Shown here: positions 1 to 64,000 of the stretch, piece by piece
Layout: each line of letters starts with the position of its first letter
Position numbering within the stretch: position 1 is the stretch's first letter
Assembly (NCBI RefSeq): GCF_900607235.1
Contig: NZ_LR027854.1
Span: 248,001-312,000 of the forward strand
Direction of reading: 5' to 3'
DNA length: 64,000 nt
Source of the DNA: Olivibacter jilunii
GTDB taxonomy: Bacteria > Bacteroidota > Bacteroidia > Sphingobacteriales > Sphingobacteriaceae
The notes under the pieces: generated by a model
What the model saw: only the letters and a program-made list of their open reading frames with translations
Database searches by the model: none
What the model was told of the DNA's origin: nothing
Made by a program: the position numbers and the translations under genes

Positions 1-37
1 GTTGGCTTTGACTACTTTTGAAGAAAATAGATTGTTT

Positions 38-895
38 ATGGAAACGCAACAGCAAATAGATTTTAATAGGATCGCAGCATCCATTGCATTTATCAAGGAA
101 CACTTCAAAAGCCAACCGAGTTTGGAACAAATCGCCGAACATGTCCACTTGAGTCCATTCCATTTTCAGCGAATGTTTCAGGATTGGGCAGGAGTTTCGC
201 CTAAAAAATTCATACAATATCTTACGATTGAGCATGCCAAAAATATGCTTAAGGAAAATTGCTCGACGCTATTCGACACTGCATACGAAAGCGGACTTTC
301 AGGTACTGGCCGATTACATGATCTTTTTATAAACATCGAAGGGATGACACCTGGCGAGTATAAAAATGGTGGTGCTTCGCTAACGATCAATTATAGTTTT
401 GCCGAGAGTCCATTTGGTAATATCATCGTGGCTTCTACGCATAAAGGAATCTGTTATATGGCATTTGCAGATGAAGGAAGGGGTATCGGATTTGATACCT
501 TGAGATCTACCTTTCCAAATGCACGCTATCAGCAGCTGGTTGACAATTTCCAGCAGCATGCACTCTTTATTTTTGATCAAGATTGGAGCAAAATAAAAGA
601 GATTAAATTACATTTAAAAGGCACCCCATTCCAGATTAAAGTTTGGGAAACACTTTTGCAAGTTCCCACAGGCACGCTTACTACTTATGCCCAATTGGCT
701 GAACGAACTGGCAACAAGCTAGCTTCACGAGCAGTAGGAAGTGCCGTTGGGGCGAATCCGGTAGCCTTGTTGATACCTTGTCATCGTGTAATTAAATCAA
801 CCGGAGACACAGGCAATTATCATTGGGGGAGTTCGAGAAAGCAAGCGATTATTGGCTGGGAAGCTGTTCGGGCGGAACTTCAGGTAGAGAAATAA
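38..895 (+). CDS. Ada-like AraC-HTH / O6-methylguanine-DNA methyltransferase
   Basis: Removes methyl groups from O6-alkylguanine in DNA by irreversible transfer to its own cysteine, and may also act as a transcription factor. From the ATG at 38 the protein has 285 residues: an AraC-type helix-turn-helix at about 8-108, then the methyltransferase domain at about 118-280 with the PCHRV active site (C248) and the G-x-Y-x-W-G-x-x-RK segment. The frame is open upstream to base 2 from a TTG, but METQQQ at 38 is the natural start. The N-terminal zinc/methyl-phosphotriester sensor domain of E. coli Ada is absent, so the usual switch to an activator is missing. It ends 10 bp before an alkB-like gene, repeating the E. 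coli ada-alkB order. Family assignment is very secure; a regulatory role is inferred. Confidence 0.93.
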   Translation: METQQQIDFNRIAASIAFIKEHFKSQPSLEQIAEHVHLSPFHFQRMFQDWAGVSPKKFIQYLTIEHAKNMLKENCSTLFDTAYESGLSGTGRLHDLFINIEGMTPGEYKNGGASLTINYSFAESPFGNIIVASTHKGICYMAFADEGRGIGFDTLRSTFPNARYQQLVDNFQQHALFIFDQDWSKIKEIKLHLKGTPFQIKVWETLLQVPTGTLTTYAQLAERTGNKLASRAVGSAVGANPVALLIPCHRVIKSTGDTGNYHWGSSRKQAIIGWEAVRAELQVEK

Positions 896-905
896 ACCAT
901 AGACT

Positions 906-1493
906 ATGCATGGAAATTTATTGCCAAAGGATGGAGAAGTTTATTTCTATGAAAATTTCTTCACGCGATCAGAAGAGCATCATCTATTTGATGTACTTAA
1001 ACAAAAAACAACTTGGCGTCAGGAGCCTGTTAAAATTATGGGTAAAGAGATCTTGCAACCGCGTCTGACGGCTCTTTACGGCGATACCTACAAACCGTAT
1101 AGTTATTCGGGCATAACGATGAAACCGCAGCAATGGTTTCCTGAACTATTACTTGTGAAAGAGAAGGTGGAAACCTTTTTGAATATTAAATTTAGCACGG
1201 TATTGCTTAATTATTATCGAAATGGAACCGATAGCATGGGCTGGCATCGAGATAACGAAAAGTCATTGGGCAAGAATCCAACCATTGCATCCTTAAGCTT
1301 TGGAGCATCGCGACCTTTTCTGTTCCGGCATTATCGAGATCGAAAACTACGTGTTAAAATCCATTTATTGCCGGGAAGTCTTCTGGTCATGAAAGGTACC
1401 ATACAAGATCATTGGCAACATAGCTTACCCAAGGTGCCAAAATTAGTTGAAGCAAGGATTAACCTAACTTTTAGGGCAATTGTAGACAAATGA
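906..1493 (+). CDS. alkB: AlkB-family 2-oxoglutarate/Fe(II)-dependent dioxygenase (alkylated DNA repair)
   Basis: Oxidative demethylase that repairs 1-methyladenine and 3-methylcytosine in DNA in the cytoplasm. The 195-residue protein carries the full double-stranded beta-helix signature: iron ligands H114, D116 (GWHRDNE) and H172 (WQHSLPK), and the 2-oxoglutarate-binding R184-x-N-x-T-x-R190 near the C terminus. Length and the NYYRNGTDSMGWHRDNE segment match the ALKBH2/ALKBH3-like branch rather than E. coli AlkB. It starts 10 bp after the methyltransferase gene and is surely co-transcribed with it. A strong hairpin follows the stop codon. Confidence 0.93.
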   Translation: MHGNLLPKDGEVYFYENFFTRSEEHHLFDVLKQKTTWRQEPVKIMGKEILQPRLTALYGDTYKPYSYSGITMKPQQWFPELLLVKEKVETFLNIKFSTVLLNYYRNGTDSMGWHRDNEKSLGKNPTIASLSFGASRPFLFRHYRDRKLRVKIHLLPGSLLVMKGTIQDHWQHSLPKVPKLVEARINLTFRAIVDK

Positions 1494-1511
1494 CTTTCGC
1501 GTTAACAAGCT

Positions 1512-1535
1512 AAGGGGAGGGATTTTCCTCCCCTT
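1512..1535. terminator. Bidirectional hairpin between convergent alkB and GH88 genes
   Basis: Perfect 9-bp arms (AAGGGGAGG / CCTCCCCTT) around a 6-nt loop, lying in the 46-bp gap between two convergent stop codons. GC-rich stem; only short T runs follow on either strand. Likely serves both genes. Confidence 0.7.
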
Positions 1536-1539
1536 CGTC

Positions 1540-2751
1540 TTAATTCCTTAACAAATTTCGGTATCTAAGCAAGGCCTCTACATAATAGTAATCTGCGTAG
1601 GTTAAGGGCACATCGATCTCACTCTTATGAGGTATAGAGCCGACACTGTGCATCAAAATAAAACCGCCGTTGCTTCCAATAGGAGCTTTATAGGAATCCG
1701 ATGAAAGACTGACGAGCATCTTCTCAGCTGCATTTACATACTCCTTCGCCTTGGTATTCTTGACATAAGTGCTCAGCTCCAGTAAGGCTGAAGCGATAAT
1801 AGCTGCGGCAGAAGCATCACGATACTGCTTATATTGACTGGCATATGGGCTGCTTGCCGGCAAATCAGGCGCATTAAAATCCCAAAAAGGTACGCCATCA
1901 TCCGGCATATTTGGATGATTTAGGATATATGTTGCGATTTTCTCCGCAAATTGCAAGTATTCCTTCCGTTTGGTTTCCCGATACATCATTGTATAACCAT
2001 ACAAACCCCAAGCTTGCCCACGTGCCCATGCTGATTCATCAAAGGCACCTTGCGCTGTTTTTTTTGCCACGATGTCGCCTGTTTGCGGATTGTAATCTAC
2101 TACATGATAACAACTCATATCGTTACGATAATGATTTTTCATCGTGGTATTGGCATGGGTAATGGCAATATCTTGATATTTTTTCTCACCGCTAATTTTA
2201 CTGGCTTGCGTCAGAAATTCGAGGTTCATCATATTATCGATGATTACCGGATAAGTCCACCCCTCCCACGAACGGATTGTTTTAGTAACAGGATTGAAGC
2301 GGCTAATTAACGAATTGGCTCCGGTCAAAAGAACGTCCTTGTAAGCACTACTATCCCCGGTAAGGCGTAAAATATTACCAAAACTGCAATAGAGCATAAA
2401 GCCTAAATCATGGGTAGTCGTGTTGTTTTTTTCCTTTTCCAGTAATTTCAACTTCTGTTTTGCTCTATCCAGGAGTTCCTCGTTACCGCTGTACTCATAT
2501 AAATACAAAAGTGTACCTGGATAAAATCCCGAGGTCCACCATCCCGTACCGGATGATATTGATTTCCCTGCTTCATAAGTTCGTGGAAGTTTTTCGCCTG
2601 GAGTGTTAGAACCTAAATAGTCTATTTGCTTTATCGCTTCATTTAGATTCTTTTCGATAAAGTCTTTTTTAAGAGTGTATTGTGCCTTCGCGACGCTTAC
2701 CGAAACCGTCACGCAAAACAACAGCATATATCCATTTAAACGATTTTTCAT
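1540..2751 (-). CDS. Glycoside hydrolase family 88, unsaturated glucuronyl hydrolase, exported
   Basis: Hydrolyses the delta-4,5-unsaturated uronic acid left at the non-reducing end of oligosaccharides by polysaccharide lyases, as the last depolymerisation step in the periplasm. The 403-residue protein has a Sec signal (about 1-23, ending VAKAQ) and then an (alpha/alpha)6 barrel. HDLGFM (D115) and IIDNMMN (D172) correspond to the two catalytic aspartates known in Bacillus UGL (D88 and D149); WTSGFYPG and ESAWARGQAWGLYG are typical GH88 segments. It is the last gene of the sigma-fecR-susC-susD locus, 18 bp after susD, so the imported glycan probably contains uronic acid (for example glycosaminoglycan-like, pectic or xanthan-type). 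No lyase lies in the window. Family secure, substrate unknown. Confidence 0.92.
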   Translation of the reverse strand: MKNRLNGYMLLFCVTVSVSVAKAQYTLKKDFIEKNLNEAIKQIDYLGSNTPGEKLPRTYEAGKSISSGTGWWTSGFYPGTLLYLYEYSGNEELLDRAKQKLKLLEKEKNNTTTHDLGFMLYCSFGNILRLTGDSSAYKDVLLTGANSLISRFNPVTKTIRSWEGWTYPVIIDNMMNLEFLTQASKISGEKKYQDIAITHANTTMKNHYRNDMSCYHVVDYNPQTGDIVAKKTAQGAFDESAWARGQAWGLYGYTMMYRETKRKEYLQFAEKIATYILNHPNMPDDGVPFWDFNAPDLPASSPYASQYKQYRDASAAAIIASALLELSTYVKNTKAKEYVNAAEKMLVSLSSDSYKAPIGSNGGFILMHSVGSIPHKSEIDVPLTYADYYYVEALLRYRNLLRN

Positions 2752-2769
2752 TTTCGCTTTCGTCTTATA

Positions 2770-4275
2770 TTAATAACCTTCATTTTGTGGTAAGAGATTT
2801 GCATTTCTACCAATCTCTTCCTGTGGAATAGGCAATAGTTTATGAGATGGTTTTATGTTTTCTCTTTTTTCATAAGCGCCTTCTTTTGTAAAGGCCTCCA
2901 CAACGATATCCCAACGCTTCAAGTCGTACCAGCGCTTCCATTCAAAGGCTAGCTCTACTCTTCTCTCCTCTCTTACTGCGTCCCTAAATGCTGCTTGATT
3001 TAACCCAACCGGGATATCCGTTGGGAAGGTTCTTACCCCGTTAGGTGTGTTACGGGCGCGTTGTCTAACCGCATTCAAATATTCATAAGCCTTTGCGGTG
3101 GGTCCACCGTTACTCTCGTTGAGTGACTCTGCAGCCATTAAGAGAATTTCGGCATAACGGAAAATCACATGTTTTATATCTGAGTCGGCCCCCTCTGCAT
3201 TGGCATTAGCTCCTGGATATAAGCACCATTTAGCCGTATGTATGCGTGGCCATCGCCATTGTTGATAAGGGGTCATCACTCCTTTTATAGGTGTTTCTGT
3301 TAAATAGCTCACTTCTTTCCTGTAGTCATTATTATCAAAACTTCCATACATACCTGGAGATGGAACTAAGACGCTCCAACCCAGCATATCCGCGTCGCGA
3401 ACCCCGGTCATAGGAGCTGTATAATCCTGATTTGTACCATTTTCTCCAGTGATCCCCCCCATAAAATCCACGACCCAGACATGCTCCAATTGATGACCAA
3501 GATCGGCTTTCCATAAATCTTGATAGTCATTTACCAAACCATAATGGTATTTACCGGCATCATTAATAACCGCTTCCGCGTGCTCCGCTGCTTTGTCCCA
3601 TTGCTGCAAAACCATATATACGGAAGATAACAGCGTATGGGCAGCCCCTTTAGTAGCTCTTGACTTAATGTTACCCGGAAAGGCATCGGGTAAATAACTT
3701 ATACCAAATTCGCAATCGTCTATAATATGCTGATATACTTCACTGGCAGGAGTTTTATTAATATCTTTAATCGTATTCGGATCTGTAACAAATTGCCCTA
3801 TATAAGGAATATCACCAAACAATTGCACTAAATGATAATAATTTAGGGCTCGCACCATGCGCGCTTCGGCGATAAGTGCATTTTTCTTTCCTTCATCCAT
3901 CGGAACATTCGGGATGCCGTCGATTGCGGCATTAGCGGCTCCTATACCCAAATAAGCCAAGCGCCAGACCGCAAGTATATCTTGGTTGCTGGCATCGTGC
4001 GTAAAACCATTCAGCTGTATGCGACTGGATTGTGTTCCGATATCCGCAATGTCAATATCATCTCCCAGTAGCTGTAACACCATGGTTAACCGTCTACCAT
4101 AGAAATTATCGCTACTCAGCAAGGCATAAGATCCCATCACAGCTGCTTCTGCATCCGCTTCGGTGTTAAAATATTGCCCTGGAACTAAAATGCTTACCGG
4201 TTCTTCTTCCAACTTAGTGCAAGCGGAAGCAATAAACAATACGAACAAAAAAATATATTTCGAAAACTCTTTCAT
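2770..4275 (-). CDS. SusD/RagB-family surface glycan-binding lipoprotein
   Basis: Outer-membrane lipoprotein that lies as a lid on its SusC partner and delivers glycan. I chose the ATG at 4275 (MKEFSKYIFLF): it gives a clean lipoprotein signal with lipobox IASAC, and GGAG lies about 9 nt upstream; the frame is open to 4308 with two further ATGs. The 501-residue product has the SusD N-terminal region (YFNTEADAEAAVMGSYALLSS), the TPR-like helices (ARMVRALNYYHLVQLFGDIPYI) and the C-terminal ERRVELAFEWKRWYDLKRW signature. It follows susC by 19 bp. Confidence 0.95.
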   Translation of the reverse strand: MKEFSKYIFLFVLFIASACTKLEEEPVSILVPGQYFNTEADAEAAVMGSYALLSSDNFYGRRLTMVLQLLGDDIDIADIGTQSSRIQLNGFTHDASNQDILAVWRLAYLGIGAANAAIDGIPNVPMDEGKKNALIAEARMVRALNYYHLVQLFGDIPYIGQFVTDPNTIKDINKTPASEVYQHIIDDCEFGISYLPDAFPGNIKSRATKGAAHTLLSSVYMVLQQWDKAAEHAEAVINDAGKYHYGLVNDYQDLWKADLGHQLEHVWVVDFMGGITGENGTNQDYTAPMTGVRDADMLGWSVLVPSPGMYGSFDNNDYRKEVSYLTETPIKGVMTPYQQWRWPRIHTAKWCLYPGANANAEGADSDIKHVIFRYAEILLMAAESLNESNGGPTAKAYEYLNAVRQRARNTPNGVRTFPTDIPVGLNQAAFRDAVREERRVELAFEWKRWYDLKRWDIVVEAFTKEGAYEKRENIKPSHKLLPIPQEEIGRNANLLPQNEGY

Positions 4276-4294
4276 TGTCTGTTTCTCCATTAAC

Positions 4295-7200
4295 TTAAAA
4301 TCCAACATTTATCCCCAAGGTAACGGATTTGACATTTGGATATCCCATATAGTCAAGTCCGACATTTCGGTTTGAGTCCTGAAAGCTTACTTCCGGATCA
4401 TAACCTTTATAGTTTGTGACCGTCAATATATTTTGTGCACTAGCATAGATCCTTAGTTTACTCACCTGTAGCTTACCTAGCATAAACTTCGGAAAGTTAT
4501 AACCCAAGGCTACATTTTTTAACCGCAAGTATGAGCCATCTTCAACCCATCGCGATGAGACCTCTGGATTATTCGAAGCACTTGCCCGAGGAATGTCTGT
4601 ATTTGTATTGGTAGGCGTCCATCTATTCAATGCATCTTTGGTAGCATTTCCCTTTCCGGCCATCCAATCGAGTTCCATTCGAGTGATGTTTAACATATCA
4701 TTACCCTGGCTTCCTTGAAAAAAGATATTTAGGTCAAAGTTTTTGTAACGCAGATCGTTATTAAAACCGTAGATGAAATCCGGATGGGGATTACCAATAA
4801 TGGTACGATCATCCGCATTAATAACACCATTCGGACCTTCGGTTAAGTTATTATTAGCATCACGTCCATAGATATCGCGGTACTTGACATCTCCTGGCTT
4901 TTTATTAGGAGCCGCAGAAAAATCATCGCCTTCTTGATACAATCCATCAAATTGCCATCCATAGAAAGCGCCCACTACCTCGCCCACACGAAGAATTTGG
5001 GATTCAGTTGACAACATATGACCTGGGATCGTATTATAGCGAATATCTCCTCCAGGTAATTGAAGAATCTTATTGCGATTAAAAGTGATGTTAAAATCAC
5101 TTGTCCAAGTGAAGTTTTCGCCCTTAACATTGGTTGTATTGAGCGCGAATTCCCAACCTTTATTCTCTACACTTCCAATATTCTGCAGAGAAACCGTATA
5201 ACCGGAATATATCGGCAGGGGTACTTCGTAAAGCAGATCAACCGTTTTCTTATAATAGTAATCTACAGAGAGATTGATCCGACCATTCAGAAAACCAATA
5301 TCTAAACCTGCATCTGTTTGCTTGGTAGTTTCCCATGTAAGATTAGGATTCGCGACATTGGTTGGCCGCACCGCCTTAATTGGTGTTCCATTAATAGTCG
5401 CAAGCGTTGGAGAAAATCGGGCCAATGACATATAAGAGCCTATTTCGGTGTTTCCGGTTTCTCCATAGCTGGTTCGAATTTTAAGATTTGAAATTGCCTT
5501 CACCGATTGCATAAACGGTTCTTGGCTGATATTCCATGCCAAGGCACCGGAAGGGAAAAATGCCCATTTGTTATTGTCACCAAATCGAGATGAGCCGTCG
5601 TACCGGCCCGTAACTGTCAGCAAATATTTACCTTTGAAGTTATAATTTATCCTTCCGTAAAAAGAGGACATCACCCAGTCTATTAGCTCTGAAGCCGCAT
5701 TCTGGTAGTTCGAACCCGCTCCTAAATTCCAAAATGAGAAATTGTCAGACACAAAATTCCGATTGCGTGATTCCCACATTTCATTTCTGGAAGATTGATA
5801 TGAATAACCGCCCATTGCCTCAAGGTTATGGACATCTTGGAAGCTCTTGGTATAGGTTAAGAAGTTTTCGTTGATTACATTTGTGTTCTTGCGGCCTATA
5901 ATACTTCCAGAACCACCATAGTTACGTCCCTCTACCAAATTTTGCGTCACATAGCTCCCATTCCGTTGATTACTGATCTGGACCCCCAGCGTGCTTCGAA
6001 ACTTTAATCCCTGTAATAACTCAAGTTCTCCATAGGCATTTCCCTGAAACAAATCGTTTATTTGCTCATTCTTTCTTTCGCGTGCAACTGCTACCGGATT
6101 GTCATGAGGGTCGCCCACTTGTTTCAACGTATATTTTCCATTTGCATCGTATACTCCTTGCAGTGGATCAAAGCGTAACGCGCCTGAAATTACACCTGCT
6201 CCGGATGTTCCACTACTTGTTTCCTGTGTTCGCACACCGTCAAGGTCATTTCTAATAAAAAAAAGTTTAGTGCCTAAACGAACCCGATCAGATACCTTTA
6301 TGTCTAAATTAGAAGTTCCCGAAAGCCTTCTAAAGTCAGAATTGATCACTGTACCTTTTTGCCCGTAATGACTAAGTGAGGTATAATAACGGATATTTTC
6401 GCTTCCTCCTGAAACCGATAATTGATTATTGATCAATCCTCCGGTTCTAAAAATCAGGTCTTGCCAGTCCGTACCTTCACCATATGACGAAGGGTCTGAA
6501 TATGGAACATTTGAGTTACCACTGTTTCTGTAAACGTCATTAATGTATTCGGCAAATTCCTGTCCATTCAAAAGGTCGAGTCGTTTACCGATCTTTTGAA
6601 TGGAGTAAGAATTATTAAAGTCGATAATAGGACGCCCAACCTTTCCCTTTTTGGTCGTTACCATTATAACACCATTAGCCCCTCTAGATCCATAGATAGC
6701 AGTTGCTGATGCATCCTTTAGTACTTCGACAGATTCTACATCTTCGGGAGGGGGCGGCGTTCCTCCGGCAAAACCATCCACTACGTAAAGAGGATCACTA
6801 CTGGCATTGATCGAAGTCCCCCCTCTAATTCGCACGCGTGGCGCTTTACCAGGCTCTCCATTGACGCTGGATACAGCCACACCGGGCGATCGCCCTTGGA
6901 GTGCTTGAGCTGTACCTGCTACGGGAAAAGCCGCTATTTTCTCGGCGGAAACCGAGGAAACCGATCCGGTTAAATCGCTTTTTCGTTGCGTACCATACCC
7001 TACTACAACAACTTCATCCAATGCCGCATCTTCAGCTTCGAGTTGGACATTCACGGTAGTTTGCCCGCTTACAAGCTTTAATTCTTGGCGTTGAAATCCA
7101 ATATAGGTAACTACCAACGTCGTGTTCGGAGGCGTTTTTAAAGTAAAAAAACCCTGTTCATCTGTTTGAGTTCCTCTTTTATTAAGCCCTTTTATGCTTA

Positions 7201-7645
7201 TAGAAACACCGGCGAGCGCCTTCCCGTTATTGTCGGTGACTTTTCCGGTCAAAGTTACCTCTTCCTGGGCGACAACAGCCCAATTCTTTTTAGAGATAAC
7301 AATATTCTTCTCGACAATTTTATAGCTCAGGCCCTGATTGGCCAAACAAGCGTCTATTGCATGGGTCACCGATACGTTTTCCAAATCGATATTCACTGGC
7401 GTTGTATTCTTCAAAACGCTTGCTGTATATAGTACATTATAGCCCGACTGTTTACGTATTTCGTCGAAAACCTCTTGAAGTGAAACATTTTTCTTATGCA
7501 GCGTTAGCTTTTGAGCAAAGGCCGTTGCCTTTGCTTCCAATAGACCAATTAAGATCAAGATAAGTGATAACTTCATGATCAATATAGGTTTAAATTTGGC
7601 ATAGGTCTGTCCTTTATGCCATATTACAGCATTTATTTTATACAT
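4295..7645 (-). CDS. SusC/RagA-family TonB-linked outer membrane transporter with STN domain
   Basis: TonB-dependent beta-barrel that imports oligosaccharide with its SusD partner. Domain order in 1116 residues: extended N-terminal signal (about 1-45, typical of Sphingobacteriaceae SusC), secretin/TonB short domain STN (about 53-118), carboxypeptidase-D-like beta-sandwich (about 130-205, TGKVTDNNGKALAGVSI), TonB-box-like region DEVVVVGYGTQRK, plug (about 220-335), then a 22-strand barrel ending in aromatic F. An STN domain fits control by the neighbouring FecR/sigma pair through transenvelope signalling. An alternative start at 7576 (MKLSLILI) gives a more usual signal peptide. The 115-bp gap to fecR holds a hairpin read on the opposite strand. 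Confidence 0.95.
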   Translation of the reverse strand: MYKINAVIWHKGQTYAKFKPILIMKLSLILILIGLLEAKATAFAQKLTLHKKNVSLQEVFDEIRKQSGYNVLYTASVLKNTTPVNIDLENVSVTHAIDACLANQGLSYKIVEKNIVISKKNWAVVAQEEVTLTGKVTDNNGKALAGVSISIKGLNKRGTQTDEQGFFTLKTPPNTTLVVTYIGFQRQELKLVSGQTTVNVQLEAEDAALDEVVVVGYGTQRKSDLTGSVSSVSAEKIAAFPVAGTAQALQGRSPGVAVSSVNGEPGKAPRVRIRGGTSINASSDPLYVVDGFAGGTPPPPEDVESVEVLKDASATAIYGSRGANGVIMVTTKKGKVGRPIIDFNNSYSIQKIGKRLDLLNGQEFAEYINDVYRNSGNSNVPYSDPSSYGEGTDWQDLIFRTGGLINNQLSVSGGSENIRYYTSLSHYGQKGTVINSDFRRLSGTSNLDIKVSDRVRLGTKLFFIRNDLDGVRTQETSSGTSGAGVISGALRFDPLQGVYDANGKYTLKQVGDPHDNPVAVARERKNEQINDLFQGNAYGELELLQGLKFRSTLGVQISNQRNGSYVTQNLVEGRNYGGSGSIIGRKNTNVINENFLTYTKSFQDVHNLEAMGGYSYQSSRNEMWESRNRNFVSDNFSFWNLGAGSNYQNAASELIDWVMSSFYGRINYNFKGKYLLTVTGRYDGSSRFGDNNKWAFFPSGALAWNISQEPFMQSVKAISNLKIRTSYGETGNTEIGSYMSLARFSPTLATINGTPIKAVRPTNVANPNLTWETTKQTDAGLDIGFLNGRINLSVDYYYKKTVDLLYEVPLPIYSGYTVSLQNIGSVENKGWEFALNTTNVKGENFTWTSDFNITFNRNKILQLPGGDIRYNTIPGHMLSTESQILRVGEVVGAFYGWQFDGLYQEGDDFSAAPNKKPGDVKYRDIYGRDANNNLTEGPNGVINADDRTIIGNPHPDFIYGFNNDLRYKNFDLNIFFQGSQGNDMLNITRMELDWMAGKGNATKDALNRWTPTNTNTDIPRASASNNPEVSSRWVEDGSYLRLKNVALGYNFPKFMLGKLQVSKLRIYASAQNILTVTNYKGYDPEVSFQDSNRNVGLDYMGYPNVKSVTLGINVGF

Positions 7646-7654
7646 TTGATTAGG

Positions 7655-7750
7655 TTAAAGAATTGGTAATTTGATTCTATCTTTAATCTGGCATTATGCC
7701 TGTACTATCAAAGGCGTTGCACCGCCTTTGATAGCTTCTTTTTCCTTTTT
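7655..7750 (+). ncRNA. Candidate cis-antisense RNA to the susC leader, ending in an intrinsic terminator
   Basis: On the plus strand, opposite to susC, a TAnnTTTG-type element (TACATTTG, 7641-7648) is followed about 55 nt later by a perfect 12-bp hairpin (7705-7716 / 7723-7734, loop TTGCAC) and a pyrimidine/T-rich tract (CTTCTTTTTCCTTTTT). A -33 TTTG is not clear. No plus-strand gene needs this terminator. Antisense RNAs of this kind over susC leaders are known in Bacteroides (DonS type). The hairpin and T tract are seen; the promoter and RNA are inferred. Confidence 0.4.
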
Positions 7751-7760
7751 ATACTTTTGG

Positions 7761-8951
7761 CTACTTCATTACAATAACTTTCCTCCCTTCTGTTTTAAAA
7801 TGAACACCTCCGGTTAGCTCGATCGTTTGTAATAATTTTTCTATTCGATCGAATTTGGATACAGTACCAATAAATGTCTCACCTGTCAGGTCACCCTGGT
7901 ATGTGACATCAACATCATACCATCTGGCAATTGTTTTCATCACTTGTTGGATATCATCACCGTGAAAGACAAAATAACCGTTCTTCCAGGCTAAAGCATC
8001 TTCTAGGTTGACATTTTTTAGTGAAATTGCCTTGGTCTGTTTATTTATACGCGCCTGCTGACCAGGGTTGAGAATTTTAGCGGTGGGGGTCCGAGACGAA
8101 TTATCTTTTGCCGACACCCGTACTTTTCCTTCAACAAGTGTAGTGGTTATTTCTTCCATATCTTCATAAGCACTGATCAGAAAGTTCGTTCCCATCACAT
8201 GAATAGTAGCATCTACTGTCTGTACTTCGAATGGCATTTCCTTATTTTTAGCAATTTCTAAATAGGCCTCTCCTTCGAGGCGAACTTCCCTTTTTGCACC
8301 CTCAAACCGGGTTGGGTAGCTTAAAGAAGAGCTTGGACCTAACCAAACATGTGTACCATCGGGCAACTGAACTTGGAACTGTCCGCCCCGTGGCGTACTA
8401 AGTATGTTTTGTTTAATCTCCCCTGTGGCATTCGCTTTTGCCGCATGATAAACTAATTGTCCATCCTTCGTCTTACTAATGGTAATATCCCCCTCTTTAA
8501 CCGTTTTATTGTCAATGGCCTCCAGATCAACTAGACTACCATCACCCAAAAGCAAAGTCGCTCGGTTGCGTACGGACTTGATTGCATCTTTTTCTGCATA
8601 AGTCACAGGTTGTATATGACTCGGTTTTCGGTCATAATAAAAAAGAGCTCCGACACTAAATGTGATTAGAACAATGGCGGCAACTAACCACTTTAATACA
8701 TCAACCCTCCTCGTGTTATTTGTTGGTTGTTCTTTACCTCCAAGCACTTTATGAATCATTTGGGATGATTCTTCTTCATTAAAGAAAGTTTTTCCATGCT
8801 CGAAGCTTAGGCGTGCCTGTAAAAAGAGGTCTTCAACTACCTTTTTAGATGAGTTGTCACTTAGCAACTCATATAATTCCAAGCGTTCTTCTTGCGTAAT
8901 TTCTTTACGCATCGCCTTATCAAATAAAAAGGTAATTCGTGCTCGACTCAT
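7761..8951 (-). CDS. FecR-family anti-sigma factor
   Basis: Inner-membrane anti-sigma factor that holds the ECF sigma encoded just upstream until the STN domain of SusC signals occupancy. The 396-residue protein has a cytoplasmic N-terminal region (about 1-85), one membrane helix (about 87-107, WLVAAIVLITFSVGALFYY), a periplasmic FecR domain (about 180-285, STPRGGQFQVQLPDGTHVWLGPSSSLSYPTRF, EGEAYLEIAKNK) and a C-terminal DUF4974 domain (about 325-396). It lies 127 bp after the sigma gene, and that gap contains two perfect palindromes. Confidence 0.95.
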   Translation of the reverse strand: MSRARITFLFDKAMRKEITQEERLELYELLSDNSSKKVVEDLFLQARLSFEHGKTFFNEEESSQMIHKVLGGKEQPTNNTRRVDVLKWLVAAIVLITFSVGALFYYDRKPSHIQPVTYAEKDAIKSVRNRATLLLGDGSLVDLEAIDNKTVKEGDITISKTKDGQLVYHAAKANATGEIKQNILSTPRGGQFQVQLPDGTHVWLGPSSSLSYPTRFEGAKREVRLEGEAYLEIAKNKEMPFEVQTVDATIHVMGTNFLISAYEDMEEITTTLVEGKVRVSAKDNSSRTPTAKILNPGQQARINKQTKAISLKNVNLEDALAWKNGYFVFHGDDIQQVMKTIARWYDVDVTYQGDLTGETFIGTVSKFDRIEKLLQTIELTGGVHFKTEGRKVIVMK

Positions 8952-8961
8952 ATAGGCGTCT

Positions 8962-8981
8962 TAAAACGGATATCCGTTTTA
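8962..8981. repeat. 20-bp perfect palindrome just upstream of fecR
   Basis: TAAAACGGATATCCGTTTTA reads identically on both strands and ends 10 bp before the fecR start codon. In RNA it would fold over the ribosome-binding region; as DNA it could be a dimer-binding site. It is flanked by GGCGTCTT and AAGACACC (8955-8962, 9000-9007), which are themselves nearly inverted. Function unknown. Confidence 0.5.
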
Positions 8982-9011
8982 TTAGTTAGTTTTCTTATAA
9001 AGACACCGGCA

Positions 9012-9029
9012 ACATCCATTTATGGATGT
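9012..9029. repeat. 18-bp inverted repeat between ECF sigma and fecR
   Basis: ACATCCAT and ATGGATGT around a 2-bp centre. On the minus strand it lies directly upstream of GTGTCTTTATAA, a sequence like the -10 element of the second ECF system in this window, so it may cover a -35 region. Only one instance is seen, so the role is open. Confidence 0.4.
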
Positions 9030-9078
9030 CTTATTTAAAAAAAATTAAAAAATAATACAGAACAGTAAATGAAGGTCT

Positions 9079-9684
9079 TTATAGACTATGAAACCCCAAA
9101 TCTATGATGTTAAAAAGCATGTATAATAAAGGCAAAATAAAGTGATGTACCTTCACCAACTCGCTGAGCGACTGCATAGCCAATTGCTGATACTTAGCAA
9201 CTGATGCTGTAGAAATATTGAGAACACTTGCAATTTCAGGATTTTTTAGTCCTTGCTGTCTTAAGGCAAAAACACGCTGTTGCTGAGGTGGCAATTTACT
9301 CAACGCTTTATCGAGCGCTTCGTATGGGTCGTTCGGGCTCTCAGATTCAGATAAAATCTCGCTTTCCAACGCGTTTAAGTATTGTTTGTGTTTCTCTTGT
9401 GTCTGCGTAAGTTGTCTTATTTTGTTAAGGGTATGATTTCTGGCAATAATAAATAAATAAGATGTAAAGTTGGTTATCTCTGGAAGTTTAGCTCTGTGAA
9501 GCCATATTTTCAAAAAAACATCCTGGACGACTTCTAAGGTGCTTTCTCGATCATTTAATAGGGAGTGTACAAAGGCACCCAGTTCATGATGATACACGGA
9601 GAACAGATACTTAAAAGCTTGTTCATCACTTTTTGCAATCCTTTGCAATAAAACACGCTCATTCTGCAGTTTTGGTAACAACAT
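9079..9684 (-). CDS. ECF-type RNA polymerase sigma factor, Bacteroidota expansion family
   Basis: Directs RNA polymerase to the adjacent glycan-uptake genes. The 201-residue protein has sigma region 2 (about 25-95, AFKYLFSVYHHELGAFVHSLL, EVVQDVFLKIW) and region 4 (about 125-178, LPPQQQRVFALRQQGLKNPEIASVLNISTASVAKYQQLA). After region 4 comes a short hydrophobic tail (HFILPLLYMLFNIIDLGFHSL), unusual for a soluble sigma factor. First gene of the leftward set sigma, fecR, susC, susD, GH88. I saw no clear TAnnTTTG promoter before it. Confidence 0.94.
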   Translation of the reverse strand: MLLPKLQNERVLLQRIAKSDEQAFKYLFSVYHHELGAFVHSLLNDRESTLEVVQDVFLKIWLHRAKLPEITNFTSYLFIIARNHTLNKIRQLTQTQEKHKQYLNALESEILSESESPNDPYEALDKALSKLPPQQQRVFALRQQGLKNPEIASVLNISTASVAKYQQLAMQSLSELVKVHHFILPLLYMLFNIIDLGFHSL

Positions 9685-9699
9685 GAATTAGGTTTATCG

Positions 9700-9721
9700 T
9701 TAGCTTAATCTATAGAGCTAA
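9700..9721. repeat. Inverted repeat upstream of the ECF sigma gene
   Basis: TTAGCT and AGCTAA spaced by 10 bp, 16-37 bp before the sigma start codon. Could be an operator; only the symmetry supports this. The rest of the 212-bp divergent gap (9685-9896) is AT-rich. Confidence 0.3.
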
Positions 9722-9862
9722 ATTATGGCTTTTTCAATCAAAATCTAAATATTAGACAATAAAAAATTACAAAAGCAAAAAGCTTTGCGTCTAAAATTTG
9801 CTAAAATCCTGAATTTAAATGTTAAGAACCTTTAATAAAATACGATTAAAATGCAGCTAATT

Positions 9863-9876
9863 TGTAAACGTATACA
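9863..9876. promoter_or_regulatory. LacI-type operator-like palindrome in the promoter of the aldo/keto reductase
   Basis: TGTAAACGTATACA has the central CG and half-site layout of LacI/GalR operators. It lies 20-34 bp before the start codon, just after a possible -33 TTTG (9861-9864, shared bases) and before a weak -7 (TATTTTTT). No LacI gene lies in the window. Confidence 0.4.
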
Positions 9877-9896
9877 TTACATTTATTTTTTTAGTT

Positions 9897-10901
9897 ATGA
9901 TAAAATTGCCACGTCTTATTTACGGTACAAGCAGTTTAGGCAACCTATATGAAGCATTAGATATTGAAACTAAGCATGAAATTGTCAAGGCATGTGTGCA
10001 AAACGCTAAAGAAATCCCCGTATTTGACTGTGCGGGAAAGTATGGAGCCGGCTTAGCTTTGGAAACACTTGGAACGAGTTTAAAAAAGCTTGGCTTAACG
10101 AATGAAAAAGTACTGATTAGCAATAAACTTGGATGGTATCGTATTCCTTTAGCTAAAGGTGAGCAACCAAGTTTTGAGAAAGACGTGTGGAAAGATATTC
10201 GGCACGATGCCGTACAAAGGATAAGCTACCAGGGTATATTGGAGTGCTTTTATCAGGGTAACGAGCTGCTTAACGGTTTTATACCTCAGATGGTTTCTGT
10301 GCATGATCCTGACGAATATTTGGCAGCAGCGGACGGTATCAAAGAAGAAGAGCAGCGTTTTAAGAAAATATTACAAGCATACGAGGCACTTAATGAGTTG
10401 AAAGCAAAAGGCGAAGTTCATTCGGTAGGCATTGGTGCAAAAAACTGGAGGATTATCCAACGAATCAGTCCTTTAATCAAACTGGACTGGGTGATGATTG
10501 CAAATAGCTTAACCGTGCATCATCATCCGAAAGAGTTAGTGGATTTTATTATTGAGTTATCAAACAAAGGAGTTACCGTTATTAACTCGGCTGTATTCAA
10601 CGGCGGCTTTTTAGTGGGAAGTAATTATTATAATTACTGTTACGTGAACAGGGAGTCAGAAGGAGGACAGAAACTGCATCAATGGCGTACGCTTTTTTTC
10701 GAAATCTGTAAAAGACACCAACTTCAACCTGCCGTTGTTTGTGTTCAGTTTGGCCTGCAGCTACCTGGCATTAACAGCATTGCGCTAAACACTTCCAAAC
10801 CACACCATGTTGAACGAAATAGAGCAATGATTGATCAACGCGTAGATATGTGTGTTTGGAACGAATTAAAGGATGCGGGCCTGATTGCCTATTCAATTTA
10901 A
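9897..10901 (+). CDS. Aldo/keto reductase, L-fucose / D-threo-aldose 1-dehydrogenase type
   Basis: NAD(P)-dependent oxidation of an aldose to its lactone is the known role of the closest family type. The 334-residue (beta/alpha)8 barrel shows the AKR catalytic set: D and Y in VFDCAGKYGAG (about D44, Y49), K in ISNKLGW (about K77) and H in SVHDPDE. The C-terminal region FGLQLPGINSIALNTSKPHHVERN resembles fucose dehydrogenases. It stands alone, divergent from the sigma gene and convergent with the DUF4198 gene, with a LacI-type operator in its promoter. The family is clear; fucose as the substrate is a guess. Confidence 0.85.
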   Translation: MIKLPRLIYGTSSLGNLYEALDIETKHEIVKACVQNAKEIPVFDCAGKYGAGLALETLGTSLKKLGLTNEKVLISNKLGWYRIPLAKGEQPSFEKDVWKDIRHDAVQRISYQGILECFYQGNELLNGFIPQMVSVHDPDEYLAAADGIKEEEQRFKKILQAYEALNELKAKGEVHSVGIGAKNWRIIQRISPLIKLDWVMIANSLTVHHHPKELVDFIIELSNKGVTVINSAVFNGGFLVGSNYYNYCYVNRESEGGQKLHQWRTLFFEICKRHQLQPAVVCVQFGLQLPGINSIALNTSKPHHVERNRAMIDQRVDMCVWNELKDAGLIAYSI

Positions 10902-10906
10902 TATAG

Positions 10907-10942
10907 AGGTGTCTTCTATCTTGAAAGCAATAGAAGACACCT
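10907..10942. terminator. Bidirectional hairpin between convergent genes
   Basis: Perfect 13-bp arms (AGGTGTCTTCTAT / ATAGAAGACACCT) with a 10-nt loop fill the 47-bp gap between the aldo/keto reductase stop and the DUF4198 stop. Confidence 0.75.
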
Positions 10943-10948
10943 GCTGAC

Positions 10949-11665
10949 TTATTTTACTTCGAAGGAAAAAGTTGATCCAACCCAAGCTGCATCAAAATCT
11001 TTACCGTTGTGATTTCCGGTTACTTTTTCAAAATTCTGCGCTTCAGCCACGTAGCGACCTGGCCACAAAGGGAGAAAACTTAACATACCATTTTCGTCTG
11101 TCATCACTTCCTTCGACCATCCTTCAGGAGAGGCCACGTTTACAGGCTTGTTAGCAAGGGGTTTCCCATTCAAGTAAGCAAATAATTTAACCGGTTTGTT
11201 TTTGGCAAAAATTTCATGATTATCAGCATATAGCTTTAATCCATTTTCATTTAAACCAGCGTCTACTTTACTGGATTTGCCAATACTTACATAGGCAGAA
11301 GAAACGAAGTGATATTTGGTTGTACCCCCCAGTTCTGCCGCCTCGTGACTTACCATTAACGTATATACGCCCTCGTTTTCAGGGGTAAAGCTGCTACTGT
11401 AATACGCTTGCCCCGGAATCGTTTTTAACTGGCTCTTTTTTCCATCAGGAGCGACAAGCCAAAGCGTAAAATCCTTTACATCCGAGTACCATTTTTCGGG
11501 AGCATCCCGTTCATTGAGGGCAAATTCCCCGTAAAAAACCTTCACGTCATGGGCCGTTCCCAATTTGCCATAGGTCGCAGTTTCAATCCATAAAGCATGC
11601 GCTTGCACTTGTATATAAGTGAAGAAGCATAAACATACTAATAAGGTAGCTTTTAAAATTCTCAT
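10949..11665 (-). CDS. Exported DUF4198 (NikM-like) protein, probable metal-uptake accessory
   Basis: DUF4198 proteins are periplasmic and occur with nickel, cobalt and other metal uptake systems. I start it at 11665 (MRILKATLLVC), where a Sec signal ends at VQAHALW; the frame is open to 11773 without signal-like sequence. His and Trp right after the cleavage site (AHALWIE) could bind metal at the mature N terminus, as seen in this family. The 238 residues form two beta-sandwich parts (YGEFALNERDAPEKWY; DENGMLSFLPLWPGRYVAEA). Third gene of the TonB receptor cluster, with its own promoter. The metal is unknown. Confidence 0.8.
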   Translation of the reverse strand: MRILKATLLVCLCFFTYIQVQAHALWIETATYGKLGTAHDVKVFYGEFALNERDAPEKWYSDVKDFTLWLVAPDGKKSQLKTIPGQAYYSSSFTPENEGVYTLMVSHEAAELGGTTKYHFVSSAYVSIGKSSKVDAGLNENGLKLYADNHEIFAKNKPVKLFAYLNGKPLANKPVNVASPEGWSKEVMTDENGMLSFLPLWPGRYVAEAQNFEKVTGNHNGKDFDAAWVGSTFSFEVK

Positions 11666-11724
11666 GAATCTAATTCGTTTAATGTAGTGAACATAGCCTT
11701 GCTTAAGTGAGGCTAAGGTTTCAA

Positions 11725-11755
11725 CAAATATACATCTATTTAGATTTAGTACAAA
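11725..11755 (-). promoter_or_regulatory. Bacteroidota-type promoter for the DUF4198 gene with an inverted repeat in the spacer
   Basis: On the minus strand: -33 TTTG (11752-11755), 19-nt spacer, -7 TATATTTG (11725-11732). The spacer contains ATCTA-TT-TAGAT (11734-11745). A related TAGAT half-site occurs in the spacer of the TonB receptor promoter at 14800-14815, in the opposite arrangement, so one metal-responsive repressor could act on both. Confidence 0.6.
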
Positions 11756-11812
11756 TAAAAGACATAAAAACATTTTTTAGAAAACCGTATGAACCGGAAT
11801 CCAAAGGCAGCT

Positions 11813-12292
11813 TTACTTCGGTAGAATCTCTATCATAATACGTTGGAGGTCTTTTTTTCGAAGAAAACCATTATATCGGAACAGTAATTCATTTTTTTCA
11901 TTCAGTATGCAAATGGTTGGAAAGGAAATCTTTCCTGCTTCATCAGCACCGAGATAACTCGCCAGCGAATGTAAGCCTGTCGAGGCTCCATTTGGATTAT
12001 AGTGAAAGGTCTTCTTATTGAATTTTATAGGCTCTTTCTGTTCCGCATTCAATTGAAGGAAATAATACCCTTGTTTAATACCGATTGGCCAATCATCCCC
12101 GAGATAGTGCTCCATCGCTCTGCAGTACCTACACCAATCCGTACCAATTAATATAAGGACCAATCTTTTTTGCTTTTGTTGTAGATAGGGCAATCGATCA
12201 AAAGACACCGTATCTAAGGGTACTGCAAATAATGCGGTTACCCTTAGCACGATGGTACAAACCAGCAAACATAAAACTGTTCCTTTTTTCAT
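11813..12292 (-). CDS. Exported thioredoxin-fold protein
   Basis: Thiol-disulphide protein of the periplasm. The 159 residues begin with a signal peptide or anchor (about 1-24), then a compact thioredoxin fold with active site DWCRYC (C54, C57) and the cis-proline segment ISFPTICIL. It lies between the TonB receptor, whose plug carries its own C-x-x-C, and the DUF4198 gene. The context suggests reduction of receptor or metal-carrier cysteines. That partner is inferred. Confidence 0.85.
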   Translation of the reverse strand: MKKGTVLCLLVCTIVLRVTALFAVPLDTVSFDRLPYLQQKQKRLVLILIGTDWCRYCRAMEHYLGDDWPIGIKQGYYFLQLNAEQKEPIKFNKKTFHYNPNGASTGLHSLASYLGADEAGKISFPTICILNEKNELLFRYNGFLRKKDLQRIMIEILPK

Positions 12293-12315
12293 TCTTTAGC
12301 TATCAGAGATCAACC

Positions 12316-12368
12316 GTCGCCCTTCAGTTGCACTGAACCTTCTTCTCTGCTAACGTGAGTTGGGCGAC
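12316..12368 (-). other. Branched inverted-repeat structure between TonB receptor and thioredoxin genes
   Basis: Outer 7-bp arms GTCGCCC (12316-12322) and GGGCGAC (12362-12368) enclose an inner hairpin TTCAGT-TGC-ACTGAA (12323-12337). It sits in the 123-bp intercistronic gap. It could be a processing or attenuation element; there is no T tract, so a simple terminator is unlikely. Confidence 0.35.
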
Positions 12369-12415
12369 TCATTCACGATTTCCATACTCAACCATTTAAC
12401 TATTCAACGACTTCG

Positions 12416-14758
12416 TTAAATACGGATTCTGACACCAAGAAATCCTCTAATCCCTTGGTTTGGTCCATACGCGTAACCATCAGGATCAAACTGTAAACCA
12501 TATGGATTATCTGAAGTTGGCACAATCCGGCCATCACTGCCGTAAACCACCCCTCTATTAAATGGATCAAAAGATCGCGCAATCGGTGATTTTATACCTG
12601 CCCCCTCCCCTTCGGCTATGGCAGGCACACTTTTCGAAATCGTCCAATCTAATAAATTTTTAATTCCTCCGTATATTTCCCATTTGTCGCCTCCATGCCA
12701 AGTAAACTGAATATTCTGAATGCTCCATACTGGAGAATACTCCGGTCTAGGATCTAATTCACTCAGCAAAGCTAGGCGCATCGGGCCGTATATATTTCCT
12801 GTATAGTCTATTCCCAGATTCAGCGTCTTAATATGGTAAGACAAAGCCCAGGTAGCCGTCCAATTTTCGGTCAAGATGGGACGGAATTTCTCCATTGCCC
12901 CAGCCTCATTTCTTTCTTTATTGAAAACATTCATCCAAGTACCACCGGCGGTTAATTTCAGACCATTATACATCGCTAAATCTGCATTTAGACTAATACC
13001 TCGTGTAACACCATGGCCATCCAGGTTTCTGTAGATGATCTTTCTCGGATCCAAGTCATAATTCGGTAAGATCCGATTGTTGAAGTAGGTATACCATGCG
13101 GATGATTCAAAACTCAATAGATTTCCATCCCCAAGTTGTAATTTCTTAATATAATTCAAATTCACATTAACACTCCGCTCGGGCTTTAAATCCCCTTCAA
13201 TTTCTACATCGCGAGCGCCCGTTAAGGCGGCATGATCTTCTGTAAAGAGATTAACAACCCGGAAGCCTGTTCCGGCATTTAATCGAAGGATATCATTGTC
13301 CGTTATACTCCACTTATAAGCCATTCGCGGCGTAAAAATATCCCCATGATCCGAGTTATAATCATAGCGCATGCCGAGTAATAAACTGTGTTTATCGGCC
13401 AATTTTATTTCGTCCTGCAGAAAAACACCTGGCATAGTCATTTTACTGGCGTCATTAATGATTTCGCCGTCGTCTCCAACTAGTTCAGTCGCCGCAGTAT
13501 TGTCATTGTAGTAGGTATATCGCAAGGCGGCACCTATTAATAAATCATGTTTACCCAGTCGCTTATCCCAAGTCAGTTGTCCAAAAGCAATGCGCTGTTT
13601 AGCCAAATACCATTCATCACCGTAAACTGAGTTCTGATCATGGTTATTATAAGAAAACATAAAAAACATTTTTTCCTTTACGGGTAATTGATAGTTCCCC
13701 AAAACTTCCCATCTTTTAGTATAGATACTCTCGCCATACACTTTGTCACTTCCTCTAAACGATTTATTCCAAGTTGTTTGCCCTCCCCAACGATCTTCAT
13801 ATAAATATCTTCCTGCCAGCGAGAGCAAGCGATTCTCCTTTCGGTTAAAATTCCATTTCTGAAAAACGGATATTCGATTCTGCAGCGTCATATCCGTGAA
13901 ACCATCGTGGTTATGGTCTACTTTATCGGTAAAGTTAAAATAGTTTACTCCGGTCAATACATTCGCCTTCTTACCTATAGATTGGTTAAGACCAAGATCT
14001 GCATTGTATTCCCGCCAGCTTGTTCCGAAGATATCCGCAGATAATCTTGAAGCCTGTTGAGGCTTTTTGGTAATGATATTAATCAGCCCTCCAACCGCCT
14101 CCGAACCGTACAAGGAAGAAGCCGGACCCTTTACTACTTCCACCCGCTCTATAAGAGAGGAAGGTATCCCCGACAAACCATAAACGGTTGATAAACCACT
14201 TACAATAGGCATACCATCGATCAGAACCATAGTATAAGGACCTTCTAATCCGTTAATATGAATATCACCTGTATTGCACACATTGCAATTTATTTGTGGA
14301 CGGACACCGTTTACCATTTGCAACGCATCGAATACCGTTGCCGTTGGATTTTTTTTAAAAAAGTTATGATTATATACTTCTACAGGAACGGGAGTTTCCA
14401 ATCTATTCACTTCTTTCATCGTACCGGTAATCACCACTTCTTCCAATCCACCTTCTTCTTCCTCCATATTGAAATCCAACCTAATATCCTGTTGACCCGC
14501 AACCTGAACAACTTTCAACTGGCTCACAAAGCCTAAACGGCTAACCAAAAGCCGATATGTTCCATCAGGTAACCCCTCAAAAATATATTGGCCGGTACTG
14601 TCACTTACAGTCCCCCTTTTTGTATTCTCTATTTTAATTGTAGCACCCTCTAATGGTGCGCCAAGATGGAAAATACGACCTTCTATTGCAGTATCCGTTT
14701 GCGCTATAATAACTGTTCTCGTCAAGAGAAGAAAGAGAAAAAGGGTTATGTGCTTCAT
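12416..14758 (-). CDS. TonB-dependent outer membrane receptor with C-x-x-C in the plug (probable metal or metallophore uptake)
   Basis: Outer-membrane active transporter. The 780 residues hold a signal peptide (about 1-19), a carboxypeptidase-like domain (about 24-98, EGRIFHLGAPLEGATIKI), TonB-box-like EEVVITGTMKEV (about 106-117), a plug (about 120-235) and a barrel ending GVRIRI. It is not a SusC: it is shorter and has no SusD. The plug segment QINCNVCNTGDIHINGLEGPYTMVLIDGMP has C158 and C161 in a C-x-x-C, as in a group of Bacteroidota siderophore/haem/B12-like receptors. First gene of a cluster with the thioredoxin and DUF4198 genes. The promoter holds a perfect palindrome. Metal-related cargo is inferred. 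Confidence 0.88.
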   Translation of the reverse strand: MKHITLFLFLLLTRTVIIAQTDTAIEGRIFHLGAPLEGATIKIENTKRGTVSDSTGQYIFEGLPDGTYRLLVSRLGFVSQLKVVQVAGQQDIRLDFNMEEEEGGLEEVVITGTMKEVNRLETPVPVEVYNHNFFKKNPTATVFDALQMVNGVRPQINCNVCNTGDIHINGLEGPYTMVLIDGMPIVSGLSTVYGLSGIPSSLIERVEVVKGPASSLYGSEAVGGLINIITKKPQQASRLSADIFGTSWREYNADLGLNQSIGKKANVLTGVNYFNFTDKVDHNHDGFTDMTLQNRISVFQKWNFNRKENRLLSLAGRYLYEDRWGGQTTWNKSFRGSDKVYGESIYTKRWEVLGNYQLPVKEKMFFMFSYNNHDQNSVYGDEWYLAKQRIAFGQLTWDKRLGKHDLLIGAALRYTYYNDNTAATELVGDDGEIINDASKMTMPGVFLQDEIKLADKHSLLLGMRYDYNSDHGDIFTPRMAYKWSITDNDILRLNAGTGFRVVNLFTEDHAALTGARDVEIEGDLKPERSVNVNLNYIKKLQLGDGNLLSFESSAWYTYFNNRILPNYDLDPRKIIYRNLDGHGVTRGISLNADLAMYNGLKLTAGGTWMNVFNKERNEAGAMEKFRPILTENWTATWALSYHIKTLNLGIDYTGNIYGPMRLALLSELDPRPEYSPVWSIQNIQFTWHGGDKWEIYGGIKNLLDWTISKSVPAIAEGEGAGIKSPIARSFDPFNRGVVYGSDGRIVPTSDNPYGLQFDPDGYAYGPNQGIRGFLGVRIRI

Positions 14759-14786
14759 ATATACCTATTGTTTGTAATTTGAATCA

Positions 14787-14818
14787 CAAAACTATAAAAG
14801 TTAGATTAATCTAACAAA
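14787..14818 (-). promoter_or_regulatory. TonB receptor promoter with a 16-bp perfect palindrome between -33 and -7
   Basis: Minus strand: -33 TTTG (14815-14818), 20-nt spacer, -7 TAGTTTTG (14787-14794). The spacer is occupied by GTTAGATTAATCTAAC (14800-14815), a perfect palindrome that touches the -33 element. Its TTAG...CTAA ends resemble DtxR/MntR-family operators. Binding here would block polymerase. Symmetry and placement are seen; the identity of the repressor is inferred. Confidence 0.7.
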
Positions 14819-14915
14819 TAAAATAAAAATATTTACAATAGAAGTAAGGCCTGCCTTTATTTACAGGTCACCTCAATTTAACTTGCCTTTTTTCTAATTC
14901 TTACTATTGTGCCTT

Positions 14916-16166
14916 TTAGATACTTTTGACGGGTTTTATGACTATTAGTGTCAAGATAGAAGATAACAACAATGTACCTGCCATCAGAATATAAGAAGCC
15001 CCAAAACCATGTGTAACTCCATTTAGATATCCAACAATGTAAGCGCCAACAAAAGAACCTAAGGCTCCCATGCTATTGATCAGACCAAGCGCCCCCCCTG
15101 ATACATTTCTGGGTAAAATTTCGGTGATTACCGCAAAAAAAGGTCCGTAAGGAGCATACATAGATCCACCCGCAATTACCAGCAAAGAAAACGAAAGCCA
15201 AAAGTTAGTGGTGCCTATAAGGAAAGAACCATAAAAAGCTAAAGCGCTGATTAATAGAAAAGGCCAAACGTAGAGTCTTCGATTCATGCTTTTATCAGAA
15301 GCATAGGAGGCTGCAAGCATGGCCACAATCGCTAACAGATATGGCACCGACGATAACCATCCCGTTGTCACAATATCCATGTCCGGAGCTGCTTTAATAA
15401 TAGAAGGCAACCACATGACAAAGCCATATAAGCCCATACTCCAAAGGAAATATTGAAGGCATAATAAGATAACGGTCTTTGATCTAAATGCTTCTAAATA
15501 GTTTTTTACCGGCTTTATAGCTCGCTGTTCCTCCTGCAAACGACTCTCAATACTCTTTTTCTCTTCAGTATTTAGCCAGTTTGCCTCGTTTGGCTTTTCG
15601 TCAATCATTTTCCACCAAACAAAAGCCCAAACTATGGCGGGTGCGCCTTGTAGAATAAACATCCACCGCCAACCCAAGGCATGGATAAGGTAACCTGAAA
15701 GTACCGACATCCAAAGAACTGTTGCCGGATTTCCGAGTATCAAGAAGGTATTTGCCCTTGAACGTTCTTCTTTTGTAAACCATTGGCTTAGTAAAATAAG
15801 CATAGCGGGCATTACCGCACTTTCTACCACACCTAACATAAATCTTATAACAATGAGTAAGTTTACATTGTTAACCATGCCTGTGGCTGTTGCCAGAATA
15901 CCCCATAGGATAAGCGACCAAAAAATTAATTTCTTTGCACTTTTATGTGCTGCATAATGTGCTCCCGGTATCTGAAAGAAAAAATAACCGAGAAAGAAAA
16001 GCGACCCTAACAAGGATGATATACTAGGTGTAATTTTCAGATCCTCTGCCATACCACCGGCGGCGGCAAAGCCAAAGTTAGCACGGTCGAGATAAGCTAA
16101 ACTGTAGGTGATAAAGACAATCGGAATAATTCGATACCAGCGGGAGGGAGCTAATGTGTTAATCAT
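14916..16166 (-). CDS. MFS transporter, anion:cation symporter (ACS) family, sugar-acid type
   Basis: Inner-membrane H+-coupled uptake of an organic anion. The 416 residues give 12 hydrophobic helices; the ACS signature is clear (YLDRANFGFAAAGGMAEDLKI near the N terminus, FMLGVVESAVMPAM, WFTKEERSRANT, GWRWMFILQGAPAIVWA). ACS members import hexuronate, galactonate, glucarate and similar acids. Downstream of rraA-like and NTF2-like genes on the same strand, it fits import of the acid made by the exported dehydrogenase and dehydratase of this locus. The exact substrate is unknown. Confidence 0.9.
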   Translation of the reverse strand: MINTLAPSRWYRIIPIVFITYSLAYLDRANFGFAAAGGMAEDLKITPSISSLLGSLFFLGYFFFQIPGAHYAAHKSAKKLIFWSLILWGILATATGMVNNVNLLIVIRFMLGVVESAVMPAMLILLSQWFTKEERSRANTFLILGNPATVLWMSVLSGYLIHALGWRWMFILQGAPAIVWAFVWWKMIDEKPNEANWLNTEEKKSIESRLQEEQRAIKPVKNYLEAFRSKTVILLCLQYFLWSMGLYGFVMWLPSIIKAAPDMDIVTTGWLSSVPYLLAIVAMLAASYASDKSMNRRLYVWPFLLISALAFYGSFLIGTTNFWLSFSLLVIAGGSMYAPYGPFFAVITEILPRNVSGGALGLINSMGALGSFVGAYIVGYLNGVTHGFGASYILMAGTLLLSSILTLIVIKPVKSI

Positions 16167-16242
16167 TAGAGTAGAATTTATAATTGAATACTATAGAAAC
16201 GGGAATTCGCCCGATTGTGTATATACGTTCTGACAGAGGCCA

Positions 16243-16671
16243 TTATATTCGCACAGCCTGTCTGGCCAGTAAACGCCAGTGCCCCTCATGCAAATGCCAG
16301 ACCTGGAGTACTTTCAGATTAACTGTTCCGGGCGACTTACCCGCGTCATGCGTACGGGCAAAGAAATGGTGCCTTACAATCGCTGTTTTATCTTCTATGT
16401 CAATTTTTTCCTCCGTTAAATCAATCTGCAAGAATTTGAATTTTCCATTCACCATAGAAGCGATACAAGTTTCTCTGTCCTCAATTAAACCACTCGAATG
16501 TCCATAAGTTAGCAGTGGCGATGTTAATGCCTCAAACTTCGATTGATCGGGATGAAGCATGGTTTGACGAAAATCCTCTACAGCTTCCTTAACGGCTAAC
16601 TGATTAGATTGCCTAGCCTTATTTGAACAACTCATCAAAACCATAGCCGATATTATCAGATATTTATACAT
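16243..16671 (-). CDS. NTF2-like (DUF4440/SnoaL-type) lipoprotein
   Basis: A 142-residue protein with a lipobox (MVLMSC, Cys at about 15) followed by one cone-shaped NTF2 fold (AVEDFRQTMLHPDQSKFEALTSPLLTYGHSSG; VWHLHEGHWRLLARQAVR). Members serve as small-molecule binders, isomerases or unknown accessories. It lies 29 bp after the rraA-like gene and 76 bp before the MFS gene, so it is very likely co-transcribed with them. No function can be named. Confidence 0.82.
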   Translation of the reverse strand: MYKYLIISAMVLMSCSNKARQSNQLAVKEAVEDFRQTMLHPDQSKFEALTSPLLTYGHSSGLIEDRETCIASMVNGKFKFLQIDLTEEKIDIEDKTAIVRHHFFARTHDAGKSPGTVNLKVLQVWHLHEGHWRLLARQAVRI

Positions 16672-16700
16672 TTTTTTCCTTTAACTTGTCCGAAAGCAGT

Positions 16701-17642
16701 TTAGTAAAAATCCCGATTTTTTAAATAGGCATCCAATTCTTCTCTAGACATTGGCAGTTCGTCACCTGATAAGTTTTTCAACCAATTGATAAAGTCGTTT
16801 TTAATATCGTCTGTCCACTTACTATCGATCTGTCCGGAGAGGTATTTTTTCTCTCTTAATCGTTGGGCTCCGAAAGCGTCTCTTAGCATGGTAAATTCAG
16901 AACTGATTACTAAATCCTCTACAAGATGCGAAGGAATAAATATAGTTCCATATTTATTCGCCAAAACGGCATCTCCCGGAAGTACCGTTGCTCTGCCAAT
17001 CCGAATGGGTGCGTTAATAGTTGTTAAGGTCATTTCCATGATATACGAGGGATCTTGTCCTTTTGCCCATACGTTGAAACCTTTTATTTGACTTAACCCG
17101 TCCATATCTCGTACGGCACCCCAGAATATAACACCATTTTTTGAATTGGTATAAATGGTATTTCCAAGCATATCCCCAATCAATGTTCCATCGATAATTT
17201 TACCATAACTATCGGCAACGTACACATCACCCGGTACGAGTACATCAATGGGCCAAGTATTTGTACCTCCTTGAGTAGATCGTTTTTCTTTCAATCCCTG
17301 CTGCTTAATCTGTTCGACAAGGTCGGGTCTGGCAGGCATATATTGCGCCGTAACAGCCCTTCCGACCATTACCTGATCAGGGTACATAATCAGCTCCCAA
17401 TTGGCTTCAAACTGGTTATTATATTTCTGGCTTCTTAAATATCCCCAAGCTTGCTCCATGGATATTTTTTTTAATCTTTCTAAAAGATTATCAGGAATCT
17501 TTGGACGTCCATCGGGATACCGCTCGCCCTTCCACTGTGAAGTTAATGCGGTGATATATTCAGGAGACGATCCAACTTGTTGAGCGAATACCGTTGAAAC
17601 AAAAAAAACAAATGCTAAATAGCTTAAGATAATTTTTTTCAT
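16701..17642 (-). CDS. Exported RraA-family protein (HMG/oxoacid aldolase fold)
   Basis: RraA-fold proteins include class II aldolases that cleave 4-hydroxy-2-oxo acids to pyruvate plus a carbonyl compound. The 313 residues start with a Sec signal (about 1-20, STVFAQQ), unusual for a family best known from the cytoplasm. The core at about 90-245 keeps the active-site run GDMLGNTIYTNSKNGVIFWGAVRDMDGL, whose R-D pair matches the substrate/metal residues of the aldolases. A C-terminal extension of about 60 residues follows. Neighbours are sugar-acid genes, so cleavage of a 2-keto-3-deoxy acid in the periplasm is a testable idea. Catalysis is not proven by sequence alone. Confidence 0.85.
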   Translation of the reverse strand: MKKIILSYLAFVFFVSTVFAQQVGSSPEYITALTSQWKGERYPDGRPKIPDNLLERLKKISMEQAWGYLRSQKYNNQFEANWELIMYPDQVMVGRAVTAQYMPARPDLVEQIKQQGLKEKRSTQGGTNTWPIDVLVPGDVYVADSYGKIIDGTLIGDMLGNTIYTNSKNGVIFWGAVRDMDGLSQIKGFNVWAKGQDPSYIMEMTLTTINAPIRIGRATVLPGDAVLANKYGTIFIPSHLVEDLVISSEFTMLRDAFGAQRLREKKYLSGQIDSKWTDDIKNDFINWLKNLSGDELPMSREELDAYLKNRDFY

Positions 17643-17888
17643 AAAAAGGATTTGTTTGTTTAAATTATTGTATTTAATAGTAAAACGATGTGAGCCTTTT
17701 TGCGAGTAGCTGTTAAAGAATTATAAACCTGGCACTAAAGCATCTATAGAAAACTATTTTCATAGCGCCTTTTATTTTTTATAACATAGGACATTGTGGT
17801 TAAAAATCCCAGTGTATCGGCTAACGAAGGCCTAGACATACATGGAGGAATAAGTTAGAAGTGTGTACACTTCCCGTCATCCCATATA
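17643..17888. other. Intergenic gap between fecR and the rraA-like gene
   Basis: 246 bp without a gene. It contains an inverted repeat at 17858-17873 (GAAGTGT-GT-ACACTTC), 15 bp after the fecR stop on the minus strand, which could act as the fecR terminator although no T tract follows. I saw no -7 element for the rraA-like gene. Confidence 0.4.
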
Positions 17889-18962
17889 TTAATAGATTAT
17901 TATTTCATCATCTTCTATTTTATATTGAAATGGTTTAATCAACTGCATTGCATTTAACAACTGGGTAATATTTTCTCCGGCAATGTTCGCTGTATAACGA
18001 TAACTCTTTACTTTTTGAGCACTGACCTGGATATTCACATTATACCATCTTTCCAATTTTGGAATTAACTCCTCCATCGTTTCATTTTTAAAGATCAGCT
18101 TGTTATCAATCCAAGAAGTTTCCTGAATATACTCCTTATCCTCCACGTGTACTTTTGATAAATTTCCTATTGTCACAATTACGGAATTCGGTTGCTTATC
18201 CATTGCCTGCTTAGAATTTATTACAGCTATTTTCTCTGACGGTTTTAACACTATTCGTTCTTTCGGCCTCTTATTGACAGATAACTCTATCGCACCTTTA
18301 ATCAATGTAGCTTCCGTTTTCTGTTCCTTTGGATAAGCCTTTACGTTAAACGCCGTGCCTAATACCCGGATAGATATTTCTTCGGTTCTGATTATAAACG
18401 GTTTATTTCTATCTTTAGCCACATCGAAGTACGCTTCTCCTTCCAAACTTACCAAACGACGCCTCGCATCCTTAAAATCATTATAAGATAAACGACTATC
18501 TGCATTTAACCATACTTTAGTACCATCAGGCAAAATCCACTGCTTACGTATGCCCTTTTCCGCCACAATTTCGATTCGATTACCCAAGGCATCTTGGTCA
18601 GAATATCGACGCCAAAAAAAACCAATCAGCAAGACACTTATTACAGAAGCTGCAGCACTATAAAAAAACCATTTTCTCCTAAGTGACCATCGTTTTTCCA
18701 GCTTGGTATTAAATGAATTTTCATCATCTTTTTCCGCAACAAAATCGAATTTGTGCTGGTGCTTTGCCTTATGCCTTTGATAAAATGCTTGCGGATCGCT
18801 ATTTTGAACGGTATCTTGCGACCATAACTCTTTTACAAATTCGTCATAGTATATTGCTTCAGGACTCTCACTTAACAACTTCGTTAGCTCTTCCTGCTCT
18901 AATTCGTTAATCTCGCCCGCCATCTTACGGGTCAATAGCACAATGATTCTATTGTCATTCAT
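17889..18962 (-). CDS. FecR-family anti-sigma factor
   Basis: Inner-membrane regulator of an ECF sigma factor, here most likely the one at 28494-29060. I start at 18962 (MNDNRIIVLLTRKMAGEI); the frame is open 10 codons further. The 357 residues comprise a cytoplasmic part (about 1-95), one membrane helix (about 98-117, WFFYSAAASVISVLLIGFFW), a FecR domain (about 140-245, KQWILPDGTKVWLNADSRLSYNDF, EGEAYFDVAKDRNKPF) and a C-terminal DUF4974-type domain. It has its own promoter of the shared ECF type 47 bp upstream. Its position about 9.5 kb from the sigma gene, after susC, susD and the enolase-like gene, departs from the usual order. Confidence 0.93.
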   Translation of the reverse strand: MNDNRIIVLLTRKMAGEINELEQEELTKLLSESPEAIYYDEFVKELWSQDTVQNSDPQAFYQRHKAKHQHKFDFVAEKDDENSFNTKLEKRWSLRRKWFFYSAAASVISVLLIGFFWRRYSDQDALGNRIEIVAEKGIRKQWILPDGTKVWLNADSRLSYNDFKDARRRLVSLEGEAYFDVAKDRNKPFIIRTEEISIRVLGTAFNVKAYPKEQKTEATLIKGAIELSVNKRPKERIVLKPSEKIAVINSKQAMDKQPNSVIVTIGNLSKVHVEDKEYIQETSWIDNKLIFKNETMEELIPKLERWYNVNIQVSAQKVKSYRYTANIAGENITQLLNAMQLIKPFQYKIEDDEIIIY

Positions 18963-19008
18963 AAAATTCGGGAGTATCTTTACGCATACCAATTGACGCT
19001 CTCAATTA

Positions 19009-19039
19009 TAAAGACAATGGTTTCGTTAAAACTCCCTAA
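19009..19039 (-). promoter_or_regulatory. ECF-sigma promoter before fecR (shared motif, copy 1)
   Basis: Minus strand: TTAGGGA (19033-19039), 15-nt spacer, TTGTCTTTA (19009-19017), 47 bp before the fecR start. The same two elements with the same 15-nt spacing occur at 25907-25937 and 28312-28342 and nowhere else I could find in the window. Confidence 0.75.
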
Positions 19040-19086
19040 GGCGTATTTATTTTTTTCTTAATGTAAAGACATTGTATAGTATAGTT

Positions 19087-19114
19087 GTTGAGTGGTATTG
19101 TATAACCACCCAAC
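19087..19114. terminator. Hairpin after the enolase-superfamily gene
   Basis: GTTGAGTGGT (19087-19096) and ACCACCCAAC (19105-19114) pair over 10 bp with one G-U, loop of 8 nt, 31 bp after the enolase-like stop. The T run lies on the plus strand only, so it is a weak terminator candidate. Confidence 0.4.
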
Positions 19115-19144
19115 GATTTTACTATTCAACAACAAACAAATTAA

Positions 19145-20641
19145 CTAACTCCAAGTGCGGTCATGGGACCTTCGGTCATCCCATTGTGGCGTTGGTTCAA
19201 AATAAGATTTATCCTTTTCGATTAAATGCTCTTTTACTACCTCGTCGTTTAACTCAATCCCGAGTCCAGGTGCATTTAAAGGCACATTAGCGTAACCTTT
19301 TTCAATTAATTTTCTTCCATCCGTTGTCTTTACCAAATCTTCCCACCAAGGCACATCGACCGAGTGATGCTCGAGCGACAAAAAGTTTTCTGTAGCGGCG
19401 GCACAATGTACGTTAGCCATGAAAGAAATAGGCGTACCCGCCTGGTGCATGGCCATACCTATTCCGAATTCCTGCGCGTAATCACCTATCCTTTTTGTCT
19501 CTAAAAGACCTCCCGAAGAGGCTAAATCCGGGTGTATTAAGTCTACGGCTCGATTGTGGATTAGGTTTTTAAAATTACTTAGCAAATAGATATCCTCCCC
19601 CGTTATGGTCGGGGTCTCTATTGCCTCCGTGATTGACTTCCATTGTTCAGTATATTGCCACGGCACCACGTCTTCCAACCAAGCCAATCGGTATTTCTCC
19701 AATGCCCTGCCTAAACGAATACCATTATTTAAATCAAAATGGCCGTAATGGTCCGTCGATATGGGAACATCATAACCAACCATACCGCGCACGTTTTCTA
19801 CAATCCTTGCAAGTTCTTCCAGGCCTTTATCTGTTATCTGAATCTGAGTAAAGGGATGCATGCGATTAGCATACGCCATGTAATTATTATCTCCCCATTG
19901 CGCTAATCGTCCTTGGTTATTTTCCCAGAATTTACTGTTTACTACGGTGCCGGGTTTGCCCCTAAGTTCTCCTATGGATACATCCATCTTTAGCCAGGTA
20001 TAACCCTGTTCCTCAATCCTATACTGGATGAGTTTCTTCTGTTCTTCCACTGAGCTGGCTTCCGGTGTATCAGCATACAACCGCACTTTATCTCGGTATA
20101 AACCACCCAACAACTGCCAGGCTGGAACATTATAGGCCTTCCCACAAATATCCCATAGGGCCATTTCTACGGCACAAACGCCTCCTGCTTGTCGTGAATC
20201 TCCTCCAAACTGCTTAATCATTCTGAATATCTTTTCTACATTGCATGGGTTTTCGCCTATTATCCTGCTTTTTAAAAATAAAGCATAGCGCTCATCTGCA
20301 CCGTCACGCACTTCGCCCAAACCATAGATGCCTTGGTTGGTATCAATACGAATGATGGCTGTACGTCCCATTACACGGGTTACGCAGTAACGCATGTCAG
20401 TTATCTTTAAATCTGAAGGTGCCGAATTTCTATTTACCCGTGAGGTTGTATGCGCCAAGGTTTCTTCTATTGGCAAACTCACTAAACCACCTAGAGTTAG
20501 GCCACCCAATGCCATTTTTTTTAAAAAATCCCGTCTAGGTTCTTCCTTTGGGAGTGATTTACTTTCTACCAATGCTTTTTGTCGTTGTGTGCATTCAGCA
20601 ATACGTGTTTGTTCTTTGATTTCTTGAATGATATTTTTCAT
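19145..20641 (-). CDS. Enolase-superfamily (mandelate racemase/acid-sugar dehydratase type) protein with Tat signal
   Basis: The superfamily abstracts a proton next to a carboxylate; the acid-sugar dehydratases of this branch turn aldonates into 2-keto-3-deoxy-aldonates. The 498 residues begin with a long N-region and a twin-arginine signal (EPRRDFLKKMALGGLTLGGLVS, about 35-57). The catalytic domain shows LKMDV, metal ligands in STDHYGHFD, LEDV and GED, then DLIHPDLASSGG and MAMHQAG with a candidate acid/base His. The residue matching the catalytic His of galactonate dehydratase near the first ligand seems to be Tyr, so the substrate is not galactonate by default. Third gene after susC and susD, 39 bp downstream. 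Export through Tat suggests a folded Mg enzyme in the periplasm. Confidence 0.88.
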   Translation of the reverse strand: MKNIIQEIKEQTRIAECTQRQKALVESKSLPKEEPRRDFLKKMALGGLTLGGLVSLPIEETLAHTTSRVNRNSAPSDLKITDMRYCVTRVMGRTAIIRIDTNQGIYGLGEVRDGADERYALFLKSRIIGENPCNVEKIFRMIKQFGGDSRQAGGVCAVEMALWDICGKAYNVPAWQLLGGLYRDKVRLYADTPEASSVEEQKKLIQYRIEEQGYTWLKMDVSIGELRGKPGTVVNSKFWENNQGRLAQWGDNNYMAYANRMHPFTQIQITDKGLEELARIVENVRGMVGYDVPISTDHYGHFDLNNGIRLGRALEKYRLAWLEDVVPWQYTEQWKSITEAIETPTITGEDIYLLSNFKNLIHNRAVDLIHPDLASSGGLLETKRIGDYAQEFGIGMAMHQAGTPISFMANVHCAAATENFLSLEHHSVDVPWWEDLVKTTDGRKLIEKGYANVPLNAPGLGIELNDEVVKEHLIEKDKSYFEPTPQWDDRRSHDRTWS

Positions 20642-20680
20642 AATTCCGGTTATTACTTTATCCTAGATTTTGTGATTTCT

Positions 20681-22234
20681 TTAATTACCTTGATCCCAAA
20701 AAATGTGTGTTCCCAAACTATTACCCCCCATTCTGTTAATTGCTTCCTGTATATTCACTGCATTGACAGAAATTTCCCGCAGTGGATATACAAGCCTCCT
20801 AATAAATCCTCCGGCACCTGGGATCGATGGGTCTTGGGAAGGAAAGTTTACAGGGTTAAGCCGAGGATAGCCACTTCGTCTAAAATTCGCCCAGGCTTCT
20901 GACCAATTTCGGAAGGAACTGACCCAATATTGTTCATTAATCTGTTCAAGCGCTCTTTCTGATGTAAAAGCGATATTCGGACTATGAAGATAAACTTCCT
21001 TTTCTTCTGCGGTAATACTAGGCATATTCCCAAATAAAGGCGCCTGCTCCATGTGCGCACTAATACCGGTTTCGTAATATTGTTGCGCATTACCGGAAGG
21101 AAGGTATCCCCTAGTAGCCGCCTCCGCTAATAACAACTGTGTTTGTGAAAAAGAGATCAAGAATTCAGGTGCGTCTATACGCATTACCGTGGAACGGTTA
21201 AACTGAGAATACTCCCATGCTGATCCTATTTTGCCTGGATAATCCGGTGCCGTTTCAATGGAACTTTCGTCATAACCATAAGGCATGCCCTGTTGATCTG
21301 CCGGATTTGTATTAGCAGCACCGGCAGTTGCCAGCGGATTCGCAGGTAATTCATATTTCACCGCTATATACCGAAGTCGCGGGTCGTTATTATTTTTTAA
21401 AAAATCCACAAACGGCTTGCCGATGTAATAATTGGCACGCTCTCCTCCTAATAAAGCGTTTGATGTACCATTTGTATACATGGCATTAAATTGAATAAGC
21501 GCATTGTCCTCATTCGACTGCATAACACCTCCCCTCACAGGATCAGTTGCTGTAGCAACGATCGATCTCGCTTTTTCTTCGTCTATTTTTGTATAACGCA
21601 TTCCTAGGCGAAGCAAAAGAGAATTTCCCAATCGCTTCCAACGATCTATTGTACCTCCGTAAAACAAATCAGCAGAACCAATACTCGATCTGGTCGGATC
21701 CAAGGCATCTGTTGCCTCGATATATTCTTTCATAATCGCATCATATATCGCTTCCGCCGGATCATATCTAGGCAAATAATCGGCTTGTGTATACCCCAGC
21801 CCGGCTTCCGTGTAAGGCACATCGCCATAAGTATCCACAAGTAGCTGAAAACAATACGCTTTCCAAATACGTGCCATGTGATACAAGTTGTGTTGCTCTT
21901 CTTTTCCTTCTGTTTTATTGGTCACCTCAATTAAGTATCTAATTGGCCCTGTGTAAATGGCATTAAAGGCTTCACTAGCGTGTTGATCATTTATAATATT
22001 CCGATTCCCTGCTGCTAAAAGTCCCCCGTAAGGTGTATTAATTTGTTGCACGATTTCGCCCTGGTAGTGATAAGATGCAATAGCCGATAAACGTTGTGCA
22101 TTTGAGAAAAGATAAGCTGGCTCTAAATCACTCGCCAGCGAAGGATTTGTATTGATCTCTTCAAAATTCTTATCACATCCGCTACTGGCATACAAAACGG
22201 CCGTCATTAGAAGATGTACTAAAATCTTTTTCAT
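20681..22234 (-). CDS. SusD/RagB-family lipoprotein (SusD-like 2 branch)
   Basis: Surface substrate-binding partner of the SusC immediately upstream (13-bp gap). The 517 residues have a lipoprotein signal (YASSGC, Cys at about 19) and features of the SusD-like-2 group: FEEINTNPSLASDLEPAYLFSNAQ at the start, DTYGDVPYTEAGLG, a WKRLGNSLLLRLGMRY segment and the tail RLVYPLREISVNAVNIQEA. That group often pairs with transporters for peptides or non-starch ligands as well as sugars. Confidence 0.94.
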   Translation of the reverse strand: MKKILVHLLMTAVLYASSGCDKNFEEINTNPSLASDLEPAYLFSNAQRLSAIASYHYQGEIVQQINTPYGGLLAAGNRNIINDQHASEAFNAIYTGPIRYLIEVTNKTEGKEEQHNLYHMARIWKAYCFQLLVDTYGDVPYTEAGLGYTQADYLPRYDPAEAIYDAIMKEYIEATDALDPTRSSIGSADLFYGGTIDRWKRLGNSLLLRLGMRYTKIDEEKARSIVATATDPVRGGVMQSNEDNALIQFNAMYTNGTSNALLGGERANYYIGKPFVDFLKNNNDPRLRYIAVKYELPANPLATAGAANTNPADQQGMPYGYDESSIETAPDYPGKIGSAWEYSQFNRSTVMRIDAPEFLISFSQTQLLLAEAATRGYLPSGNAQQYYETGISAHMEQAPLFGNMPSITAEEKEVYLHSPNIAFTSERALEQINEQYWVSSFRNWSEAWANFRRSGYPRLNPVNFPSQDPSIPGAGGFIRRLVYPLREISVNAVNIQEAINRMGGNSLGTHIFWDQGN

Positions 22235-22247
22235 AAAATGAATTCAT

Positions 22248-25200
22248 TTAAAAATTAACATTGAGATTCAGTCCATAAGTACGCGTGGTTGGCAAGGCAT
22301 GTGTTTCTAATCCGGAATTCAGATCTGATGCCGAATACTGTGTTTCCGGATCCAAATTATCCACTGCCTTGTGGATAATAAAAGGATTGTTGATAAATAC
22401 GTTGGCATTAATCGACTTAATAAAGGTATGTTTCAAAAACTTACTAAAATCGTATCCAACGGAAAGTGTGCGCGCACGTATAAAACCTGCGTCATAAACA
22501 AAGGGGGTTGCTATGTTTCCGGAGCGATATTGGCTATAGAACAATTCCGCTTCCACAGCAGTAGTATTAGGTGAACCATCGTTATTTACACCGTCAAAAA
22601 CAACACCTCCTTCACGGCCGACTAAACTATTTTTGTGCAGGCCATGGCGCGTCCAGTTGAAGTTTGAATTCGAGATCATTTTATGGCCCGCCTTGAAATC
22701 GATTTGCATAAAAAAGCGGATACCCTTATAGGTTACTGTATTTAGCCATCCGCCGGTATGAGGTGGTATAGCGCTTCCATAAGTTACAATGCTTCCGGGT
22801 AAAAAGAGACCGTTCGATGTGATAATTTCTCCCTGGGCATTCCGCAAATAGTCTACCCCGCGTAAAGAGGCCATTGGCATGCCAACCTCATGGGAAACGA
22901 TACCAATATACTCACCGGTACCTACGTCAAAACGAGTTTGGTTATCCGCTAATTGCAATACTTTACTCTTATTGTACGCATAATTTACGATGGATTCCCA
23001 CTTAATATGCTCCTTTCGAACCGGAGTTACAGTAATAGACGCTTCAAGTCCCCGATTTCGTAGTTTACCAACATTGACAAGTGTCTGCCCATATCCCGAT
23101 GCGTTGGAGATATCGACATTTAAGATTTCATCCTCGGTTAACTTGTTGTAAGCGGCGATGTCTACCGCCAAACGATTGTCAAAAAGCTTAAAATCAATAC
23201 CAAATTCTGTCTCCTTGACGGTAAGAGGACGTAGATTGGCATTGGGACTTATGGCTGATGTGATAATACCTAAAGGAACGCCATTAAAGAGATTATTCTC
23301 AATATTGTAGTAAAGACTATTGGTGTATGGATTGGTATCGCCGCCTACTTCAGCATATGACGCTCTAAACTTTCCAAAATCCAGCCAAGTAGGTTTAGAT
23401 GACCAAATTTGACTAAAAACAAAACTAGTACTGGCAGAAGGATAAAATGCGCTATTGGAGGCCGGATTTAACGTAGAAAACCAGTCGTTTCTACCGGTCA
23501 GGTTTAAAAACAAAAACTCATCAAAAGAAAAGTCTATCGTACCGAAAACGGAGTTGACTCTTTTGTGTGACAGTGAGTAAACCGGATTCTTTATTTGCCC
23601 ATTATCGATTGTGTAAAGATCGCGAATAAAGAAATTGGTGACAGATGTTCCCATTCCCTCCGATTTCTGATCCATTGAATTCATACCAAAAGTAGCATCG
23701 ACTCCCCAGTGACCTATCTGGTGGTTCAAGCCAACCAAAAAGTCGATATTCCGTTCGCGAAAGGTACTGGTGTTTTGAAAATAATTGCCGTTAAACCCGG
23801 TGGGTGCTACCGGAAGCATGGCCGTTCCCGTTGGCCGATTAGCATGCCGCACATTGGTAAAATAGTCTTGTCCCACCCGTCCCTGAGCCCACAACCAAGG
23901 CCTAAACTGGTAACGCAAAGAAATATTACCGAATAAACGATCGCGCTTTTGTGTCTCAAAGCGCTCATTAATAGACCAATAAGGATTGGTTCTATCCGTA
24001 AATCGCGCGGGATTGATTTCATTCCCGGTGACAGGGTCTTTATAAGCATTTTCCAACCATTTCATATCAATGCTGTTTGCAAGCGTATAAACGGTTTGGT
24101 TAACATTAAAAGCTTGTTGATTAACAACAGGCGGATTGTTGTTAAATTCATTGGAGTAGTTGGCATTTACCTGAACAGAAAGCTCTTTATTAAGGTTATA
24201 GTTAAGGCCAATATTAAATATTTTTTTATTATAATCAGAATTAGGAACAATGCTATTCGCTTTGGTATTAGCAAAAGAAACTCGAAAATTACCTTTCTCA
24301 TTAGCTCCCGAAACGGCTAACGAATTGGTGAAAGTCCTACCCATATCGTAAAAATCTTTAATCCTGTTTTTGTAAGGAAGGTAAGGGCGTTCGATCCCGT
24401 CATGTTGCATCATAGGGAGGCCATCAAATCGAGGACCGAAGCTCCAGACACCGGTTCGTCTAGCGTCCGCTAAGGTTACGTTGCGAATACCATACTCACC
24501 TTGACCATATTCATATTGAAAATCCGTATAATCTAATGGTTGGTCTGCCTGAAAGCTTGAGGTGTAACTGATCCCGATTCCGGCTTGTTGATCGCTCCCG
24601 GATTTTGTTGTAATAATTATCGCTCCATCTTTAGCCCTGAACCCATATAACGCGGCCGCAGCCGCTCCTTTCAATACCGTAAGCGAGGCAATATCATCCG
24701 GATTAATACTCTGTAGACCGTCTCCTAAATCGGTATTCATTTCACCGGTATTACCGCCACTTGCTCCATTTGCTCCGCCTTGCGGTGCGTTATTAATCGG
24801 TACTCCATTTACAACGATCAAAGGCGAGTTATTGCCTCCAAATGAGGATTGTCCTCTTAAACGAATTTTGGAAGAGCCTCCAGGTCCAGTTGGAGAAGGA
24901 GAGACATTTAATCCCGCCACTTTTCCCGACAAGCTGTTCCCAAAATTAGTTGTCCGATTTTCAGTTAACTGTTCAGGATCAACAGCAGAAGCCGAGTAGC
25001 CCAATTTTTTGTTTTCGCGCTTAATTCCCAAGGCGGTTACAATAACTTCACCCAGTTGTTGCGCATCTTCCTGCAATATAACGTCCAATCTATTTTTCGC
25101 GGTCGTACTGATTTCCTGTGAGACATAACCCAGATAGGTAAATACAAGGACGGCATTAGCTGAGACGACAAGTGTGTAAGAACCATCAGCAGCAGTCCGT

Positions 25201-25694
25201 GTCCCTTTCCCTTGCGCCCCTTTTACTAACACACTTACACCTGCAAGCGGTTGGCCGGAAGCACTTTTGACCAACCCACTGATTGTTTTTTGCTGATGCA
25301 ACTTATTCCTCACCACGACAAGGTTGTCTTTCAACTCCATATATTCTAAATCAGTATTAAGCAGCAGACGAGCCAGCACCTCCATAACAGGCATATCTTT
25401 TGCACTGATAGAAACCGGCTTTTCGAAAACGCCGTTCTCTTCGCTGTACATAAGCCGTATTTTACCCTTTTTTTCAAGTAATGGAAACACATTTTTGAGC
25501 TTTACATTTTGCACCACCAGATCAATTTTTTCGCCTTGATGATCAGTGTTGGCTATACTGTTTAGAGAAAAAAGCAAGAGAAGAAAAAAACAGTAAAAAC
25601 GTAATAAACATTTGGTTTTTGTAAAAAAGTAAACAAAAAGTCTTCCAGGAAGAACTCTTTCGTTTAGTTCTTTTTTTTTCATAGCTTTGGTCAT
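22248..25694 (-). CDS. SusC/RagA-family TonB-linked transporter with STN domain
   Basis: Outer-membrane importer of 1148 residues: N-terminal signal with hydrophobic run FYCFFLLLLFSLNSIA (about 34-49), STN domain (about 57-125, LVVQNVKLKNVFPLLEKKGKIRLMYSEENG), carboxypeptidase-like domain (about 138-210), GEVIVTALGIKRENKKLGYS, plug (about 225-365) with an inserted Gly/Asn-rich loop GGANGASGGNTGE, and a barrel ending LNLNVNF. An in-frame ATG at 25682 (MKKKEL) is an alternative start. The promoter is the shared ECF motif about 213 bp upstream, and the leader carries an opposite-strand terminator. The STN domain fits signalling to the displaced FecR. Confidence 0.94.
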   Translation of the reverse strand: MTKAMKKKELNERVLPGRLFVYFFTKTKCLLRFYCFFLLLLFSLNSIANTDHQGEKIDLVVQNVKLKNVFPLLEKKGKIRLMYSEENGVFEKPVSISAKDMPVMEVLARLLLNTDLEYMELKDNLVVVRNKLHQQKTISGLVKSASGQPLAGVSVLVKGAQGKGTRTAADGSYTLVVSANAVLVFTYLGYVSQEISTTAKNRLDVILQEDAQQLGEVIVTALGIKRENKKLGYSASAVDPEQLTENRTTNFGNSLSGKVAGLNVSPSPTGPGGSSKIRLRGQSSFGGNNSPLIVVNGVPINNAPQGGANGASGGNTGEMNTDLGDGLQSINPDDIASLTVLKGAAAAALYGFRAKDGAIIITTKSGSDQQAGIGISYTSSFQADQPLDYTDFQYEYGQGEYGIRNVTLADARRTGVWSFGPRFDGLPMMQHDGIERPYLPYKNRIKDFYDMGRTFTNSLAVSGANEKGNFRVSFANTKANSIVPNSDYNKKIFNIGLNYNLNKELSVQVNANYSNEFNNNPPVVNQQAFNVNQTVYTLANSIDMKWLENAYKDPVTGNEINPARFTDRTNPYWSINERFETQKRDRLFGNISLRYQFRPWLWAQGRVGQDYFTNVRHANRPTGTAMLPVAPTGFNGNYFQNTSTFRERNIDFLVGLNHQIGHWGVDATFGMNSMDQKSEGMGTSVTNFFIRDLYTIDNGQIKNPVYSLSHKRVNSVFGTIDFSFDEFLFLNLTGRNDWFSTLNPASNSAFYPSASTSFVFSQIWSSKPTWLDFGKFRASYAEVGGDTNPYTNSLYYNIENNLFNGVPLGIITSAISPNANLRPLTVKETEFGIDFKLFDNRLAVDIAAYNKLTEDEILNVDISNASGYGQTLVNVGKLRNRGLEASITVTPVRKEHIKWESIVNYAYNKSKVLQLADNQTRFDVGTGEYIGIVSHEVGMPMASLRGVDYLRNAQGEIITSNGLFLPGSIVTYGSAIPPHTGGWLNTVTYKGIRFFMQIDFKAGHKMISNSNFNWTRHGLHKNSLVGREGGVVFDGVNNDGSPNTTAVEAELFYSQYRSGNIATPFVYDAGFIRARTLSVGYDFSKFLKHTFIKSINANVFINNPFIIHKAVDNLDPETQYSASDLNSGLETHALPTTRTYGLNLNVNF

Positions 25695-25695
25695 A

Positions 25696-25777
25696 ATTGT
25701 TAAAAAATCTGAAGAATAGTGTTAAGCTAGTTCTAGGAGTCAAATGAGAGGTGTTGGCGCACTTCTCATTTTTTTTA
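25696..25777 (+). ncRNA. Candidate cis-antisense RNA to the second susC leader, with a strong intrinsic terminator
   Basis: Plus strand, opposite to susC: an exact TAnnTTTG element (TAGCTTTG, 25682-25689) overlaps the susC start, and a hairpin with 10-bp arms (25744-25753 / 25760-25769, one G-U pair) is followed at once by eight T (25769-25776). No plus-strand gene lies upstream, so the terminator needs another transcript. The predicted RNA of about 80 nt would cover the susC ribosome-binding region. A good -33 is lacking. Comparable to DonS-type antisense RNAs of Bacteroides; expression is inferred. Confidence 0.5.
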
Positions 25778-25906
25778 TCATTCCGATCTTGTCATAGTTA
25801 TTAATTTATAATAGTTAACAATACATTTATTCACCCTGTTGCATGCCATTTTTTAAAGCTTGCGGTTTATGATTAGTCTTTCGTTCTGTTTATTGGTTCT
25901 TACTAT

Positions 25907-25937
25907 TAAAGACAATAAATTTTTAAAAATTCCCTAA
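25907..25937 (-). promoter_or_regulatory. ECF-sigma promoter before susC (shared motif, copy 2)
   Basis: Minus strand: TTAGGGA (25931-25937), 15 nt, TTGTCTTTA (25907-25915). Gives a susC leader of about 205 nt. The surrounding 372-bp gap (25695-26066) otherwise holds the antisense terminator and AT-rich sequence. Confidence 0.78.
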
Positions 25938-26066
25938 TAACTTTTGATATTAAAAAGCAGTGGCTATCAATTTCTATAACTACCTAACTATTTGTCAACT
26001 TAACAGCTAACGTTTGCATCGCTACTACAACAATGGCGACTACGTATATACCTAACAGCAAAGAAG

Positions 26067-28268
26067 TTAATCGGGAAGTGCAAATGCCATATATGAGCCA
26101 CCTGGTTTTTTTCCATATTTTGTACCGCCTGCAGCAATTACAACATACTGCTTTCCGTTAACTTCATAGGTAGCCGGAGTAGCAAAACCACCGGCGGGCA
26201 ATTTAAACTCCCAAAGAATCTTTCCGGACTTTTTGTCAAAGGCGCGAAAGAGCTCGTCTTGCGCTGCTCCAATAAAAAGCAAGCCCCCCGCTGTGACAAT
26301 GGGGCCTCCATGATTCTCTGTGCCGGTTGGAGCCACTCCTTTTCTCTTTAATTCAGGGTATTCACCCAGTGGAACCTGCCATAAAAATTCTCCTGAATTG
26401 AGATCAATTGCACTTAAAGTTCCCCAAGGGGGTTTTACAGCTGGATACCCGTCAGGTGTACGAAACTGGACCTGTCCGTTATTAACGTAAGGGGCGACAT
26501 ACGGAAATACGCTTTTTTCGTCAGCTTGCTTATTTGTTAAATTTGACTGTTGATGTAAGTCTTCTGATTGGGCGGCTATATTGTCTTTCAGTAAAAAGCT
26601 GACGATGGCCGCTTGTTTCGACACATTGATATGTCGAAACGAAGGCATCATTCCTTTACCGGTATTCATAATATCAAATATGTCTTTTTTATTAGCACGT
26701 TCGCTTATATTTAATAAGCTTGGGTAGCTTTTATTCCCGCTGCCTTTCAGGTCAACACCATGGCATACGGCGCAATTGGCCAGATACAACGCTTTGCCTC
26801 TGCTTACTTTCTCTTCTTTTTGTTGCGCCATACCGGTTGCCAGGTCCATCATTTTTAAGTCCCACGGCATATCGTTTGCGTTAACATACAATATGCCTTC
26901 GGTATCGGCAGCTGTTCCACCCCATTCCGCACCTCCTCCTATATGAAAAATTATTGAACCTGCACTGTTTGGTGGTATAAATTTATTTCCTGATCGCGTT
27001 TCTTCAAATCTCTTTTTAACAAATTGGTAGCCTTCCATTGTCATATCATTGAAATCTTCTTTTGTAAAAAATTGCCTGGAAAAGGGCTTAGGCTTTACAG
27101 GATATGGTTGTGTAGGCCAAGGCTGCTCACCTGGCATGGCCCCATTGGTAGGTACAGGCCTTTCTTCTACCGGAAAAAGTGGTTTCCCACTATCACGATC
27201 TAACACATAAATCACTCCGTCTTTTGTTGCTTGTGCAACAGCGTCTATTAATTTACCTTGATGTTTAACCCTTACCAAATTAGGAGGGTTCGATAAGTCA
27301 CGATCCCAAAGGTCATGATGGATTGTTTGAAAATGCCAAATACGACGCCCGGTTTCCGCGTCCAAAGCCAAAATACAATTAGCAAAGAGGTTGGCGCCAT
27401 GTCTATCTCCTCCATAAAAATCAACGGACGGAGATCCCGTTCCCAAATACACAACCCCTCTTTTGCTATCCAACACCATGCCCGACCAGCAGTTTGCCCC
27501 ACCTATTTTTTTATAGGCATCTTTCGGCCAGGTATCATAACCGAACTCTCCCGGTTGGGGTATTGTATGGAAAATCCATTTAATTTTTCCCGATAATACA
27601 TCATACGCACGTATATGTCCAGGAGCGGCATCGCCAAATTCTGAAACGCGCGATCCCATAACAATGGTATTTTTGTAGATAATACCAGGTGATGTGGCAA
27701 TTACAAATAGGTTACTTATATCATGTGATAAATTTTCTTCTAGGCCTTTATGTAGATCTACCTTCCCGGCCTCGCCGAATTCAGTAACAGGTAGACCTGT
27801 ATAGGCATCTATCGCATAAAGAAAGGAGCCGGCAGTAAAAAGAATGCGCTTCGCTCCCTTTCCTTCCCAAAAACTCAAACCTCGATTGGCATGATATTGC
27901 GGTTCGCTTGTTTTAAAGGGGTCAAAAACCCATATTTCTTTTCCTGTTGCAGCATTTAGTGCAAAAACCTTCAATTGAGGCGTGGTTCCGTATAAAACGC
28001 CATCTACTATGATAGGTTGGCATTGGATTTCGAATGGTCGTTCACCTGATTTGTTTTCTCCCGTTTGATACTCCCACGCTACATTGAGGTATTGCACGTT
28101 TTCTGTATTGATTTGATTAAGTGGCGAATACCGATTCCCAAAATTGTTCCCCCCATATACCGGCCAGTCAACGCCGGTTTGGTCGTTTCTGTCTTCGTTG
28201 TTACAACCGAATGCTAGTACAGTTATAGTCATCCATAATAGTTGGATACAAGGTTTCAAAATTGACAT
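26067..28268 (-). CDS. PQQ-dependent sugar dehydrogenase lipoprotein with inserted cytochrome c domain
   Basis: Quinoprotein that oxidises an aldose to its lactone/aldonate outside the cytoplasm and passes electrons to its own haem. The 733 residues start with a lipobox (LAFGC, C22), then an eight-bladed propeller related to membrane glucose dehydrogenase: DWPVYGGNNFGNRYSPL, QYHANRGLSFW, the DLWDRDLSNPP segment with the active-site Asp, and QATKDGVIYVLDRDSGKP with a Lys. Between blades, at about 487-565, is a c-type haem domain: C499-x-x-C502-H503 and a likely Met ligand in GKGMMPSFRH. Unlike E. coli Gcd it has no membrane helices. No PQQ synthesis genes are in the window. Expressed from the shared ECF promoter. 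Confidence 0.9.
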   Translation of the reverse strand: MSILKPCIQLLWMTITVLAFGCNNEDRNDQTGVDWPVYGGNNFGNRYSPLNQINTENVQYLNVAWEYQTGENKSGERPFEIQCQPIIVDGVLYGTTPQLKVFALNAATGKEIWVFDPFKTSEPQYHANRGLSFWEGKGAKRILFTAGSFLYAIDAYTGLPVTEFGEAGKVDLHKGLEENLSHDISNLFVIATSPGIIYKNTIVMGSRVSEFGDAAPGHIRAYDVLSGKIKWIFHTIPQPGEFGYDTWPKDAYKKIGGANCWSGMVLDSKRGVVYLGTGSPSVDFYGGDRHGANLFANCILALDAETGRRIWHFQTIHHDLWDRDLSNPPNLVRVKHQGKLIDAVAQATKDGVIYVLDRDSGKPLFPVEERPVPTNGAMPGEQPWPTQPYPVKPKPFSRQFFTKEDFNDMTMEGYQFVKKRFEETRSGNKFIPPNSAGSIIFHIGGGAEWGGTAADTEGILYVNANDMPWDLKMMDLATGMAQQKEEKVSRGKALYLANCAVCHGVDLKGSGNKSYPSLLNISERANKKDIFDIMNTGKGMMPSFRHINVSKQAAIVSFLLKDNIAAQSEDLHQQSNLTNKQADEKSVFPYVAPYVNNGQVQFRTPDGYPAVKPPWGTLSAIDLNSGEFLWQVPLGEYPELKRKGVAPTGTENHGGPIVTAGGLLFIGAAQDELFRAFDKKSGKILWEFKLPAGGFATPATYEVNGKQYVVIAAGGTKYGKKPGGSYMAFALPD

Positions 28269-28311
28269 GAAAATGATTTAATCGTATACGGTTTATAACT
28301 TATATATTCAC

Positions 28312-28342
28312 TATAGACAAGAAATCTTTGAATAATCCCTAA
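28312..28342 (-). promoter_or_regulatory. ECF-sigma promoter before the PQQ dehydrogenase (shared motif, copy 3)
   Basis: Minus strand: TTAGGGA (28336-28342), 15 nt, TTGTCTATA (28312-28320), about 44 bp before the start codon. Confidence 0.78.
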
Positions 28343-28493
28343 TGAAACTATGACTTTTGCGTATAAACGATCTGGAAATTGTTGGGTTGTTGAATCACGA
28401 TAATGACAGTAGCAACAGTACTAACATACTGCAAACCCTATTGCTTAACGCGGATAGTAGAGTAGTGACGAAATGGTTGAAGGTTATAACGGA

Positions 28494-29060
28494 TTATGCC
28501 AGCTTAAATTCGGCCTTAAGAATATGAGCTAATTTTTTCATGGCATTTACCAAATGTGCATCCACCGTCTTTGTGGACAACCCTAGAATATCAGCTACTT
28601 CTTTGTAGGAAAACCCCTCCTCTTTCACCAGTTGAAAAACTAATTTACATTGCTTTGGTAAAGAAGCAATAGCTTGTTCTAGTTTTGCTTTCATCTCTCC
28701 CTGAATAAATATAGCTTCAGGACTTGGCGTATTTATTTGAATATCAAAATCCACCTCATCGAGTGACAGTAGCTCGCGCCCCGTATGTTGCTTCAATACA
28801 TTCAGTGATTTATTTCTTGCAGCTACAAAAGCGTAATGCTTCACATTCTTTATCTCCAATAGTTGCTGGCGCTTCTCCCACAGCATGAATAAAACATCAC
28901 TTGCCACTTCTTCTGATAATTCCCATGATTTCAGAAAACCGAAAGAAAATTTTCTAATCGGTTCAAATAAAATATTAAATACCTCAATATAGACACCTTC
29001 GGTATTAGTAATCGCCATTTGGTGAACCAAAGACGTTAAATCACGTATTTTTTTGGTCAT
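28494..29060 (-). CDS. ECF-type RNA polymerase sigma factor
   Basis: The 188-residue protein has region 2 (about 20-90, YIEVFNILFEPIRKFSFGFLKSWELSEEVASDVLFMLW) and region 4 (about 125-182, LPKQCKLVFQLVKEEGFSYKEVADILGLSTKTVDAHLVNAMKKL). It is the first gene of the leftward locus, 225 bp before the PQQ dehydrogenase. The three identical ECF-type promoters at 19009, 25907 and 28312 are the likely targets. Its own promoter is housekeeping type, so it is not obviously autoregulated. The matching FecR is about 9.5 kb away. Confidence 0.93.
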   Translation of the reverse strand: MTKKIRDLTSLVHQMAITNTEGVYIEVFNILFEPIRKFSFGFLKSWELSEEVASDVLFMLWEKRQQLLEIKNVKHYAFVAARNKSLNVLKQHTGRELLSLDEVDFDIQINTPSPEAIFIQGEMKAKLEQAIASLPKQCKLVFQLVKEEGFSYKEVADILGLSTKTVDAHLVNAMKKLAHILKAEFKLA

Positions 29061-29080
29061 GGTTATATAATTGGAGAAAC

Positions 29081-29110
29081 CAAATATACTATTTTTTGAT
29101 CCGCCACAAA
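29081..29110 (-). promoter_or_regulatory. Housekeeping promoter of the ECF sigma gene
   Basis: Minus strand: -33 TTTG (29107-29110), 18-nt spacer, -7 TATATTTG (29081-29088), about 20 bp before the start codon. A standard Bacteroidota sigma-A pattern. Confidence 0.6.
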
Positions 29111-29275
29111 ATAATCCTCAGAAAAAAGCGAAACAACGGACCGATTTCACGAATTACTTTATGTTAAATCCTATTTTCTTTTTTTTAAAACGAGATTAAA
29201 ATAAGAGTTTGTTGAAGCAAGGTATACATTTTTATAATTGATTAAAGCAAAACGATTTTTGAACACTTACGCGCA

Positions 29276-31990
29276 CTACTTATACAACCCATTAAACAAT
29301 AATTTGAAAGTACCATGTGCCTGCCCTCTGTTGGTAATTTCCGGCCCAAAAGCGTAAAAAGAGCCCTTTCCTACTGTGGTGTAAAACGCAGCAATACCTC
29401 CTTTAAGATATGCCTGTCCCCAAGCCCACCCACTTTTAAGTATTTTATCGGTATCAAACCACATCAAAGGTTTTATTTGACTCAAGCCCTCATTTTTGAT
29501 CCGAAATGTTTCGCTATTGTTGAAAACCACATCAGCATAAGCGTGCATGCCAAAATTGGGTGTCTGCGTGGTATCAACACGAACCGTTAAAATGCTGCTG
29601 GGTATATAGAATTTATCACCTGATAAGGTCATCGATTCCCCGTTATCGTTTTTTACACTTAAGGCATTTTCTACGGGCAGTTTAAAATGGTAGGCTAAAT
29701 TAGTTGCATTGCCGACGGTAACAATCCTACCTCCTTCCTTCAGGAAGGTTCTAAGTTGAGGAATAGATTTATCTACACTTAAGCTTCCCAACATATGGTG
29801 ATAAGCCACGGGTACCTCCTCTTTTGATGGCATTCGTAGATATCGACTGCTATTCTTTATAGTTGGTAAAGGAGGCATTCCACCTCCGATGAACAAAATA
29901 ACATCAAATCTTCTGTGCAGCTGACCTTTGTCTATATCTTTCGGATAAACAAGCTGGAAATCAAAATGAAATTGTTCCAGGATCCAACGCACCCAACCGG
30001 AAGGTATGGAGCCACCGTAATAATCGAACAGAGCGATTCGACCGGGTTTGATATTCAAAAGATCTTTTGGCTTTGTAGAAACTGCTTTAGCCATGACACC
30101 ATACTTACTCACCACTTTCTGTAATAAAGCACTTTCTTTTGTTTCTACATAGAAAGAACCGGCAGGCATTCCCTCCGTGACGGCCTGTGTTCTGTAAACT
30201 TTTATATTTTCTTTCAGCAAATCATTAACGGCGGTAAAGGAGTCATTTACGTTAGCATCCAACAAATACCCCTGTTTGGAAGAAGCAAGCTCTTTGACAG
30301 GTGGATCTTGTAACAAACCGTAAGCAATACGTTCAAATGGCCCATCAAAAGCATCCGTTATTCGGTCGAAGCGTACTCCCATCTGAAACGCTAAAGTCCA
30401 TCCAGCTGCATCATATGGTTTTACCGGTGGGCCACCGGGATATTGAAAATCGTTCGGATGATCTTGCGGTTCAAACATATCCAACACATGCGCGCGGAAG
30501 GCTTGTGCCGTTTTTACGATATAAGACCCTGCAGGGTAGCGCTTTGACCCCACAGAAAAATCTGCCTTTGCCTTATGTATTAGTACACCTGATTTGATTA
30601 ACGCATTAACAAATTTCACCGCTGTAGGAAAGTCTGATTGATCAGCTGGAATAATATAACCCCGTGCATCTCGAAAGGCAGGATTTTTCAGAACAGCTTC
30701 ATAGTAGTGCCTAGGAATTGTATCGCCTTTTAATTGCTTCTCGCCTTTGTCTCTTTTATAAGCCATTGCAATAGAATCTGCGTAACGTGGCAAGAGTGTC
30801 CAATTATCTCTACGTCCCTTCTCTATGGCATTTTTCCCCATCAGGTATATATTATAAAGCAGTTCATCTCCATGCCGCTGCGCATAATTCAAGATGGCGT
30901 AGTTTAACGAAAGTGAATAGTCAATTGACTGCCTAAAATGCCAAGTTTGTGGGGTAACCGGATTGGGAGTTGCATTATTCGGTATCAAACGTGTTGGTAT
31001 TACCGGCACTTCTTCGGGTGTCGGATTGCCAATAATCTCGGTCAATATCCCGATCATATTATGAAAGTAAGGAGTTGTTCTTAGTCCACCGTTCCACCAA
31101 GTAGAAAATACAGAGCCGCTTAGACGTGTATAACCAGGTTTGTTCTCCGCATTTAACCGATTGTTCATAGCCGCCGCGACACCGTCTATGCCGGTTATGA
31201 TCAATGGGTCGAATACGTGATTAAAAGGATCACGGTAAGGAGGGCCCGCTAAAACCGAACCTTCGGGTCCGCGTTGGTGATGGTTATAAACGATTTGAGG
31301 CATCCATTCAATGTACTGCTGGCGCGCAATATGCGTACTTTCTTTCATGTTCATCATGAAAAAATCGCGGTTATTATCGTGCCCGATATATTTTTGATAT
31401 AATCGCGGGATATGCATGTTACGCTTTTTGGGATCCTGCTCTTGCATATACCAGGTACTCATCAATTCTTGTCCATCCGGATTTACCTGCGAAAGTAGAA
31501 TAATAACGCCGTCCAATATGGCTTTATTTTCAGCATCATTGCGACTAACTAACTGATAGAAAGTCTCGATCAGCTGATGAGTGCCAACCGTCTCATTGGC
31601 ATGCAGCCCACCGTCTATCCATACCACCGGCTTACCTTCCATGGCTAGTTTTTTTGCCTCTTCACAGGAAAGGTCTTCGGCGCGTGCCATTTTTTGTGAA
31701 ATTTCCTTATATCGGCTGAGTTTTTTTAAATTTTCAGGAGATGAAATCACCCAGATATACTGCCTTCGCCCTTCTTCGGTTTTCCCGATTTCCAACGTTT
31801 GTACCCGATCCGAAAGTTTGTCGATCAGCTGAAAATATTTTTCCAATTGTTGATAAGTTGCCAGTTGATAATCATCACCGATTGAAAATCCAAAGTGTGA
31901 TTTTGGTACAGGAATCGCTTGTGCCAACACCTTCCCCGTTACGGCTAAGAATAGCAGGAAAAGGAAGCATCTTTTTTTACCGTAATTCAT
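29276..31990 (-). CDS. Exported M14-family zinc carboxypeptidase, large Bacteroidota type
   Basis: Zinc metallopeptidase acting outside the cytoplasm. The 904 residues have a Sec signal (about 1-24, KVLAQ) and an N-terminal M14 domain at about 45-350: the H-x-x-E zinc pair in GGLHANETVG (H130, E133), the third ligand His in IVYNHHQRGPEG, NPDGQE, and the general-base Glu in GILTEIIGNP. The remaining 500 residues contain a glutamine-amidotransferase-like segment (RFDVILFIGGGMPPL; LRTFLKEGGRIVTVGNATNLA) seen in large M14 proteins of this phylum. It stands alone, divergent from the arginase-family gene. Peptide specificity is unknown. Confidence 0.9.
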   Translation of the reverse strand: MNYGKKRCFLFLLFLAVTGKVLAQAIPVPKSHFGFSIGDDYQLATYQQLEKYFQLIDKLSDRVQTLEIGKTEEGRRQYIWVISSPENLKKLSRYKEISQKMARAEDLSCEEAKKLAMEGKPVVWIDGGLHANETVGTHQLIETFYQLVSRNDAENKAILDGVIILLSQVNPDGQELMSTWYMQEQDPKKRNMHIPRLYQKYIGHDNNRDFFMMNMKESTHIARQQYIEWMPQIVYNHHQRGPEGSVLAGPPYRDPFNHVFDPLIITGIDGVAAAMNNRLNAENKPGYTRLSGSVFSTWWNGGLRTTPYFHNMIGILTEIIGNPTPEEVPVIPTRLIPNNATPNPVTPQTWHFRQSIDYSLSLNYAILNYAQRHGDELLYNIYLMGKNAIEKGRRDNWTLLPRYADSIAMAYKRDKGEKQLKGDTIPRHYYEAVLKNPAFRDARGYIIPADQSDFPTAVKFVNALIKSGVLIHKAKADFSVGSKRYPAGSYIVKTAQAFRAHVLDMFEPQDHPNDFQYPGGPPVKPYDAAGWTLAFQMGVRFDRITDAFDGPFERIAYGLLQDPPVKELASSKQGYLLDANVNDSFTAVNDLLKENIKVYRTQAVTEGMPAGSFYVETKESALLQKVVSKYGVMAKAVSTKPKDLLNIKPGRIALFDYYGGSIPSGWVRWILEQFHFDFQLVYPKDIDKGQLHRRFDVILFIGGGMPPLPTIKNSSRYLRMPSKEEVPVAYHHMLGSLSVDKSIPQLRTFLKEGGRIVTVGNATNLAYHFKLPVENALSVKNDNGESMTLSGDKFYIPSSILTVRVDTTQTPNFGMHAYADVVFNNSETFRIKNEGLSQIKPLMWFDTDKILKSGWAWGQAYLKGGIAAFYTTVGKGSFYAFGPEITNRGQAHGTFKLLFNGLYK

Positions 31991-32362
31991 TATATCTTAC
32001 TCAATTTACGCTGATTTGAAAAGTTACCTGATTTTCAATGTCCATCTATGCTTGAGGAGCAATTATATTTATGTATCATTATCCAGTAACTGCCTAAATA
32101 AAAACGACCAGTTCTTAAAACAGCTTCTAAATACTAGTTCATCGCCCGCTAACCTGACAGATGGCAGAAATAAAAAATTCTCATCTCTTTTTTATACCCA
32201 ACAGTCAGTTTAATACAGATTTTTAGGCTTTATACAATTTTAAAATAATTAACCATAAAAAACAAACTTAATATTATTTACATTTAACTTAAGTAAGCAA
32301 ATACAAAAGAGACATGGATTTGTATGATAACATCATAACTTCATTACCGCTTAGAATATTCA
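31991..32362. other. Divergent intergenic region, no gene
   Basis: 372 AT-rich bp between the M14 and arginase-family start codons. Short plus-strand reading frames here have no coding character. I found no clear TAnnTTTG/TTTG pair. Confidence 0.5.
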
Positions 32363-33262
32363 ATGAAAAACGTTTATATTCTTGAATGTCCTTCTAATTT
32401 AGGGCTCAAAGAACCTTATCCGGGGCACGAGCCGGGGGTAAGGATGTTACCCAATTGGTTAAAACAATGGGGTTTATACGACAGCATTCCCAGCATACGG
32501 GTTACTAGGCTTGAGGCTCCGGCCTACACGATGAATTTAGATAAGGAAAGCGGGGTTCGCAATGCCGATGCTATCGTCGATTATGCACTTACTCAAAAGC
32601 GTTTTTTTGAAAAGGAAATTAAAGATTCCGTATTCCCTTTCGTTCTAGGTGGAGATTGCAGCGTTTTACTGGGGCCGTTATTAGCTTTGGCTGAACGGGG
32701 CCGCCATGCATTATTTTATTTAGATGGCCATACTGACTTTATTTGGCCTTCTTTATCGCAAACTGGCGGTGCAGGTGGCATGGCGGCAGCTTTCGCTGCG
32801 GGTCGTGGGCCCGAAAAGATGACCAATATATCAAGTTTGAAACCCTACATCGACGAGCAACATGTTTGGTGCGTGGGAAATAGAGAATACGTAGATTGGT
32901 ATGAGCAGGCCATTATTGAATCAAAGGCGACTTATATTCCATTGTACCAACTAAGGTCAAGGGGCATTCAATCTTGTGTTGCCTCCTTTTTAAATCATGT
33001 CGAAAAAGAAGAATTGTCCGGTTTTTGGATTCATTTTGATGTCGATGTACTGAACGATAAGTTGATGCCAGCAGTAGACAGTAGAAGCCCTGATGGTTTG
33101 GCTTACGAAGAATTAGTGGAATTACTTGTTCCTTTGCTCGATAGTCCAAAAGTTGCCGGAATGACACTTACTATTTTGGATCCGGACCTAGATCCCTCGG
33201 GTTTGCATACCAAAAAATTTGTAGAGCAAATAAGCTACATTTTCAAGGAAATCTGCGGTTAA
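32363..33262 (+). CDS. Arginase/agmatinase/formiminoglutamase-family hydrolase with a Cys in place of a metal-binding His
   Basis: Ureohydrolase fold, binuclear Mn centre, hydrolysing a guanidino or formimino group. The 299 residues show GGDCS (C99, where most members have GGDHS), DGHTD (D121, H123, D125) and HFDVDVLND (D226, D228). The His-to-Cys change at the first ligand is known from DcsB, the N-hydroxy-arginine hydrolase of D-cycloserine synthesis, so the substrate need not be arginine. No urea-cycle or amino-acid genes adjoin it. Monocistronic, with a clear terminator. Confidence 0.87.
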   Translation: MKNVYILECPSNLGLKEPYPGHEPGVRMLPNWLKQWGLYDSIPSIRVTRLEAPAYTMNLDKESGVRNADAIVDYALTQKRFFEKEIKDSVFPFVLGGDCSVLLGPLLALAERGRHALFYLDGHTDFIWPSLSQTGGAGGMAAAFAAGRGPEKMTNISSLKPYIDEQHVWCVGNREYVDWYEQAIIESKATYIPLYQLRSRGIQSCVASFLNHVEKEELSGFWIHFDVDVLNDKLMPAVDSRSPDGLAYEELVELLVPLLDSPKVAGMTLTILDPDLDPSGLHTKKFVEQISYIFKEICG

Positions 33263-33278
33263 AACACCTAATTAAGTA

Positions 33279-33309
33279 AACGTCTGTAGGGATCTTTACT
33301 ACAGACGTT
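33279..33309. terminator. Bidirectional hairpin between convergent genes
   Basis: AACGTCTGTAG / CTACAGACGTT, perfect 11-bp arms and a 9-nt loop, in the 57-bp gap between the arginase-family stop and the aldo/keto reductase stop. Confidence 0.72.
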
Positions 33310-33319
33310 ATTAACATCA

Positions 33320-34315
33320 TTAGACGGCTAGCTGTAACTGACTCAATTTCTCCGTAATAAATGCAAGTTCATCGGTTGAAATCGTGCTATCGACAGCCTT
33401 TGCATTTTGAACCGCTTGCTGCGTATCTCTAGCCCCGACCAGGGTAATGGTAATGCCTGGCTGTTCTAATGTCCAAAGGAGAACAAGCTGCCCTAAAGAA
33501 ATGTGTTTATCATCTGCCAAGGGTTTGATACTTTCTAGAAACGCATTTGTTCTTTTTAAATTCTCCTCTTGAAAATAATGAAGTCCTGCACGATGATCCC
33601 CTTCACCAAAAATATGACCTGGCTTCATCTTACCGGTTAACAAGCCACGTTCTAGTGGACTATAAGCAATAATGGACTTATGATGCTGCTGGCAGTACGG
33701 AATAATCCCTTGCTCAATATCCCGCTTCACCATGCTATACGGAACTTGATTAGAAGCAAGTTTCAATGTACGTTCGGCTTCTTCCATTTGCGGAACATTG
33801 TAATTACAAACACCGGCATGCCGAACCTTCCCGTCTTTTATCAATTGGGCAACAGCCTCCATCGTTTCCTCGATGGCTGTGGTTTTATCAGGCCAATGAA
33901 TTTGGTAAAGATCAATGTAATCGGTTCGTAACCGACGCAAGCTGTCTTCACATTCTTTCACAATGCTCTCTTTACCTGCATATTTATAAATATCGATATC
34001 TTTCCCACTATTGTCCTTGCTTTTGAAGGCAAAGTCGCCCTGTATCGAATCCCATCGCATGCCAAATTTCGTAAGAATTAAGACCTTATCGCGCGGTAAT
34101 CCCTGAATGGCTTCGCCTACGATTTCTTCGCTTGTTCCCTGCCCGTAAATCGGTGCCGTATCAATCGTGTTTACACCTAACTCGTAGGAAGCCTTGATGG
34201 CATCTATTGCATCTTTTCTTTCCGTTCCTCCCCACATCCATCCCCCGGCGGCCCAAGCACCGAAAGTTATAACTGAAGGGTTTAAATCTGTCTCTCCAAG
34301 TTTTCTGTACTTCAT
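33320..34315 (-). CDS. Aldo/keto reductase
   Basis: NADPH-dependent oxidoreductase of 331 residues, general-stress/YghZ-like AKR group. Catalytic set: D and Y in TIDTAPIYGQG, K in LILTKFG and H in YQIHWPD; the nucleotide-binding end LVGARDTQQAVQNAKA is present. No signal peptide. It diverges from an HxlR-type regulator 121 bp away, a pairing common for electrophile-detoxifying reductases. Substrate unknown. Confidence 0.9.
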   Translation of the reverse strand: MKYRKLGETDLNPSVITFGAWAAGGWMWGGTERKDAIDAIKASYELGVNTIDTAPIYGQGTSEEIVGEAIQGLPRDKVLILTKFGMRWDSIQGDFAFKSKDNSGKDIDIYKYAGKESIVKECEDSLRRLRTDYIDLYQIHWPDKTTAIEETMEAVAQLIKDGKVRHAGVCNYNVPQMEEAERTLKLASNQVPYSMVKRDIEQGIIPYCQQHHKSIIAYSPLERGLLTGKMKPGHIFGEGDHRAGLHYFQEENLKRTNAFLESIKPLADDKHISLGQLVLLWTLEQPGITITLVGARDTQQAVQNAKAVDSTISTDELAFITEKLSQLQLAV

Positions 34316-34436
34316 TTTTTGTCTACTATTTTATATGTGTGTTATAAAGAAAATAAATACTCTTAGCGGTTTTGTTACAGCTACTATCATAGCCACTTCT
34401 ACCAAAAACCCTATATTAGCTTTCAAAAATAATTTT

Positions 34437-34793
34437 ATGAGAAAACTGAGCTCAACAAATTATTACAACCAGACCTATCTAGAGGAAAAATGCGCCTTGA
34501 ATGAACTTTTACATTTATTAAGTAAACGATGGCTGACTGATGTTCTGTTCAGCATCGAAGAAGGAAACACTCGGTTTTCGAGCATAAAAGAAGATTTAAA
34601 GCACATAAGCGATAATATTTTAGCAGATCGATTAAAACATCTTGAACATTACAAATTGATTCGCCGTCGTAATAACATACACGAAGTTCCGCAACGTGTT
34701 GAGTATTCACTAACAGAATCCGGTACAAAACTAAGCGACATGCTTGATCAGTTATGTAAGTTTGCCGAAGGCGAAATCGACTTTCCGGAATAA
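34437..34793 (+). CDS. HxlR-family winged-helix transcriptional regulator
   Basis: The frame is open from 34194, but the real start is the ATG at 34437 (MRKLSSTNYYNQ), because upstream residues overlap the divergent reductase gene. The 118 residues carry the HxlR core (CALNELLHLLSKRWLTDVLFSI, RFSSIKEDLKHISDNILADRLKHLE, VEYSLTESG). A Cys at about 19 stands where thiol-based sensors such as YodB/QorR/HypR have their reactive Cys. It probably controls the adjacent reductase and itself. Confidence 0.88.
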   Translation: MRKLSSTNYYNQTYLEEKCALNELLHLLSKRWLTDVLFSIEEGNTRFSSIKEDLKHISDNILADRLKHLEHYKLIRRRNNIHEVPQRVEYSLTESGTKLSDMLDQLCKFAEGEIDFPE

Positions 34794-35094
34794 CCCGGAA
34801 TCCGTAACATTTTGACTACATTCTAAATCCGTTTTTTGTTTGATTGCTTTACAAAAAAAAGCATTCTAGATAAAATTGCAAGTACTTAGTAAATTGTGAG
34901 TAACGACTTGCCATCAGATGATTCTTTACAAAACGAGTGTGAACCGTCATTAACCTTACATTAACTATTAACCAGCTACTGCCTGGCACCGTGTGCAAGT
35001 ACGACGATTATTAGACAGTTCTATTCACGCATACAAACATAATCTCATAAAGTATTGTTATATTCGCAGCGTATAAAATTTGCGTTAGAAAGGA
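34794..35094. other. Intergenic region, no gene
   Basis: 301 bp between the HxlR gene and a doubtful small gene. No ORF with coding character, no strong hairpin and no convincing promoter seen. Confidence 0.5.
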
Positions 35095-35445
35095 ATGTTG
35101 CTCCAGAGAGAAAAAATTGTTTGCAAAAGGGAACTTTATTTAATCCTTATTTGCGTATCCAGTTTCTTATTAAGCTCTTTTTTCTTTTATAATAAAACAC
35201 CTGTTCAAAGCGTAAATCAGTTTAGCGGATTCGTTATACAGGACTATGCCCTTGATGATGTAATAACACCCTCCCGGCAGACAAAAAAACAAGCCCACAA
35301 AGAATATAGAAATACCATACTGAATTGTTTAAGTTCTTTTCAGGAATCTATACTAACTCCTATACATCCGCTTTCGATTTTTTATACATCAATATGGTAT
35401 AAACCATTCTATTACGATTTTCTCTCTCTATATAAATTATTTTAA
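35095..35445 (+). CDS. Hypothetical small protein with one membrane segment (doubtful)
   Basis: A 116-residue reading frame with a basic N terminus and a hydrophobic run (YLILICVSSFLLSSFFFY, about 15-32), then a polar part and an aromatic C terminus. AGAAAGGA abuts the ATG too closely for an ideal ribosome site. Nothing in it matches a family I know. It may be a real small envelope protein or chance. Confidence 0.35.
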   Translation: MLLQREKIVCKRELYLILICVSSFLLSSFFFYNKTPVQSVNQFSGFVIQDYALDDVITPSRQTKKQAHKEYRNTILNCLSSFQESILTPIHPLSIFYTSIWYKPFYYDFLSLYKLF

Positions 35446-35537
35446 CAAGCGAAACTTTTAACGCTCAGAGAAAACGTAAAACTACTTCTCTTGACCCATG
35501 GTGCTTATTTGAAAACTGATTTTTAGAAGTTACGTTC

Positions 35538-36197
35538 ATGACAGAAATTTTTGATTTTTTCCAAAACCTCACAAATCCTGAGTGGATCATGGAGAACGGA
35601 GGCTTATATCTTTTATTATTTATTGTATTTGCAGAAACAGGGATTTTACTCGGATTTTTTCTTCCCGGCGATCCGCTCCTTTTTATAACCGGGATGATTT
35701 TAGCAAACAATACACTTCCGGATGTAGATTCCATATGGAGTCTTTTATATTGGATTTTATTAATATCCATCGCAGGCATTTTAGGTAATTTCTTAGGCTA
35801 TTGGACAGGCAAACGCTCGGGAAGTGTACTTCTTAAACGAAAGGACAGCTTTTTATTTAAAAAGAAGTATATCGTACAGGCGCAAGAATTCTATGAGAAG
35901 AAAGGCGGCGGCGCCATCATTTTAGCTCGATTTATGCCTATTGTGAGGACTTTTGCTCCAATTGTGGCCGGTATAGTGAAGATGGACCTACGAAAATTTT
36001 CAATTTTCAACATTGCCGGTAGTTTTATCTGGGTGGGTGTTTTAGTAACAGCAGGTTACCTGTTGGGCGAAAATGAATGGATAAAAAACAATTTGGAGAA
36101 AATCATTTTCTTAATTGTCCTTATCGCTACCGCTCCGGTTTTAATCAAAATGTTAAAAGGTTTAAGAAGTAAAGGTTTAGAAAAGAATGCTTCGTAA
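35538..36197 (+). CDS. DedA/SNARE-associated family inner membrane protein
   Basis: Polytopic protein of 219 residues; DedA relatives act as lipid carrier flippases/transporters (for example undecaprenyl phosphate) and support membrane homeostasis. Seen: hydrophobic N-terminal region, the re-entrant F/Y-x-x-P-G-D motif (GFFLPGDPLLFITG), G-N-x-x-G-Y-x-x-G (GNFLGYWTGKRSG) and the conserved RFMPIVRTFAPIVAG with two Arg. Three to four further hydrophobic segments. Monocistronic; the small RNA gene at 36216-36284 lies antisense just after its stop. Confidence 0.92.
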   Translation: MTEIFDFFQNLTNPEWIMENGGLYLLLFIVFAETGILLGFFLPGDPLLFITGMILANNTLPDVDSIWSLLYWILLISIAGILGNFLGYWTGKRSGSVLLKRKDSFLFKKKYIVQAQEFYEKKGGGAIILARFMPIVRTFAPIVAGIVKMDLRKFSIFNIAGSFIWVGVLVTAGYLLGENEWIKNNLEKIIFLIVLIATAPVLIKMLKGLRSKGLEKNAS

Positions 36198-36215
36198 ATT
36201 AATGCAGTGTTGACT

Positions 36216-36284
36216 AAAAAATAAAGGTCTCCAACCGGGGAGATTGGAGACCTTAGCTAACCAATTATAAACCTAAATTATGAT
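36216..36284 (-). ncRNA. Small RNA gene, copy A of a three-member family with a C-rich terminator loop
   Basis: Minus strand. A 27-nt block (36258-36284) identical in all three copies is followed by a hairpin (36224-36254) with perfect 11-bp arms AAGGTCTCCAA / TTGGAGACCTT and loop TCTCCCCGG, then a T-rich tract (36216-36223). The promoter lies directly upstream (36289-36319). Copies B and C are at 60488-60553 and 63328-63394. The stems differ but stay paired; the loop is constant. Predicted RNA about 68 nt. No leader role is possible because no minus-strand gene follows it. Confidence 0.65.
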
Positions 36285-36288
36285 GAGA

Positions 36289-36319
36289 CAAAGATAGTGT
36301 ACAAAATACACTTTGTCAA
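36289..36319 (-). promoter_or_regulatory. Promoter of small RNA copy A
   Basis: -33 TTG (36317-36319), exactly 20 nt, -7 TATCTTTG (36289-36296). The spacer next to -7 holds GTGTA...TACAC symmetry (36297-36311). Confidence 0.65.
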
Positions 36320-36330
36320 GTTTTTTTATA

Positions 36331-39078
36331 TTATTTCGCTATTTGATAGTGAAAAACCCCTCTCGCCAGTTGCCCATTAGCACCAATTCCCTCTATTACT
36401 ATTCGATATTTACCCTCGTTACCGGTGTTAAAGTAGCTTACACTTGCTTTACCTTCTTTATTAACCGATACTACCGGACTCCAATACACGGTACTACGTT
36501 GATCAGCCAAGATATCCGCTCTTTCTGACACACCGTATTTAGGGGAATAGAACTCACGCGTTGATGTAAAACCTTTCGGCGCATAGAGCTTCGTACTATA
36601 ATCGGTACGTTCCGTTGGTGACCATCCCTTAGTATTGATTAAGATGACTCCGGTAGCAGCCCCGCCTCCATATATATTAGTGAGCGAGGGTGATCGCAGT
36701 ACTTCCAAGCTTAAAATTTGAGTAGGATCTATTAAATTTTGTTCAAAAATACCTACCAAGTCCTGTAAATCTCCGTCGCTATGAAGATCAAGTATGCGCC
36801 CATCAATAATAACCTGCATTTTTCCACCCCGCGTAGAGGTAGGAAAAGTGACAGGCCCTATGCTAGTTTGTTCTGTTCTAAACACAACGCCTCGTAGGCG
36901 TCCTTCCAAACAGGCCCTTAGCGTTGGACAAGTCCCTAGCTCGCTCGCTGATATTATCTGATCAGCTCTACCCGGACCGTTAAGATTATAAGATCGCGGC
37001 AATGATTTAGCCGTTTTGGCGTTTACAATGACCTCATTTAATTTAATGAGCCTACTTTCAAGTCCCACCTTGGCTAATGCATCATCATGTTTTTTTGTAC
37101 TCGAAAAGTATGTATCAAGTTGTTGATTAATATTTAGTGATAGATCAGCTGTATTCTTATTATAGGTTACGCCTAAACTTGGAATCCCTTCCAAAACGAG
37201 TTCGACTTTATCACTCCCTTTCTCGGAACGCCCTTGTATGGTAAATTTTATATTATCGGCTAAAAATAGACTGTCAAACACAAACACACCTTCTGTGTCT
37301 GTAATAGTTTCGAGTGTAATATTTGCAGCCACGGAAAGCAACGTTATTTTACCATTAACAACCGGTTTACCTTGGAGCGTAAGCAATTTCCCGCTAATGG
37401 AGGATACCATTTTCTCGGGAGGATAAATCGGTTTTTTCAACTTGTCGGCCAGCAAATCCGACCAAATAAAACGGCGGTACCCCTGCGTCATCAGCAACAG
37501 GTCCAAATGATCACGCTTTTCATCAGTTATATTGGTAAAATAGTAATTTGGTTGTTCGATATATCCTCTTAAATTACTTTGTAATAATAATTGAGAGAGA
37601 ATGGTGGTTTCTTGCTCTTCTTTAACAGGAACTTGACTTTCATCGGTAACAGCTAAGGAAAAATTTCCTGAAACTGGCAGTCCTTCATTGTCGAGCACGC
37701 TCAAGTTAAAGTTTTGCTCGCTTCTTGGCTTATAACTATCCTTTAAATTCGCGAGGGATATATTTAAATTATCGCTACGCTCTATGAAAGCAATCCGTTC
37801 ATTCAAAGCTTGCCCTTGACTAAACAAAGTGAATTGGACAATTCCTGAAACACCTTGTGTCAACGGCACATATAAATTGTTTAGTGGACGATTAGGGCTT
37901 AAATCAGTTGCATAAAACACTTCTCCATCTGCTTGTGCAACAATACTTATCGGTTGTTTCAATCGATCGTTACTGCACATAATACGTAAAAGCACTGTAT
38001 CCGTTGCAGCCTGTGAATACACCGACAGCACATATCCGGAAGTCTTTACCTTGGGAAGCGAAAGCTGCTTTGTGCTACCATCCTGAAATACAACTTGAGC
38101 CTTGTATTGCTTTCCACTTTCGGGAGTAAACATAAACTGCCCCATACCCGCATGCACGCTATTAAATGTTGTTAAAATTTGCTGATTTTCATCCAACACT
38201 TCACCTTTTATCTCGACACCCAGGCCATTCACACCTATTGCCTTAAAAGCGATCCGATTGGGAACACCCGCCACTAGATCACCACTTTCAGGAAAAAACT
38301 GGACATCGGCCCGATCATATTGTAAATTTATCGGAAAAATGCTTGTCGCTACTTTCTCTTTATCTAGCCGAATTTCGCTTACAATAAAAGCCGTAACTGA
38401 ATCACGTAAACTTCTTTCACTCAATGGCACCATTAATCGTCCCTCTTCATCCGTTTTACCCTTTCGCTGGTTCAATAACTCGCTCTCCGTGCGTATGAAG
38501 TATTCGATTGATTTTTCGACCAGGGGCCTCCCTTCTCCATCAAAAAACCGGATATGCATCCCACTAAGTTTTTTGTCTTCCGTTTCATCAAATTGCAACG
38601 TTGCTTGGGTTTGAATTCCATAAGGGCTTATGGCACCGATGTATAAGATGCGGTCATAAAAGTAATCGCTGTCAGCATTCCGCATCCACTGCGTATATGC
38701 TCTTAAACGATAGTTTCCTGCTTTTAATTCTACAGGCAAACTAATATTGCCCTTAGCCATACCGGCAATGAGTGGTAACTTAAGTGAAGAAACTACCGAA
38801 TCAGTTGAAGAAATAAGATCGACATAAACGGCTCCACTTAACGAAGAGAGTTGATGATATGCTCCCACGACAGTATAGGTCTTAAACCAAATCGTGTCAC
38901 CGGCCATATAATAAGGCTTGTCTATATGTAAGTGTACTTTTTCTGACGGATATTCTTTGGCCCAAGCCTCAAGTGGTTTTAAAATTTGTTCCACGCTATC
39001 CTGCGCGTTTGCAATAATAGCGCTCTGGCTAAAAAGCAATAAATACAGCAAAACGCGAGAAACGAAATTTTTAATCAT
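36331..39078 (-). CDS. Exported MG2 / carboxypeptidase-like / TonB-plug domain protein
   Basis: Last gene of the 12-gene operon. The 915 residues have a Sec signal (about 1-25), a macroglobulin-type MG2 domain (about 45-160, KVHLHIDKPYYMAGDTIWFKTY), further beta domains, a carboxypeptidase-like domain (about 560-650), a TonB-plug-like domain (about 700-830, GGKMQVIIDGRILD, LRSPSLTNIYGGGAATGVILINTKG) and a C-terminal beta domain (WSPVVSVNKEGKASVSYFNT). There is no barrel, so it cannot be a transporter by itself. Such proteins are common and uncharacterised in Bacteroidota; a role at the outer membrane beside SusC is plausible. Confidence 0.82.
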   Translation of the reverse strand: MIKNFVSRVLLYLLLFSQSAIIANAQDSVEQILKPLEAWAKEYPSEKVHLHIDKPYYMAGDTIWFKTYTVVGAYHQLSSLSGAVYVDLISSTDSVVSSLKLPLIAGMAKGNISLPVELKAGNYRLRAYTQWMRNADSDYFYDRILYIGAISPYGIQTQATLQFDETEDKKLSGMHIRFFDGEGRPLVEKSIEYFIRTESELLNQRKGKTDEEGRLMVPLSERSLRDSVTAFIVSEIRLDKEKVATSIFPINLQYDRADVQFFPESGDLVAGVPNRIAFKAIGVNGLGVEIKGEVLDENQQILTTFNSVHAGMGQFMFTPESGKQYKAQVVFQDGSTKQLSLPKVKTSGYVLSVYSQAATDTVLLRIMCSNDRLKQPISIVAQADGEVFYATDLSPNRPLNNLYVPLTQGVSGIVQFTLFSQGQALNERIAFIERSDNLNISLANLKDSYKPRSEQNFNLSVLDNEGLPVSGNFSLAVTDESQVPVKEEQETTILSQLLLQSNLRGYIEQPNYYFTNITDEKRDHLDLLLMTQGYRRFIWSDLLADKLKKPIYPPEKMVSSISGKLLTLQGKPVVNGKITLLSVAANITLETITDTEGVFVFDSLFLADNIKFTIQGRSEKGSDKVELVLEGIPSLGVTYNKNTADLSLNINQQLDTYFSSTKKHDDALAKVGLESRLIKLNEVIVNAKTAKSLPRSYNLNGPGRADQIISASELGTCPTLRACLEGRLRGVVFRTEQTSIGPVTFPTSTRGGKMQVIIDGRILDLHSDGDLQDLVGIFEQNLIDPTQILSLEVLRSPSLTNIYGGGAATGVILINTKGWSPTERTDYSTKLYAPKGFTSTREFYSPKYGVSERADILADQRSTVYWSPVVSVNKEGKASVSYFNTGNEGKYRIVIEGIGANGQLARGVFHYQIAK

Positions 39079-39112
39079 ATCAAGATTGTTTAGGAATCTG
39101 AAGCATTAACTT

Positions 39113-40150
39113 TTAAGTTTGCGGCAACGATAATACCCGCCATTCGGATAGTTGGAAGAGGGAACCTGAATTCACCGCCGTCACATATATACGATAAAAA
39201 TTATAAGCGGTTGAATTAGCAAAAGTAAAGGTCCTTGTTTCTCTCCTTCCGGGGAAATCTTCGTTTTCACGTCTATCTAAAACGGTCCAATTGCTACCGT
39301 CTTTTGATCCTTCTAAACGCCAATTAAGCGGATCGCGACCATCTGCATCATTGCCTGATGTAAAGGTATAACCACCTAGCACAACAGGATTATAGAATTC
39401 CAGCTGAAACCACAGATCACCCGAGAAATCCGACTGCAAAAATTTAGTCGTGATATCATTGTCCACCAATTTCTTCGATCCCTCTCCCCCATCGGGCCCG
39501 CCATTATTATCTCTTGAAACAGAAAGCACGCCATCTGCCGTTACGTCTCTAACAATGCCCAAATCAGTTAACAACCGCGTAATTTGCAAAACCGATCCTT
39601 TAGGTGTTTTTCCTTGTAGTGTATAATAATCAAACCTTCCTGTCTCCACAGGGATGCTGACTTCGCGTTCAGTGGAAATAGGAGTACCTGTAGCCGTTGC
39701 TCCGTTATACCAGCTGACTTCGCTTAAATTTACTCCAGTATTAACTGCCAAATCCAAGGTTCCGGTTCCCGTAGGACGGGTGTCCATTTCCATCAATCGG
39801 TTTGGGTTTATTTGGATAATTTTCTCCCGTTGAGCCCAGTATTTTTCTTCATTCTCTACACGCATTAAAACGGTAAATGTTCCCGTTTTTAAAAAAGTGT
39901 GTACCGGTGAGGTTTCGACAGAGCTACTGTCGTCTCCGAACTCCCAACGAACGACTGAAAAATTCGTTGACTCATTTTCAAAATCAAAAGTAAACGGATC
40001 ATCATCTGCTACCTGCGAAGCTGTAAAGCTTGCGGTAGGCTTAGGTCCCTCTGGTTCAGGTGCAATCTCTTTCTCATCCTTTTTACAACCCGCACACAGT
40101 GTTACAGCGAGGAAAATTGTCCCCAGCAAATTCCTGAATTGTATTTCCAT
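39113..40150 (-). CDS. PKD plus F5/8-type C (discoidin) surface lipoprotein
   Basis: I start at 40150 (MEIQFRN); the frame is open two codons more. The 345 residues have a lipobox (TLCAGC, Cys at about 21), a PKD domain (about 38-115, FDFENESTNFSVVRWEFGDDSS), an Ig-like middle and a C-terminal F5/8 C domain (about 200-345). The C domain is close to those of the proteins at 40208 and 51723: SVSRDNNGGPDGGEGSKKLVDN, FTSGNDADGRDPLNWRLEGSKDGSNW. Carbohydrate or protein binding at the surface is the family role. Confidence 0.82.
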   Translation of the reverse strand: MEIQFRNLLGTIFLAVTLCAGCKKDEKEIAPEPEGPKPTASFTASQVADDDPFTFDFENESTNFSVVRWEFGDDSSSVETSPVHTFLKTGTFTVLMRVENEEKYWAQREKIIQINPNRLMEMDTRPTGTGTLDLAVNTGVNLSEVSWYNGATATGTPISTEREVSIPVETGRFDYYTLQGKTPKGSVLQITRLLTDLGIVRDVTADGVLSVSRDNNGGPDGGEGSKKLVDNDITTKFLQSDFSGDLWFQLEFYNPVVLGGYTFTSGNDADGRDPLNWRLEGSKDGSNWTVLDRRENEDFPGRRETRTFTFANSTAYNFYRIYVTAVNSGSLFQLSEWRVLSLPQT

Positions 40151-40207
40151 AATCAATAGCTATTCCTTTGTTTTTTTATATTAGTCGATAACATGAACAC
40201 GCGTCCG

Positions 40208-41581
40208 CTATGGAACTCGAATAAGCCGCCATTCAGCCAACTGAATAACGCCGCTGCCATTGTTATTGGTAACATTCAATCGATAATATTTATACGCTTT
40301 TGCTGTTTCGAAATCGTAACGCTTGGTTAAGAAACGATTCGCAAAGGTCTCCCCTGCTCTCGTATCTAAAGTGATCCAGATCGACCCATCGTCCGAGCCT
40401 TGCAGATTCCAATCTTTTAAGTCTCGATCCGCAGCATCGTTTGCTGAGGTAATTGTATATGCACCGATAAGCTGTGGTTCCGAAAAAGCTAGCTGAAACC
40501 AACTGCTACCCACAAAACCTGGCTGTAAAAATTTCGTATTAATGTTGTTGTCAATCAGTTTTGCCGCGTTCTCATTGGCATTTGAATTATCGTGGTCTAC
40601 ACTTAAGGTACCCGTAGCAGTTACATCTACTTCTCTTACATATTGCGGATGGACAAGCACAACAACATGACTTTTCGTTGGATCTAAGAGATGCCTAGAT
40701 GTTGCCACTAACTTAACAACTAATGCCAAAGTACGATCGGCATTTTCTTCAATGGTAGACCATGGAACAATTAAATCCATAGCAGCGCGGCTGAGGTTAC
40801 TACCCACCTGATAGGTCTCATTAAGTGTATATTGATCCGGACGAAGGGCAATGGTATTTTCCGGTAAAATACCCTGGCCAACTAAGCTTGCTATACTATC
40901 TGTATTGACACCGGTTGTTACCGTAAAGAAATTCCCAGGTGTCCCTGCTAAACTAATTCCCAGTGGAATATTTATCCCGGCAGAGGTAACATTATAATTC
41001 CTTCGATTGCGCACCTCCAACACCGTGCCACCTCCGTTTGTAATAGACACGTAATGGATATCCTCTTCCTTTAGAATATCGTTGGTATTAAAAACAATTA
41101 TTCCTGATTTATCTGAACCAATCGTATTTCCTTTACCGGGATTAACCAAGTCGTAAGCTAATGCTACTTTATGGCCAAAAAAGCGCTCGAGGCCGGAAAG
41201 GCCGATTTTCACCTCAAAAGTAGCTTCCTTAGCTCCATAAGCGATATCTACCGCGTTCGGTAAGGTAATCGCATTTGAAGGTAATACGTAGACATCGGTC
41301 AAGTTACCGCTCTCTACTAATTGGATCACTGTATCTGCATTTAACTGCAGACCAACCTGAAAAGCTTTTGTCGCCGGGGATGATAAAGTAACTTTTATCG
41401 GGATAGTCACTTCATCACTATTTTTCACGATTTCACCTGCGATTTCACCCGCAGATACTGTCGTAGCAACATTGCGGTTTAATGCAAAACTATCCAGTCC
41501 CTCCTTTTTACAGGAAATTGACATCGTGCAAAGCAAAGCAATAAACACAAGTGGTTTAGTAAGTTTGTATCTTTTGTTCAT
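40208..41581 (-). CDS. DUF1735 (BT_3987-like) plus discoidin-domain lipoprotein
   Basis: The 457 residues have a lipobox (TMSISC, Cys at about 24), two DUF1735-type beta-sandwich units (about 45-155 and 165-300, with repeated IPIKVTLSSPATKAFQVGLQLNADTV and GISLAGTPGNFFTVTTGVNTDS) and a C-terminal F5/8 C domain (about 315-457, SVDHDNSNANENAAKLIDNNINTKFLQ). DUF1735 lipoproteins are surface glycan-binding proteins or accompany GH18 enzymes. Ninety residues of the C domain match the neighbour at 39113 closely. Confidence 0.83.
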   Translation of the reverse strand: MNKRYKLTKPLVFIALLCTMSISCKKEGLDSFALNRNVATTVSAGEIAGEIVKNSDEVTIPIKVTLSSPATKAFQVGLQLNADTVIQLVESGNLTDVYVLPSNAITLPNAVDIAYGAKEATFEVKIGLSGLERFFGHKVALAYDLVNPGKGNTIGSDKSGIIVFNTNDILKEEDIHYVSITNGGGTVLEVRNRRNYNVTSAGINIPLGISLAGTPGNFFTVTTGVNTDSIASLVGQGILPENTIALRPDQYTLNETYQVGSNLSRAAMDLIVPWSTIEENADRTLALVVKLVATSRHLLDPTKSHVVVLVHPQYVREVDVTATGTLSVDHDNSNANENAAKLIDNNINTKFLQPGFVGSSWFQLAFSEPQLIGAYTITSANDAADRDLKDWNLQGSDDGSIWITLDTRAGETFANRFLTKRYDFETAKAYKYYRLNVTNNNGSGVIQLAEWRLIRVP

Positions 41582-41622
41582 ATCTTTCCATCGTTAAAAT
41601 CGTTCTATTGAAAAGGTTCAGT

Positions 41623-43338
41623 CTATTGATCTAACCAAGTTCTACCATCTAGCTGCCAATTCTCTTGCCGTGATATTTTAAGCCATGTATAGATTTGTGT
41701 CGGTACATCAAAAGTTCTTGGTACCTGAGAACCTAAGTCGGCTGTAGTTGGCGCACACAGATACTCATTTAACCGATCATAACTAAAATCGTCTGATGTC
41801 ATTGTTAAATGATTGCCAAAAGGCCCTTCATCACGGACGGTACCATCTGTGTCATTGGCTACGGGCCAATAACCGGCCAGATAATCATAATAAGGATGAT
41901 TTTCGTCGACACCTATTTCACAGGCATAGCGTGCAATCACGTCATCCGGCAAAGCCGCTTTCCAAATACGCACATCGGCCACATAAACGTCTGGTTCTCC
42001 ATGGCCATTACCGTTAATGTAACCGATCTTTAGCGGTGCATTCGTATCTAAATTACCCCAACCCTGTATGCTAGCTTCGGTATTAAAAGCTCCATTGGTG
42101 TAAGTACGGACAAAGCGTTCTCCATCGCGCACAACTCCTACTACCGCCACACTGCTCCAACTGGCATCAGCTAGTGTGCCTCCTTTCACTTGGTTGCCAT
42201 TACCGGTTCCACGTGCATTGAACATCCAATAATCGTTCTCCAAAAAAACAACCCAACCATTGGAGGCCCATCCCGATGACCATTCGGGGCGCTTACCGAG
42301 CACACTTGGGTAAATGTTCTTGATTGCTTTATTCTTCTTGACTTTTAATTCAATGGTAAAAGCGCCGGTATCCAGATTATAAACAGTATTATCACCCATT
42401 TCCAGTACGGCATGACGTTGCCCTTGAAAACGGGCAAAATCACCTTGAAATCGGTTACCGATAAAAGGTTTGCTAACAAACCGTCTGTTATAACGAGACG
42501 CACTGAATATGGTAAAGGTGTTTGCCACAGGGTTGCTAAATACGGTATTATCATTCTCCGATAAAGGATACTCGCCCCCGATACTTGATGTAACAACGAT
42601 GAGCCAGCTTTCTTCTTGATAGGTTGGCCTTTCTTTTAATGCGTTTAGCATATCGCCTACAGCAGCATCAAAAGTTACAAGAGCCTCTCGATAAGCTGGT
42701 TTTGACACATCATATCCAACGGCCGAACCAACTTTATCAGGATTGCTGAAGTGCGCAGTAATAAACCCTACATTTTCCGCTTGCAGAGCGGTAACTACCG
42801 CAGATTTGACCGCATCGTCGTCGGCAACTAGCTGACTTTCATCCGTATCAGTGGTTAAGTTATCTTTAAACACGCTTGAGGTAGTGAATACGCGAATATT
42901 CGTGGTTGAATCGGCTTGTTTTATTCGCTCATAAATTAAGGGATAAGTATCAAAGTTATTGGTACTGAAATCATTATCTATCACCCCATGTTTCTCTTTT
43001 GCCACCCCTGTAAACAAACTAGCCCAATTAGTTCCCGGCTGTGTTGCTTGTTCATCAGCCAAAGAAACCCAAGAGTAGATAGCGTGGTTTAATAACCCAT
43101 TGATATTAGGGACCTCGATCGCCTGTATTGATTGTCCTCTTATACCATCTGCTATGATGTATAAAACTTTTGGCTTACCATAAGTTACATCAACGGAGTC
43201 ATTATGCATCTTGTCTGGAATTGTCTTCTCAAATTCCTGCTGGCAAGAGCTAGTTAACAAAATAGCTAATACGCTCCATACAGATAAGGGCCGGAGCACC
43301 TTTTTTGTCGCTAAAAATATCTTTTTTAATTCCATCAT
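41623..43338 (-). CDS. DUF4983 lipoprotein: degenerate phosphodiesterase fold plus LamG-like domain
   Basis: The 571 residues have a lipobox (LLTSSC, Cys at about 32) and an alkaline-phosphatase/NPP-like domain (about 55-300). The first metal Asp (ADG, D64) and nucleophile Thr (PGTNWASLFTG, T103) are present, but the later metal-binding S-D-H-G is VTSSIGG and the D-x-x-G-H is DKVGSAVG, so a Asp and two His ligands are gone. The C-terminal part (about 320-520) is a concanavalin/LamG-like sandwich (VYNLDTGAFTIELKVKKNK, VADVRIWKAALPDDVIARYA). Probably a binding protein and not an active phosphatase. Confidence 0.75.
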   Translation of the reverse strand: MMELKKIFLATKKVLRPLSVWSVLAILLTSSCQQEFEKTIPDKMHNDSVDVTYGKPKVLYIIADGIRGQSIQAIEVPNINGLLNHAIYSWVSLADEQATQPGTNWASLFTGVAKEKHGVIDNDFSTNNFDTYPLIYERIKQADSTTNIRVFTTSSVFKDNLTTDTDESQLVADDDAVKSAVVTALQAENVGFITAHFSNPDKVGSAVGYDVSKPAYREALVTFDAAVGDMLNALKERPTYQEESWLIVVTSSIGGEYPLSENDNTVFSNPVANTFTIFSASRYNRRFVSKPFIGNRFQGDFARFQGQRHAVLEMGDNTVYNLDTGAFTIELKVKKNKAIKNIYPSVLGKRPEWSSGWASNGWVVFLENDYWMFNARGTGNGNQVKGGTLADASWSSVAVVGVVRDGERFVRTYTNGAFNTEASIQGWGNLDTNAPLKIGYINGNGHGEPDVYVADVRIWKAALPDDVIARYACEIGVDENHPYYDYLAGYWPVANDTDGTVRDEGPFGNHLTMTSDDFSYDRLNEYLCAPTTADLGSQVPRTFDVPTQIYTWLKISRQENWQLDGRTWLDQ

Positions 43339-43372
43339 AATGTTTTCTAATTTGGCTTCGTGTTAGCACTAA

Positions 43373-45004
43373 TTATTCAATAAGCACCCTAATTATGTTA
43401 GCAGCATCTTTACTATCAAACTGCCAAAAACTACCAATTAACAATAAGGCTCGTTTTTTATCGGCCGACTCCGTTTCAAATACATTGTATAGGTCGCCAC
43501 TAAAGGTTCCGACGGCATTATAACCAGCAGCCAAACTACCATCGGGATTCAGCACCATGAAACTATTTCTCGTTTTACCATCGTATTTAACAAATGTGCC
43601 GCTTACTACGATCAGCCCATCACTAAGCTGTTTAGCAAAGCGAGGTAAACCGTTTTCGAATACCCTTGGAACAAAGGCTTCATCTAATGTACCATCATCG
43701 TTTAGCATGGCCATGGCTACCCTCGACTGCCCGTTATAGGTTCTGAAATTGCCACATACCACATATTTATGGGTTATGTTATTATAGCTGGCATAATAGG
43801 TCTGAAAATCAAAACCTGCACCGCCTGCATTGAATGTTCGATCAATGGTACCATCAGCATTTAAGCGAAGGATATAGTTAGCAGGTTCGCCATCAAACTG
43901 GTTAAAATTGCCAAAGACTAACATTTTACCTTTCAATAGACCTTCCTGATGATAGTAGGTATCTATGGATCCGTTACCACCTGTTAAACTTTTGTTAGTA
44001 CCGGTATCAAAACGATAGGTTTTGTCCAATGTGCCGTCTAAATTCAATCGGGCAAACTGTCTCACTTCTGTGCTATCAACGATAATGGTATCTCGGGTCT
44101 CTAAGAAATTCGGTTTATCATATTGCCGACTGACATAATAACGAAAACTACCGGTCACTAACAGCTTGCCATTTTCACTATAGATACGATTAACTCCACC
44201 TTCGTCAAAACCTGCGTTAAATCGGGGGAAGTATTGTATGGTGTCATTTTGATCAGGCCTTCTCCATGTATGCACGCCCATCGTATCAACGCTTCCATTA
44301 CTATTAAGCATCGTTAAATTGCTGATGTTACTGGTTCGCTGTGCATAACCGGAGAAACTGCCACCAATAAAATATTTATCGTTAACTTGTGTAATGGCAC
44401 TGATATAGCCGTTGGCACCGGTACCTGATTTTAAGCCTGCATCGTAAGTGCCGTCTAAAAAGGCCTGTGCAATGCGGTTAATGGGACGGATAATCCCTTT
44501 ATTATTGTAGTTAGTGAAACCGCCTACGATCACCATTTTCTCATTATTTGTAAATAAAATATCACCAACCGCACCATTTGCCCCTTGTGTCGCAACAAAG
44601 GTCGGATCAATCTTAATTTTACCTTCCACGGTAAATTCGGGCCCAAAGACAACCACATCGCCCACGGAAATGGTGGTAATACCCGTACTGGCATAATCAG
44701 GCACCACTACTGAAATTCCGGCATCCGTCACTTCTTTAATCTCGGCCTGCTCACCATTAAATCGGAAAACCAGTTGATCCTTATGAGGAAGCAAACCTTT
44801 AGCCTCAATATTCACTTCTATGCCCGGTAATCCGGAAGCTGGTGAGGGCGTTTTAGCACGATCGACAGTAATTCCTAAAGCTGCTTTTCCATCGGGATAA
44901 GGTTCACTGAACTGTTCTGCCTCCTTTGTGCAAGCGAGAGCGAAAAAGCAGAAAAAGAATGTATACCAAACTTTAAACTTGTAGATAGTTGAACTCATGA
45001 TCAT
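43373..45004 (-). CDS. DUF5008 lipoprotein with IPT/TIG and delta-60 (DUF5122) propeller repeats
   Basis: The 543 residues have a lipobox (FFALAC, Cys at about 25), an IPT/TIG-like sandwich (about 45-125, GLPGIEVNIEAKGLLPHKDQLVFRFNG) and a propeller of repeats at about 135-543, each with a motif like LNADGTIDRTFN (also LDGTLDKTYRFD, LNDDGTLDEAFV, LNPDGSLAAGYN). An ATG two codons inside (44998) is an equal start. Fixed operon partner of DUF4983 and fasciclin genes; a surface binding or scaffold role is inferred. Confidence 0.8.
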   Translation of the reverse strand: MIMSSTIYKFKVWYTFFFCFFALACTKEAEQFSEPYPDGKAALGITVDRAKTPSPASGLPGIEVNIEAKGLLPHKDQLVFRFNGEQAEIKEVTDAGISVVVPDYASTGITTISVGDVVVFGPEFTVEGKIKIDPTFVATQGANGAVGDILFTNNEKMVIVGGFTNYNNKGIIRPINRIAQAFLDGTYDAGLKSGTGANGYISAITQVNDKYFIGGSFSGYAQRTSNISNLTMLNSNGSVDTMGVHTWRRPDQNDTIQYFPRFNAGFDEGGVNRIYSENGKLLVTGSFRYYVSRQYDKPNFLETRDTIIVDSTEVRQFARLNLDGTLDKTYRFDTGTNKSLTGGNGSIDTYYHQEGLLKGKMLVFGNFNQFDGEPANYILRLNADGTIDRTFNAGGAGFDFQTYYASYNNITHKYVVCGNFRTYNGQSRVAMAMLNDDGTLDEAFVPRVFENGLPRFAKQLSDGLIVVSGTFVKYDGKTRNSFMVLNPDGSLAAGYNAVGTFSGDLYNVFETESADKKRALLLIGSFWQFDSKDAANIIRVLIE

Positions 45005-45032
45005 GTTATTTTTTAATTTAATCTACTCTCAT

Positions 45033-45776
45033 CTATCGCTTGCTTTCAACGATATCGTTTATTACCTCAAATGAATTAAAACCGAATAGCGAAGAAGTAT
45101 AGTCCAGCGCATGTACTACACCATTTGTTGGCTGTATATCAGACGAAGCTACTTTAGCAACTATCCAAACATCCGGATAAGACAAATTCGGAATATAGCA
45201 GATATGTAATTGCCGGTAGCCCATATATTTTAACACCGACTTTCCATCGCTGCTCACCGCGTCGTTAAACACAACTCCTATATTACATACGGAATTATCA
45301 TAGGCATAATAATTTTGTCCCGGATAAATATTGAGGACATTAAAATCAATTTGCGGATAGTCTGCCAGCAGATTTTTTCCTTTGAACATATAACGGAGCA
45401 TGTATTTGCGCCAAATCAAAGAATCGACATCGCTTAAGGTTTTTATCGTGTCACGATTTAACGTATAGAGCTCTGTATTCGCTCCGCCGTTGCGGTAATC
45501 GCCAATCAGCTCCTTGACATCGCGGTCTCTAGGGCAAAAGAATGTGAACTCTTCTGTATTAAAAGTTTCTTCCAATCCCGCTAAACGGACAATCTGCGCG
45601 ATGGTATCAAATTCCATGGGTTTAGAATCAAGGTACTGCATAATCGTGCCATTAAAATGGGGATTAGCCAAACCTCCATCTGTATAATAATCATCTTTAT
45701 TACAGGCTGTGACAATTAAGAGTGTCAACAAGAAGTAAGCAATATGCTTGATTGATCTTATGCAAGAATTTTTCAT
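45033..45776 (-). CDS. Fasciclin-domain lipoprotein
   Basis: I start at 45776 (MKNSCIRSIKHIAYF), which gives a lipobox (IVTAC) and avoids overlap with susD; the frame is open to 45833. The 247 residues form one divergent fasciclin/FAS1-like unit (IMQYLDSKPMEFDTIAQIVRLAGLEETFNTEEFTFFCPRD ... GVVHALDYTSSLFGF). FAS1 domains mediate adhesion or binding. Second fasciclin protein in the operon, again right after a SusD. Confidence 0.8.
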   Translation of the reverse strand: MKNSCIRSIKHIAYFLLTLLIVTACNKDDYYTDGGLANPHFNGTIMQYLDSKPMEFDTIAQIVRLAGLEETFNTEEFTFFCPRDRDVKELIGDYRNGGANTELYTLNRDTIKTLSDVDSLIWRKYMLRYMFKGKNLLADYPQIDFNVLNIYPGQNYYAYDNSVCNIGVVFNDAVSSDGKSVLKYMGYRQLHICYIPNLSYPDVWIVAKVASSDIQPTNGVVHALDYTSSLFGFNSFEVINDIVESKR

Positions 45777-45805
45777 TTTAAAGACAGCTTTATTACAACA
45801 TATGA

Positions 45806-47356
45806 TTAATTTCCACCACCACCTGGCAGCCAATATTCATTCAAGACCATATAAGGATTGTTTACCAGTGCGTTTGTGCTAACAGGCCAGGTCCAAGCTC
45901 TCCGCGTAAATTGATCTTGGTTAAGCGGCCATGCAAGCCATGCAGAGCTCATAATACGTCGTGTACGCACCAAATCAAAGTAGCGGTGCCCTTCGCCAAA
46001 GAGCTCCCTACTACGTTCCATAAAAATGGCGTCTTTCAATGCAGTGCCACTCATGCCGGCATAGGAAGAGGCTCCAGCCCGCGTACGGATCATATTCACC
46101 GCCTCAATCGCTTGGCCTTCATTACCTAAGTTGGCTAAAGCTTCCGCCCATAACAATATGGCGTCGGCATAGCGGAAAATCAAAAAAGTATTATCCGGGT
46201 TTTCATCTTCATTACCGGAAGCATAAACATTCAAACCGAACTTTCTTGCTACAAATTGTCCATTATCCGCCAACATGTCTTCAAACCAAATATCTTTACG
46301 TTTATCTGCATCGCTTGTAGGAAACAGCTTTTGCATGTAGGTTGATAGATAGTAACAATGACTTAACTGATTATTAAATCGGGGGAATTTATAAGGCCAG
46401 CGCAAAAAATGATCGCCAAAAGGTGCTAAATTAGAGACGTTATCGCCGTAATTTATACTTCGGTAAAATTCAAATAAGCTCTCTTCCGAACGCCCCTTCG
46501 TTACAGCGGCCCAACCATCATCATCCATGTCAAGCAAGCGATAAGCACCGCTATTTACCAACTCTTGACCTAAAGCAGTCACTTTTTGATAGTAAGCTGT
46601 GGCACGCCCTGGATCAAACCCTGCGTTCCACATATTCATATGCATAAGGAGTGCAACGATACTTCCTTTGCTGGCTCGTGCTCCGCGTTGTGCCGCATCA
46701 GGAAACACCCAGGGCATATTATCTTTATGCGGCTCTAGATCGGCAATACATTTATTTAGGACAGACACCATATCCTCTCTCGGAAGGGGATCCGCCTGAT
46801 AAGGAGCGGTATAATAAACAACGTCACCGTATAGCCGTACCATCCAGAAATAAGTAAAACAGCGGATAAAAGTTGCTTCGGCCAAATACCGTTGCGTATC
46901 CGAAGTACTTAGCGCGGCGATGCCCTCATTTAATTTGTCTATTAATATATTAGCGCTTTGAATAACACGATAATAACCCGACCAATCCGTAATGCGATAA
47001 TAGTTATAAAAACCTGCATAGGGAGCATTATTGATTGCCGTAAGCAATTGATTTCTACCCAACACTTCTACTACTCTTCTTTCATTGTAACTGTTGCCTC
47101 CCGGACTGGCTACAATTTCGCCTGTTCGCGCCTCACCAATCGCTCCGATAACCCAGCTTTCGTTGATTTTATCAAAAAATGTGCTGTACATATTCGCAAT
47201 ATTTGCCTCAACGTCCTCTTTTGTTTGGTAAAAATTATTACCTGTAAGCCGATCTAAGGGCTGCACATTTAAATAGTCTTTGCATGCTGAAGCCGTTATA
47301 ATCAGCATTATCAACAAACCTATTTTACTCATCTTTACTATATTAAGCATTCTCAT
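45806..47356 (-). CDS. SusD/RagB-family lipoprotein
   Basis: Surface binding lid of the SusC 10 bp upstream. The 516 residues have a lipobox (ITASAC), DYLNVQPLDRLTGNNFYQTKEDVEANIANMYSTF, FIRCFTYFWMVRLYGDVVYY, and the C-terminal MERSRELFGEGHRYFDLVRTRR signature. An inner ATG at 47332 (MSKIGLL) also fits a signal. Confidence 0.94.
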   Translation of the reverse strand: MRMLNIVKMSKIGLLIMLIITASACKDYLNVQPLDRLTGNNFYQTKEDVEANIANMYSTFFDKINESWVIGAIGEARTGEIVASPGGNSYNERRVVEVLGRNQLLTAINNAPYAGFYNYYRITDWSGYYRVIQSANILIDKLNEGIAALSTSDTQRYLAEATFIRCFTYFWMVRLYGDVVYYTAPYQADPLPREDMVSVLNKCIADLEPHKDNMPWVFPDAAQRGARASKGSIVALLMHMNMWNAGFDPGRATAYYQKVTALGQELVNSGAYRLLDMDDDGWAAVTKGRSEESLFEFYRSINYGDNVSNLAPFGDHFLRWPYKFPRFNNQLSHCYYLSTYMQKLFPTSDADKRKDIWFEDMLADNGQFVARKFGLNVYASGNEDENPDNTFLIFRYADAILLWAEALANLGNEGQAIEAVNMIRTRAGASSYAGMSGTALKDAIFMERSRELFGEGHRYFDLVRTRRIMSSAWLAWPLNQDQFTRRAWTWPVSTNALVNNPYMVLNEYWLPGGGGN

Positions 47357-47366
47357 AACGATCGGT

Positions 47367-50300
47367 TTAGAATTCTAAATTACATCCAATATTATAGGTA
47401 CGTGGTACAGGATAACCTTCGGAGATATCGCGCCCCATGGTCGTTACATTTTCGGGGTTCGGACCTGAATAACCACTAAAAGTGTAAACATTATCCATTG
47501 ATACGTATACTCTTAAATTGTTAATGCCCCAACTCCGAACCAGTTTCTTATCAAACATATAGGACAACACAACATTATTGATCTTTAAATAGGAGCCATC
47601 TTCTGCCCAAAGGGTTTGGTCATAGCGATAAGGGTTAACAATTTCAATACGGCTATAGTCATAGGCATAAGGATACTTAGCTATATCACCAGGTTGACGC
47701 CACATATCGAATTCATCTAACGGAATAACGGCCTTAAGTCCAAATGGATTCTTCATCAAGTTAAAACGATCGGCTAAGGCATTATTTAAAATCGTACGTT
47801 TTGCTGTAAAAGAAGCATTGATATTCAAACCAAAACCTTTGTAGGTAATATTGGTTGCCAAACCGCCGGTAAACAAGGGAGAGGCGTTGCCTGTACGTGC
47901 ATAATCATTCGCATCCAACACATAATCCCCATTTAGATCTTTAATGATCGGGTCACCGGCGCGGAATGGTCTTCCGTTAACGCTATAGCGTAGTCCGGTA
48001 GCCGGATTAATAGGCACATCATCATCTGTAGCGTATACCCCCTCGTTAATCAACAAATAATTGGAAAGGGATGGCGTGCCTACACGAAATACATTGTGTT
48101 GTAAATAAGTTTCCCGATTGCCACTATTGGTTTCGAACCGTATAAACTGTCCGCCATAATGTGCAGGCAATTTGAGCAGCACATCCCGATTATAGGCTCC
48201 GTTGACCGTAACCATTAAGTTAAAGGGACTACTGGGCGATAAGGGGCGGATAGTAAACGATAGTTCGTGTCCGTAGTTCACAATACCGGCGTCATTACTA
48301 ATTAATTTACCAAAAGCAACAGTATTCGAAAGATTTTCTTCAAACAATAAGTTATCTACCTTCTTATAATAGGTGTCATAAATTACATCTACTTTATTAT
48401 TGAATAAAGAAAAATCAAGCCCGGCATTATACTGTGTAGTGGTGGTTGGTTTTAGATTCGGGTTGGGAATCTGATCAAAATTTAACCCAATCCCTTGCTG
48501 CCCGTTATAATTACCCGTAATATCATACTTTCCATAAATTCTTTCGAGTGTGCCATTCGGAATCACATTAATACCCCAGCTTAAGCGTAAAGCCCCCATA
48601 TTTAGCCAATCCCAATTGTCTAAAAATTCCTCCTTATCAAAATTCCACCGTAGACCAATAGCTGGGTTTTTGGAGTATAGGTTGTCAAAACCATTCCCTG
48701 ACGATCCATCCAATCGGTAAGATAGGTCCACGACATATTTCTTTTGATAATCATAAGAAGTAGCTAAAGCAAAAGACACCGCACGTTCGTCTAAGAAATT
48801 AGTCAAAATTCCTCCTCCTCGTGAGTAATAGCCATCAAAACCCAATGGCCCCTGAAATTGATCGTTGGGAGTACGTTCTTGTTGCGTGATGGAGTTTTGA
48901 CGATCGCCTTTGCGAATCTCATTGAAAGCATTGATGAAAATATTATGGTTATCCCCGAAGGTTTTGGCATAAGTTAAATTGGTACGACTATAAAGGTTTG
49001 ATTCACGGCCATTAAAAGCATAGACTTTAGCAAACTGATTATTAGCGGCCGCTGGTGTAAAGGTATCTTCATTAGACGACTTAAACTCGTAGCTAAAAAA
49101 GGTGGTTGCACGAAAGCCGGGAAAAATGCTATAACTCACTTCGGCGACGGGTCGAATGACACGAACGTCATTATTATTTTTTGTTCGTAAAGACCCAACA
49201 TAATCGGCGTTTGCTTGATAGAAGGAAGGCCCGGGCATTAAAGTGGACGTTGCTCCCCCATCGGCGACACCTGTTTGTAATAGTCCGGCCCCATCTCCTT
49301 TATTTTGCTTACCTATTTGCGCATTGATCTGTCCAGTGAATTTAAATTTCTCATTCGGTGCATACTCCATACGGAGGTTGGCGCTATAGCGGTCGAATCC
49401 GGTATTTCTGATAACGCCCTTTTCTGTAAAATAACCAAGGTTCGCTTTATAGTTGAAGGTTGGATTTCCACCATCTATCGCTATATTGTGGCTTTGATTA
49501 TAAGTAGTACGGTAATAAAGCGACTGCCAATCTGTTGAATTATTATAATAGGCATTTAAGCTGTCTGACAAAAACGGCGTTTTTATTAAGTCGTCAAGAT
49601 TAATTTCGCCTCTTGCATTAGCCAAGATTTGCTGAATCTTCAACTGCCTTTCCAAATTTCCTCCCAATGTAGCTCTTAAGGCAGGTGGCGCTTTCATAAA
49701 GGTATTATTCGTATACCGTACTCGAGGGATTTCTGAATTACCACGCTTCGTTGTGATGATAATTACTCCATAAGCGGCCATAGAACCGTAAAGGGAAGTA
49801 GCCTGCGCATCTTTCAGGATCTCTATACTGGCAATATCTTCTTGTGGAATCATGGATAAAGGACTTACCCCAGGCCCTTGTTGTTGAAAACCAAATTCAG
49901 AAGCACCATCTGCATCTAAGGGTACACCATCAATTACATATAAGGGTGAGGTAGGCTGAAGGAAAGATTCATTGCCACTCCCCGATACCGTTAACGTAGA
50001 AAGACCCCGAATTTGCGTAGATCCGCGAAAACCAGGGGCTCCCGTGTTTACCTGAATATTAAGTCCCGGCACCTTTCCTTGTAGTAGTTGCTCCACATTG
50101 GCTACCGGAACATCTTTTACTTCGTCTCCGCTAATGGTGACAGATGACCCTGTACTTAGCTGCTTCGAGCGGGAGACAAATCCCCTGACCACCACTTCCT
50201 CCAAGTTACTTTGATCTTCTTCCATCACCACACTTACCGTTGTTTGTCCCGGTTTAAGCGTTACCCTCTTTTCTATGTATCCCATGAATTTGAATACCAG

Positions 50301-50567
50301 GGTTGAACCATCCGGAACGCTTATTCTAAATTCTCCTCTTCCATTTGTGGACGCCAAGGGCTTAGGTGGATTTCCAGCTATAACAGTTACTCCCGGAATG
50401 GTAATTTTTTTCTGGTCGTAAACTACTCCGGACACGACTGTTTGGGCATAGAGTTGATAAAATAACCCGCTTACCAAGAATAGGGTTACCGTCAAAAAAG
50501 TTTGCTTAGCTACCGATAACATTTTACCGGTAATATAGCGTATAAGATAATGCGTAAAACTTTTCAT
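47367..50567 (-). CDS. SusC/RagA-family TonB-linked transporter (no STN domain)
   Basis: The 1066 residues have a signal region (about 1-42), a carboxypeptidase-like domain (about 43-115, SGVVYDQKKITIPGVTVIAG), EEVVVRGFVSRSKQ, plug (about 130-270) and a barrel ending YNIGCNLEF. Without an STN domain it should not signal to a FecR, which fits the lack of any sigma/anti-sigma pair in this operon. Fifth gene of the operon. Confidence 0.94.
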   Translation of the reverse strand: MKSFTHYLIRYITGKMLSVAKQTFLTVTLFLVSGLFYQLYAQTVVSGVVYDQKKITIPGVTVIAGNPPKPLASTNGRGEFRISVPDGSTLVFKFMGYIEKRVTLKPGQTTVSVVMEEDQSNLEEVVVRGFVSRSKQLSTGSSVTISGDEVKDVPVANVEQLLQGKVPGLNIQVNTGAPGFRGSTQIRGLSTLTVSGSGNESFLQPTSPLYVIDGVPLDADGASEFGFQQQGPGVSPLSMIPQEDIASIEILKDAQATSLYGSMAAYGVIIITTKRGNSEIPRVRYTNNTFMKAPPALRATLGGNLERQLKIQQILANARGEINLDDLIKTPFLSDSLNAYYNNSTDWQSLYYRTTYNQSHNIAIDGGNPTFNYKANLGYFTEKGVIRNTGFDRYSANLRMEYAPNEKFKFTGQINAQIGKQNKGDGAGLLQTGVADGGATSTLMPGPSFYQANADYVGSLRTKNNNDVRVIRPVAEVSYSIFPGFRATTFFSYEFKSSNEDTFTPAAANNQFAKVYAFNGRESNLYSRTNLTYAKTFGDNHNIFINAFNEIRKGDRQNSITQQERTPNDQFQGPLGFDGYYSRGGGILTNFLDERAVSFALATSYDYQKKYVVDLSYRLDGSSGNGFDNLYSKNPAIGLRWNFDKEEFLDNWDWLNMGALRLSWGINVIPNGTLERIYGKYDITGNYNGQQGIGLNFDQIPNPNLKPTTTTQYNAGLDFSLFNNKVDVIYDTYYKKVDNLLFEENLSNTVAFGKLISNDAGIVNYGHELSFTIRPLSPSSPFNLMVTVNGAYNRDVLLKLPAHYGGQFIRFETNSGNRETYLQHNVFRVGTPSLSNYLLINEGVYATDDDVPINPATGLRYSVNGRPFRAGDPIIKDLNGDYVLDANDYARTGNASPLFTGGLATNITYKGFGLNINASFTAKRTILNNALADRFNLMKNPFGLKAVIPLDEFDMWRQPGDIAKYPYAYDYSRIEIVNPYRYDQTLWAEDGSYLKINNVVLSYMFDKKLVRSWGINNLRVYVSMDNVYTFSGYSGPNPENVTTMGRDISEGYPVPRTYNIGCNLEF

Positions 50568-50584
50568 ATGATTCCTATTCTGAT

Positions 50585-51700
50585 TTATTCGTCTTCGAAT
50601 TTTGGAAGCTCGCGTCTGAAGTGGAAGATGATCTCCCAGTCACCTTCTCTAAAAATTTTAAAATTAAGTCCGATGTAAGCAGTTGTACGGATGTTATTAA
50701 AACCTAATCTTGAATAAGCAAATTCCAATTTTGCACTACCACCTGTAGTGTATTTTGTAGCCACTGTTGTCAAGGGAATAGGGTATGCCACGTCGTACTG
50801 CACATATTCAGTTGTGTTAACCCGATTAAAGCCATGTACCAAATCGTTCCAACGCGTTTCATTAAACTTAGCAGGATTGATTGCCGTAGAGTCCGGAGCC
50901 CAAAATGAGAAACGCAGGTTATGCCCATTGCCACCTTCAAAAGGACGGATATAAACAACCACATCTTTTTGATCATCATTAGTTACCAGATTACGGTTGC
51001 TCTCTGCGCCGATGACATTTGTAAGTGAAGGACGGATGTAGTCCCTTTTATTAGGGTTCCTGGGATCTTTTGGATCAGGTGCTACACCTCCGGTATACCG
51101 ATTGATGTCATTATTTGGTTCATATGGTAGCTCCCGCCAAGGAATCAATTGAAAATCGCGGATAATTCGCTCTCCACCTACATTCGTTATTTTTAAATCA
51201 AAGTAACGTCTGTCTTGCACGAGATTACTGCTATCTGCTGGCCTAGGAGTGATCAACTCGTTAGTCGATGCCCCCCAAAGCACGAATTTCCCGGATTCCT
51301 GAACCTCAAATAAGGGTCTTTCTTCTATTTTTCGCTTTGCTTCAATTTCTTCCAGAGAAGTTTCAATACCTGTGTACTCCCCCGTCCACACATAGGTAGG
51401 CCGTAGTTGAAAAATATCCGTTACCGGACGCCCATCACCATATCGGGCGTTAACGATTTCAAACTTTAATGGTTTGGTAGAGTTATCTGTATTTGGAGCT
51501 CCCAGTTCGCTGGTACGTCCAATTATCGGCTCAAAAATCTGACTGGGATAGTTGATGTTCGGACTCAGAAACTCTTGCTCTTCCGGTAAATCATATAACT
51601 TCTCGCAACCCTGCAAACCAAAGGCTACTATCATGATTCCCAACACAGAATACAGGGGATTGCCCCATTGTAATTTTACTTTTTTAACCAAATTATCCAT
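50585..51700 (-). CDS. DUF5007 lipoprotein
   Basis: I start at 51700 (MDNLVKKVKLQWGN); the frame is open to 51865 but that stretch overlaps the previous gene and has no signal. The 371 residues have a lipobox (FGLQGC, Cys at about 32) and beta-rich sequence (YPSQIFEPIIGRTSELGAPNTDNSTKPLKFEI; WEIIFHFRRELPKFEDE). DUF5007 proteins occur with SusCD and fasciclin genes; no activity is known. Confidence 0.78.
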   Translation of the reverse strand: MDNLVKKVKLQWGNPLYSVLGIMIVAFGLQGCEKLYDLPEEQEFLSPNINYPSQIFEPIIGRTSELGAPNTDNSTKPLKFEIVNARYGDGRPVTDIFQLRPTYVWTGEYTGIETSLEEIEAKRKIEERPLFEVQESGKFVLWGASTNELITPRPADSSNLVQDRRYFDLKITNVGGERIIRDFQLIPWRELPYEPNNDINRYTGGVAPDPKDPRNPNKRDYIRPSLTNVIGAESNRNLVTNDDQKDVVVYIRPFEGGNGHNLRFSFWAPDSTAINPAKFNETRWNDLVHGFNRVNTTEYVQYDVAYPIPLTTVATKYTTGGSAKLEFAYSRLGFNNIRTTAYIGLNFKIFREGDWEIIFHFRRELPKFEDE

Positions 51701-51722
51701 GTATGGTATCTTTATTTGTTGA

Positions 51723-52835
51723 TTACTTGACTTCTTCTCTATTGACACTCCAATCTGCCATCTGCATCGTACCGCCACTTCTAACACGGGTAATATCCAA
51801 TTGATAGAACTTATAAGCCACTTTATTGGAAATCCTAAATACACGTAGTTGGAATCGCTGATCAAATAATTCGCCCGCTCGTGAATCTAAGATGGTCCAA
51901 TTTGTACCATCGTTTGAACCTTTCAAGCTCCAGTCGATTGGATCTCGTTCCGAGAAGTCGTTTGCCGATGTAATGGTGTAGGCATTTGCTGCAGCAGCTT
52001 CGTTTAATTCAAAACGCAACCATACGCTTCCCATATCACCGATTAGGTATTTAGTCTCAGGATTGCCATCAAACGCATATTTTGATGCTTCCACAGCATT
52101 AGGTCCGCCACTATTTTCCCTTGAAACAGTGTCTTTACCTCCAATGGTTTTAAATAAGTTTGGAGGTGGGGGGACATAGGTTAAACGGCTAACGAAATCG
52201 TCAAATCCAAAAACGTGATCGGCACTCACTACATGAACAATTCCGTTTTTGGTCTTCAAATTAATTGAACCCGTTGTGGTAGATACCCAGTTACGCTCAA
52301 ATTGGCTTCTTTTTGTGTCACTTATTTGAATGACGGTAGGGCCACCATTCACATAACCGGATGATGTGGTCTTAATTAATCGCCCATGCATAGGGTAACC
52401 GTATTTTACGCCATATAGTCGTAATCCATCCTGCGTAGCGAGTGAATCAGAAATATATTTACCTCGAATGATATATTGGCTAAGCATGGTATCCAACTGA
52501 TTGCCATCGACGCTTGATAAATATTCACTCGGGCGGTCATTTAGTTTACGGAGGTTATTCAAATTGGTTAGGGCCAATTGAAAGCTTGCGTTGGATAAAG
52601 CGAAAAGTGTAATATCGCTATCGCGCAACGTACGCTCCAATTGTAAACGATCTACCGCTTTTAACAGCGAATCATAAACACCTGGTTTACTTTTTAAATA
52701 ATCGTAAACATCCCCATCGTACCCTTTATCGGCAATAATCGGATCGTAATAGCCGTCTTCTTGCTTACAAGCCCACATAAGGCTCATAATACCTAATGCC
52801 AATAAGAAAAAATAAGCTTTCTTAACGTTATTCAT
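51723..52835 (-). CDS. Fasciclin plus discoidin (F5/8 C) lipoprotein
   Basis: Start set at 52835 (MNNVKKAYFF), giving a lipobox (LMWAC); the longer frame to 52928 overlaps susD. The 370 residues have a FAS1-like unit (about 30-215, DVYDYLKSKPGVYDSLLKAVDRLQLERTLRDSDITLFALSN ... GIVHVVSADHVFGFDDF) and an F5/8 C domain (about 235-370, YTITSANDFSERDPIDWSLKGSNDGTNW). It joins in one protein the two domain types that occur apart downstream. Confidence 0.82.
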   Translation of the reverse strand: MNNVKKAYFFLLALGIMSLMWACKQEDGYYDPIIADKGYDGDVYDYLKSKPGVYDSLLKAVDRLQLERTLRDSDITLFALSNASFQLALTNLNNLRKLNDRPSEYLSSVDGNQLDTMLSQYIIRGKYISDSLATQDGLRLYGVKYGYPMHGRLIKTTSSGYVNGGPTVIQISDTKRSQFERNWVSTTTGSINLKTKNGIVHVVSADHVFGFDDFVSRLTYVPPPPNLFKTIGGKDTVSRENSGGPNAVEASKYAFDGNPETKYLIGDMGSVWLRFELNEAAAANAYTITSANDFSERDPIDWSLKGSNDGTNWTILDSRAGELFDQRFQLRVFRISNKVAYKFYQLDITRVRSGGTMQMADWSVNREEVK

Positions 52836-52845
52836 ATGATTATAC

Positions 52846-54375
52846 TTATTTCCAGTAAGCATTCTGTTCCAGTTGATCGTTCTGTGATAGTAATGACCTG
52901 TTAATAGGCCAATAAATTCCCCCTTCATTAATAAGCTTCGTGAATGCAGGATCGTTATTGCGAATGCGGTTATAGCGAATTAAATCATACCATCGATGCC
53001 CCTCGCCTATCAACTCCCGTTTTCGCTCCTTAAAAATGGCGTCGATCAGACTGCCATTGACTGTTTCATTATACAGATCAAGTCCACGTAATTCACGGAT
53101 TACATTTAACTGTTCAACGGCTTCATTTCTTTCGCCTAACACCGCCAGTGCTTCAGCTCTTAACAGCGTAATATCTTCCAATCGAGTTAAAACAATGGCA
53201 CTTGAAAAGATTCGGAAACTAGGATCAGCCGTTGAACCGCCCATGATGCATTTTACTTTACTGAAAATGGGGTATTTACCATTGAAGTTGGTAAAATAGT
53301 TTTCAGTAAGGGGATTGCCTAAGGTATCTAAACTAAATCGTTCGTCTCCAATTTCGTTAAAAACAGATAAGATGGAATCTTTTGTTAAGTAGATATCCGG
53401 TACACTTTTGTTTACAACCGGGGCAGCAAGCGTAAGTTCTTCTAAATGCCCGGTAAACGAGGCGTCTACATGCCCCCAGTCAAAATTAAAACCGAAAAGA
53501 TGATTATCTCTTTTTCCGAAGAAAAAACCGTTTGCATTGGTCAAATCGCCTGTGCTTGTATATCCCATACGCCCTTTGGAATAATTATCCATAATAAACT
53601 TGGTATAGGTGGCCACATCGGGATAATTTCCCTGCCAAGCCGCTAAATGCGCAAGCAAAGCATAAGCTGTAAGTTTACGCGCGAGTGCGCCGGACCAGCG
53701 ACCAGCACTTTCATTGTAATAGTCGCCTAATTGTTGTTCATCGCTTAAGCTATAGAGATAGGGTAGGTCTGCAGCTGCAGCTAACATTTCCTGTTCTGCC
53801 CAAGTGAGTACTTTGTCCTGATTATCACGGGCTTTGTTTTGGAAGTCACCGTCATGAGATGAAATAATTAAGGGCACATCCCCCCAAACACGAACCATAT
53901 AGAAATACGCGAAGGCCCTTAGAAATCTAATTTGTGCAATATCGACAGTCATATTATTATCGGAATAACGCTCGTCATTCTCTTTGACCTCATGAATACG
54001 TTCCAAAAAAACATTGGCAGCATTAACAACAGCATACCATCTTCTCCAATTTGACATGGCTTCAATTGCAGGATATGAAGCCGTCAGTTGGTTCGCGATA
54101 ATTGCTTTTAGATCCTGCCGCGTTGGTGCAACAAAATCACCGGCACGAACGTCACCGTAAATCCAATAAGCGTTATAATCAGCCAAGGCAGCCCGGACCA
54201 AACCGTAAACACCAATCAGAGCCGCTCTGGAATCTTCCATATTCCTCCACATATTCTCTTCATTTACCACACGCGTCGAATCCACATCTAACATCTTTTT
54301 GCAGCCAGATGCCAGTAAAATTGTTAGGAAGAGCGGCGTTAGCACGTTTCTATATATTCTATTTCTCCAAATCAT
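52846..54375 (-). CDS. SusD/RagB-family lipoprotein
   Basis: The 509 residues have a lipobox (LLASGC, Cys at about 25), NEENMWRNMEDSRAALIGVYGLVRAAL, FLRAFAYFYMVRVWGDVPLI and FKERKRELIGEGHRWYDLIRYNRI. Partner of the SusC 17 bp upstream; second gene of the operon. Confidence 0.94.
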   Translation of the reverse strand: MIWRNRIYRNVLTPLFLTILLASGCKKMLDVDSTRVVNEENMWRNMEDSRAALIGVYGLVRAALADYNAYWIYGDVRAGDFVAPTRQDLKAIIANQLTASYPAIEAMSNWRRWYAVVNAANVFLERIHEVKENDERYSDNNMTVDIAQIRFLRAFAYFYMVRVWGDVPLIISSHDGDFQNKARDNQDKVLTWAEQEMLAAAADLPYLYSLSDEQQLGDYYNESAGRWSGALARKLTAYALLAHLAAWQGNYPDVATYTKFIMDNYSKGRMGYTSTGDLTNANGFFFGKRDNHLFGFNFDWGHVDASFTGHLEELTLAAPVVNKSVPDIYLTKDSILSVFNEIGDERFSLDTLGNPLTENYFTNFNGKYPIFSKVKCIMGGSTADPSFRIFSSAIVLTRLEDITLLRAEALAVLGERNEAVEQLNVIRELRGLDLYNETVNGSLIDAIFKERKRELIGEGHRWYDLIRYNRIRNNDPAFTKLINEGGIYWPINRSLLSQNDQLEQNAYWK

Positions 54376-54392
54376 ATCACTATTTAGCTAGG

Positions 54393-57356
54393 TTATAAAT
54401 CTACTTTGAGTCCAATGGTGTAAGTTAAGGGGATAGCCATACCATACCCTGAGTCGTATCCTGTGTAATTGATCAGTTCCGGATCGCGCCCACTGTATGG
54501 GGTGATGGTGAAGATATTATTCACAGTCCCATAGATATATAAATGATCAATCTTTGAAGATCTCCGCTTTAACCAATCACTCAGGTCATATCCTATCGAC
54601 ACCGTTCTCAATTTTAAGAATGAAGCGTTTTCGAGGAAAAGATCTTGATTACTGTGGTATGGAATGACTGTACTCCAGGGATTATAAAGCGGATATTTAC
54701 TATAATCACCTCGCTTTTCCCAAAAGGTAATCTCCTTTATAGAAGTAACACCAACAACGCCTTCTCTATTAATAAAGTTAAAACGGTTAGCCATTTCTTC
54801 GTTAACTACCTTTCTTCCTAAATTGAAATAGAAATTAACGCCGAGCGACCAGTTTCCATAGCTGAATTGGTTATTAAATCCACCAACTACTTTCGGAAAG
54901 ATATTCCCCATCAGTGATTTATCTTCGTCATTTATTCGGTTATCGCCATTTAAATCCCGCCAGTTCGGATCGCCTCCCTGAAGGGTAATTCCGTTGTACG
55001 TGCGTGTAATACCGTCTACTTGTGGTACGTCTTGATTGGCAGCATATATACCATCATTGATGAACAACCAATATTGATCTACAGGAGCCCCAACTTGAAG
55101 TAATCGATTACCGATAATCAGCTTGTCCAAACCTCTCGGCAGAGCCTTCAGCTTATTTTGGTTGAAATTAAAGTTGAGGGAAGATGACCAACCTAATTTC
55201 TGTTTCGCCTTCGTTAGAATTTCACCACTCAAAAGAACATCGACTCCTGTATTTCGTACGGTCATTCCCGGTTCGTACGACAGATTATAACCGTATTCTG
55301 CATAGGCGGGAATACCTAAAAGTTGATTCTTATCTTCCTTAATATAACCATCGATTGACGCGGTAATCCGATCCTTAAACAAACCGATATCAAGCCCTAG
55401 GTTCAACTGATCTGTATAGGCCCAGGGTATGCCATAGCCTACCCAGCCAAAATTATACGGTCTCGTTAAAACCGCAAAAGCATTATATCCAGGTGTAGTT
55501 ACATTGCCGGTAAAAGTCACGTCAGCCGTATACGATGGCCCTTGTGAAAAATTGTCAAAGGCATTCAGTCGCCCTAAACGGCCTGCATTTAGACGCATGT
55601 TGAAAGTTGACCACCGTAGATCGTTCTCCAGCAAAGCTTCTTTGATATTCCATCCCAATGAAAGTGCGGGTGTAAACAACCAGCGATTAGTAGGTTGTGC
55701 ATTCGATGAGCCATCGGTTCGCAGTAATAAAGACAGGGTATAAGCATCGTATTTATAGGAAGCTTTTCCATAAAAAGAAACCAGATTCTGCTTGGTACGA
55801 TCTAGAAATTTATAAACTAATTGTCGCGGAAAGGCTGTTGGCAACAAATAGTCGTCGCTATTAGGATCGGAATTGAGTAAATTTAGCTTGATAAAATCAT
55901 TTACCCCTTTATAGGCATAGGCGTAATTATACTTATAGGTATCCCATTGCAAGACGTTTCCTGCCTGCAGAAAAAGTTGCTGATGATCATCTATTTGCCA
56001 GTCAAAACTCGCGAAATTGTCATAAATCAACCGCTGGTTGGAACCATAGTAATTAGAGGCATAACTGTTTCCCTCTAACAAAGGTCGTGGATAAAATATA
56101 TCACGATAACCTTCGTTGTAATCCACTACTAAGCGGGTGGTGTACTTGAATTTATTAAAGTCGAATACCAATTTGGCGTTACCCTGAATGATATTAGTAT
56201 AATTATTATCAAAACCTTTATCATACTGACTTGTATACTGACTATAGACGTCATTATTGGGTGCCAAAGGTGCCTGCAAATCGGGCATGTACCCGATTTC
56301 AGCAAAACGATCCCGCATGTTGTGATTACGCTGTCTATCCAAACGGTTCCCATTAATCATGGCAGAAAACAATAACCATTTCAACGGCTTCATATTCAGA
56401 TGAAACATAGCGCTATAGCGGTCCAAGCCAGTTCCATCTGCAATTCCCTCATTCCGCAAATTGCCTAGCGAAAATCTAAAATTTGCGCGATCCGATCCTC
56501 CTGAGATATCGGCTGTAATCGCATGTTGCAAGCCATTTTGATAGTAGGTGTCTGTCCAATTGGAAGGACCATAGTAATCCATATTCAATGAATCGCTGAG
56601 ATATAGCGGATAGACGTCATCGGCGGAATATTTACCTGTTGTCGTATATAGATCGTAAAATTGCTGCCGAAACGCATTCTCATACTCACCATTGATCGTC
56701 GTCACATTCGGCCTTTGTGCAAATCCGAAGTAAGCATTGGCGCTTATCTTACGTTTACTCCCTACTTGTTTAGTAGTCAGCAAAATTACTCCGTTTGCAG
56801 CCATTGGACCATATAAGGCCATGCCGGCCATATCTTTTAATACCTGTACAGAAGCAATATTATTCATATCAATATTGGTGAGCAGGTTAGTTGCCGGACC
56901 AATTCGATTGAAATCATATTGTTTGATATCATAAGCGAAAGAATGCTCTCCAATTAGTGGAATACCGTCCAATACAATCAAAGGTTGTGATTGATAGATT
57001 TCCTTTGCCGACAGTATGGGCATAGGAACACCTCGTACATACATTTGCTGAAGACTTCCAGGCTCTCCGCTCGTCTCTTGAATGTATAGTCCCGGTGCCT
57101 GTCCCTTCAAAGATTGCTGAAGCGACACAGCAGGATATACGGTAAGTTCTTTCATAGTAGATCCAACGGTTTTCACTGCACGATCGGTAAATTCGGCAGA
57201 TGTTTCTCGATGCACCGTGTCAATAGAGGCCTTAACGCTATCCACGGCTAGACTATCCTGAATAGTCATTGCAGATCCCTCGCTTAGGGTGAAAAGAATG
57301 CTATAACAGAAAATGGCTACTTTATAATACCATCTCACATGCATTGTTTTTGGCAT
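54393..57356 (-). CDS. SusC-like TonB-linked transporter lacking STN and carboxypeptidase-like domains
   Basis: First gene of the 12-gene operon. The 987 residues have a signal region (about 1-30) and go almost at once into the plug (about 65-200, AVSLQQSLKGQAPGLYIQETSGEPGSLQQMYVRGVPMP, SVQVLKDMAGMALYGPMAANGVILLTTKQ), then a barrel ending IGLKVDL. The usual carboxypeptidase-like N-terminal domain is missing, replaced by about 40 polar residues. The 590-bp upstream region holds a possible promoter about 300 bp away. Confidence 0.92.
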   Translation of the reverse strand: MPKTMHVRWYYKVAIFCYSILFTLSEGSAMTIQDSLAVDSVKASIDTVHRETSAEFTDRAVKTVGSTMKELTVYPAVSLQQSLKGQAPGLYIQETSGEPGSLQQMYVRGVPMPILSAKEIYQSQPLIVLDGIPLIGEHSFAYDIKQYDFNRIGPATNLLTNIDMNNIASVQVLKDMAGMALYGPMAANGVILLTTKQVGSKRKISANAYFGFAQRPNVTTINGEYENAFRQQFYDLYTTTGKYSADDVYPLYLSDSLNMDYYGPSNWTDTYYQNGLQHAITADISGGSDRANFRFSLGNLRNEGIADGTGLDRYSAMFHLNMKPLKWLLFSAMINGNRLDRQRNHNMRDRFAEIGYMPDLQAPLAPNNDVYSQYTSQYDKGFDNNYTNIIQGNAKLVFDFNKFKYTTRLVVDYNEGYRDIFYPRPLLEGNSYASNYYGSNQRLIYDNFASFDWQIDDHQQLFLQAGNVLQWDTYKYNYAYAYKGVNDFIKLNLLNSDPNSDDYLLPTAFPRQLVYKFLDRTKQNLVSFYGKASYKYDAYTLSLLLRTDGSSNAQPTNRWLFTPALSLGWNIKEALLENDLRWSTFNMRLNAGRLGRLNAFDNFSQGPSYTADVTFTGNVTTPGYNAFAVLTRPYNFGWVGYGIPWAYTDQLNLGLDIGLFKDRITASIDGYIKEDKNQLLGIPAYAEYGYNLSYEPGMTVRNTGVDVLLSGEILTKAKQKLGWSSSLNFNFNQNKLKALPRGLDKLIIGNRLLQVGAPVDQYWLFINDGIYAANQDVPQVDGITRTYNGITLQGGDPNWRDLNGDNRINDEDKSLMGNIFPKVVGGFNNQFSYGNWSLGVNFYFNLGRKVVNEEMANRFNFINREGVVGVTSIKEITFWEKRGDYSKYPLYNPWSTVIPYHSNQDLFLENASFLKLRTVSIGYDLSDWLKRRSSKIDHLYIYGTVNNIFTITPYSGRDPELINYTGYDSGYGMAIPLTYTIGLKVDL

Positions 57357-57946
57357 AATGTATTATTTAGGTTATATCACTTAAATATTGGCCATATGGT
57401 TCATTTTCTGCTTTGGAAAAACCATAGCAGACCCAGTGAACTGAATTTTCAATTTTAATTTTCGGTGGTGAATTAATAATCAGTCAGTATGATGACAACA
57501 TCCATACGATTCCAGCAAGGTTGATAAGCTTCACAAATTAGGTCAATACAATAACTGATAATTAAAACGATTTAGCTTTAGTATAAAATGTATGTTTTTT
57601 TCATAATATAATTTTTAGGTTATATGTTATTTATTTTAGGTTCTTTACAAATCTCAAAACTATTGCGCCTTGACATTCACACCACAAACAACTGTAATAA
57701 TTTTGTGATTTACAAGGCTTGCAAGTGGCTCCTACGAAAAAATGAAAGTAATAATTTGATAAACAACACTTTAAACATTGTTAACGGATTGTTAACAAGC
57801 CAAAAGAACGACAAAAGCAACGAAAAATTTCTCACATTCGGGAAAAAGGAGCACAGGTCGATAAAAAATGGAGGCGCTTGTCCGTTTGTATTATTCAATA
57901 GGAACAAGAATAATCACAGTTATTCATTTAATGTAAACAACTATGA
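57357..57946. other. Leader/promoter region of the 12-gene operon, no gene
   Basis: 590 AT-rich bp between the SusC-like start and the GNAT stop. A plus-strand frame of 118 codons (57624-57980) is Asn/Lys-rich and overlaps the GNAT gene; I do not regard it as a gene. The region contains a possible minus-strand promoter (57655-57688), two direct copies of ATTGTTAAC (57777-57785, 57788-57796), and TTTAGGTTATAT repeated near 57368 and 57614. Confidence 0.45.
57655..57688 (-). promoter_or_regulatory. Possible promoter of the 12-gene SusCD operon
   Basis: Minus strand: -33 TTTG (57685-57688), 22-nt spacer, -7 TAGTTTTG (57655-57662). It would give a leader of about 290 nt, long enough for regulation by RNA structure or antisense. 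Confidence 0.4.
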
Positions 57947-58447
57947 TTATTCTTCAACTACCATCAAATTTAAATCGTAGCGGCGCTCTATCAGTTTTTT
58001 ACCAAAGGTCTCAGAAGAGAATTCTTCAGTTAATACAAAGCCATAACGCATATAGAGTGAGATCGCAGATAATTGTTCATCGGTTGTCCATAGATAGGCC
58101 TTTTTATAATTGTTATTCATCATAAATTCTATAAACAAATTCATCAATTTTTTACCTAATCCCAAACCTCGATAGGCGGGCGCTAAGATAAAATAGCGCA
58201 ATTGCACCTTATCTTGTCGGACGAAGGCCATCAGAAATCCCACTATTTTACCGGCATCTTCACAAATCCAAATACCATCTTTTTCAGGATTATATTGTTT
58301 AGCAAATTCGCTCAGGCCCTCCAAAACATATGCTTCAAAATTTAATCCGTAGCCCATTTCATGAGCATATAGCTGTCCATGCATATAAGCTATATATCCT
58401 AAATCACCTGGCAATAAGTTGGTTCTGATCGTTATGTTTCTATTCAT
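57947..58447 (-). CDS. GNAT-family N-acetyltransferase
   Basis: Transfers acetyl from acetyl-CoA to an amino group. The 166 residues show the GNAT core: beta strand IVGFLMAFVRQDKVQLRYFILAPAYRGLGLGKKLMNLFIEF with the Q/R-x-x-G-x-G/A loop (RGLGLG), and AISLYMRYGFVLTEE near the end. It lies 11 bp after a marR-like gene; in many bacteria the same two domains form one MarR-GNAT protein. Confidence 0.9.
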   Translation of the reverse strand: MNRNITIRTNLLPGDLGYIAYMHGQLYAHEMGYGLNFEAYVLEGLSEFAKQYNPEKDGIWICEDAGKIVGFLMAFVRQDKVQLRYFILAPAYRGLGLGKKLMNLFIEFMMNNNYKKAYLWTTDEQLSAISLYMRYGFVLTEEFSSETFGKKLIERRYDLNLMVVEE

Positions 58448-58458
58448 TTATACGATTA

Positions 58459-58890
58459 CTATGAATGTACTTTCAGGATTTTCACAATAGCTTTCATATG
58501 AAAAGCTAAGGCCTCAGCCTCTGTACTTTTAAGTGGAGTTAGCAGCTTTTCTACCTGCTCGTTCGAAGCCCGGTTTAAGTGCTCAAAAACTTGTCTTCCT
58601 TTTTTCGAAAGTGTGATCGTTATCCCTCGAGCATCCTGTATTGATTTCCTCTTTTCAATAATCCCCTCCTTTTCCAATCGTTTCAAGATCCGACTTAAAT
58701 AGCTTTTATCAATATGCATGATCTCCATAATCTGCGATGCCTGTATATTTCCTGCTGTAAATATTTCGTATATTATCCTTGCTTCTGTCAAAGAATAAGC
58801 ACTGTCAAGTAAGTACTGATTCAATAAGCCTATAAAATCTGTATAGAAACGATTAAATACACGAACTTCTTCTATGATGCTTGTTTGCAT
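58459..58890 (-). CDS. MarR-family transcriptional regulator
   Basis: Winged-helix dimer of 143 residues: LTEARIIYEIFTAGNIQASQIMEIMHIDKSYLSRILKRLEKEGIIEKRKSIQDARGITITLSKKG, the canonical wHTH and wing with the D-x-R motif. First gene of a two-gene unit with the GNAT gene. A perfect inverted repeat overlaps its promoter, so autoregulation is likely. Confidence 0.92.
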   Translation of the reverse strand: MQTSIIEEVRVFNRFYTDFIGLLNQYLLDSAYSLTEARIIYEIFTAGNIQASQIMEIMHIDKSYLSRILKRLEKEGIIEKRKSIQDARGITITLSKKGRQVFEHLNRASNEQVEKLLTPLKSTEAEALAFHMKAIVKILKVHS

Positions 58891-58902
58891 GAGCTTTTTT
58901 TA

Positions 58903-58939
58903 CAAATATAGCCAAATATAGTTGACTTTGTCAACTATA
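58903..58939 (-). promoter_or_regulatory. marR promoter and operator
   Basis: Minus strand: -33 TTG (58932-58934), 21 nt, -7 TATATTTG (58903-58910). An inverted repeat TATAGTTGAC-TTT-GTCAACTATA (58917-58939, perfect 10-bp arms) covers -33 and most of the spacer, the expected place for a MarR dimer. Confidence 0.7.
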
Positions 58940-58942
58940 CAG

Positions 58943-58998
58943 ATAACATAAATCAATGGCTTTCGATTTTCTGATCGAAAGCCATTGATTTATGTTAT
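58943..58998. terminator. Very long perfect hairpin (25-bp arms) after the Spy-like gene
   Basis: Arms 58943-58967 and 58974-58998 are exact reverse complements with a 6-nt loop. It begins 8 bp after the Spy-like stop codon and ends 3 bp from the marR operator. No T tract follows on the minus strand, and the stem is far longer than an intrinsic terminator needs. Confidence 0.55.
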
Positions 58999-59006
58999 GA
59001 CTTCAA

Positions 59007-59402
59007 CTATGATTGCGGGATTTCTTCTGCAGACTTCCCCATGCCCCTATGTGATTCACGATGTTTCCTTTTCTGAAATCTTTCCTTTTTAAGCTTCTGA
59101 TAGGTTGATTTTTGTGCCTCCGTTAAGAGCTCACTTATTTTTTCATCTCGCTCTTTCATACTTTTTTGCATAAGTTCTTTATGCTCGGCATCAACCTTCT
59201 TCATATTATCCAAATTGATGGCATAGATCTCTTTTTTCTGTTCCTCTGATAGAGAAAGTTCTTGAGCAAGTCGCTCGGTTTGCCTTTTTGCTCTCTCTTC
59301 TGCCATTTTAAATTCCCTCTTACGATGATTTTGCTGGGCAAATGCGATGGTTCCCATACTGAGGAATAGCAGGGAAGCTAGAATCATTCTTTTCATACTC
59401 AA
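59007..59402 (-). CDS. Spy/CpxP-like (DUF4890-type) small exported protein
   Basis: The 131 residues have a Sec signal (about 1-22, TIAFAQQ) and a highly charged helical body with an LTXXQ-like motif (ELSLSEEQKKEIYAINLDNMKKVDAEH; LLTEAQKSTYQKLKKERFQKRKH). Such periplasmic proteins act as ATP-independent chaperones or stress sensors. His-rich tail (HRESHRGMG) could bind metal. An inner ATG at 59396 is an equal start. The 188-bp gap upstream holds nothing else I can name. Confidence 0.8.
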   Translation of the reverse strand: MSMKRMILASLLFLSMGTIAFAQQNHRKREFKMAEERAKRQTERLAQELSLSEEQKKEIYAINLDNMKKVDAEHKELMQKSMKERDEKISELLTEAQKSTYQKLKKERFQKRKHRESHRGMGKSAEEIPQS

Positions 59403-59590
59403 TAAATTTTAATAATCACTTTATTTATACGTATAGAGTCAAACGGAAAAGAATGGTTTAGCATGGTACTTGTTAAAAATTGTTAATAGGAGTCGGATCT
59501 ACTGTTGGAAGAAACGCTACACTTATATCCATAAGAGCCAAGCTGTAAATCCGATCTAAGTATTTCGTTTTATGCCGGTCGTTCGCCCAC

Positions 59591-60310
59591 TTACTTATTT
59601 TTGAGATGCTCTAACCAAGCAAAATGCGGCTCAAGATGGAGACGCATCCCCTTTCTAAAATCTTCCACAGTGCCCTCCCGTAGAATTTGTAACAGATCGG
59701 CATGAGACACTCCTCCAGGTTTATAGTGATCTTTCTCAAAGGCAACCACATAGTCAAATAACGGCAAAAGCAGGCTCTGAAAACGCATAAGCGTATGATT
59801 GTTCGTCATGGCATAAAGCTTACCATGAAAAGCTATCTCATTTTTTATTCTGAATTTTTCACTGTCAGGCTTTTCCTTTGTTACAATTTTCTCAAGCTCT
59901 TGTATATCCTGATCTGTTTTATACATGTATAGAACATCAGCTAATCCCATTTCTAAAACCAGTCGTAGTCCAAAAATGTCGTAAAGGGTGCTATCGGGCA
60001 TAATCAATGGATCAAGCACTTTTTCAAAAGACCCCAAAATATCGGGTTCAGCCAGTACCATCCCGCGCTTCTTTTTTGTTTCAATTAGGCCAAGCGCCTT
60101 CAATCTGCTGAGTGCTTCTCTAACAATGTTTCTGCTAACACCTAATGAAGCAGCGATTTCCAACTCCTTAGGCAATAAGTCGCCTGGTTTAAAGGCCTTT
60201 TTCTTAAAATATTCTCTCAGCTTAAGTTCTACTTGATCTGCCATGGTTAAGTTATGGAGTTTTGGCAAATCAAATGCAAGGTGCTTAGTATTTGGTTTCG
60301 ACTTTTCCAT
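59591..60310 (-). CDS. GntR-family (FadR/FCD) transcriptional regulator
   Basis: The 239 residues have a GntR winged helix (about 22-92, LREYFKKKAFKPGDLLPKELEIAASLGVSRNIVREALSRLKALGLIETKKKRGMVL) and an FCD ligand domain (about 105-230) with metal/ligand residues in LRLVLEMG, FHGKLYAMTNN and H in SHADLL. FCD regulators respond to sugar acids and similar carboxylates. It diverges, across about 600 bp, from the exported Gfo/Idh/MocA gene and may control it. Confidence 0.9.
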   Translation of the reverse strand: MEKSKPNTKHLAFDLPKLHNLTMADQVELKLREYFKKKAFKPGDLLPKELEIAASLGVSRNIVREALSRLKALGLIETKKKRGMVLAEPDILGSFEKVLDPLIMPDSTLYDIFGLRLVLEMGLADVLYMYKTDQDIQELEKIVTKEKPDSEKFRIKNEIAFHGKLYAMTNNHTLMRFQSLLLPLFDYVVAFEKDHYKPGGVSHADLLQILREGTVEDFRKGMRLHLEPHFAWLEHLKNK

Positions 60311-60339
60311 TATGCAAGATGCAAAATTTAATCAAAATA

Positions 60340-60348
60340 TGTAGTACA
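60340..60348. promoter_or_regulatory. Possible FadR-type operator before the GntR gene
   Basis: TGTAGTACA contains the GT-N3-AC core of FadR-subfamily operators, 30 bp before the GntR start codon. A short motif; chance occurrence is possible. Confidence 0.35.
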
Positions 60349-60487
60349 AAAAAGAACAGTGTATGGCTATTCGCTCCCTCTCAGCATTATTTCGCGCCGT
60401 TTGCGTATCAAATCGAGGCAAGTCTTCGCTGAACAAGACAAGTGTAGAAATCTGAATATCCAATTTTCTTAATGACTACAGATAGAC

Positions 60488-60553
60488 AAAAAGAAAACCT
60501 TCAGCCGGGGAGACTGAAGGTTTCATTAACCAATTATAAACCTAAATTATGAT
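60488..60553 (-). ncRNA. Small RNA gene, copy B of the three-member family
   Basis: Minus strand. The identical 27-nt block (60527-60553) is followed by a hairpin (60495-60523) with 10-bp arms AAACCTTCAG / CTGAAGGTTT and the constant loop TCTCCCCGG, then TTTTCTTTTT. This is the only copy upstream of a minus-strand gene (GntR, 170 bp away), but its terminator implies an independent RNA. Confidence 0.65.
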
Positions 60554-60557
60554 TCAA

Positions 60558-60589
60558 CAAAAATAGTGTTTAAACACCTTAATCCCAAA
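60558..60589 (-). promoter_or_regulatory. Promoter of small RNA copy B
   Basis: -33 TTTG (60586-60589), exactly 20 nt, -7 TATTTTTG (60558-60565). A perfect 12-bp palindrome GTGTTTAAACAC (60566-60577) adjoins -7. Confidence 0.65.
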
Positions 60590-60915
60590 TTGTCATACTT
60601 TTTTTACACACAAGCTGACTTAGAGACTTAGAAGAATTCGGTGCCAAACAAAGTCGTGATCTTTGCTTAATCCCCCGGTAATATGAACGATATCGTTTGC
60701 GTAGATTTTTCACACGGAATATTCTTTTTAAAGAGAACAGGTTATTATACTTGTATTGAAGACTACTGAATCGCTATACTTAGACGGCTTTCGTTAGGTA
60801 TACCAAAAATTATGAACCATTACAGCGCGTTTATTAGTCTACGAAAGGAAAATAAAAGAGCGAATGCTCTTGTCTGAGAATTGATCAATATTAATTATTA
60901 CTAACCAATAAACTT
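60590..60915. other. Upstream region of the Gfo/Idh/MocA gene, no gene
   Basis: 326 bp. It contains a 12-bp perfect palindrome AACGATATCGTT (60686-60697), a possible operator, and a small hairpin AGAGC-GAAT-GCTCT (60857-60870). No clear promoter elements seen. Confidence 0.4.
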
Positions 60916-62265
60916 ATGGTACAAAAAAATGAAAATTCCCGGCGTGAATTTATTAAGAAGGCTTCAATCGGTGCGGGGATAATAGGCCTTTCATCAATGG
61001 GACTCAGCACAAAAAGCTATGGGAGGATCTTGGGAGCAAACGACCGCGTTCGCGTTGCCATTGTAGGGTTTTCAAATCGTTTTAAAAGCTCCTTATTTCC
61101 GAGTTTTATGAATCATTCTAAAAAACTAAATTTCGAATTTGTAGGGGTATCCGATATTTGGAATAGAAGGAGAGATGAGGCCGTTGCTTTTATAAAGGAA
61201 AAAGCGGGCACGTCGATCGCGACTTATCGAAACAATGACGAAATGTACGCACAAAAAGATATCGATGCCGTCATTATTAGTACCGCGGATTTTCAGCATG
61301 CACTGATGGCAGCCGAGGCTGTACGTAATGGAAAAGACGTATATGTAGAGAAACCGATGGCTGAAACTTTGGAAGATGCAAAAGTTGTGCTACAGGCCGT
61401 CAATGAAACCGGAAAAATCTTACAAGTGGGTTCGCAAAGAAGAAGCGCTCCTAACTATATTTCAGCCAATGAATACATCCGATCAGGTAAATTTGGCGAT
61501 ATAAAAATGGTAGAAATGACCTGGAATGTAAATCAACCGGGACGGTGGAGGTTGCCACAGTTAATTAAAGAAATTCGCGAACAGGATACGGACTGGAACC
61601 GATTCTTAATGAACAGACCCAAGGTTGCTTGGGATCCCCGAAAATATTTAGAGTATCGATTGTTTTGGCCATATTCATCGGGCATCTTTGGCCAGTGGAT
61701 GTCTCACCAAATTGACACGGTCCATTGGTTTACCGGGCTCGAACATCCGCGTAGTGTATCAGCCAACGGGGGGATCTACATGTGGAACGATGGCAGGACA
61801 AATCCGGATACGGTTACAGCTGTCATGGATTACGGCCCGGCGAACGATCCAACGAAAGGTTTCCAGGTGCTCTATTCCTCGCGTTTTACAAATTCGGCGG
61901 GCGGCATTAAAGAGCTTTATTACTCTAATGCAGGCATGTTAAATCTTGACACCAATCAAGTGACTGATGAGGGAGGATTAACGGCTAAAATGGCTGCAGA
62001 AATGGGCATGCAAGCGAATTTGCTTCAACCATTTACCTTGTCCAACGCAACTAAGATAGAAACAGCTGCCAATACTGGAAGCGACCCAATGACTTCGCTT
62101 CATATGCTCAACTGGATGGAGTGTGTACGTAGCAGAAAAACACCAAATGCATCTGTTAAAGCCGGTTACAATCACAGTGTGGCCAATATTATGGCACGAA
62201 TAGCATTGGAGACAGGCAAAAGAGTTTCCTTTGATGACGCTAAACAAGAAGTCGTGGTCGGTTAA
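60916..62265 (+). CDS. Exported Gfo/Idh/MocA-family oxidoreductase with Tat signal
   Basis: NAD(P)-dependent sugar oxidoreductase fold. The 449 residues begin with a twin-arginine signal (SRREFIKKASIGAGIIGLSSMGLS, about 7-32), common in Bacteroidota members that carry tightly bound cofactor. Then a Rossmann domain (about 43-165, VRVAIVGFSNR, DAVIISTADFQHALMAAEAVRNGKDVYVEKPMAET with the EKP motif) and a C-terminal alpha/beta domain (GQWMSHQIDTVHWFTG with the catalytic His/Asp). Some exported members are glycosidases using NAD. Followed after 10 bp by the DUF6807 gene. Confidence 0.9.
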   Translation: MVQKNENSRREFIKKASIGAGIIGLSSMGLSTKSYGRILGANDRVRVAIVGFSNRFKSSLFPSFMNHSKKLNFEFVGVSDIWNRRRDEAVAFIKEKAGTSIATYRNNDEMYAQKDIDAVIISTADFQHALMAAEAVRNGKDVYVEKPMAETLEDAKVVLQAVNETGKILQVGSQRRSAPNYISANEYIRSGKFGDIKMVEMTWNVNQPGRWRLPQLIKEIREQDTDWNRFLMNRPKVAWDPRKYLEYRLFWPYSSGIFGQWMSHQIDTVHWFTGLEHPRSVSANGGIYMWNDGRTNPDTVTAVMDYGPANDPTKGFQVLYSSRFTNSAGGIKELYYSNAGMLNLDTNQVTDEGGLTAKMAAEMGMQANLLQPFTLSNATKIETAANTGSDPMTSLHMLNWMECVRSRKTPNASVKAGYNHSVANIMARIALETGKRVSFDDAKQEVVVG

Positions 62266-62275
62266 ATTCTTAGTC

Positions 62276-63319
62276 ATGAATAAACAAATCAGCATTTTAG
62301 CGTTTATTGGCATTGCCTTAGTTAGCAGCTTCAAAGTTGAAAAAAAAGGCTTTTCTATTGTTGAGAACAAAAAGGAAAAAAGAATAGATATTAGCATTGA
62401 TGGTCGGATTTTCACCTCGTATATTTATCCGGATGAATTGATGAAGCCGGTACTCTATCCTATAAGATCGTCAGAAGGTACTTTTATCACAAGAGGATGG
62501 CCATTCGATCCTAGACCCGGGGAGCGGGTGGATCATCCGCACCATGTCGGTTTATGGTTTAATTACGGCGACGTAAATGGTCTCGATTTCTGGAACAATT
62601 CGACCGCTATACCTTCGGATAAAAAGAATCAATACGGGACCATTAAGCATGCCAAAGTTAATAAGATTCAGACTGCGAACGACCATGCTTTACTGGAAGT
62701 AACGAAATATTGGCAAGAACCAACCGGCAGCCCCATCTTACAAGAGAACACACAGTATTTATTTTCTACTGACAGTGGTAGACGTACAATCGAGCTCACT
62801 ACAACATTAACAGCACTGAAAAAAAATGTTTTATTTACAGACAACAAAGAAGGGTTATTAGGAATTCGCTTGGCACGGGAGTTGGAACATCCTTCAGATG
62901 AGTCAGCCAAATTCACAGATGCTAACGGCAACATCACAGAAGTTGCGCAGCTAGATAATAACCAAGTCACCGGAAAGTACCGTAGTAGTGAGGGAAAAGA
63001 GGGTGATCAGGTATGGGGTACACGTGGTAGGTGGGTCAATTTGGATGGAAAAATAGGGCGTGAAGCGATATCGATAGTGATCATTGACCATCCGAAAAAC
63101 GTAGGCTATCCCACCTATTGGCACGCTAGGGGTTATGGTTTATTTGCAGCTAATCCATTGGGGCAGAAAGCCATGAGTAACGGAAAAGAAGAATTGAACT
63201 TTTCTTTGGATGCAGGAAAATCCGTCACTTTCAAATACCAAATCATTATACAATCCGGAAAACACTTAAGTGACAAGGAAATCAACAATATAACACAAAT
63301 CTTCGCGGCCTCACTATAG
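62276..63319 (+). CDS. DUF6807 (PmoA-like) exported protein
   Basis: Start at 62276 (MNKQISILAF), which follows the previous stop by 10 bp and gives a signal peptide; the frame is open to 62231. The 347 residues contain FITRGWPFDPRPGERVDHPHHVGLWFNYGDVNGLDFW, the His-rich signature of DUF6807, called PmoA-like although no methane oxidation is implied, and a galactose-mutarotase-like beta sandwich. Such genes often pair with exported Gfo/Idh/MocA genes and sugar catabolism. Function unknown. Confidence 0.85.
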   Translation: MNKQISILAFIGIALVSSFKVEKKGFSIVENKKEKRIDISIDGRIFTSYIYPDELMKPVLYPIRSSEGTFITRGWPFDPRPGERVDHPHHVGLWFNYGDVNGLDFWNNSTAIPSDKKNQYGTIKHAKVNKIQTANDHALLEVTKYWQEPTGSPILQENTQYLFSTDSGRRTIELTTTLTALKKNVLFTDNKEGLLGIRLARELEHPSDESAKFTDANGNITEVAQLDNNQVTGKYRSSEGKEGDQVWGTRGRWVNLDGKIGREAISIVIIDHPKNVGYPTYWHARGYGLFAANPLGQKAMSNGKEELNFSLDAGKSVTFKYQIIIQSGKHLSDKEINNITQIFAASL

Positions 63320-63327
63320 CTTTTAAT

Positions 63328-63394
63328 ATAAAAAAGTCTTCAACCGGGGAGATTGAAGACTTTTAACTAACCAATTATAAACCTAAATTATGAT
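63328..63394 (-). ncRNA. Small RNA gene, copy C of the three-member family
   Basis: Minus strand, 9 bp beyond the stop codon of the opposite-strand DUF6807 gene. Identical 27-nt block (63368-63394), hairpin (63332-63364) with 12-bp arms AAAAGTCTTCAA / TTGAAGACTTTT, constant loop TCTCCCCGG, then a T tract (63330-63335). No minus-strand gene follows. Confidence 0.65.
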
Positions 63395-63398
63395 AGCG

Positions 63399-63429
63399 CA
63401 AAGATAGTGTATAAAATACACATAAGCAA
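63399..63429 (-). promoter_or_regulatory. Promoter of small RNA copy C
   Basis: -33 TTG (63427-63429), exactly 20 nt, -7 TATCTTTG (63399-63406). Next to -7 is GTGTAT-AAA-ATACAC (63407-63421), perfect 6-bp arms. Confidence 0.65.
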
Positions 63430-63460
63430 TTTTTTCTCAGATTTAGAAAAAGTGATAAAA

Positions 63461-63495
63461 GTTCGAAATCGGACACTTTGTGTCCGATTTCGAAC
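63461..63495. repeat. Perfect 16-bp inverted repeat with triloop
   Basis: GTTCGAAATCGGACAC and GTGTCCGATTTCGAAC around TTT. On the minus strand TTTTATCACTTTTT follows, which suits a terminator, but no minus-strand gene is seen to the right within the window. Confidence 0.5.
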
Positions 63496-63563
63496 ACTCA
63501 TTCAATAAATAAAAAATCATAAATTGTTGAAAATTAGAAAGATAATAAAAAGGCATTATATTT

Positions 63564-63845
63564 ATGATCACTACTGGAAATATTGTTATTATGCTTCGCA
63601 ACAACGCTCGCATCAAAATTGAAACCAGTACAAGGAATTATAACACTCTTTCACTCCGCACAACGCCTATAATGATTGCGCTCGGGTTATTACTCTCTTT
63701 TCCGATGCGGAATAAACCTACTGCCGAATCAAACCTCCACGAGCGTGAAACTTGTCAAACAACCATTGCTAGTCACTGTTCTAAAACCGGTAATCAGTTC
63801 ATAAACATACGACATCTTTTTACGCGTTTGGGAATATTCTTTTAA
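63564..63845 (+). CDS. Hypothetical small protein (doubtful)
   Basis: A 93-residue frame with one hydrophobic run (PIMIALGLLLSF, about 35-46) and no family resemblance. The start at 63594 (MLRNNARIKIE) is also possible. Ribosome site and promoter are not evident. The remaining 155 bp of the window (63846-64000) hold nothing I can support. Confidence 0.25.
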   Translation: MITTGNIVIMLRNNARIKIETSTRNYNTLSLRTTPIMIALGLLLSFPMRNKPTAESNLHERETCQTTIASHCSKTGNQFINIRHLFTRLGIFF

Positions 63846-64000
63846 GAACTTGTGTCAATTTTAGAATCGACTTCTCTAATATTTATTTCACTCTTTTGCC
63901 GGAAGCTTGCCTTTATATAAGTATAATAGGCGAATAATTCTCTTAAATTTCTTAGCCTCTATTTTAATGGATTCGTATTCCTTTCTATTTCTTTAGCCCC

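Follow-up and report, generated by a model that had tools for sequence, protein, structure and literature searches.

A multicopy family of predicted small RNAs in Olivibacter jilunii, with a 5′ block complementary to susC translation starts and relatives on phage contigs

The window analyzed here is a stretch of 64,000 nucleotides of the O. jilunii genome (contig NZ_LR027854.1, positions 248,001 to 312,000), in which a first-pass annotation had described three small RNA modules on the minus strand. All three (c36, c60 and c63) are present, and each reads directly as a −33 element TTG or TTTG, exactly 20 nt, a −7 box TATCTTTG or TATTTTTG, the 27-nt block ATCATAATTTAGGTTTATAATTGGTTA, identical in the three copies, and a hairpin followed by a T tract. 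The annotation had recorded the 27-nt block without assigning it a role; an inverted repeat, GTGTA-N5-TACAC, which c36 and c63 have in the spacer separating their −33 and −7 boxes, was absent from it. The features are as follows.

36219–36284, minus strand: predicted sRNA copy c36, ∼66 nt, 5′ end deduced from the −7 box; seed 36258–36284, terminator hairpin 36224–36254, then T tract
36289–36296, minus strand: −7 box TATCTTTG of c36
36297–36311, no strand assigned: putative operator of c36, the inverted repeat GTGTATTTTGTACAC in the −33/−7 spacer
36317–36319, minus strand: −33 element TTG of c36
36331–57356, minus strand: 12 ORFs in a co-directional run, two susC/susD pairs among them (Pfam for SusC-type domains)
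60489–60553, minus strand: predicted sRNA copy c60, ∼65 nt; seed 60527–60553, hairpin 60494–60524, then T tract
60558–60565, minus strand: −7 box TATTTTTG of c60
60566–60577, no strand assigned: inverted repeat GTGTTTAAACAC, of shorter form, in the c60 promoter spacer
60586–60589, minus strand: −33 element TTTG of c60
63328–63394, minus strand: predicted sRNA copy c63, ∼67 nt; seed 63368–63394, hairpin 63332–63364, then T tract
63399–63406, minus strand: −7 box TATCTTTG of c63
63407–63421, no strand assigned: putative operator of c63, the inverted repeat GTGTATTTTATACAC
63427–63429, minus strand: −33 element TTG of c63

The predicted start of c36 lies ∼46 nt past the last gene of the 12-ORF run. 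In the centroid folds of all three window copies the 5′ 27-nt region is largely unpaired. Relative to dinucleotide-shuffled sequences, the folds score z = −3.2 to −3.5. The loop had been described as an invariant 9 nt; structure prediction reduces it to 5 nt, UCCCC, and since the outer letters of the supposed loop base-pair (U-G and C-G), the stems reach 13–14 bp. The loop is nearly constant rather than unchanging: of the 15 copies in the genome, 10 keep the 9-mer TCTCCCCGG, three have TCTCCCCGA and two have GCCCATC. In the stem alignment 97.0% of the cells are paired and both-side changes occur at 9 of 13 pairs; in pairing, in both-side changes and in covariation score, none of 500 shuffles came as high as the alignment, and the number of further pair types was ordinary (matched by 309 of 500). 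The 3′ half would be an intrinsic terminator whose stem is preserved through compensatory change.

The family is larger than the three members first proposed. A pattern search with the 26-mer seed found 15 copies in the genome, 14 of them exact, and none with the reversed 26-mer; a covariance model gave 18 matches at E < 0.001. In 2.05 Mb of fetched DNA all 15 copies were intergenic, none overlapping an ORF of at least 80 aa, and no location bias to susC was detected (5 of 15 copies near susC vs. 180 of 516 gaps), which is consistent with action in trans. Of 151 genomes sampled from its taxonomic family, 130 carry the sRNA family, with 1 to 32 copies each. A phylum sample searched with stricter filters yielded matches in 9 of 11 listed same-family genomes vs. 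two weak matches among 384 others. In distant genomes, isolated sequences resembling the seed (at most three mismatches) were taken as chance because the reversed control also matches there, and plasmid records held no copy. The sequence thus supports the original description of paralogous RNA genes with own promoters, ∼65–68 nt in predicted length, with a near-constant loop and a covarying stem. The annotation had named no fitting Rfam family, and none was reached: Rfam 15 gave no match at gathering score in the window, and over the element seven copies searched at E ≤ 1 produced only sub-gathering matches, to OrzO-P (L008) and rnk_leader (L012). Open-licence PMC full texts yielded no paper describing this sRNA family or its phage copies.

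Across 41 distinct promoters of the standard class (class A), the −7 box A and TTTG are kept without exception, and the −7 box is of a type that we take to be that of Bacteroidota. The inverted repeat GTGT-N7-ACAC occurs in 24 of the 41; the GTGTTTAAACAC repeat of c60 falls outside these 24. Most copies read here would start at a housekeeping promoter of this type, about half of these promoters bearing a putative operator between −33 and −7 on which a regulator might act. Copy classes with sigma-54-like elements, which are found on some copies, or without an adjacent −7 box depart from the class A promoter.

To identify possible targets, the seed was paired computationally with translation start regions. 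Because each start was set by the longest ATG ORF, some start regions will be wrong. The mean duplex energy was −10.9 kcal/mol for SusC genes and −8.8 kcal/mol for the others, vs. −7.9 and −8.1 kcal/mol, respectively, with shuffled and reversed seeds (SusC preference over control, p = 1.4e-6). susD starts also exceeded their control (−9.9 vs. −7.9). Antisense 7-mers were found 62 times in susC starts vs. 24 for reversed words, and other genes showed an excess as well (643 vs. 444). When the 1656 ORFs are ranked by seed pairing, the best 100 include 12 of the 42 SusC genes, the other 30 lying outside; only three susC genes are in the top 20, and the best single matches are mostly other genes. 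The target preference for SusC genes is therefore statistical, modest but significant. Three sites are predicted in the window.

7642–7668, minus strand: predicted target site in the start region of susC 4295–7645, duplex −14.0 kcal/mol
25678–25700, minus strand: predicted target site covering the start codon of the susC-like gene 22248–25694, duplex −14.5 kcal/mol
57364–57395, minus strand: predicted target site upstream of susC-like 54393–57356, duplex −14.3 kcal/mol

In the computed duplex at susC 4295–7645, a gene with SusC-type domains by Pfam, the seed is paired to ACCAAUU, AACCUAA and AUG. The susC-like gene 54393–57356 is the first of the run whose 3′ end holds c36, and one further susC-like gene in the window scores merely −6.8 with the seed.

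We consider it likely that these genes encode a multicopy trans-acting sRNA of 65–68 nt, probably silencing translation of SusC-type transporters and perhaps exploited by phages. The unpaired 5′ 27 nt would form an extended seed antisense to translation starts, in which CAU may face the AUG, and the preferred targets would be the SusC-type transporter genes heading nutrient-uptake operons. By analogy with FopS acting on susC in Bacteroides, seed pairing would block translation initiation. Phage versions with the same seed would probably lower the same transporters during infection.

FopS of Bacteroides thetaiotaomicron is the closest known system. The excerpts of PMC11697453 at hand describe experimental repression of susC in vitro and in vivo, 12–15 copies of ∼65–70 nt per Bacteroides genome, a canonical Bacteroidota sigma promoter, a 5′ seed followed by a terminator, the RRM protein RbpB as partner and a phage carrier. 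Within the scope of these excerpts, copy number, predicted length, promoter type (class A) and the order of seed and terminator are common to both, as is pairing with susC translation starts, here as a computed enrichment. The annotation had already pointed to families of paralogous sRNAs in Bacteroides, with which the present one is comparable. As far as those excerpts reach, the family described here differs in its seed sequence, and the near-constant UCCCC loop (found in none of 15 FopS copies recovered from Bacteroides faecis), the promoter inverted repeat, the sigma-54-like elements on some copies and the many tRNA- or portal-linked phage versions are new. If the proposed function holds, the principle of a many-copy RNA silencing nutrient transporters would extend to a second bacterial family.

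No RRM protein akin to RbpB was found in this genome (G000): an RRM_1 domain was seen at E ≤ 0.001 neither there nor in G002 and G122, both of which carry the sRNA, whereas G080 and G099 have one. Hfq exceeded the cut-off in none of the 151 family genomes, with one sub-threshold match. No known chaperone is therefore at hand, and a mechanism that is chaperone-free or uses a new chaperone becomes testable. GibS of B. thetaiotaomicron, in the portions of PMC7366714 consulted, also has a long unpaired 5′ seed working near start codons; it differs in being encoded by one gene, in having two seeds, and in its targets and promoter type.

The resemblance to FopS could also mean that the two are true orthologues, descended from an ancestral Bacteroidota sRNA whose seed drifted along with the susC leader consensus. 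Besides the shared architecture, the aligned 5′ ends have CATA-T-TTAG-TTTA in common, and GGTTA further on. Against common descent, our covariance model did not retrieve FopS in B. faecis (best E = 0.92), the seed likeness to FopS/GibS R1 was equaled by 233 of 5000 shuffles for the phage/class C end and by 1447 of 5000 for the class A end, and the phylum sample confines strong matches to one bacterial family. We regard orthology as possible, if doubtful. In G000 the family's own seed separates SusC genes better than the FopS seed (p = 7e-6 vs. 0.024); in B. faecis, with only nine susC genes, the foreign seed performs about equally (p = 0.0049 vs. 0.0043 for the FopS seed), so that target specificity is not clean.

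The seed pattern also occurs in 39 viral contigs, vs. one for the reversed pattern. All 15 phage loci with a portal relative of at least 68% identity carry the sRNA, 10 of them on contigs outside the 39; the copies sit behind the portal gene and some adjoin tRNAs. Among named phage records there was one weak 26-nt match (Tenacibaculum phage JQ, E = 0.2). To judge from the common seed, the hosts of these contigs appear to belong to this bacterial family. A −7 box is missing within 60 nt upstream of 35 of the 39 viral copies; it is present in L303, L320, L328 (at 11 nt) and L330 (at 16 nt).

It is conceivable, though we hold it only tentatively, that Bacteroidota phages mimic the host anti-SusC sRNA with a host-matched seed, made as tRNA-linked trailers of late head-gene transcripts, and that these RNAs shut down host TonB-dependent transporters so as either to prevent superinfection or to release translation capacity. 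Part of this joint reading is that one set of phage contigs has the seed of this family and another the FopS seed. Phage RNAs acting on bacterial genes have precedents, IpeX of prophage DLP12 acting on porin expression. In the excerpted text of PMC12197685, PreS of lambda acts on a host mRNA and depends on Hfq, whereas Hfq over the cut-off is missing from the genomes searched here, and STnc6030 mediates superinfection exclusion via a phage tailspike mRNA. None of the three, so far as these sources show, reuses a seed taken from a host family of multicopy sRNAs. Given their host seed and conserved position, the phage copies may address outer-membrane transporters in the host's own RNA code, which would offer a directly testable route to superinfection exclusion.

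The direction could be the reverse, the RNA serving phages and the chromosomal copies being domesticated remnants. Beyond the 39 contigs and the portal-linked synteny, this would accommodate the class C chromosomal copies, which have no standard −7 box beside the seed and a phage-like 5′ flank (CTTCTC/CTTTTC), and some of which, in one genus (g4), lie behind tRNA or tRNA-like sequences. Such an origin is nevertheless unlikely: the −7 box kept in the 41 class A contexts is missing from most viral copies, and class C neighbors in G000 look, by eye, like ordinary chromosomal ORFs. Within g4, ARAGORN and Rfam call a tRNA-Cys close upstream for L039 and L116 only; the tRNA-like reading upstream of L024, L030, L105, L106 and L108 was made by eye.

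Returning to silencing by the 5′ block, the annotation had instead proposed that the loop pairs with purine-rich GGGGAG near ribosome-binding sites. UCCCC is the commonest loop among 324 predicted terminators in the 2.05 Mb (10 of 324, every one a family copy), and CTCCCCG recurs in 8 of the 15 portal-linked phage loci. Of the 1651 start regions, though, three contain GGGGAG, and none of the 42 SusC ones does, vs. four and none for its reverse; GGGAG occurred in 25, including one SusC, vs. 15 for its reverse. The loop also differs between classes, with CTCCCC in none of the 39 viral copies, yet the 5′ block is constant. The loop as seed is thus very improbable and was dropped; the evidence points to the 27-nt block as the candidate pairing region. 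The UCCCC loop may be retained for a separate purpose, most likely RNA stability or protein binding.

A functionless, REP-like dispersed repeat decaying at random, as the many copies, the tandem arrays in some genomes and a few divergent copies might suggest, is barely credible and was rejected, the annotation's own proposal to look for such decay having been followed computationally with an outcome in favor of function: stems covary, promoters are kept, the family spans most sampled genomes, and phage synteny is conserved.

Three small RNA genes had been proposed for the window by the first-pass annotation, and all three modules were recovered at the following positions.

36216-36319, minus strand: sRNA copy c36
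60488-60589, minus strand: sRNA copy c60
63328-63429, minus strand: sRNA copy c63

As had been proposed, a 27-nt block is invariant in the alignment of the three copies, while their hairpin stems differ. Folding gave stems of 13-14 bp with a 5-nt loop, UCCCC, in every copy; the 5' part is unpaired in 3/3 centroid structures and in two of the three minimum free energy structures, that of c36 containing a weak additional stem there. Within the window, no Rfam family matched at the gathering score and no tRNA was found. Copy c36 starts ~46 nt past the end of a run of 12 ORFs that contains two susC/susD pairs and whose first gene is a predicted target, so a 3'-UTR form arising through read-through is also conceivable. 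No publication on this sRNA family was found among full-text, open-licence PMC papers.

The 26-mer of the 5' block occurs 15 times (up to 3 mismatches; 14 exact) in the 6.70 Mb O. jilunii genome, and its reverse 0 times in the same pattern search. A covariance model built from 18 copies matched this genome at 18 places with E<0.001, and at 20 when the cut-off was relaxed to E≤1. The RNA family suspected from the window copies extends through the same taxonomic family, where 130 of 151 sampled genomes matched the model (E≤0.01), each carrying between 1 and 32 copies. Under stricter filters, 11 of 395 genomes of a phylum sample matched at E≤0.001, comprising 9 of the 11 listed same-family genomes and two others with weak matches. 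In an alignment of 18 sequences of a single loop class, from which seven class C copies (see below) were excluded, 97.0% of stem cells are paired and 9/13 pairs show changes on both sides. None of 500 shuffles attained the observed pairing, both-side changes or covariation score, although 309/500 had as many further pair types. Shifting the partners by 1-3 columns gave far worse results than the true pairing. One contig carries 20 model matches in ~104 kb (G281:C6:120493-224056). Tandem arrays spaced at ~310-400 bp occur in two genera (G240:C14:260100-261665, G233:C7:211528-211896, G214:C77:8146-8534), an rpoN-type gene lying within ~2-7 kb. An intact O. jilunii copy (C7:91186-91253) adjoins a diverged hit with a CCCA-type loop (L055:1652-1721), possibly a decaying or specialised paralogue.

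The 62 distinct contexts from loci L001-L117 were sorted by 5' flank and loop. A CUCCCC loop with a -7 box (class A) was present in 39, or 41 once GATATTTG was accepted as a -7 box; 13 had a GCCCA(U) or similar loop without an adjacent -7 box (class C), and one was unclassed. In the remaining seven, all from genus g2, a CUCCCC loop is preceded by GGCA(C/T)-N5/6-TTG.

L038, L044, L077, L079, L081, L082: GGCA(C/T)-N5/6-TTG elements of the seven g2 copies

This element resembles the sigma-54 consensus, which suggests that the seven copies may be under sigma-54 control. RpoN was found in 148/151 family genomes, so that sigma-54 transcription of sRNA copies would be possible. By eye, a -7-like box can be seen 20-45 nt ahead of some class C copies in O. 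jilunii. At five genus g4 loci (L030, L105, L106, L108, L024), a degenerate tRNA-Leu-like or shrunken tRNA-like sequence lies directly 5' of a class C sRNA; neither ARAGORN nor Rfam called a tRNA there.

GTGT-N7-ACAC adjoins the -7 box in 24 of the 41 class A promoters, with inner 5-mers of 18 kinds. Exact GTGTA-N5-TACAC occurs seven times in 2.05 Mb of the O. jilunii genome; six sites are promoters of the sRNA family and the seventh precedes a susC gene by ~230 bp. As a control in the same DNA, AGTGT-N7-ACACT was counted five times, and the counts for six further half-site pairs with this spacing were 0, 0, 1, 3, 1 and 2. The simplest reading is that the inverted repeat is a putative regulator site; common descent of the promoters could explain part of its recurrence.

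The seed is complementary to start regions: its CAU can face AUG, followed by leader complement such as ACCAAUU...AACCUAA (computed duplex, window susC at 4295-7645). Targets were predicted in the same 2.05 Mb (1656 ORFs; 42 SusC and 39 SusD assigned by phmmer with window proteins). Mean pairing with start regions was -10.9 kcal/mol for SusC and -8.8 for others, whereas shuffled and reversed control seeds gave -7.9 for SusC and -8.1 for others (p=1.4e-6 on the difference). The best 100 ORFs include 12/42 SusC; antisense 7-mers number 62 in the 42 SusC starts against 24 reversed words, and AACCTAA occurs in 6/42 SusC starts and 13/1570 others. However, only three SusC are among the best 20 ORFs, antisense 7-mers exceed reversed words in other genes too (643 vs 444), and the window SusC-like gene at 47367-50567 pairs at -6.8. 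SusD start regions likewise count against the reading (-9.9 vs -7.9 with controls). These 2.05 Mb contain 15 copies, namely C2:341204 and 14 of those found by pattern; all are intergenic, and they are no closer to susC than other gaps (5/15 vs 180/516).

This pairing recalls FopS of Bacteroides thetaiotaomicron. According to PMC11697453, FopS comprises 14 paralogues and runs as two bands of ~65 and ~70 nt; it has a sigma-ABfr promoter, pairs through its 5' seed with the starts of susC, is counteracted by RbpB and is also noted in one phage. We recovered FopS sequences from Bacteroides faecis (two copies in 368 kb, via -7 box plus terminator); the genome-wide pattern gave 17 hits against one for the reversed control, with promoter and terminator at all except L297 and L298 (15/17). 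The architecture agrees with that of the Olivibacter sRNA, and an alignment of the 5' ends is possible. Judged by the difference in means, SusC is set apart from other genes best by the genome's own seed in each case. Nevertheless, we regard the Olivibacter sRNA as probably FopS-like in action rather than a demonstrated FopS member, because the covariance model does not detect B. faecis FopS, shuffles attain the 5'-end likeness (233/5000 for the phage/class C end, 1447/5000 for class A), both seeds are significant for SusC in B. faecis (9 SusC), RRM_1 is absent from O. jilunii, and Hfq is above cut-off in 0/151 family genomes. G002 and G122 likewise lack RRM_1; G080 and G099 have it.

The loop had been cast as the pairing seed, a role that is not supported. 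UCCCC is the commonest loop among 324 script-predicted terminators in the 2.05 Mb, and its ten occurrences are all family copies; two divergent G122 hits (L101, L110) keep it with differing 5' blocks. Our guess is that it binds a protein.

With FopS and one phage carrier already published (PMC11697453), the newest element would be phage copies with a putatively host-matched seed, the hosts being deduced from the common seed. TTTAGGTTWATAATTGGTTA occurs in 39 viral contigs (L300-L338), and its reverse in one. TA..TTTG is absent from the 60 nt upstream in 35/39 copies, and a run of five T follows within 65 nt in 36/39. CTCCCC is found in 0/39 and CTCCC in 19/39. ARAGORN placed a tRNA end within ~15 nt upstream in four contigs, with a type assigned at L301 and L311 and none at L326 and L327; in 9/39 contigs the 45 nt upstream contain a T-arm-like word. 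Nine of ten neighbouring proteins on five contigs matched head or packaging families (terminase, portal, major head).

A search with the L319 portal returned 21 loci, in which sRNA matches of up to 4 edits were allowed. The sRNA lies downstream of the portal on the same strand in 15/15 loci that have at least 68% portal identity and whose sequence continues past the gene (L367-L381); it is absent at the other six, of which four have 26-34% identity, one has 54% and one, truncated, has 70%. Five of the 15 contigs, including the query's own, belong to the 39 and ten lie outside, of which L373-L376 are near-identical in this stretch. CTCCCCG is present in 8/15, four of these loci being near-identical there.

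Independently, 28 viral contigs (L339-L366) contain the FopS seed: in 16 a -7 box stands no more than 30 nt away, possibly as host flank, 11 have no such box and one is cut off. Among ten neighbouring proteins, six matched phage functions, namely two terminases, two integrases, a tail fibre and a RecE-like protein; a seventh matched a PHROG without known function, and three had no match. In Bacteroides, Sus and TonB-dependent transporters are tied to phage sensitivity in PMC8042965; a receptor-silencing role of the phage copies would fit this work, which does not demonstrate it. By eye, the FopS seed stands behind tRNA-like 3' ends at L340 and L360. Tenacibaculum phage JQ carries a 26-nt match to the sRNA element (MT002873.2:8174-8199, E=0.2).
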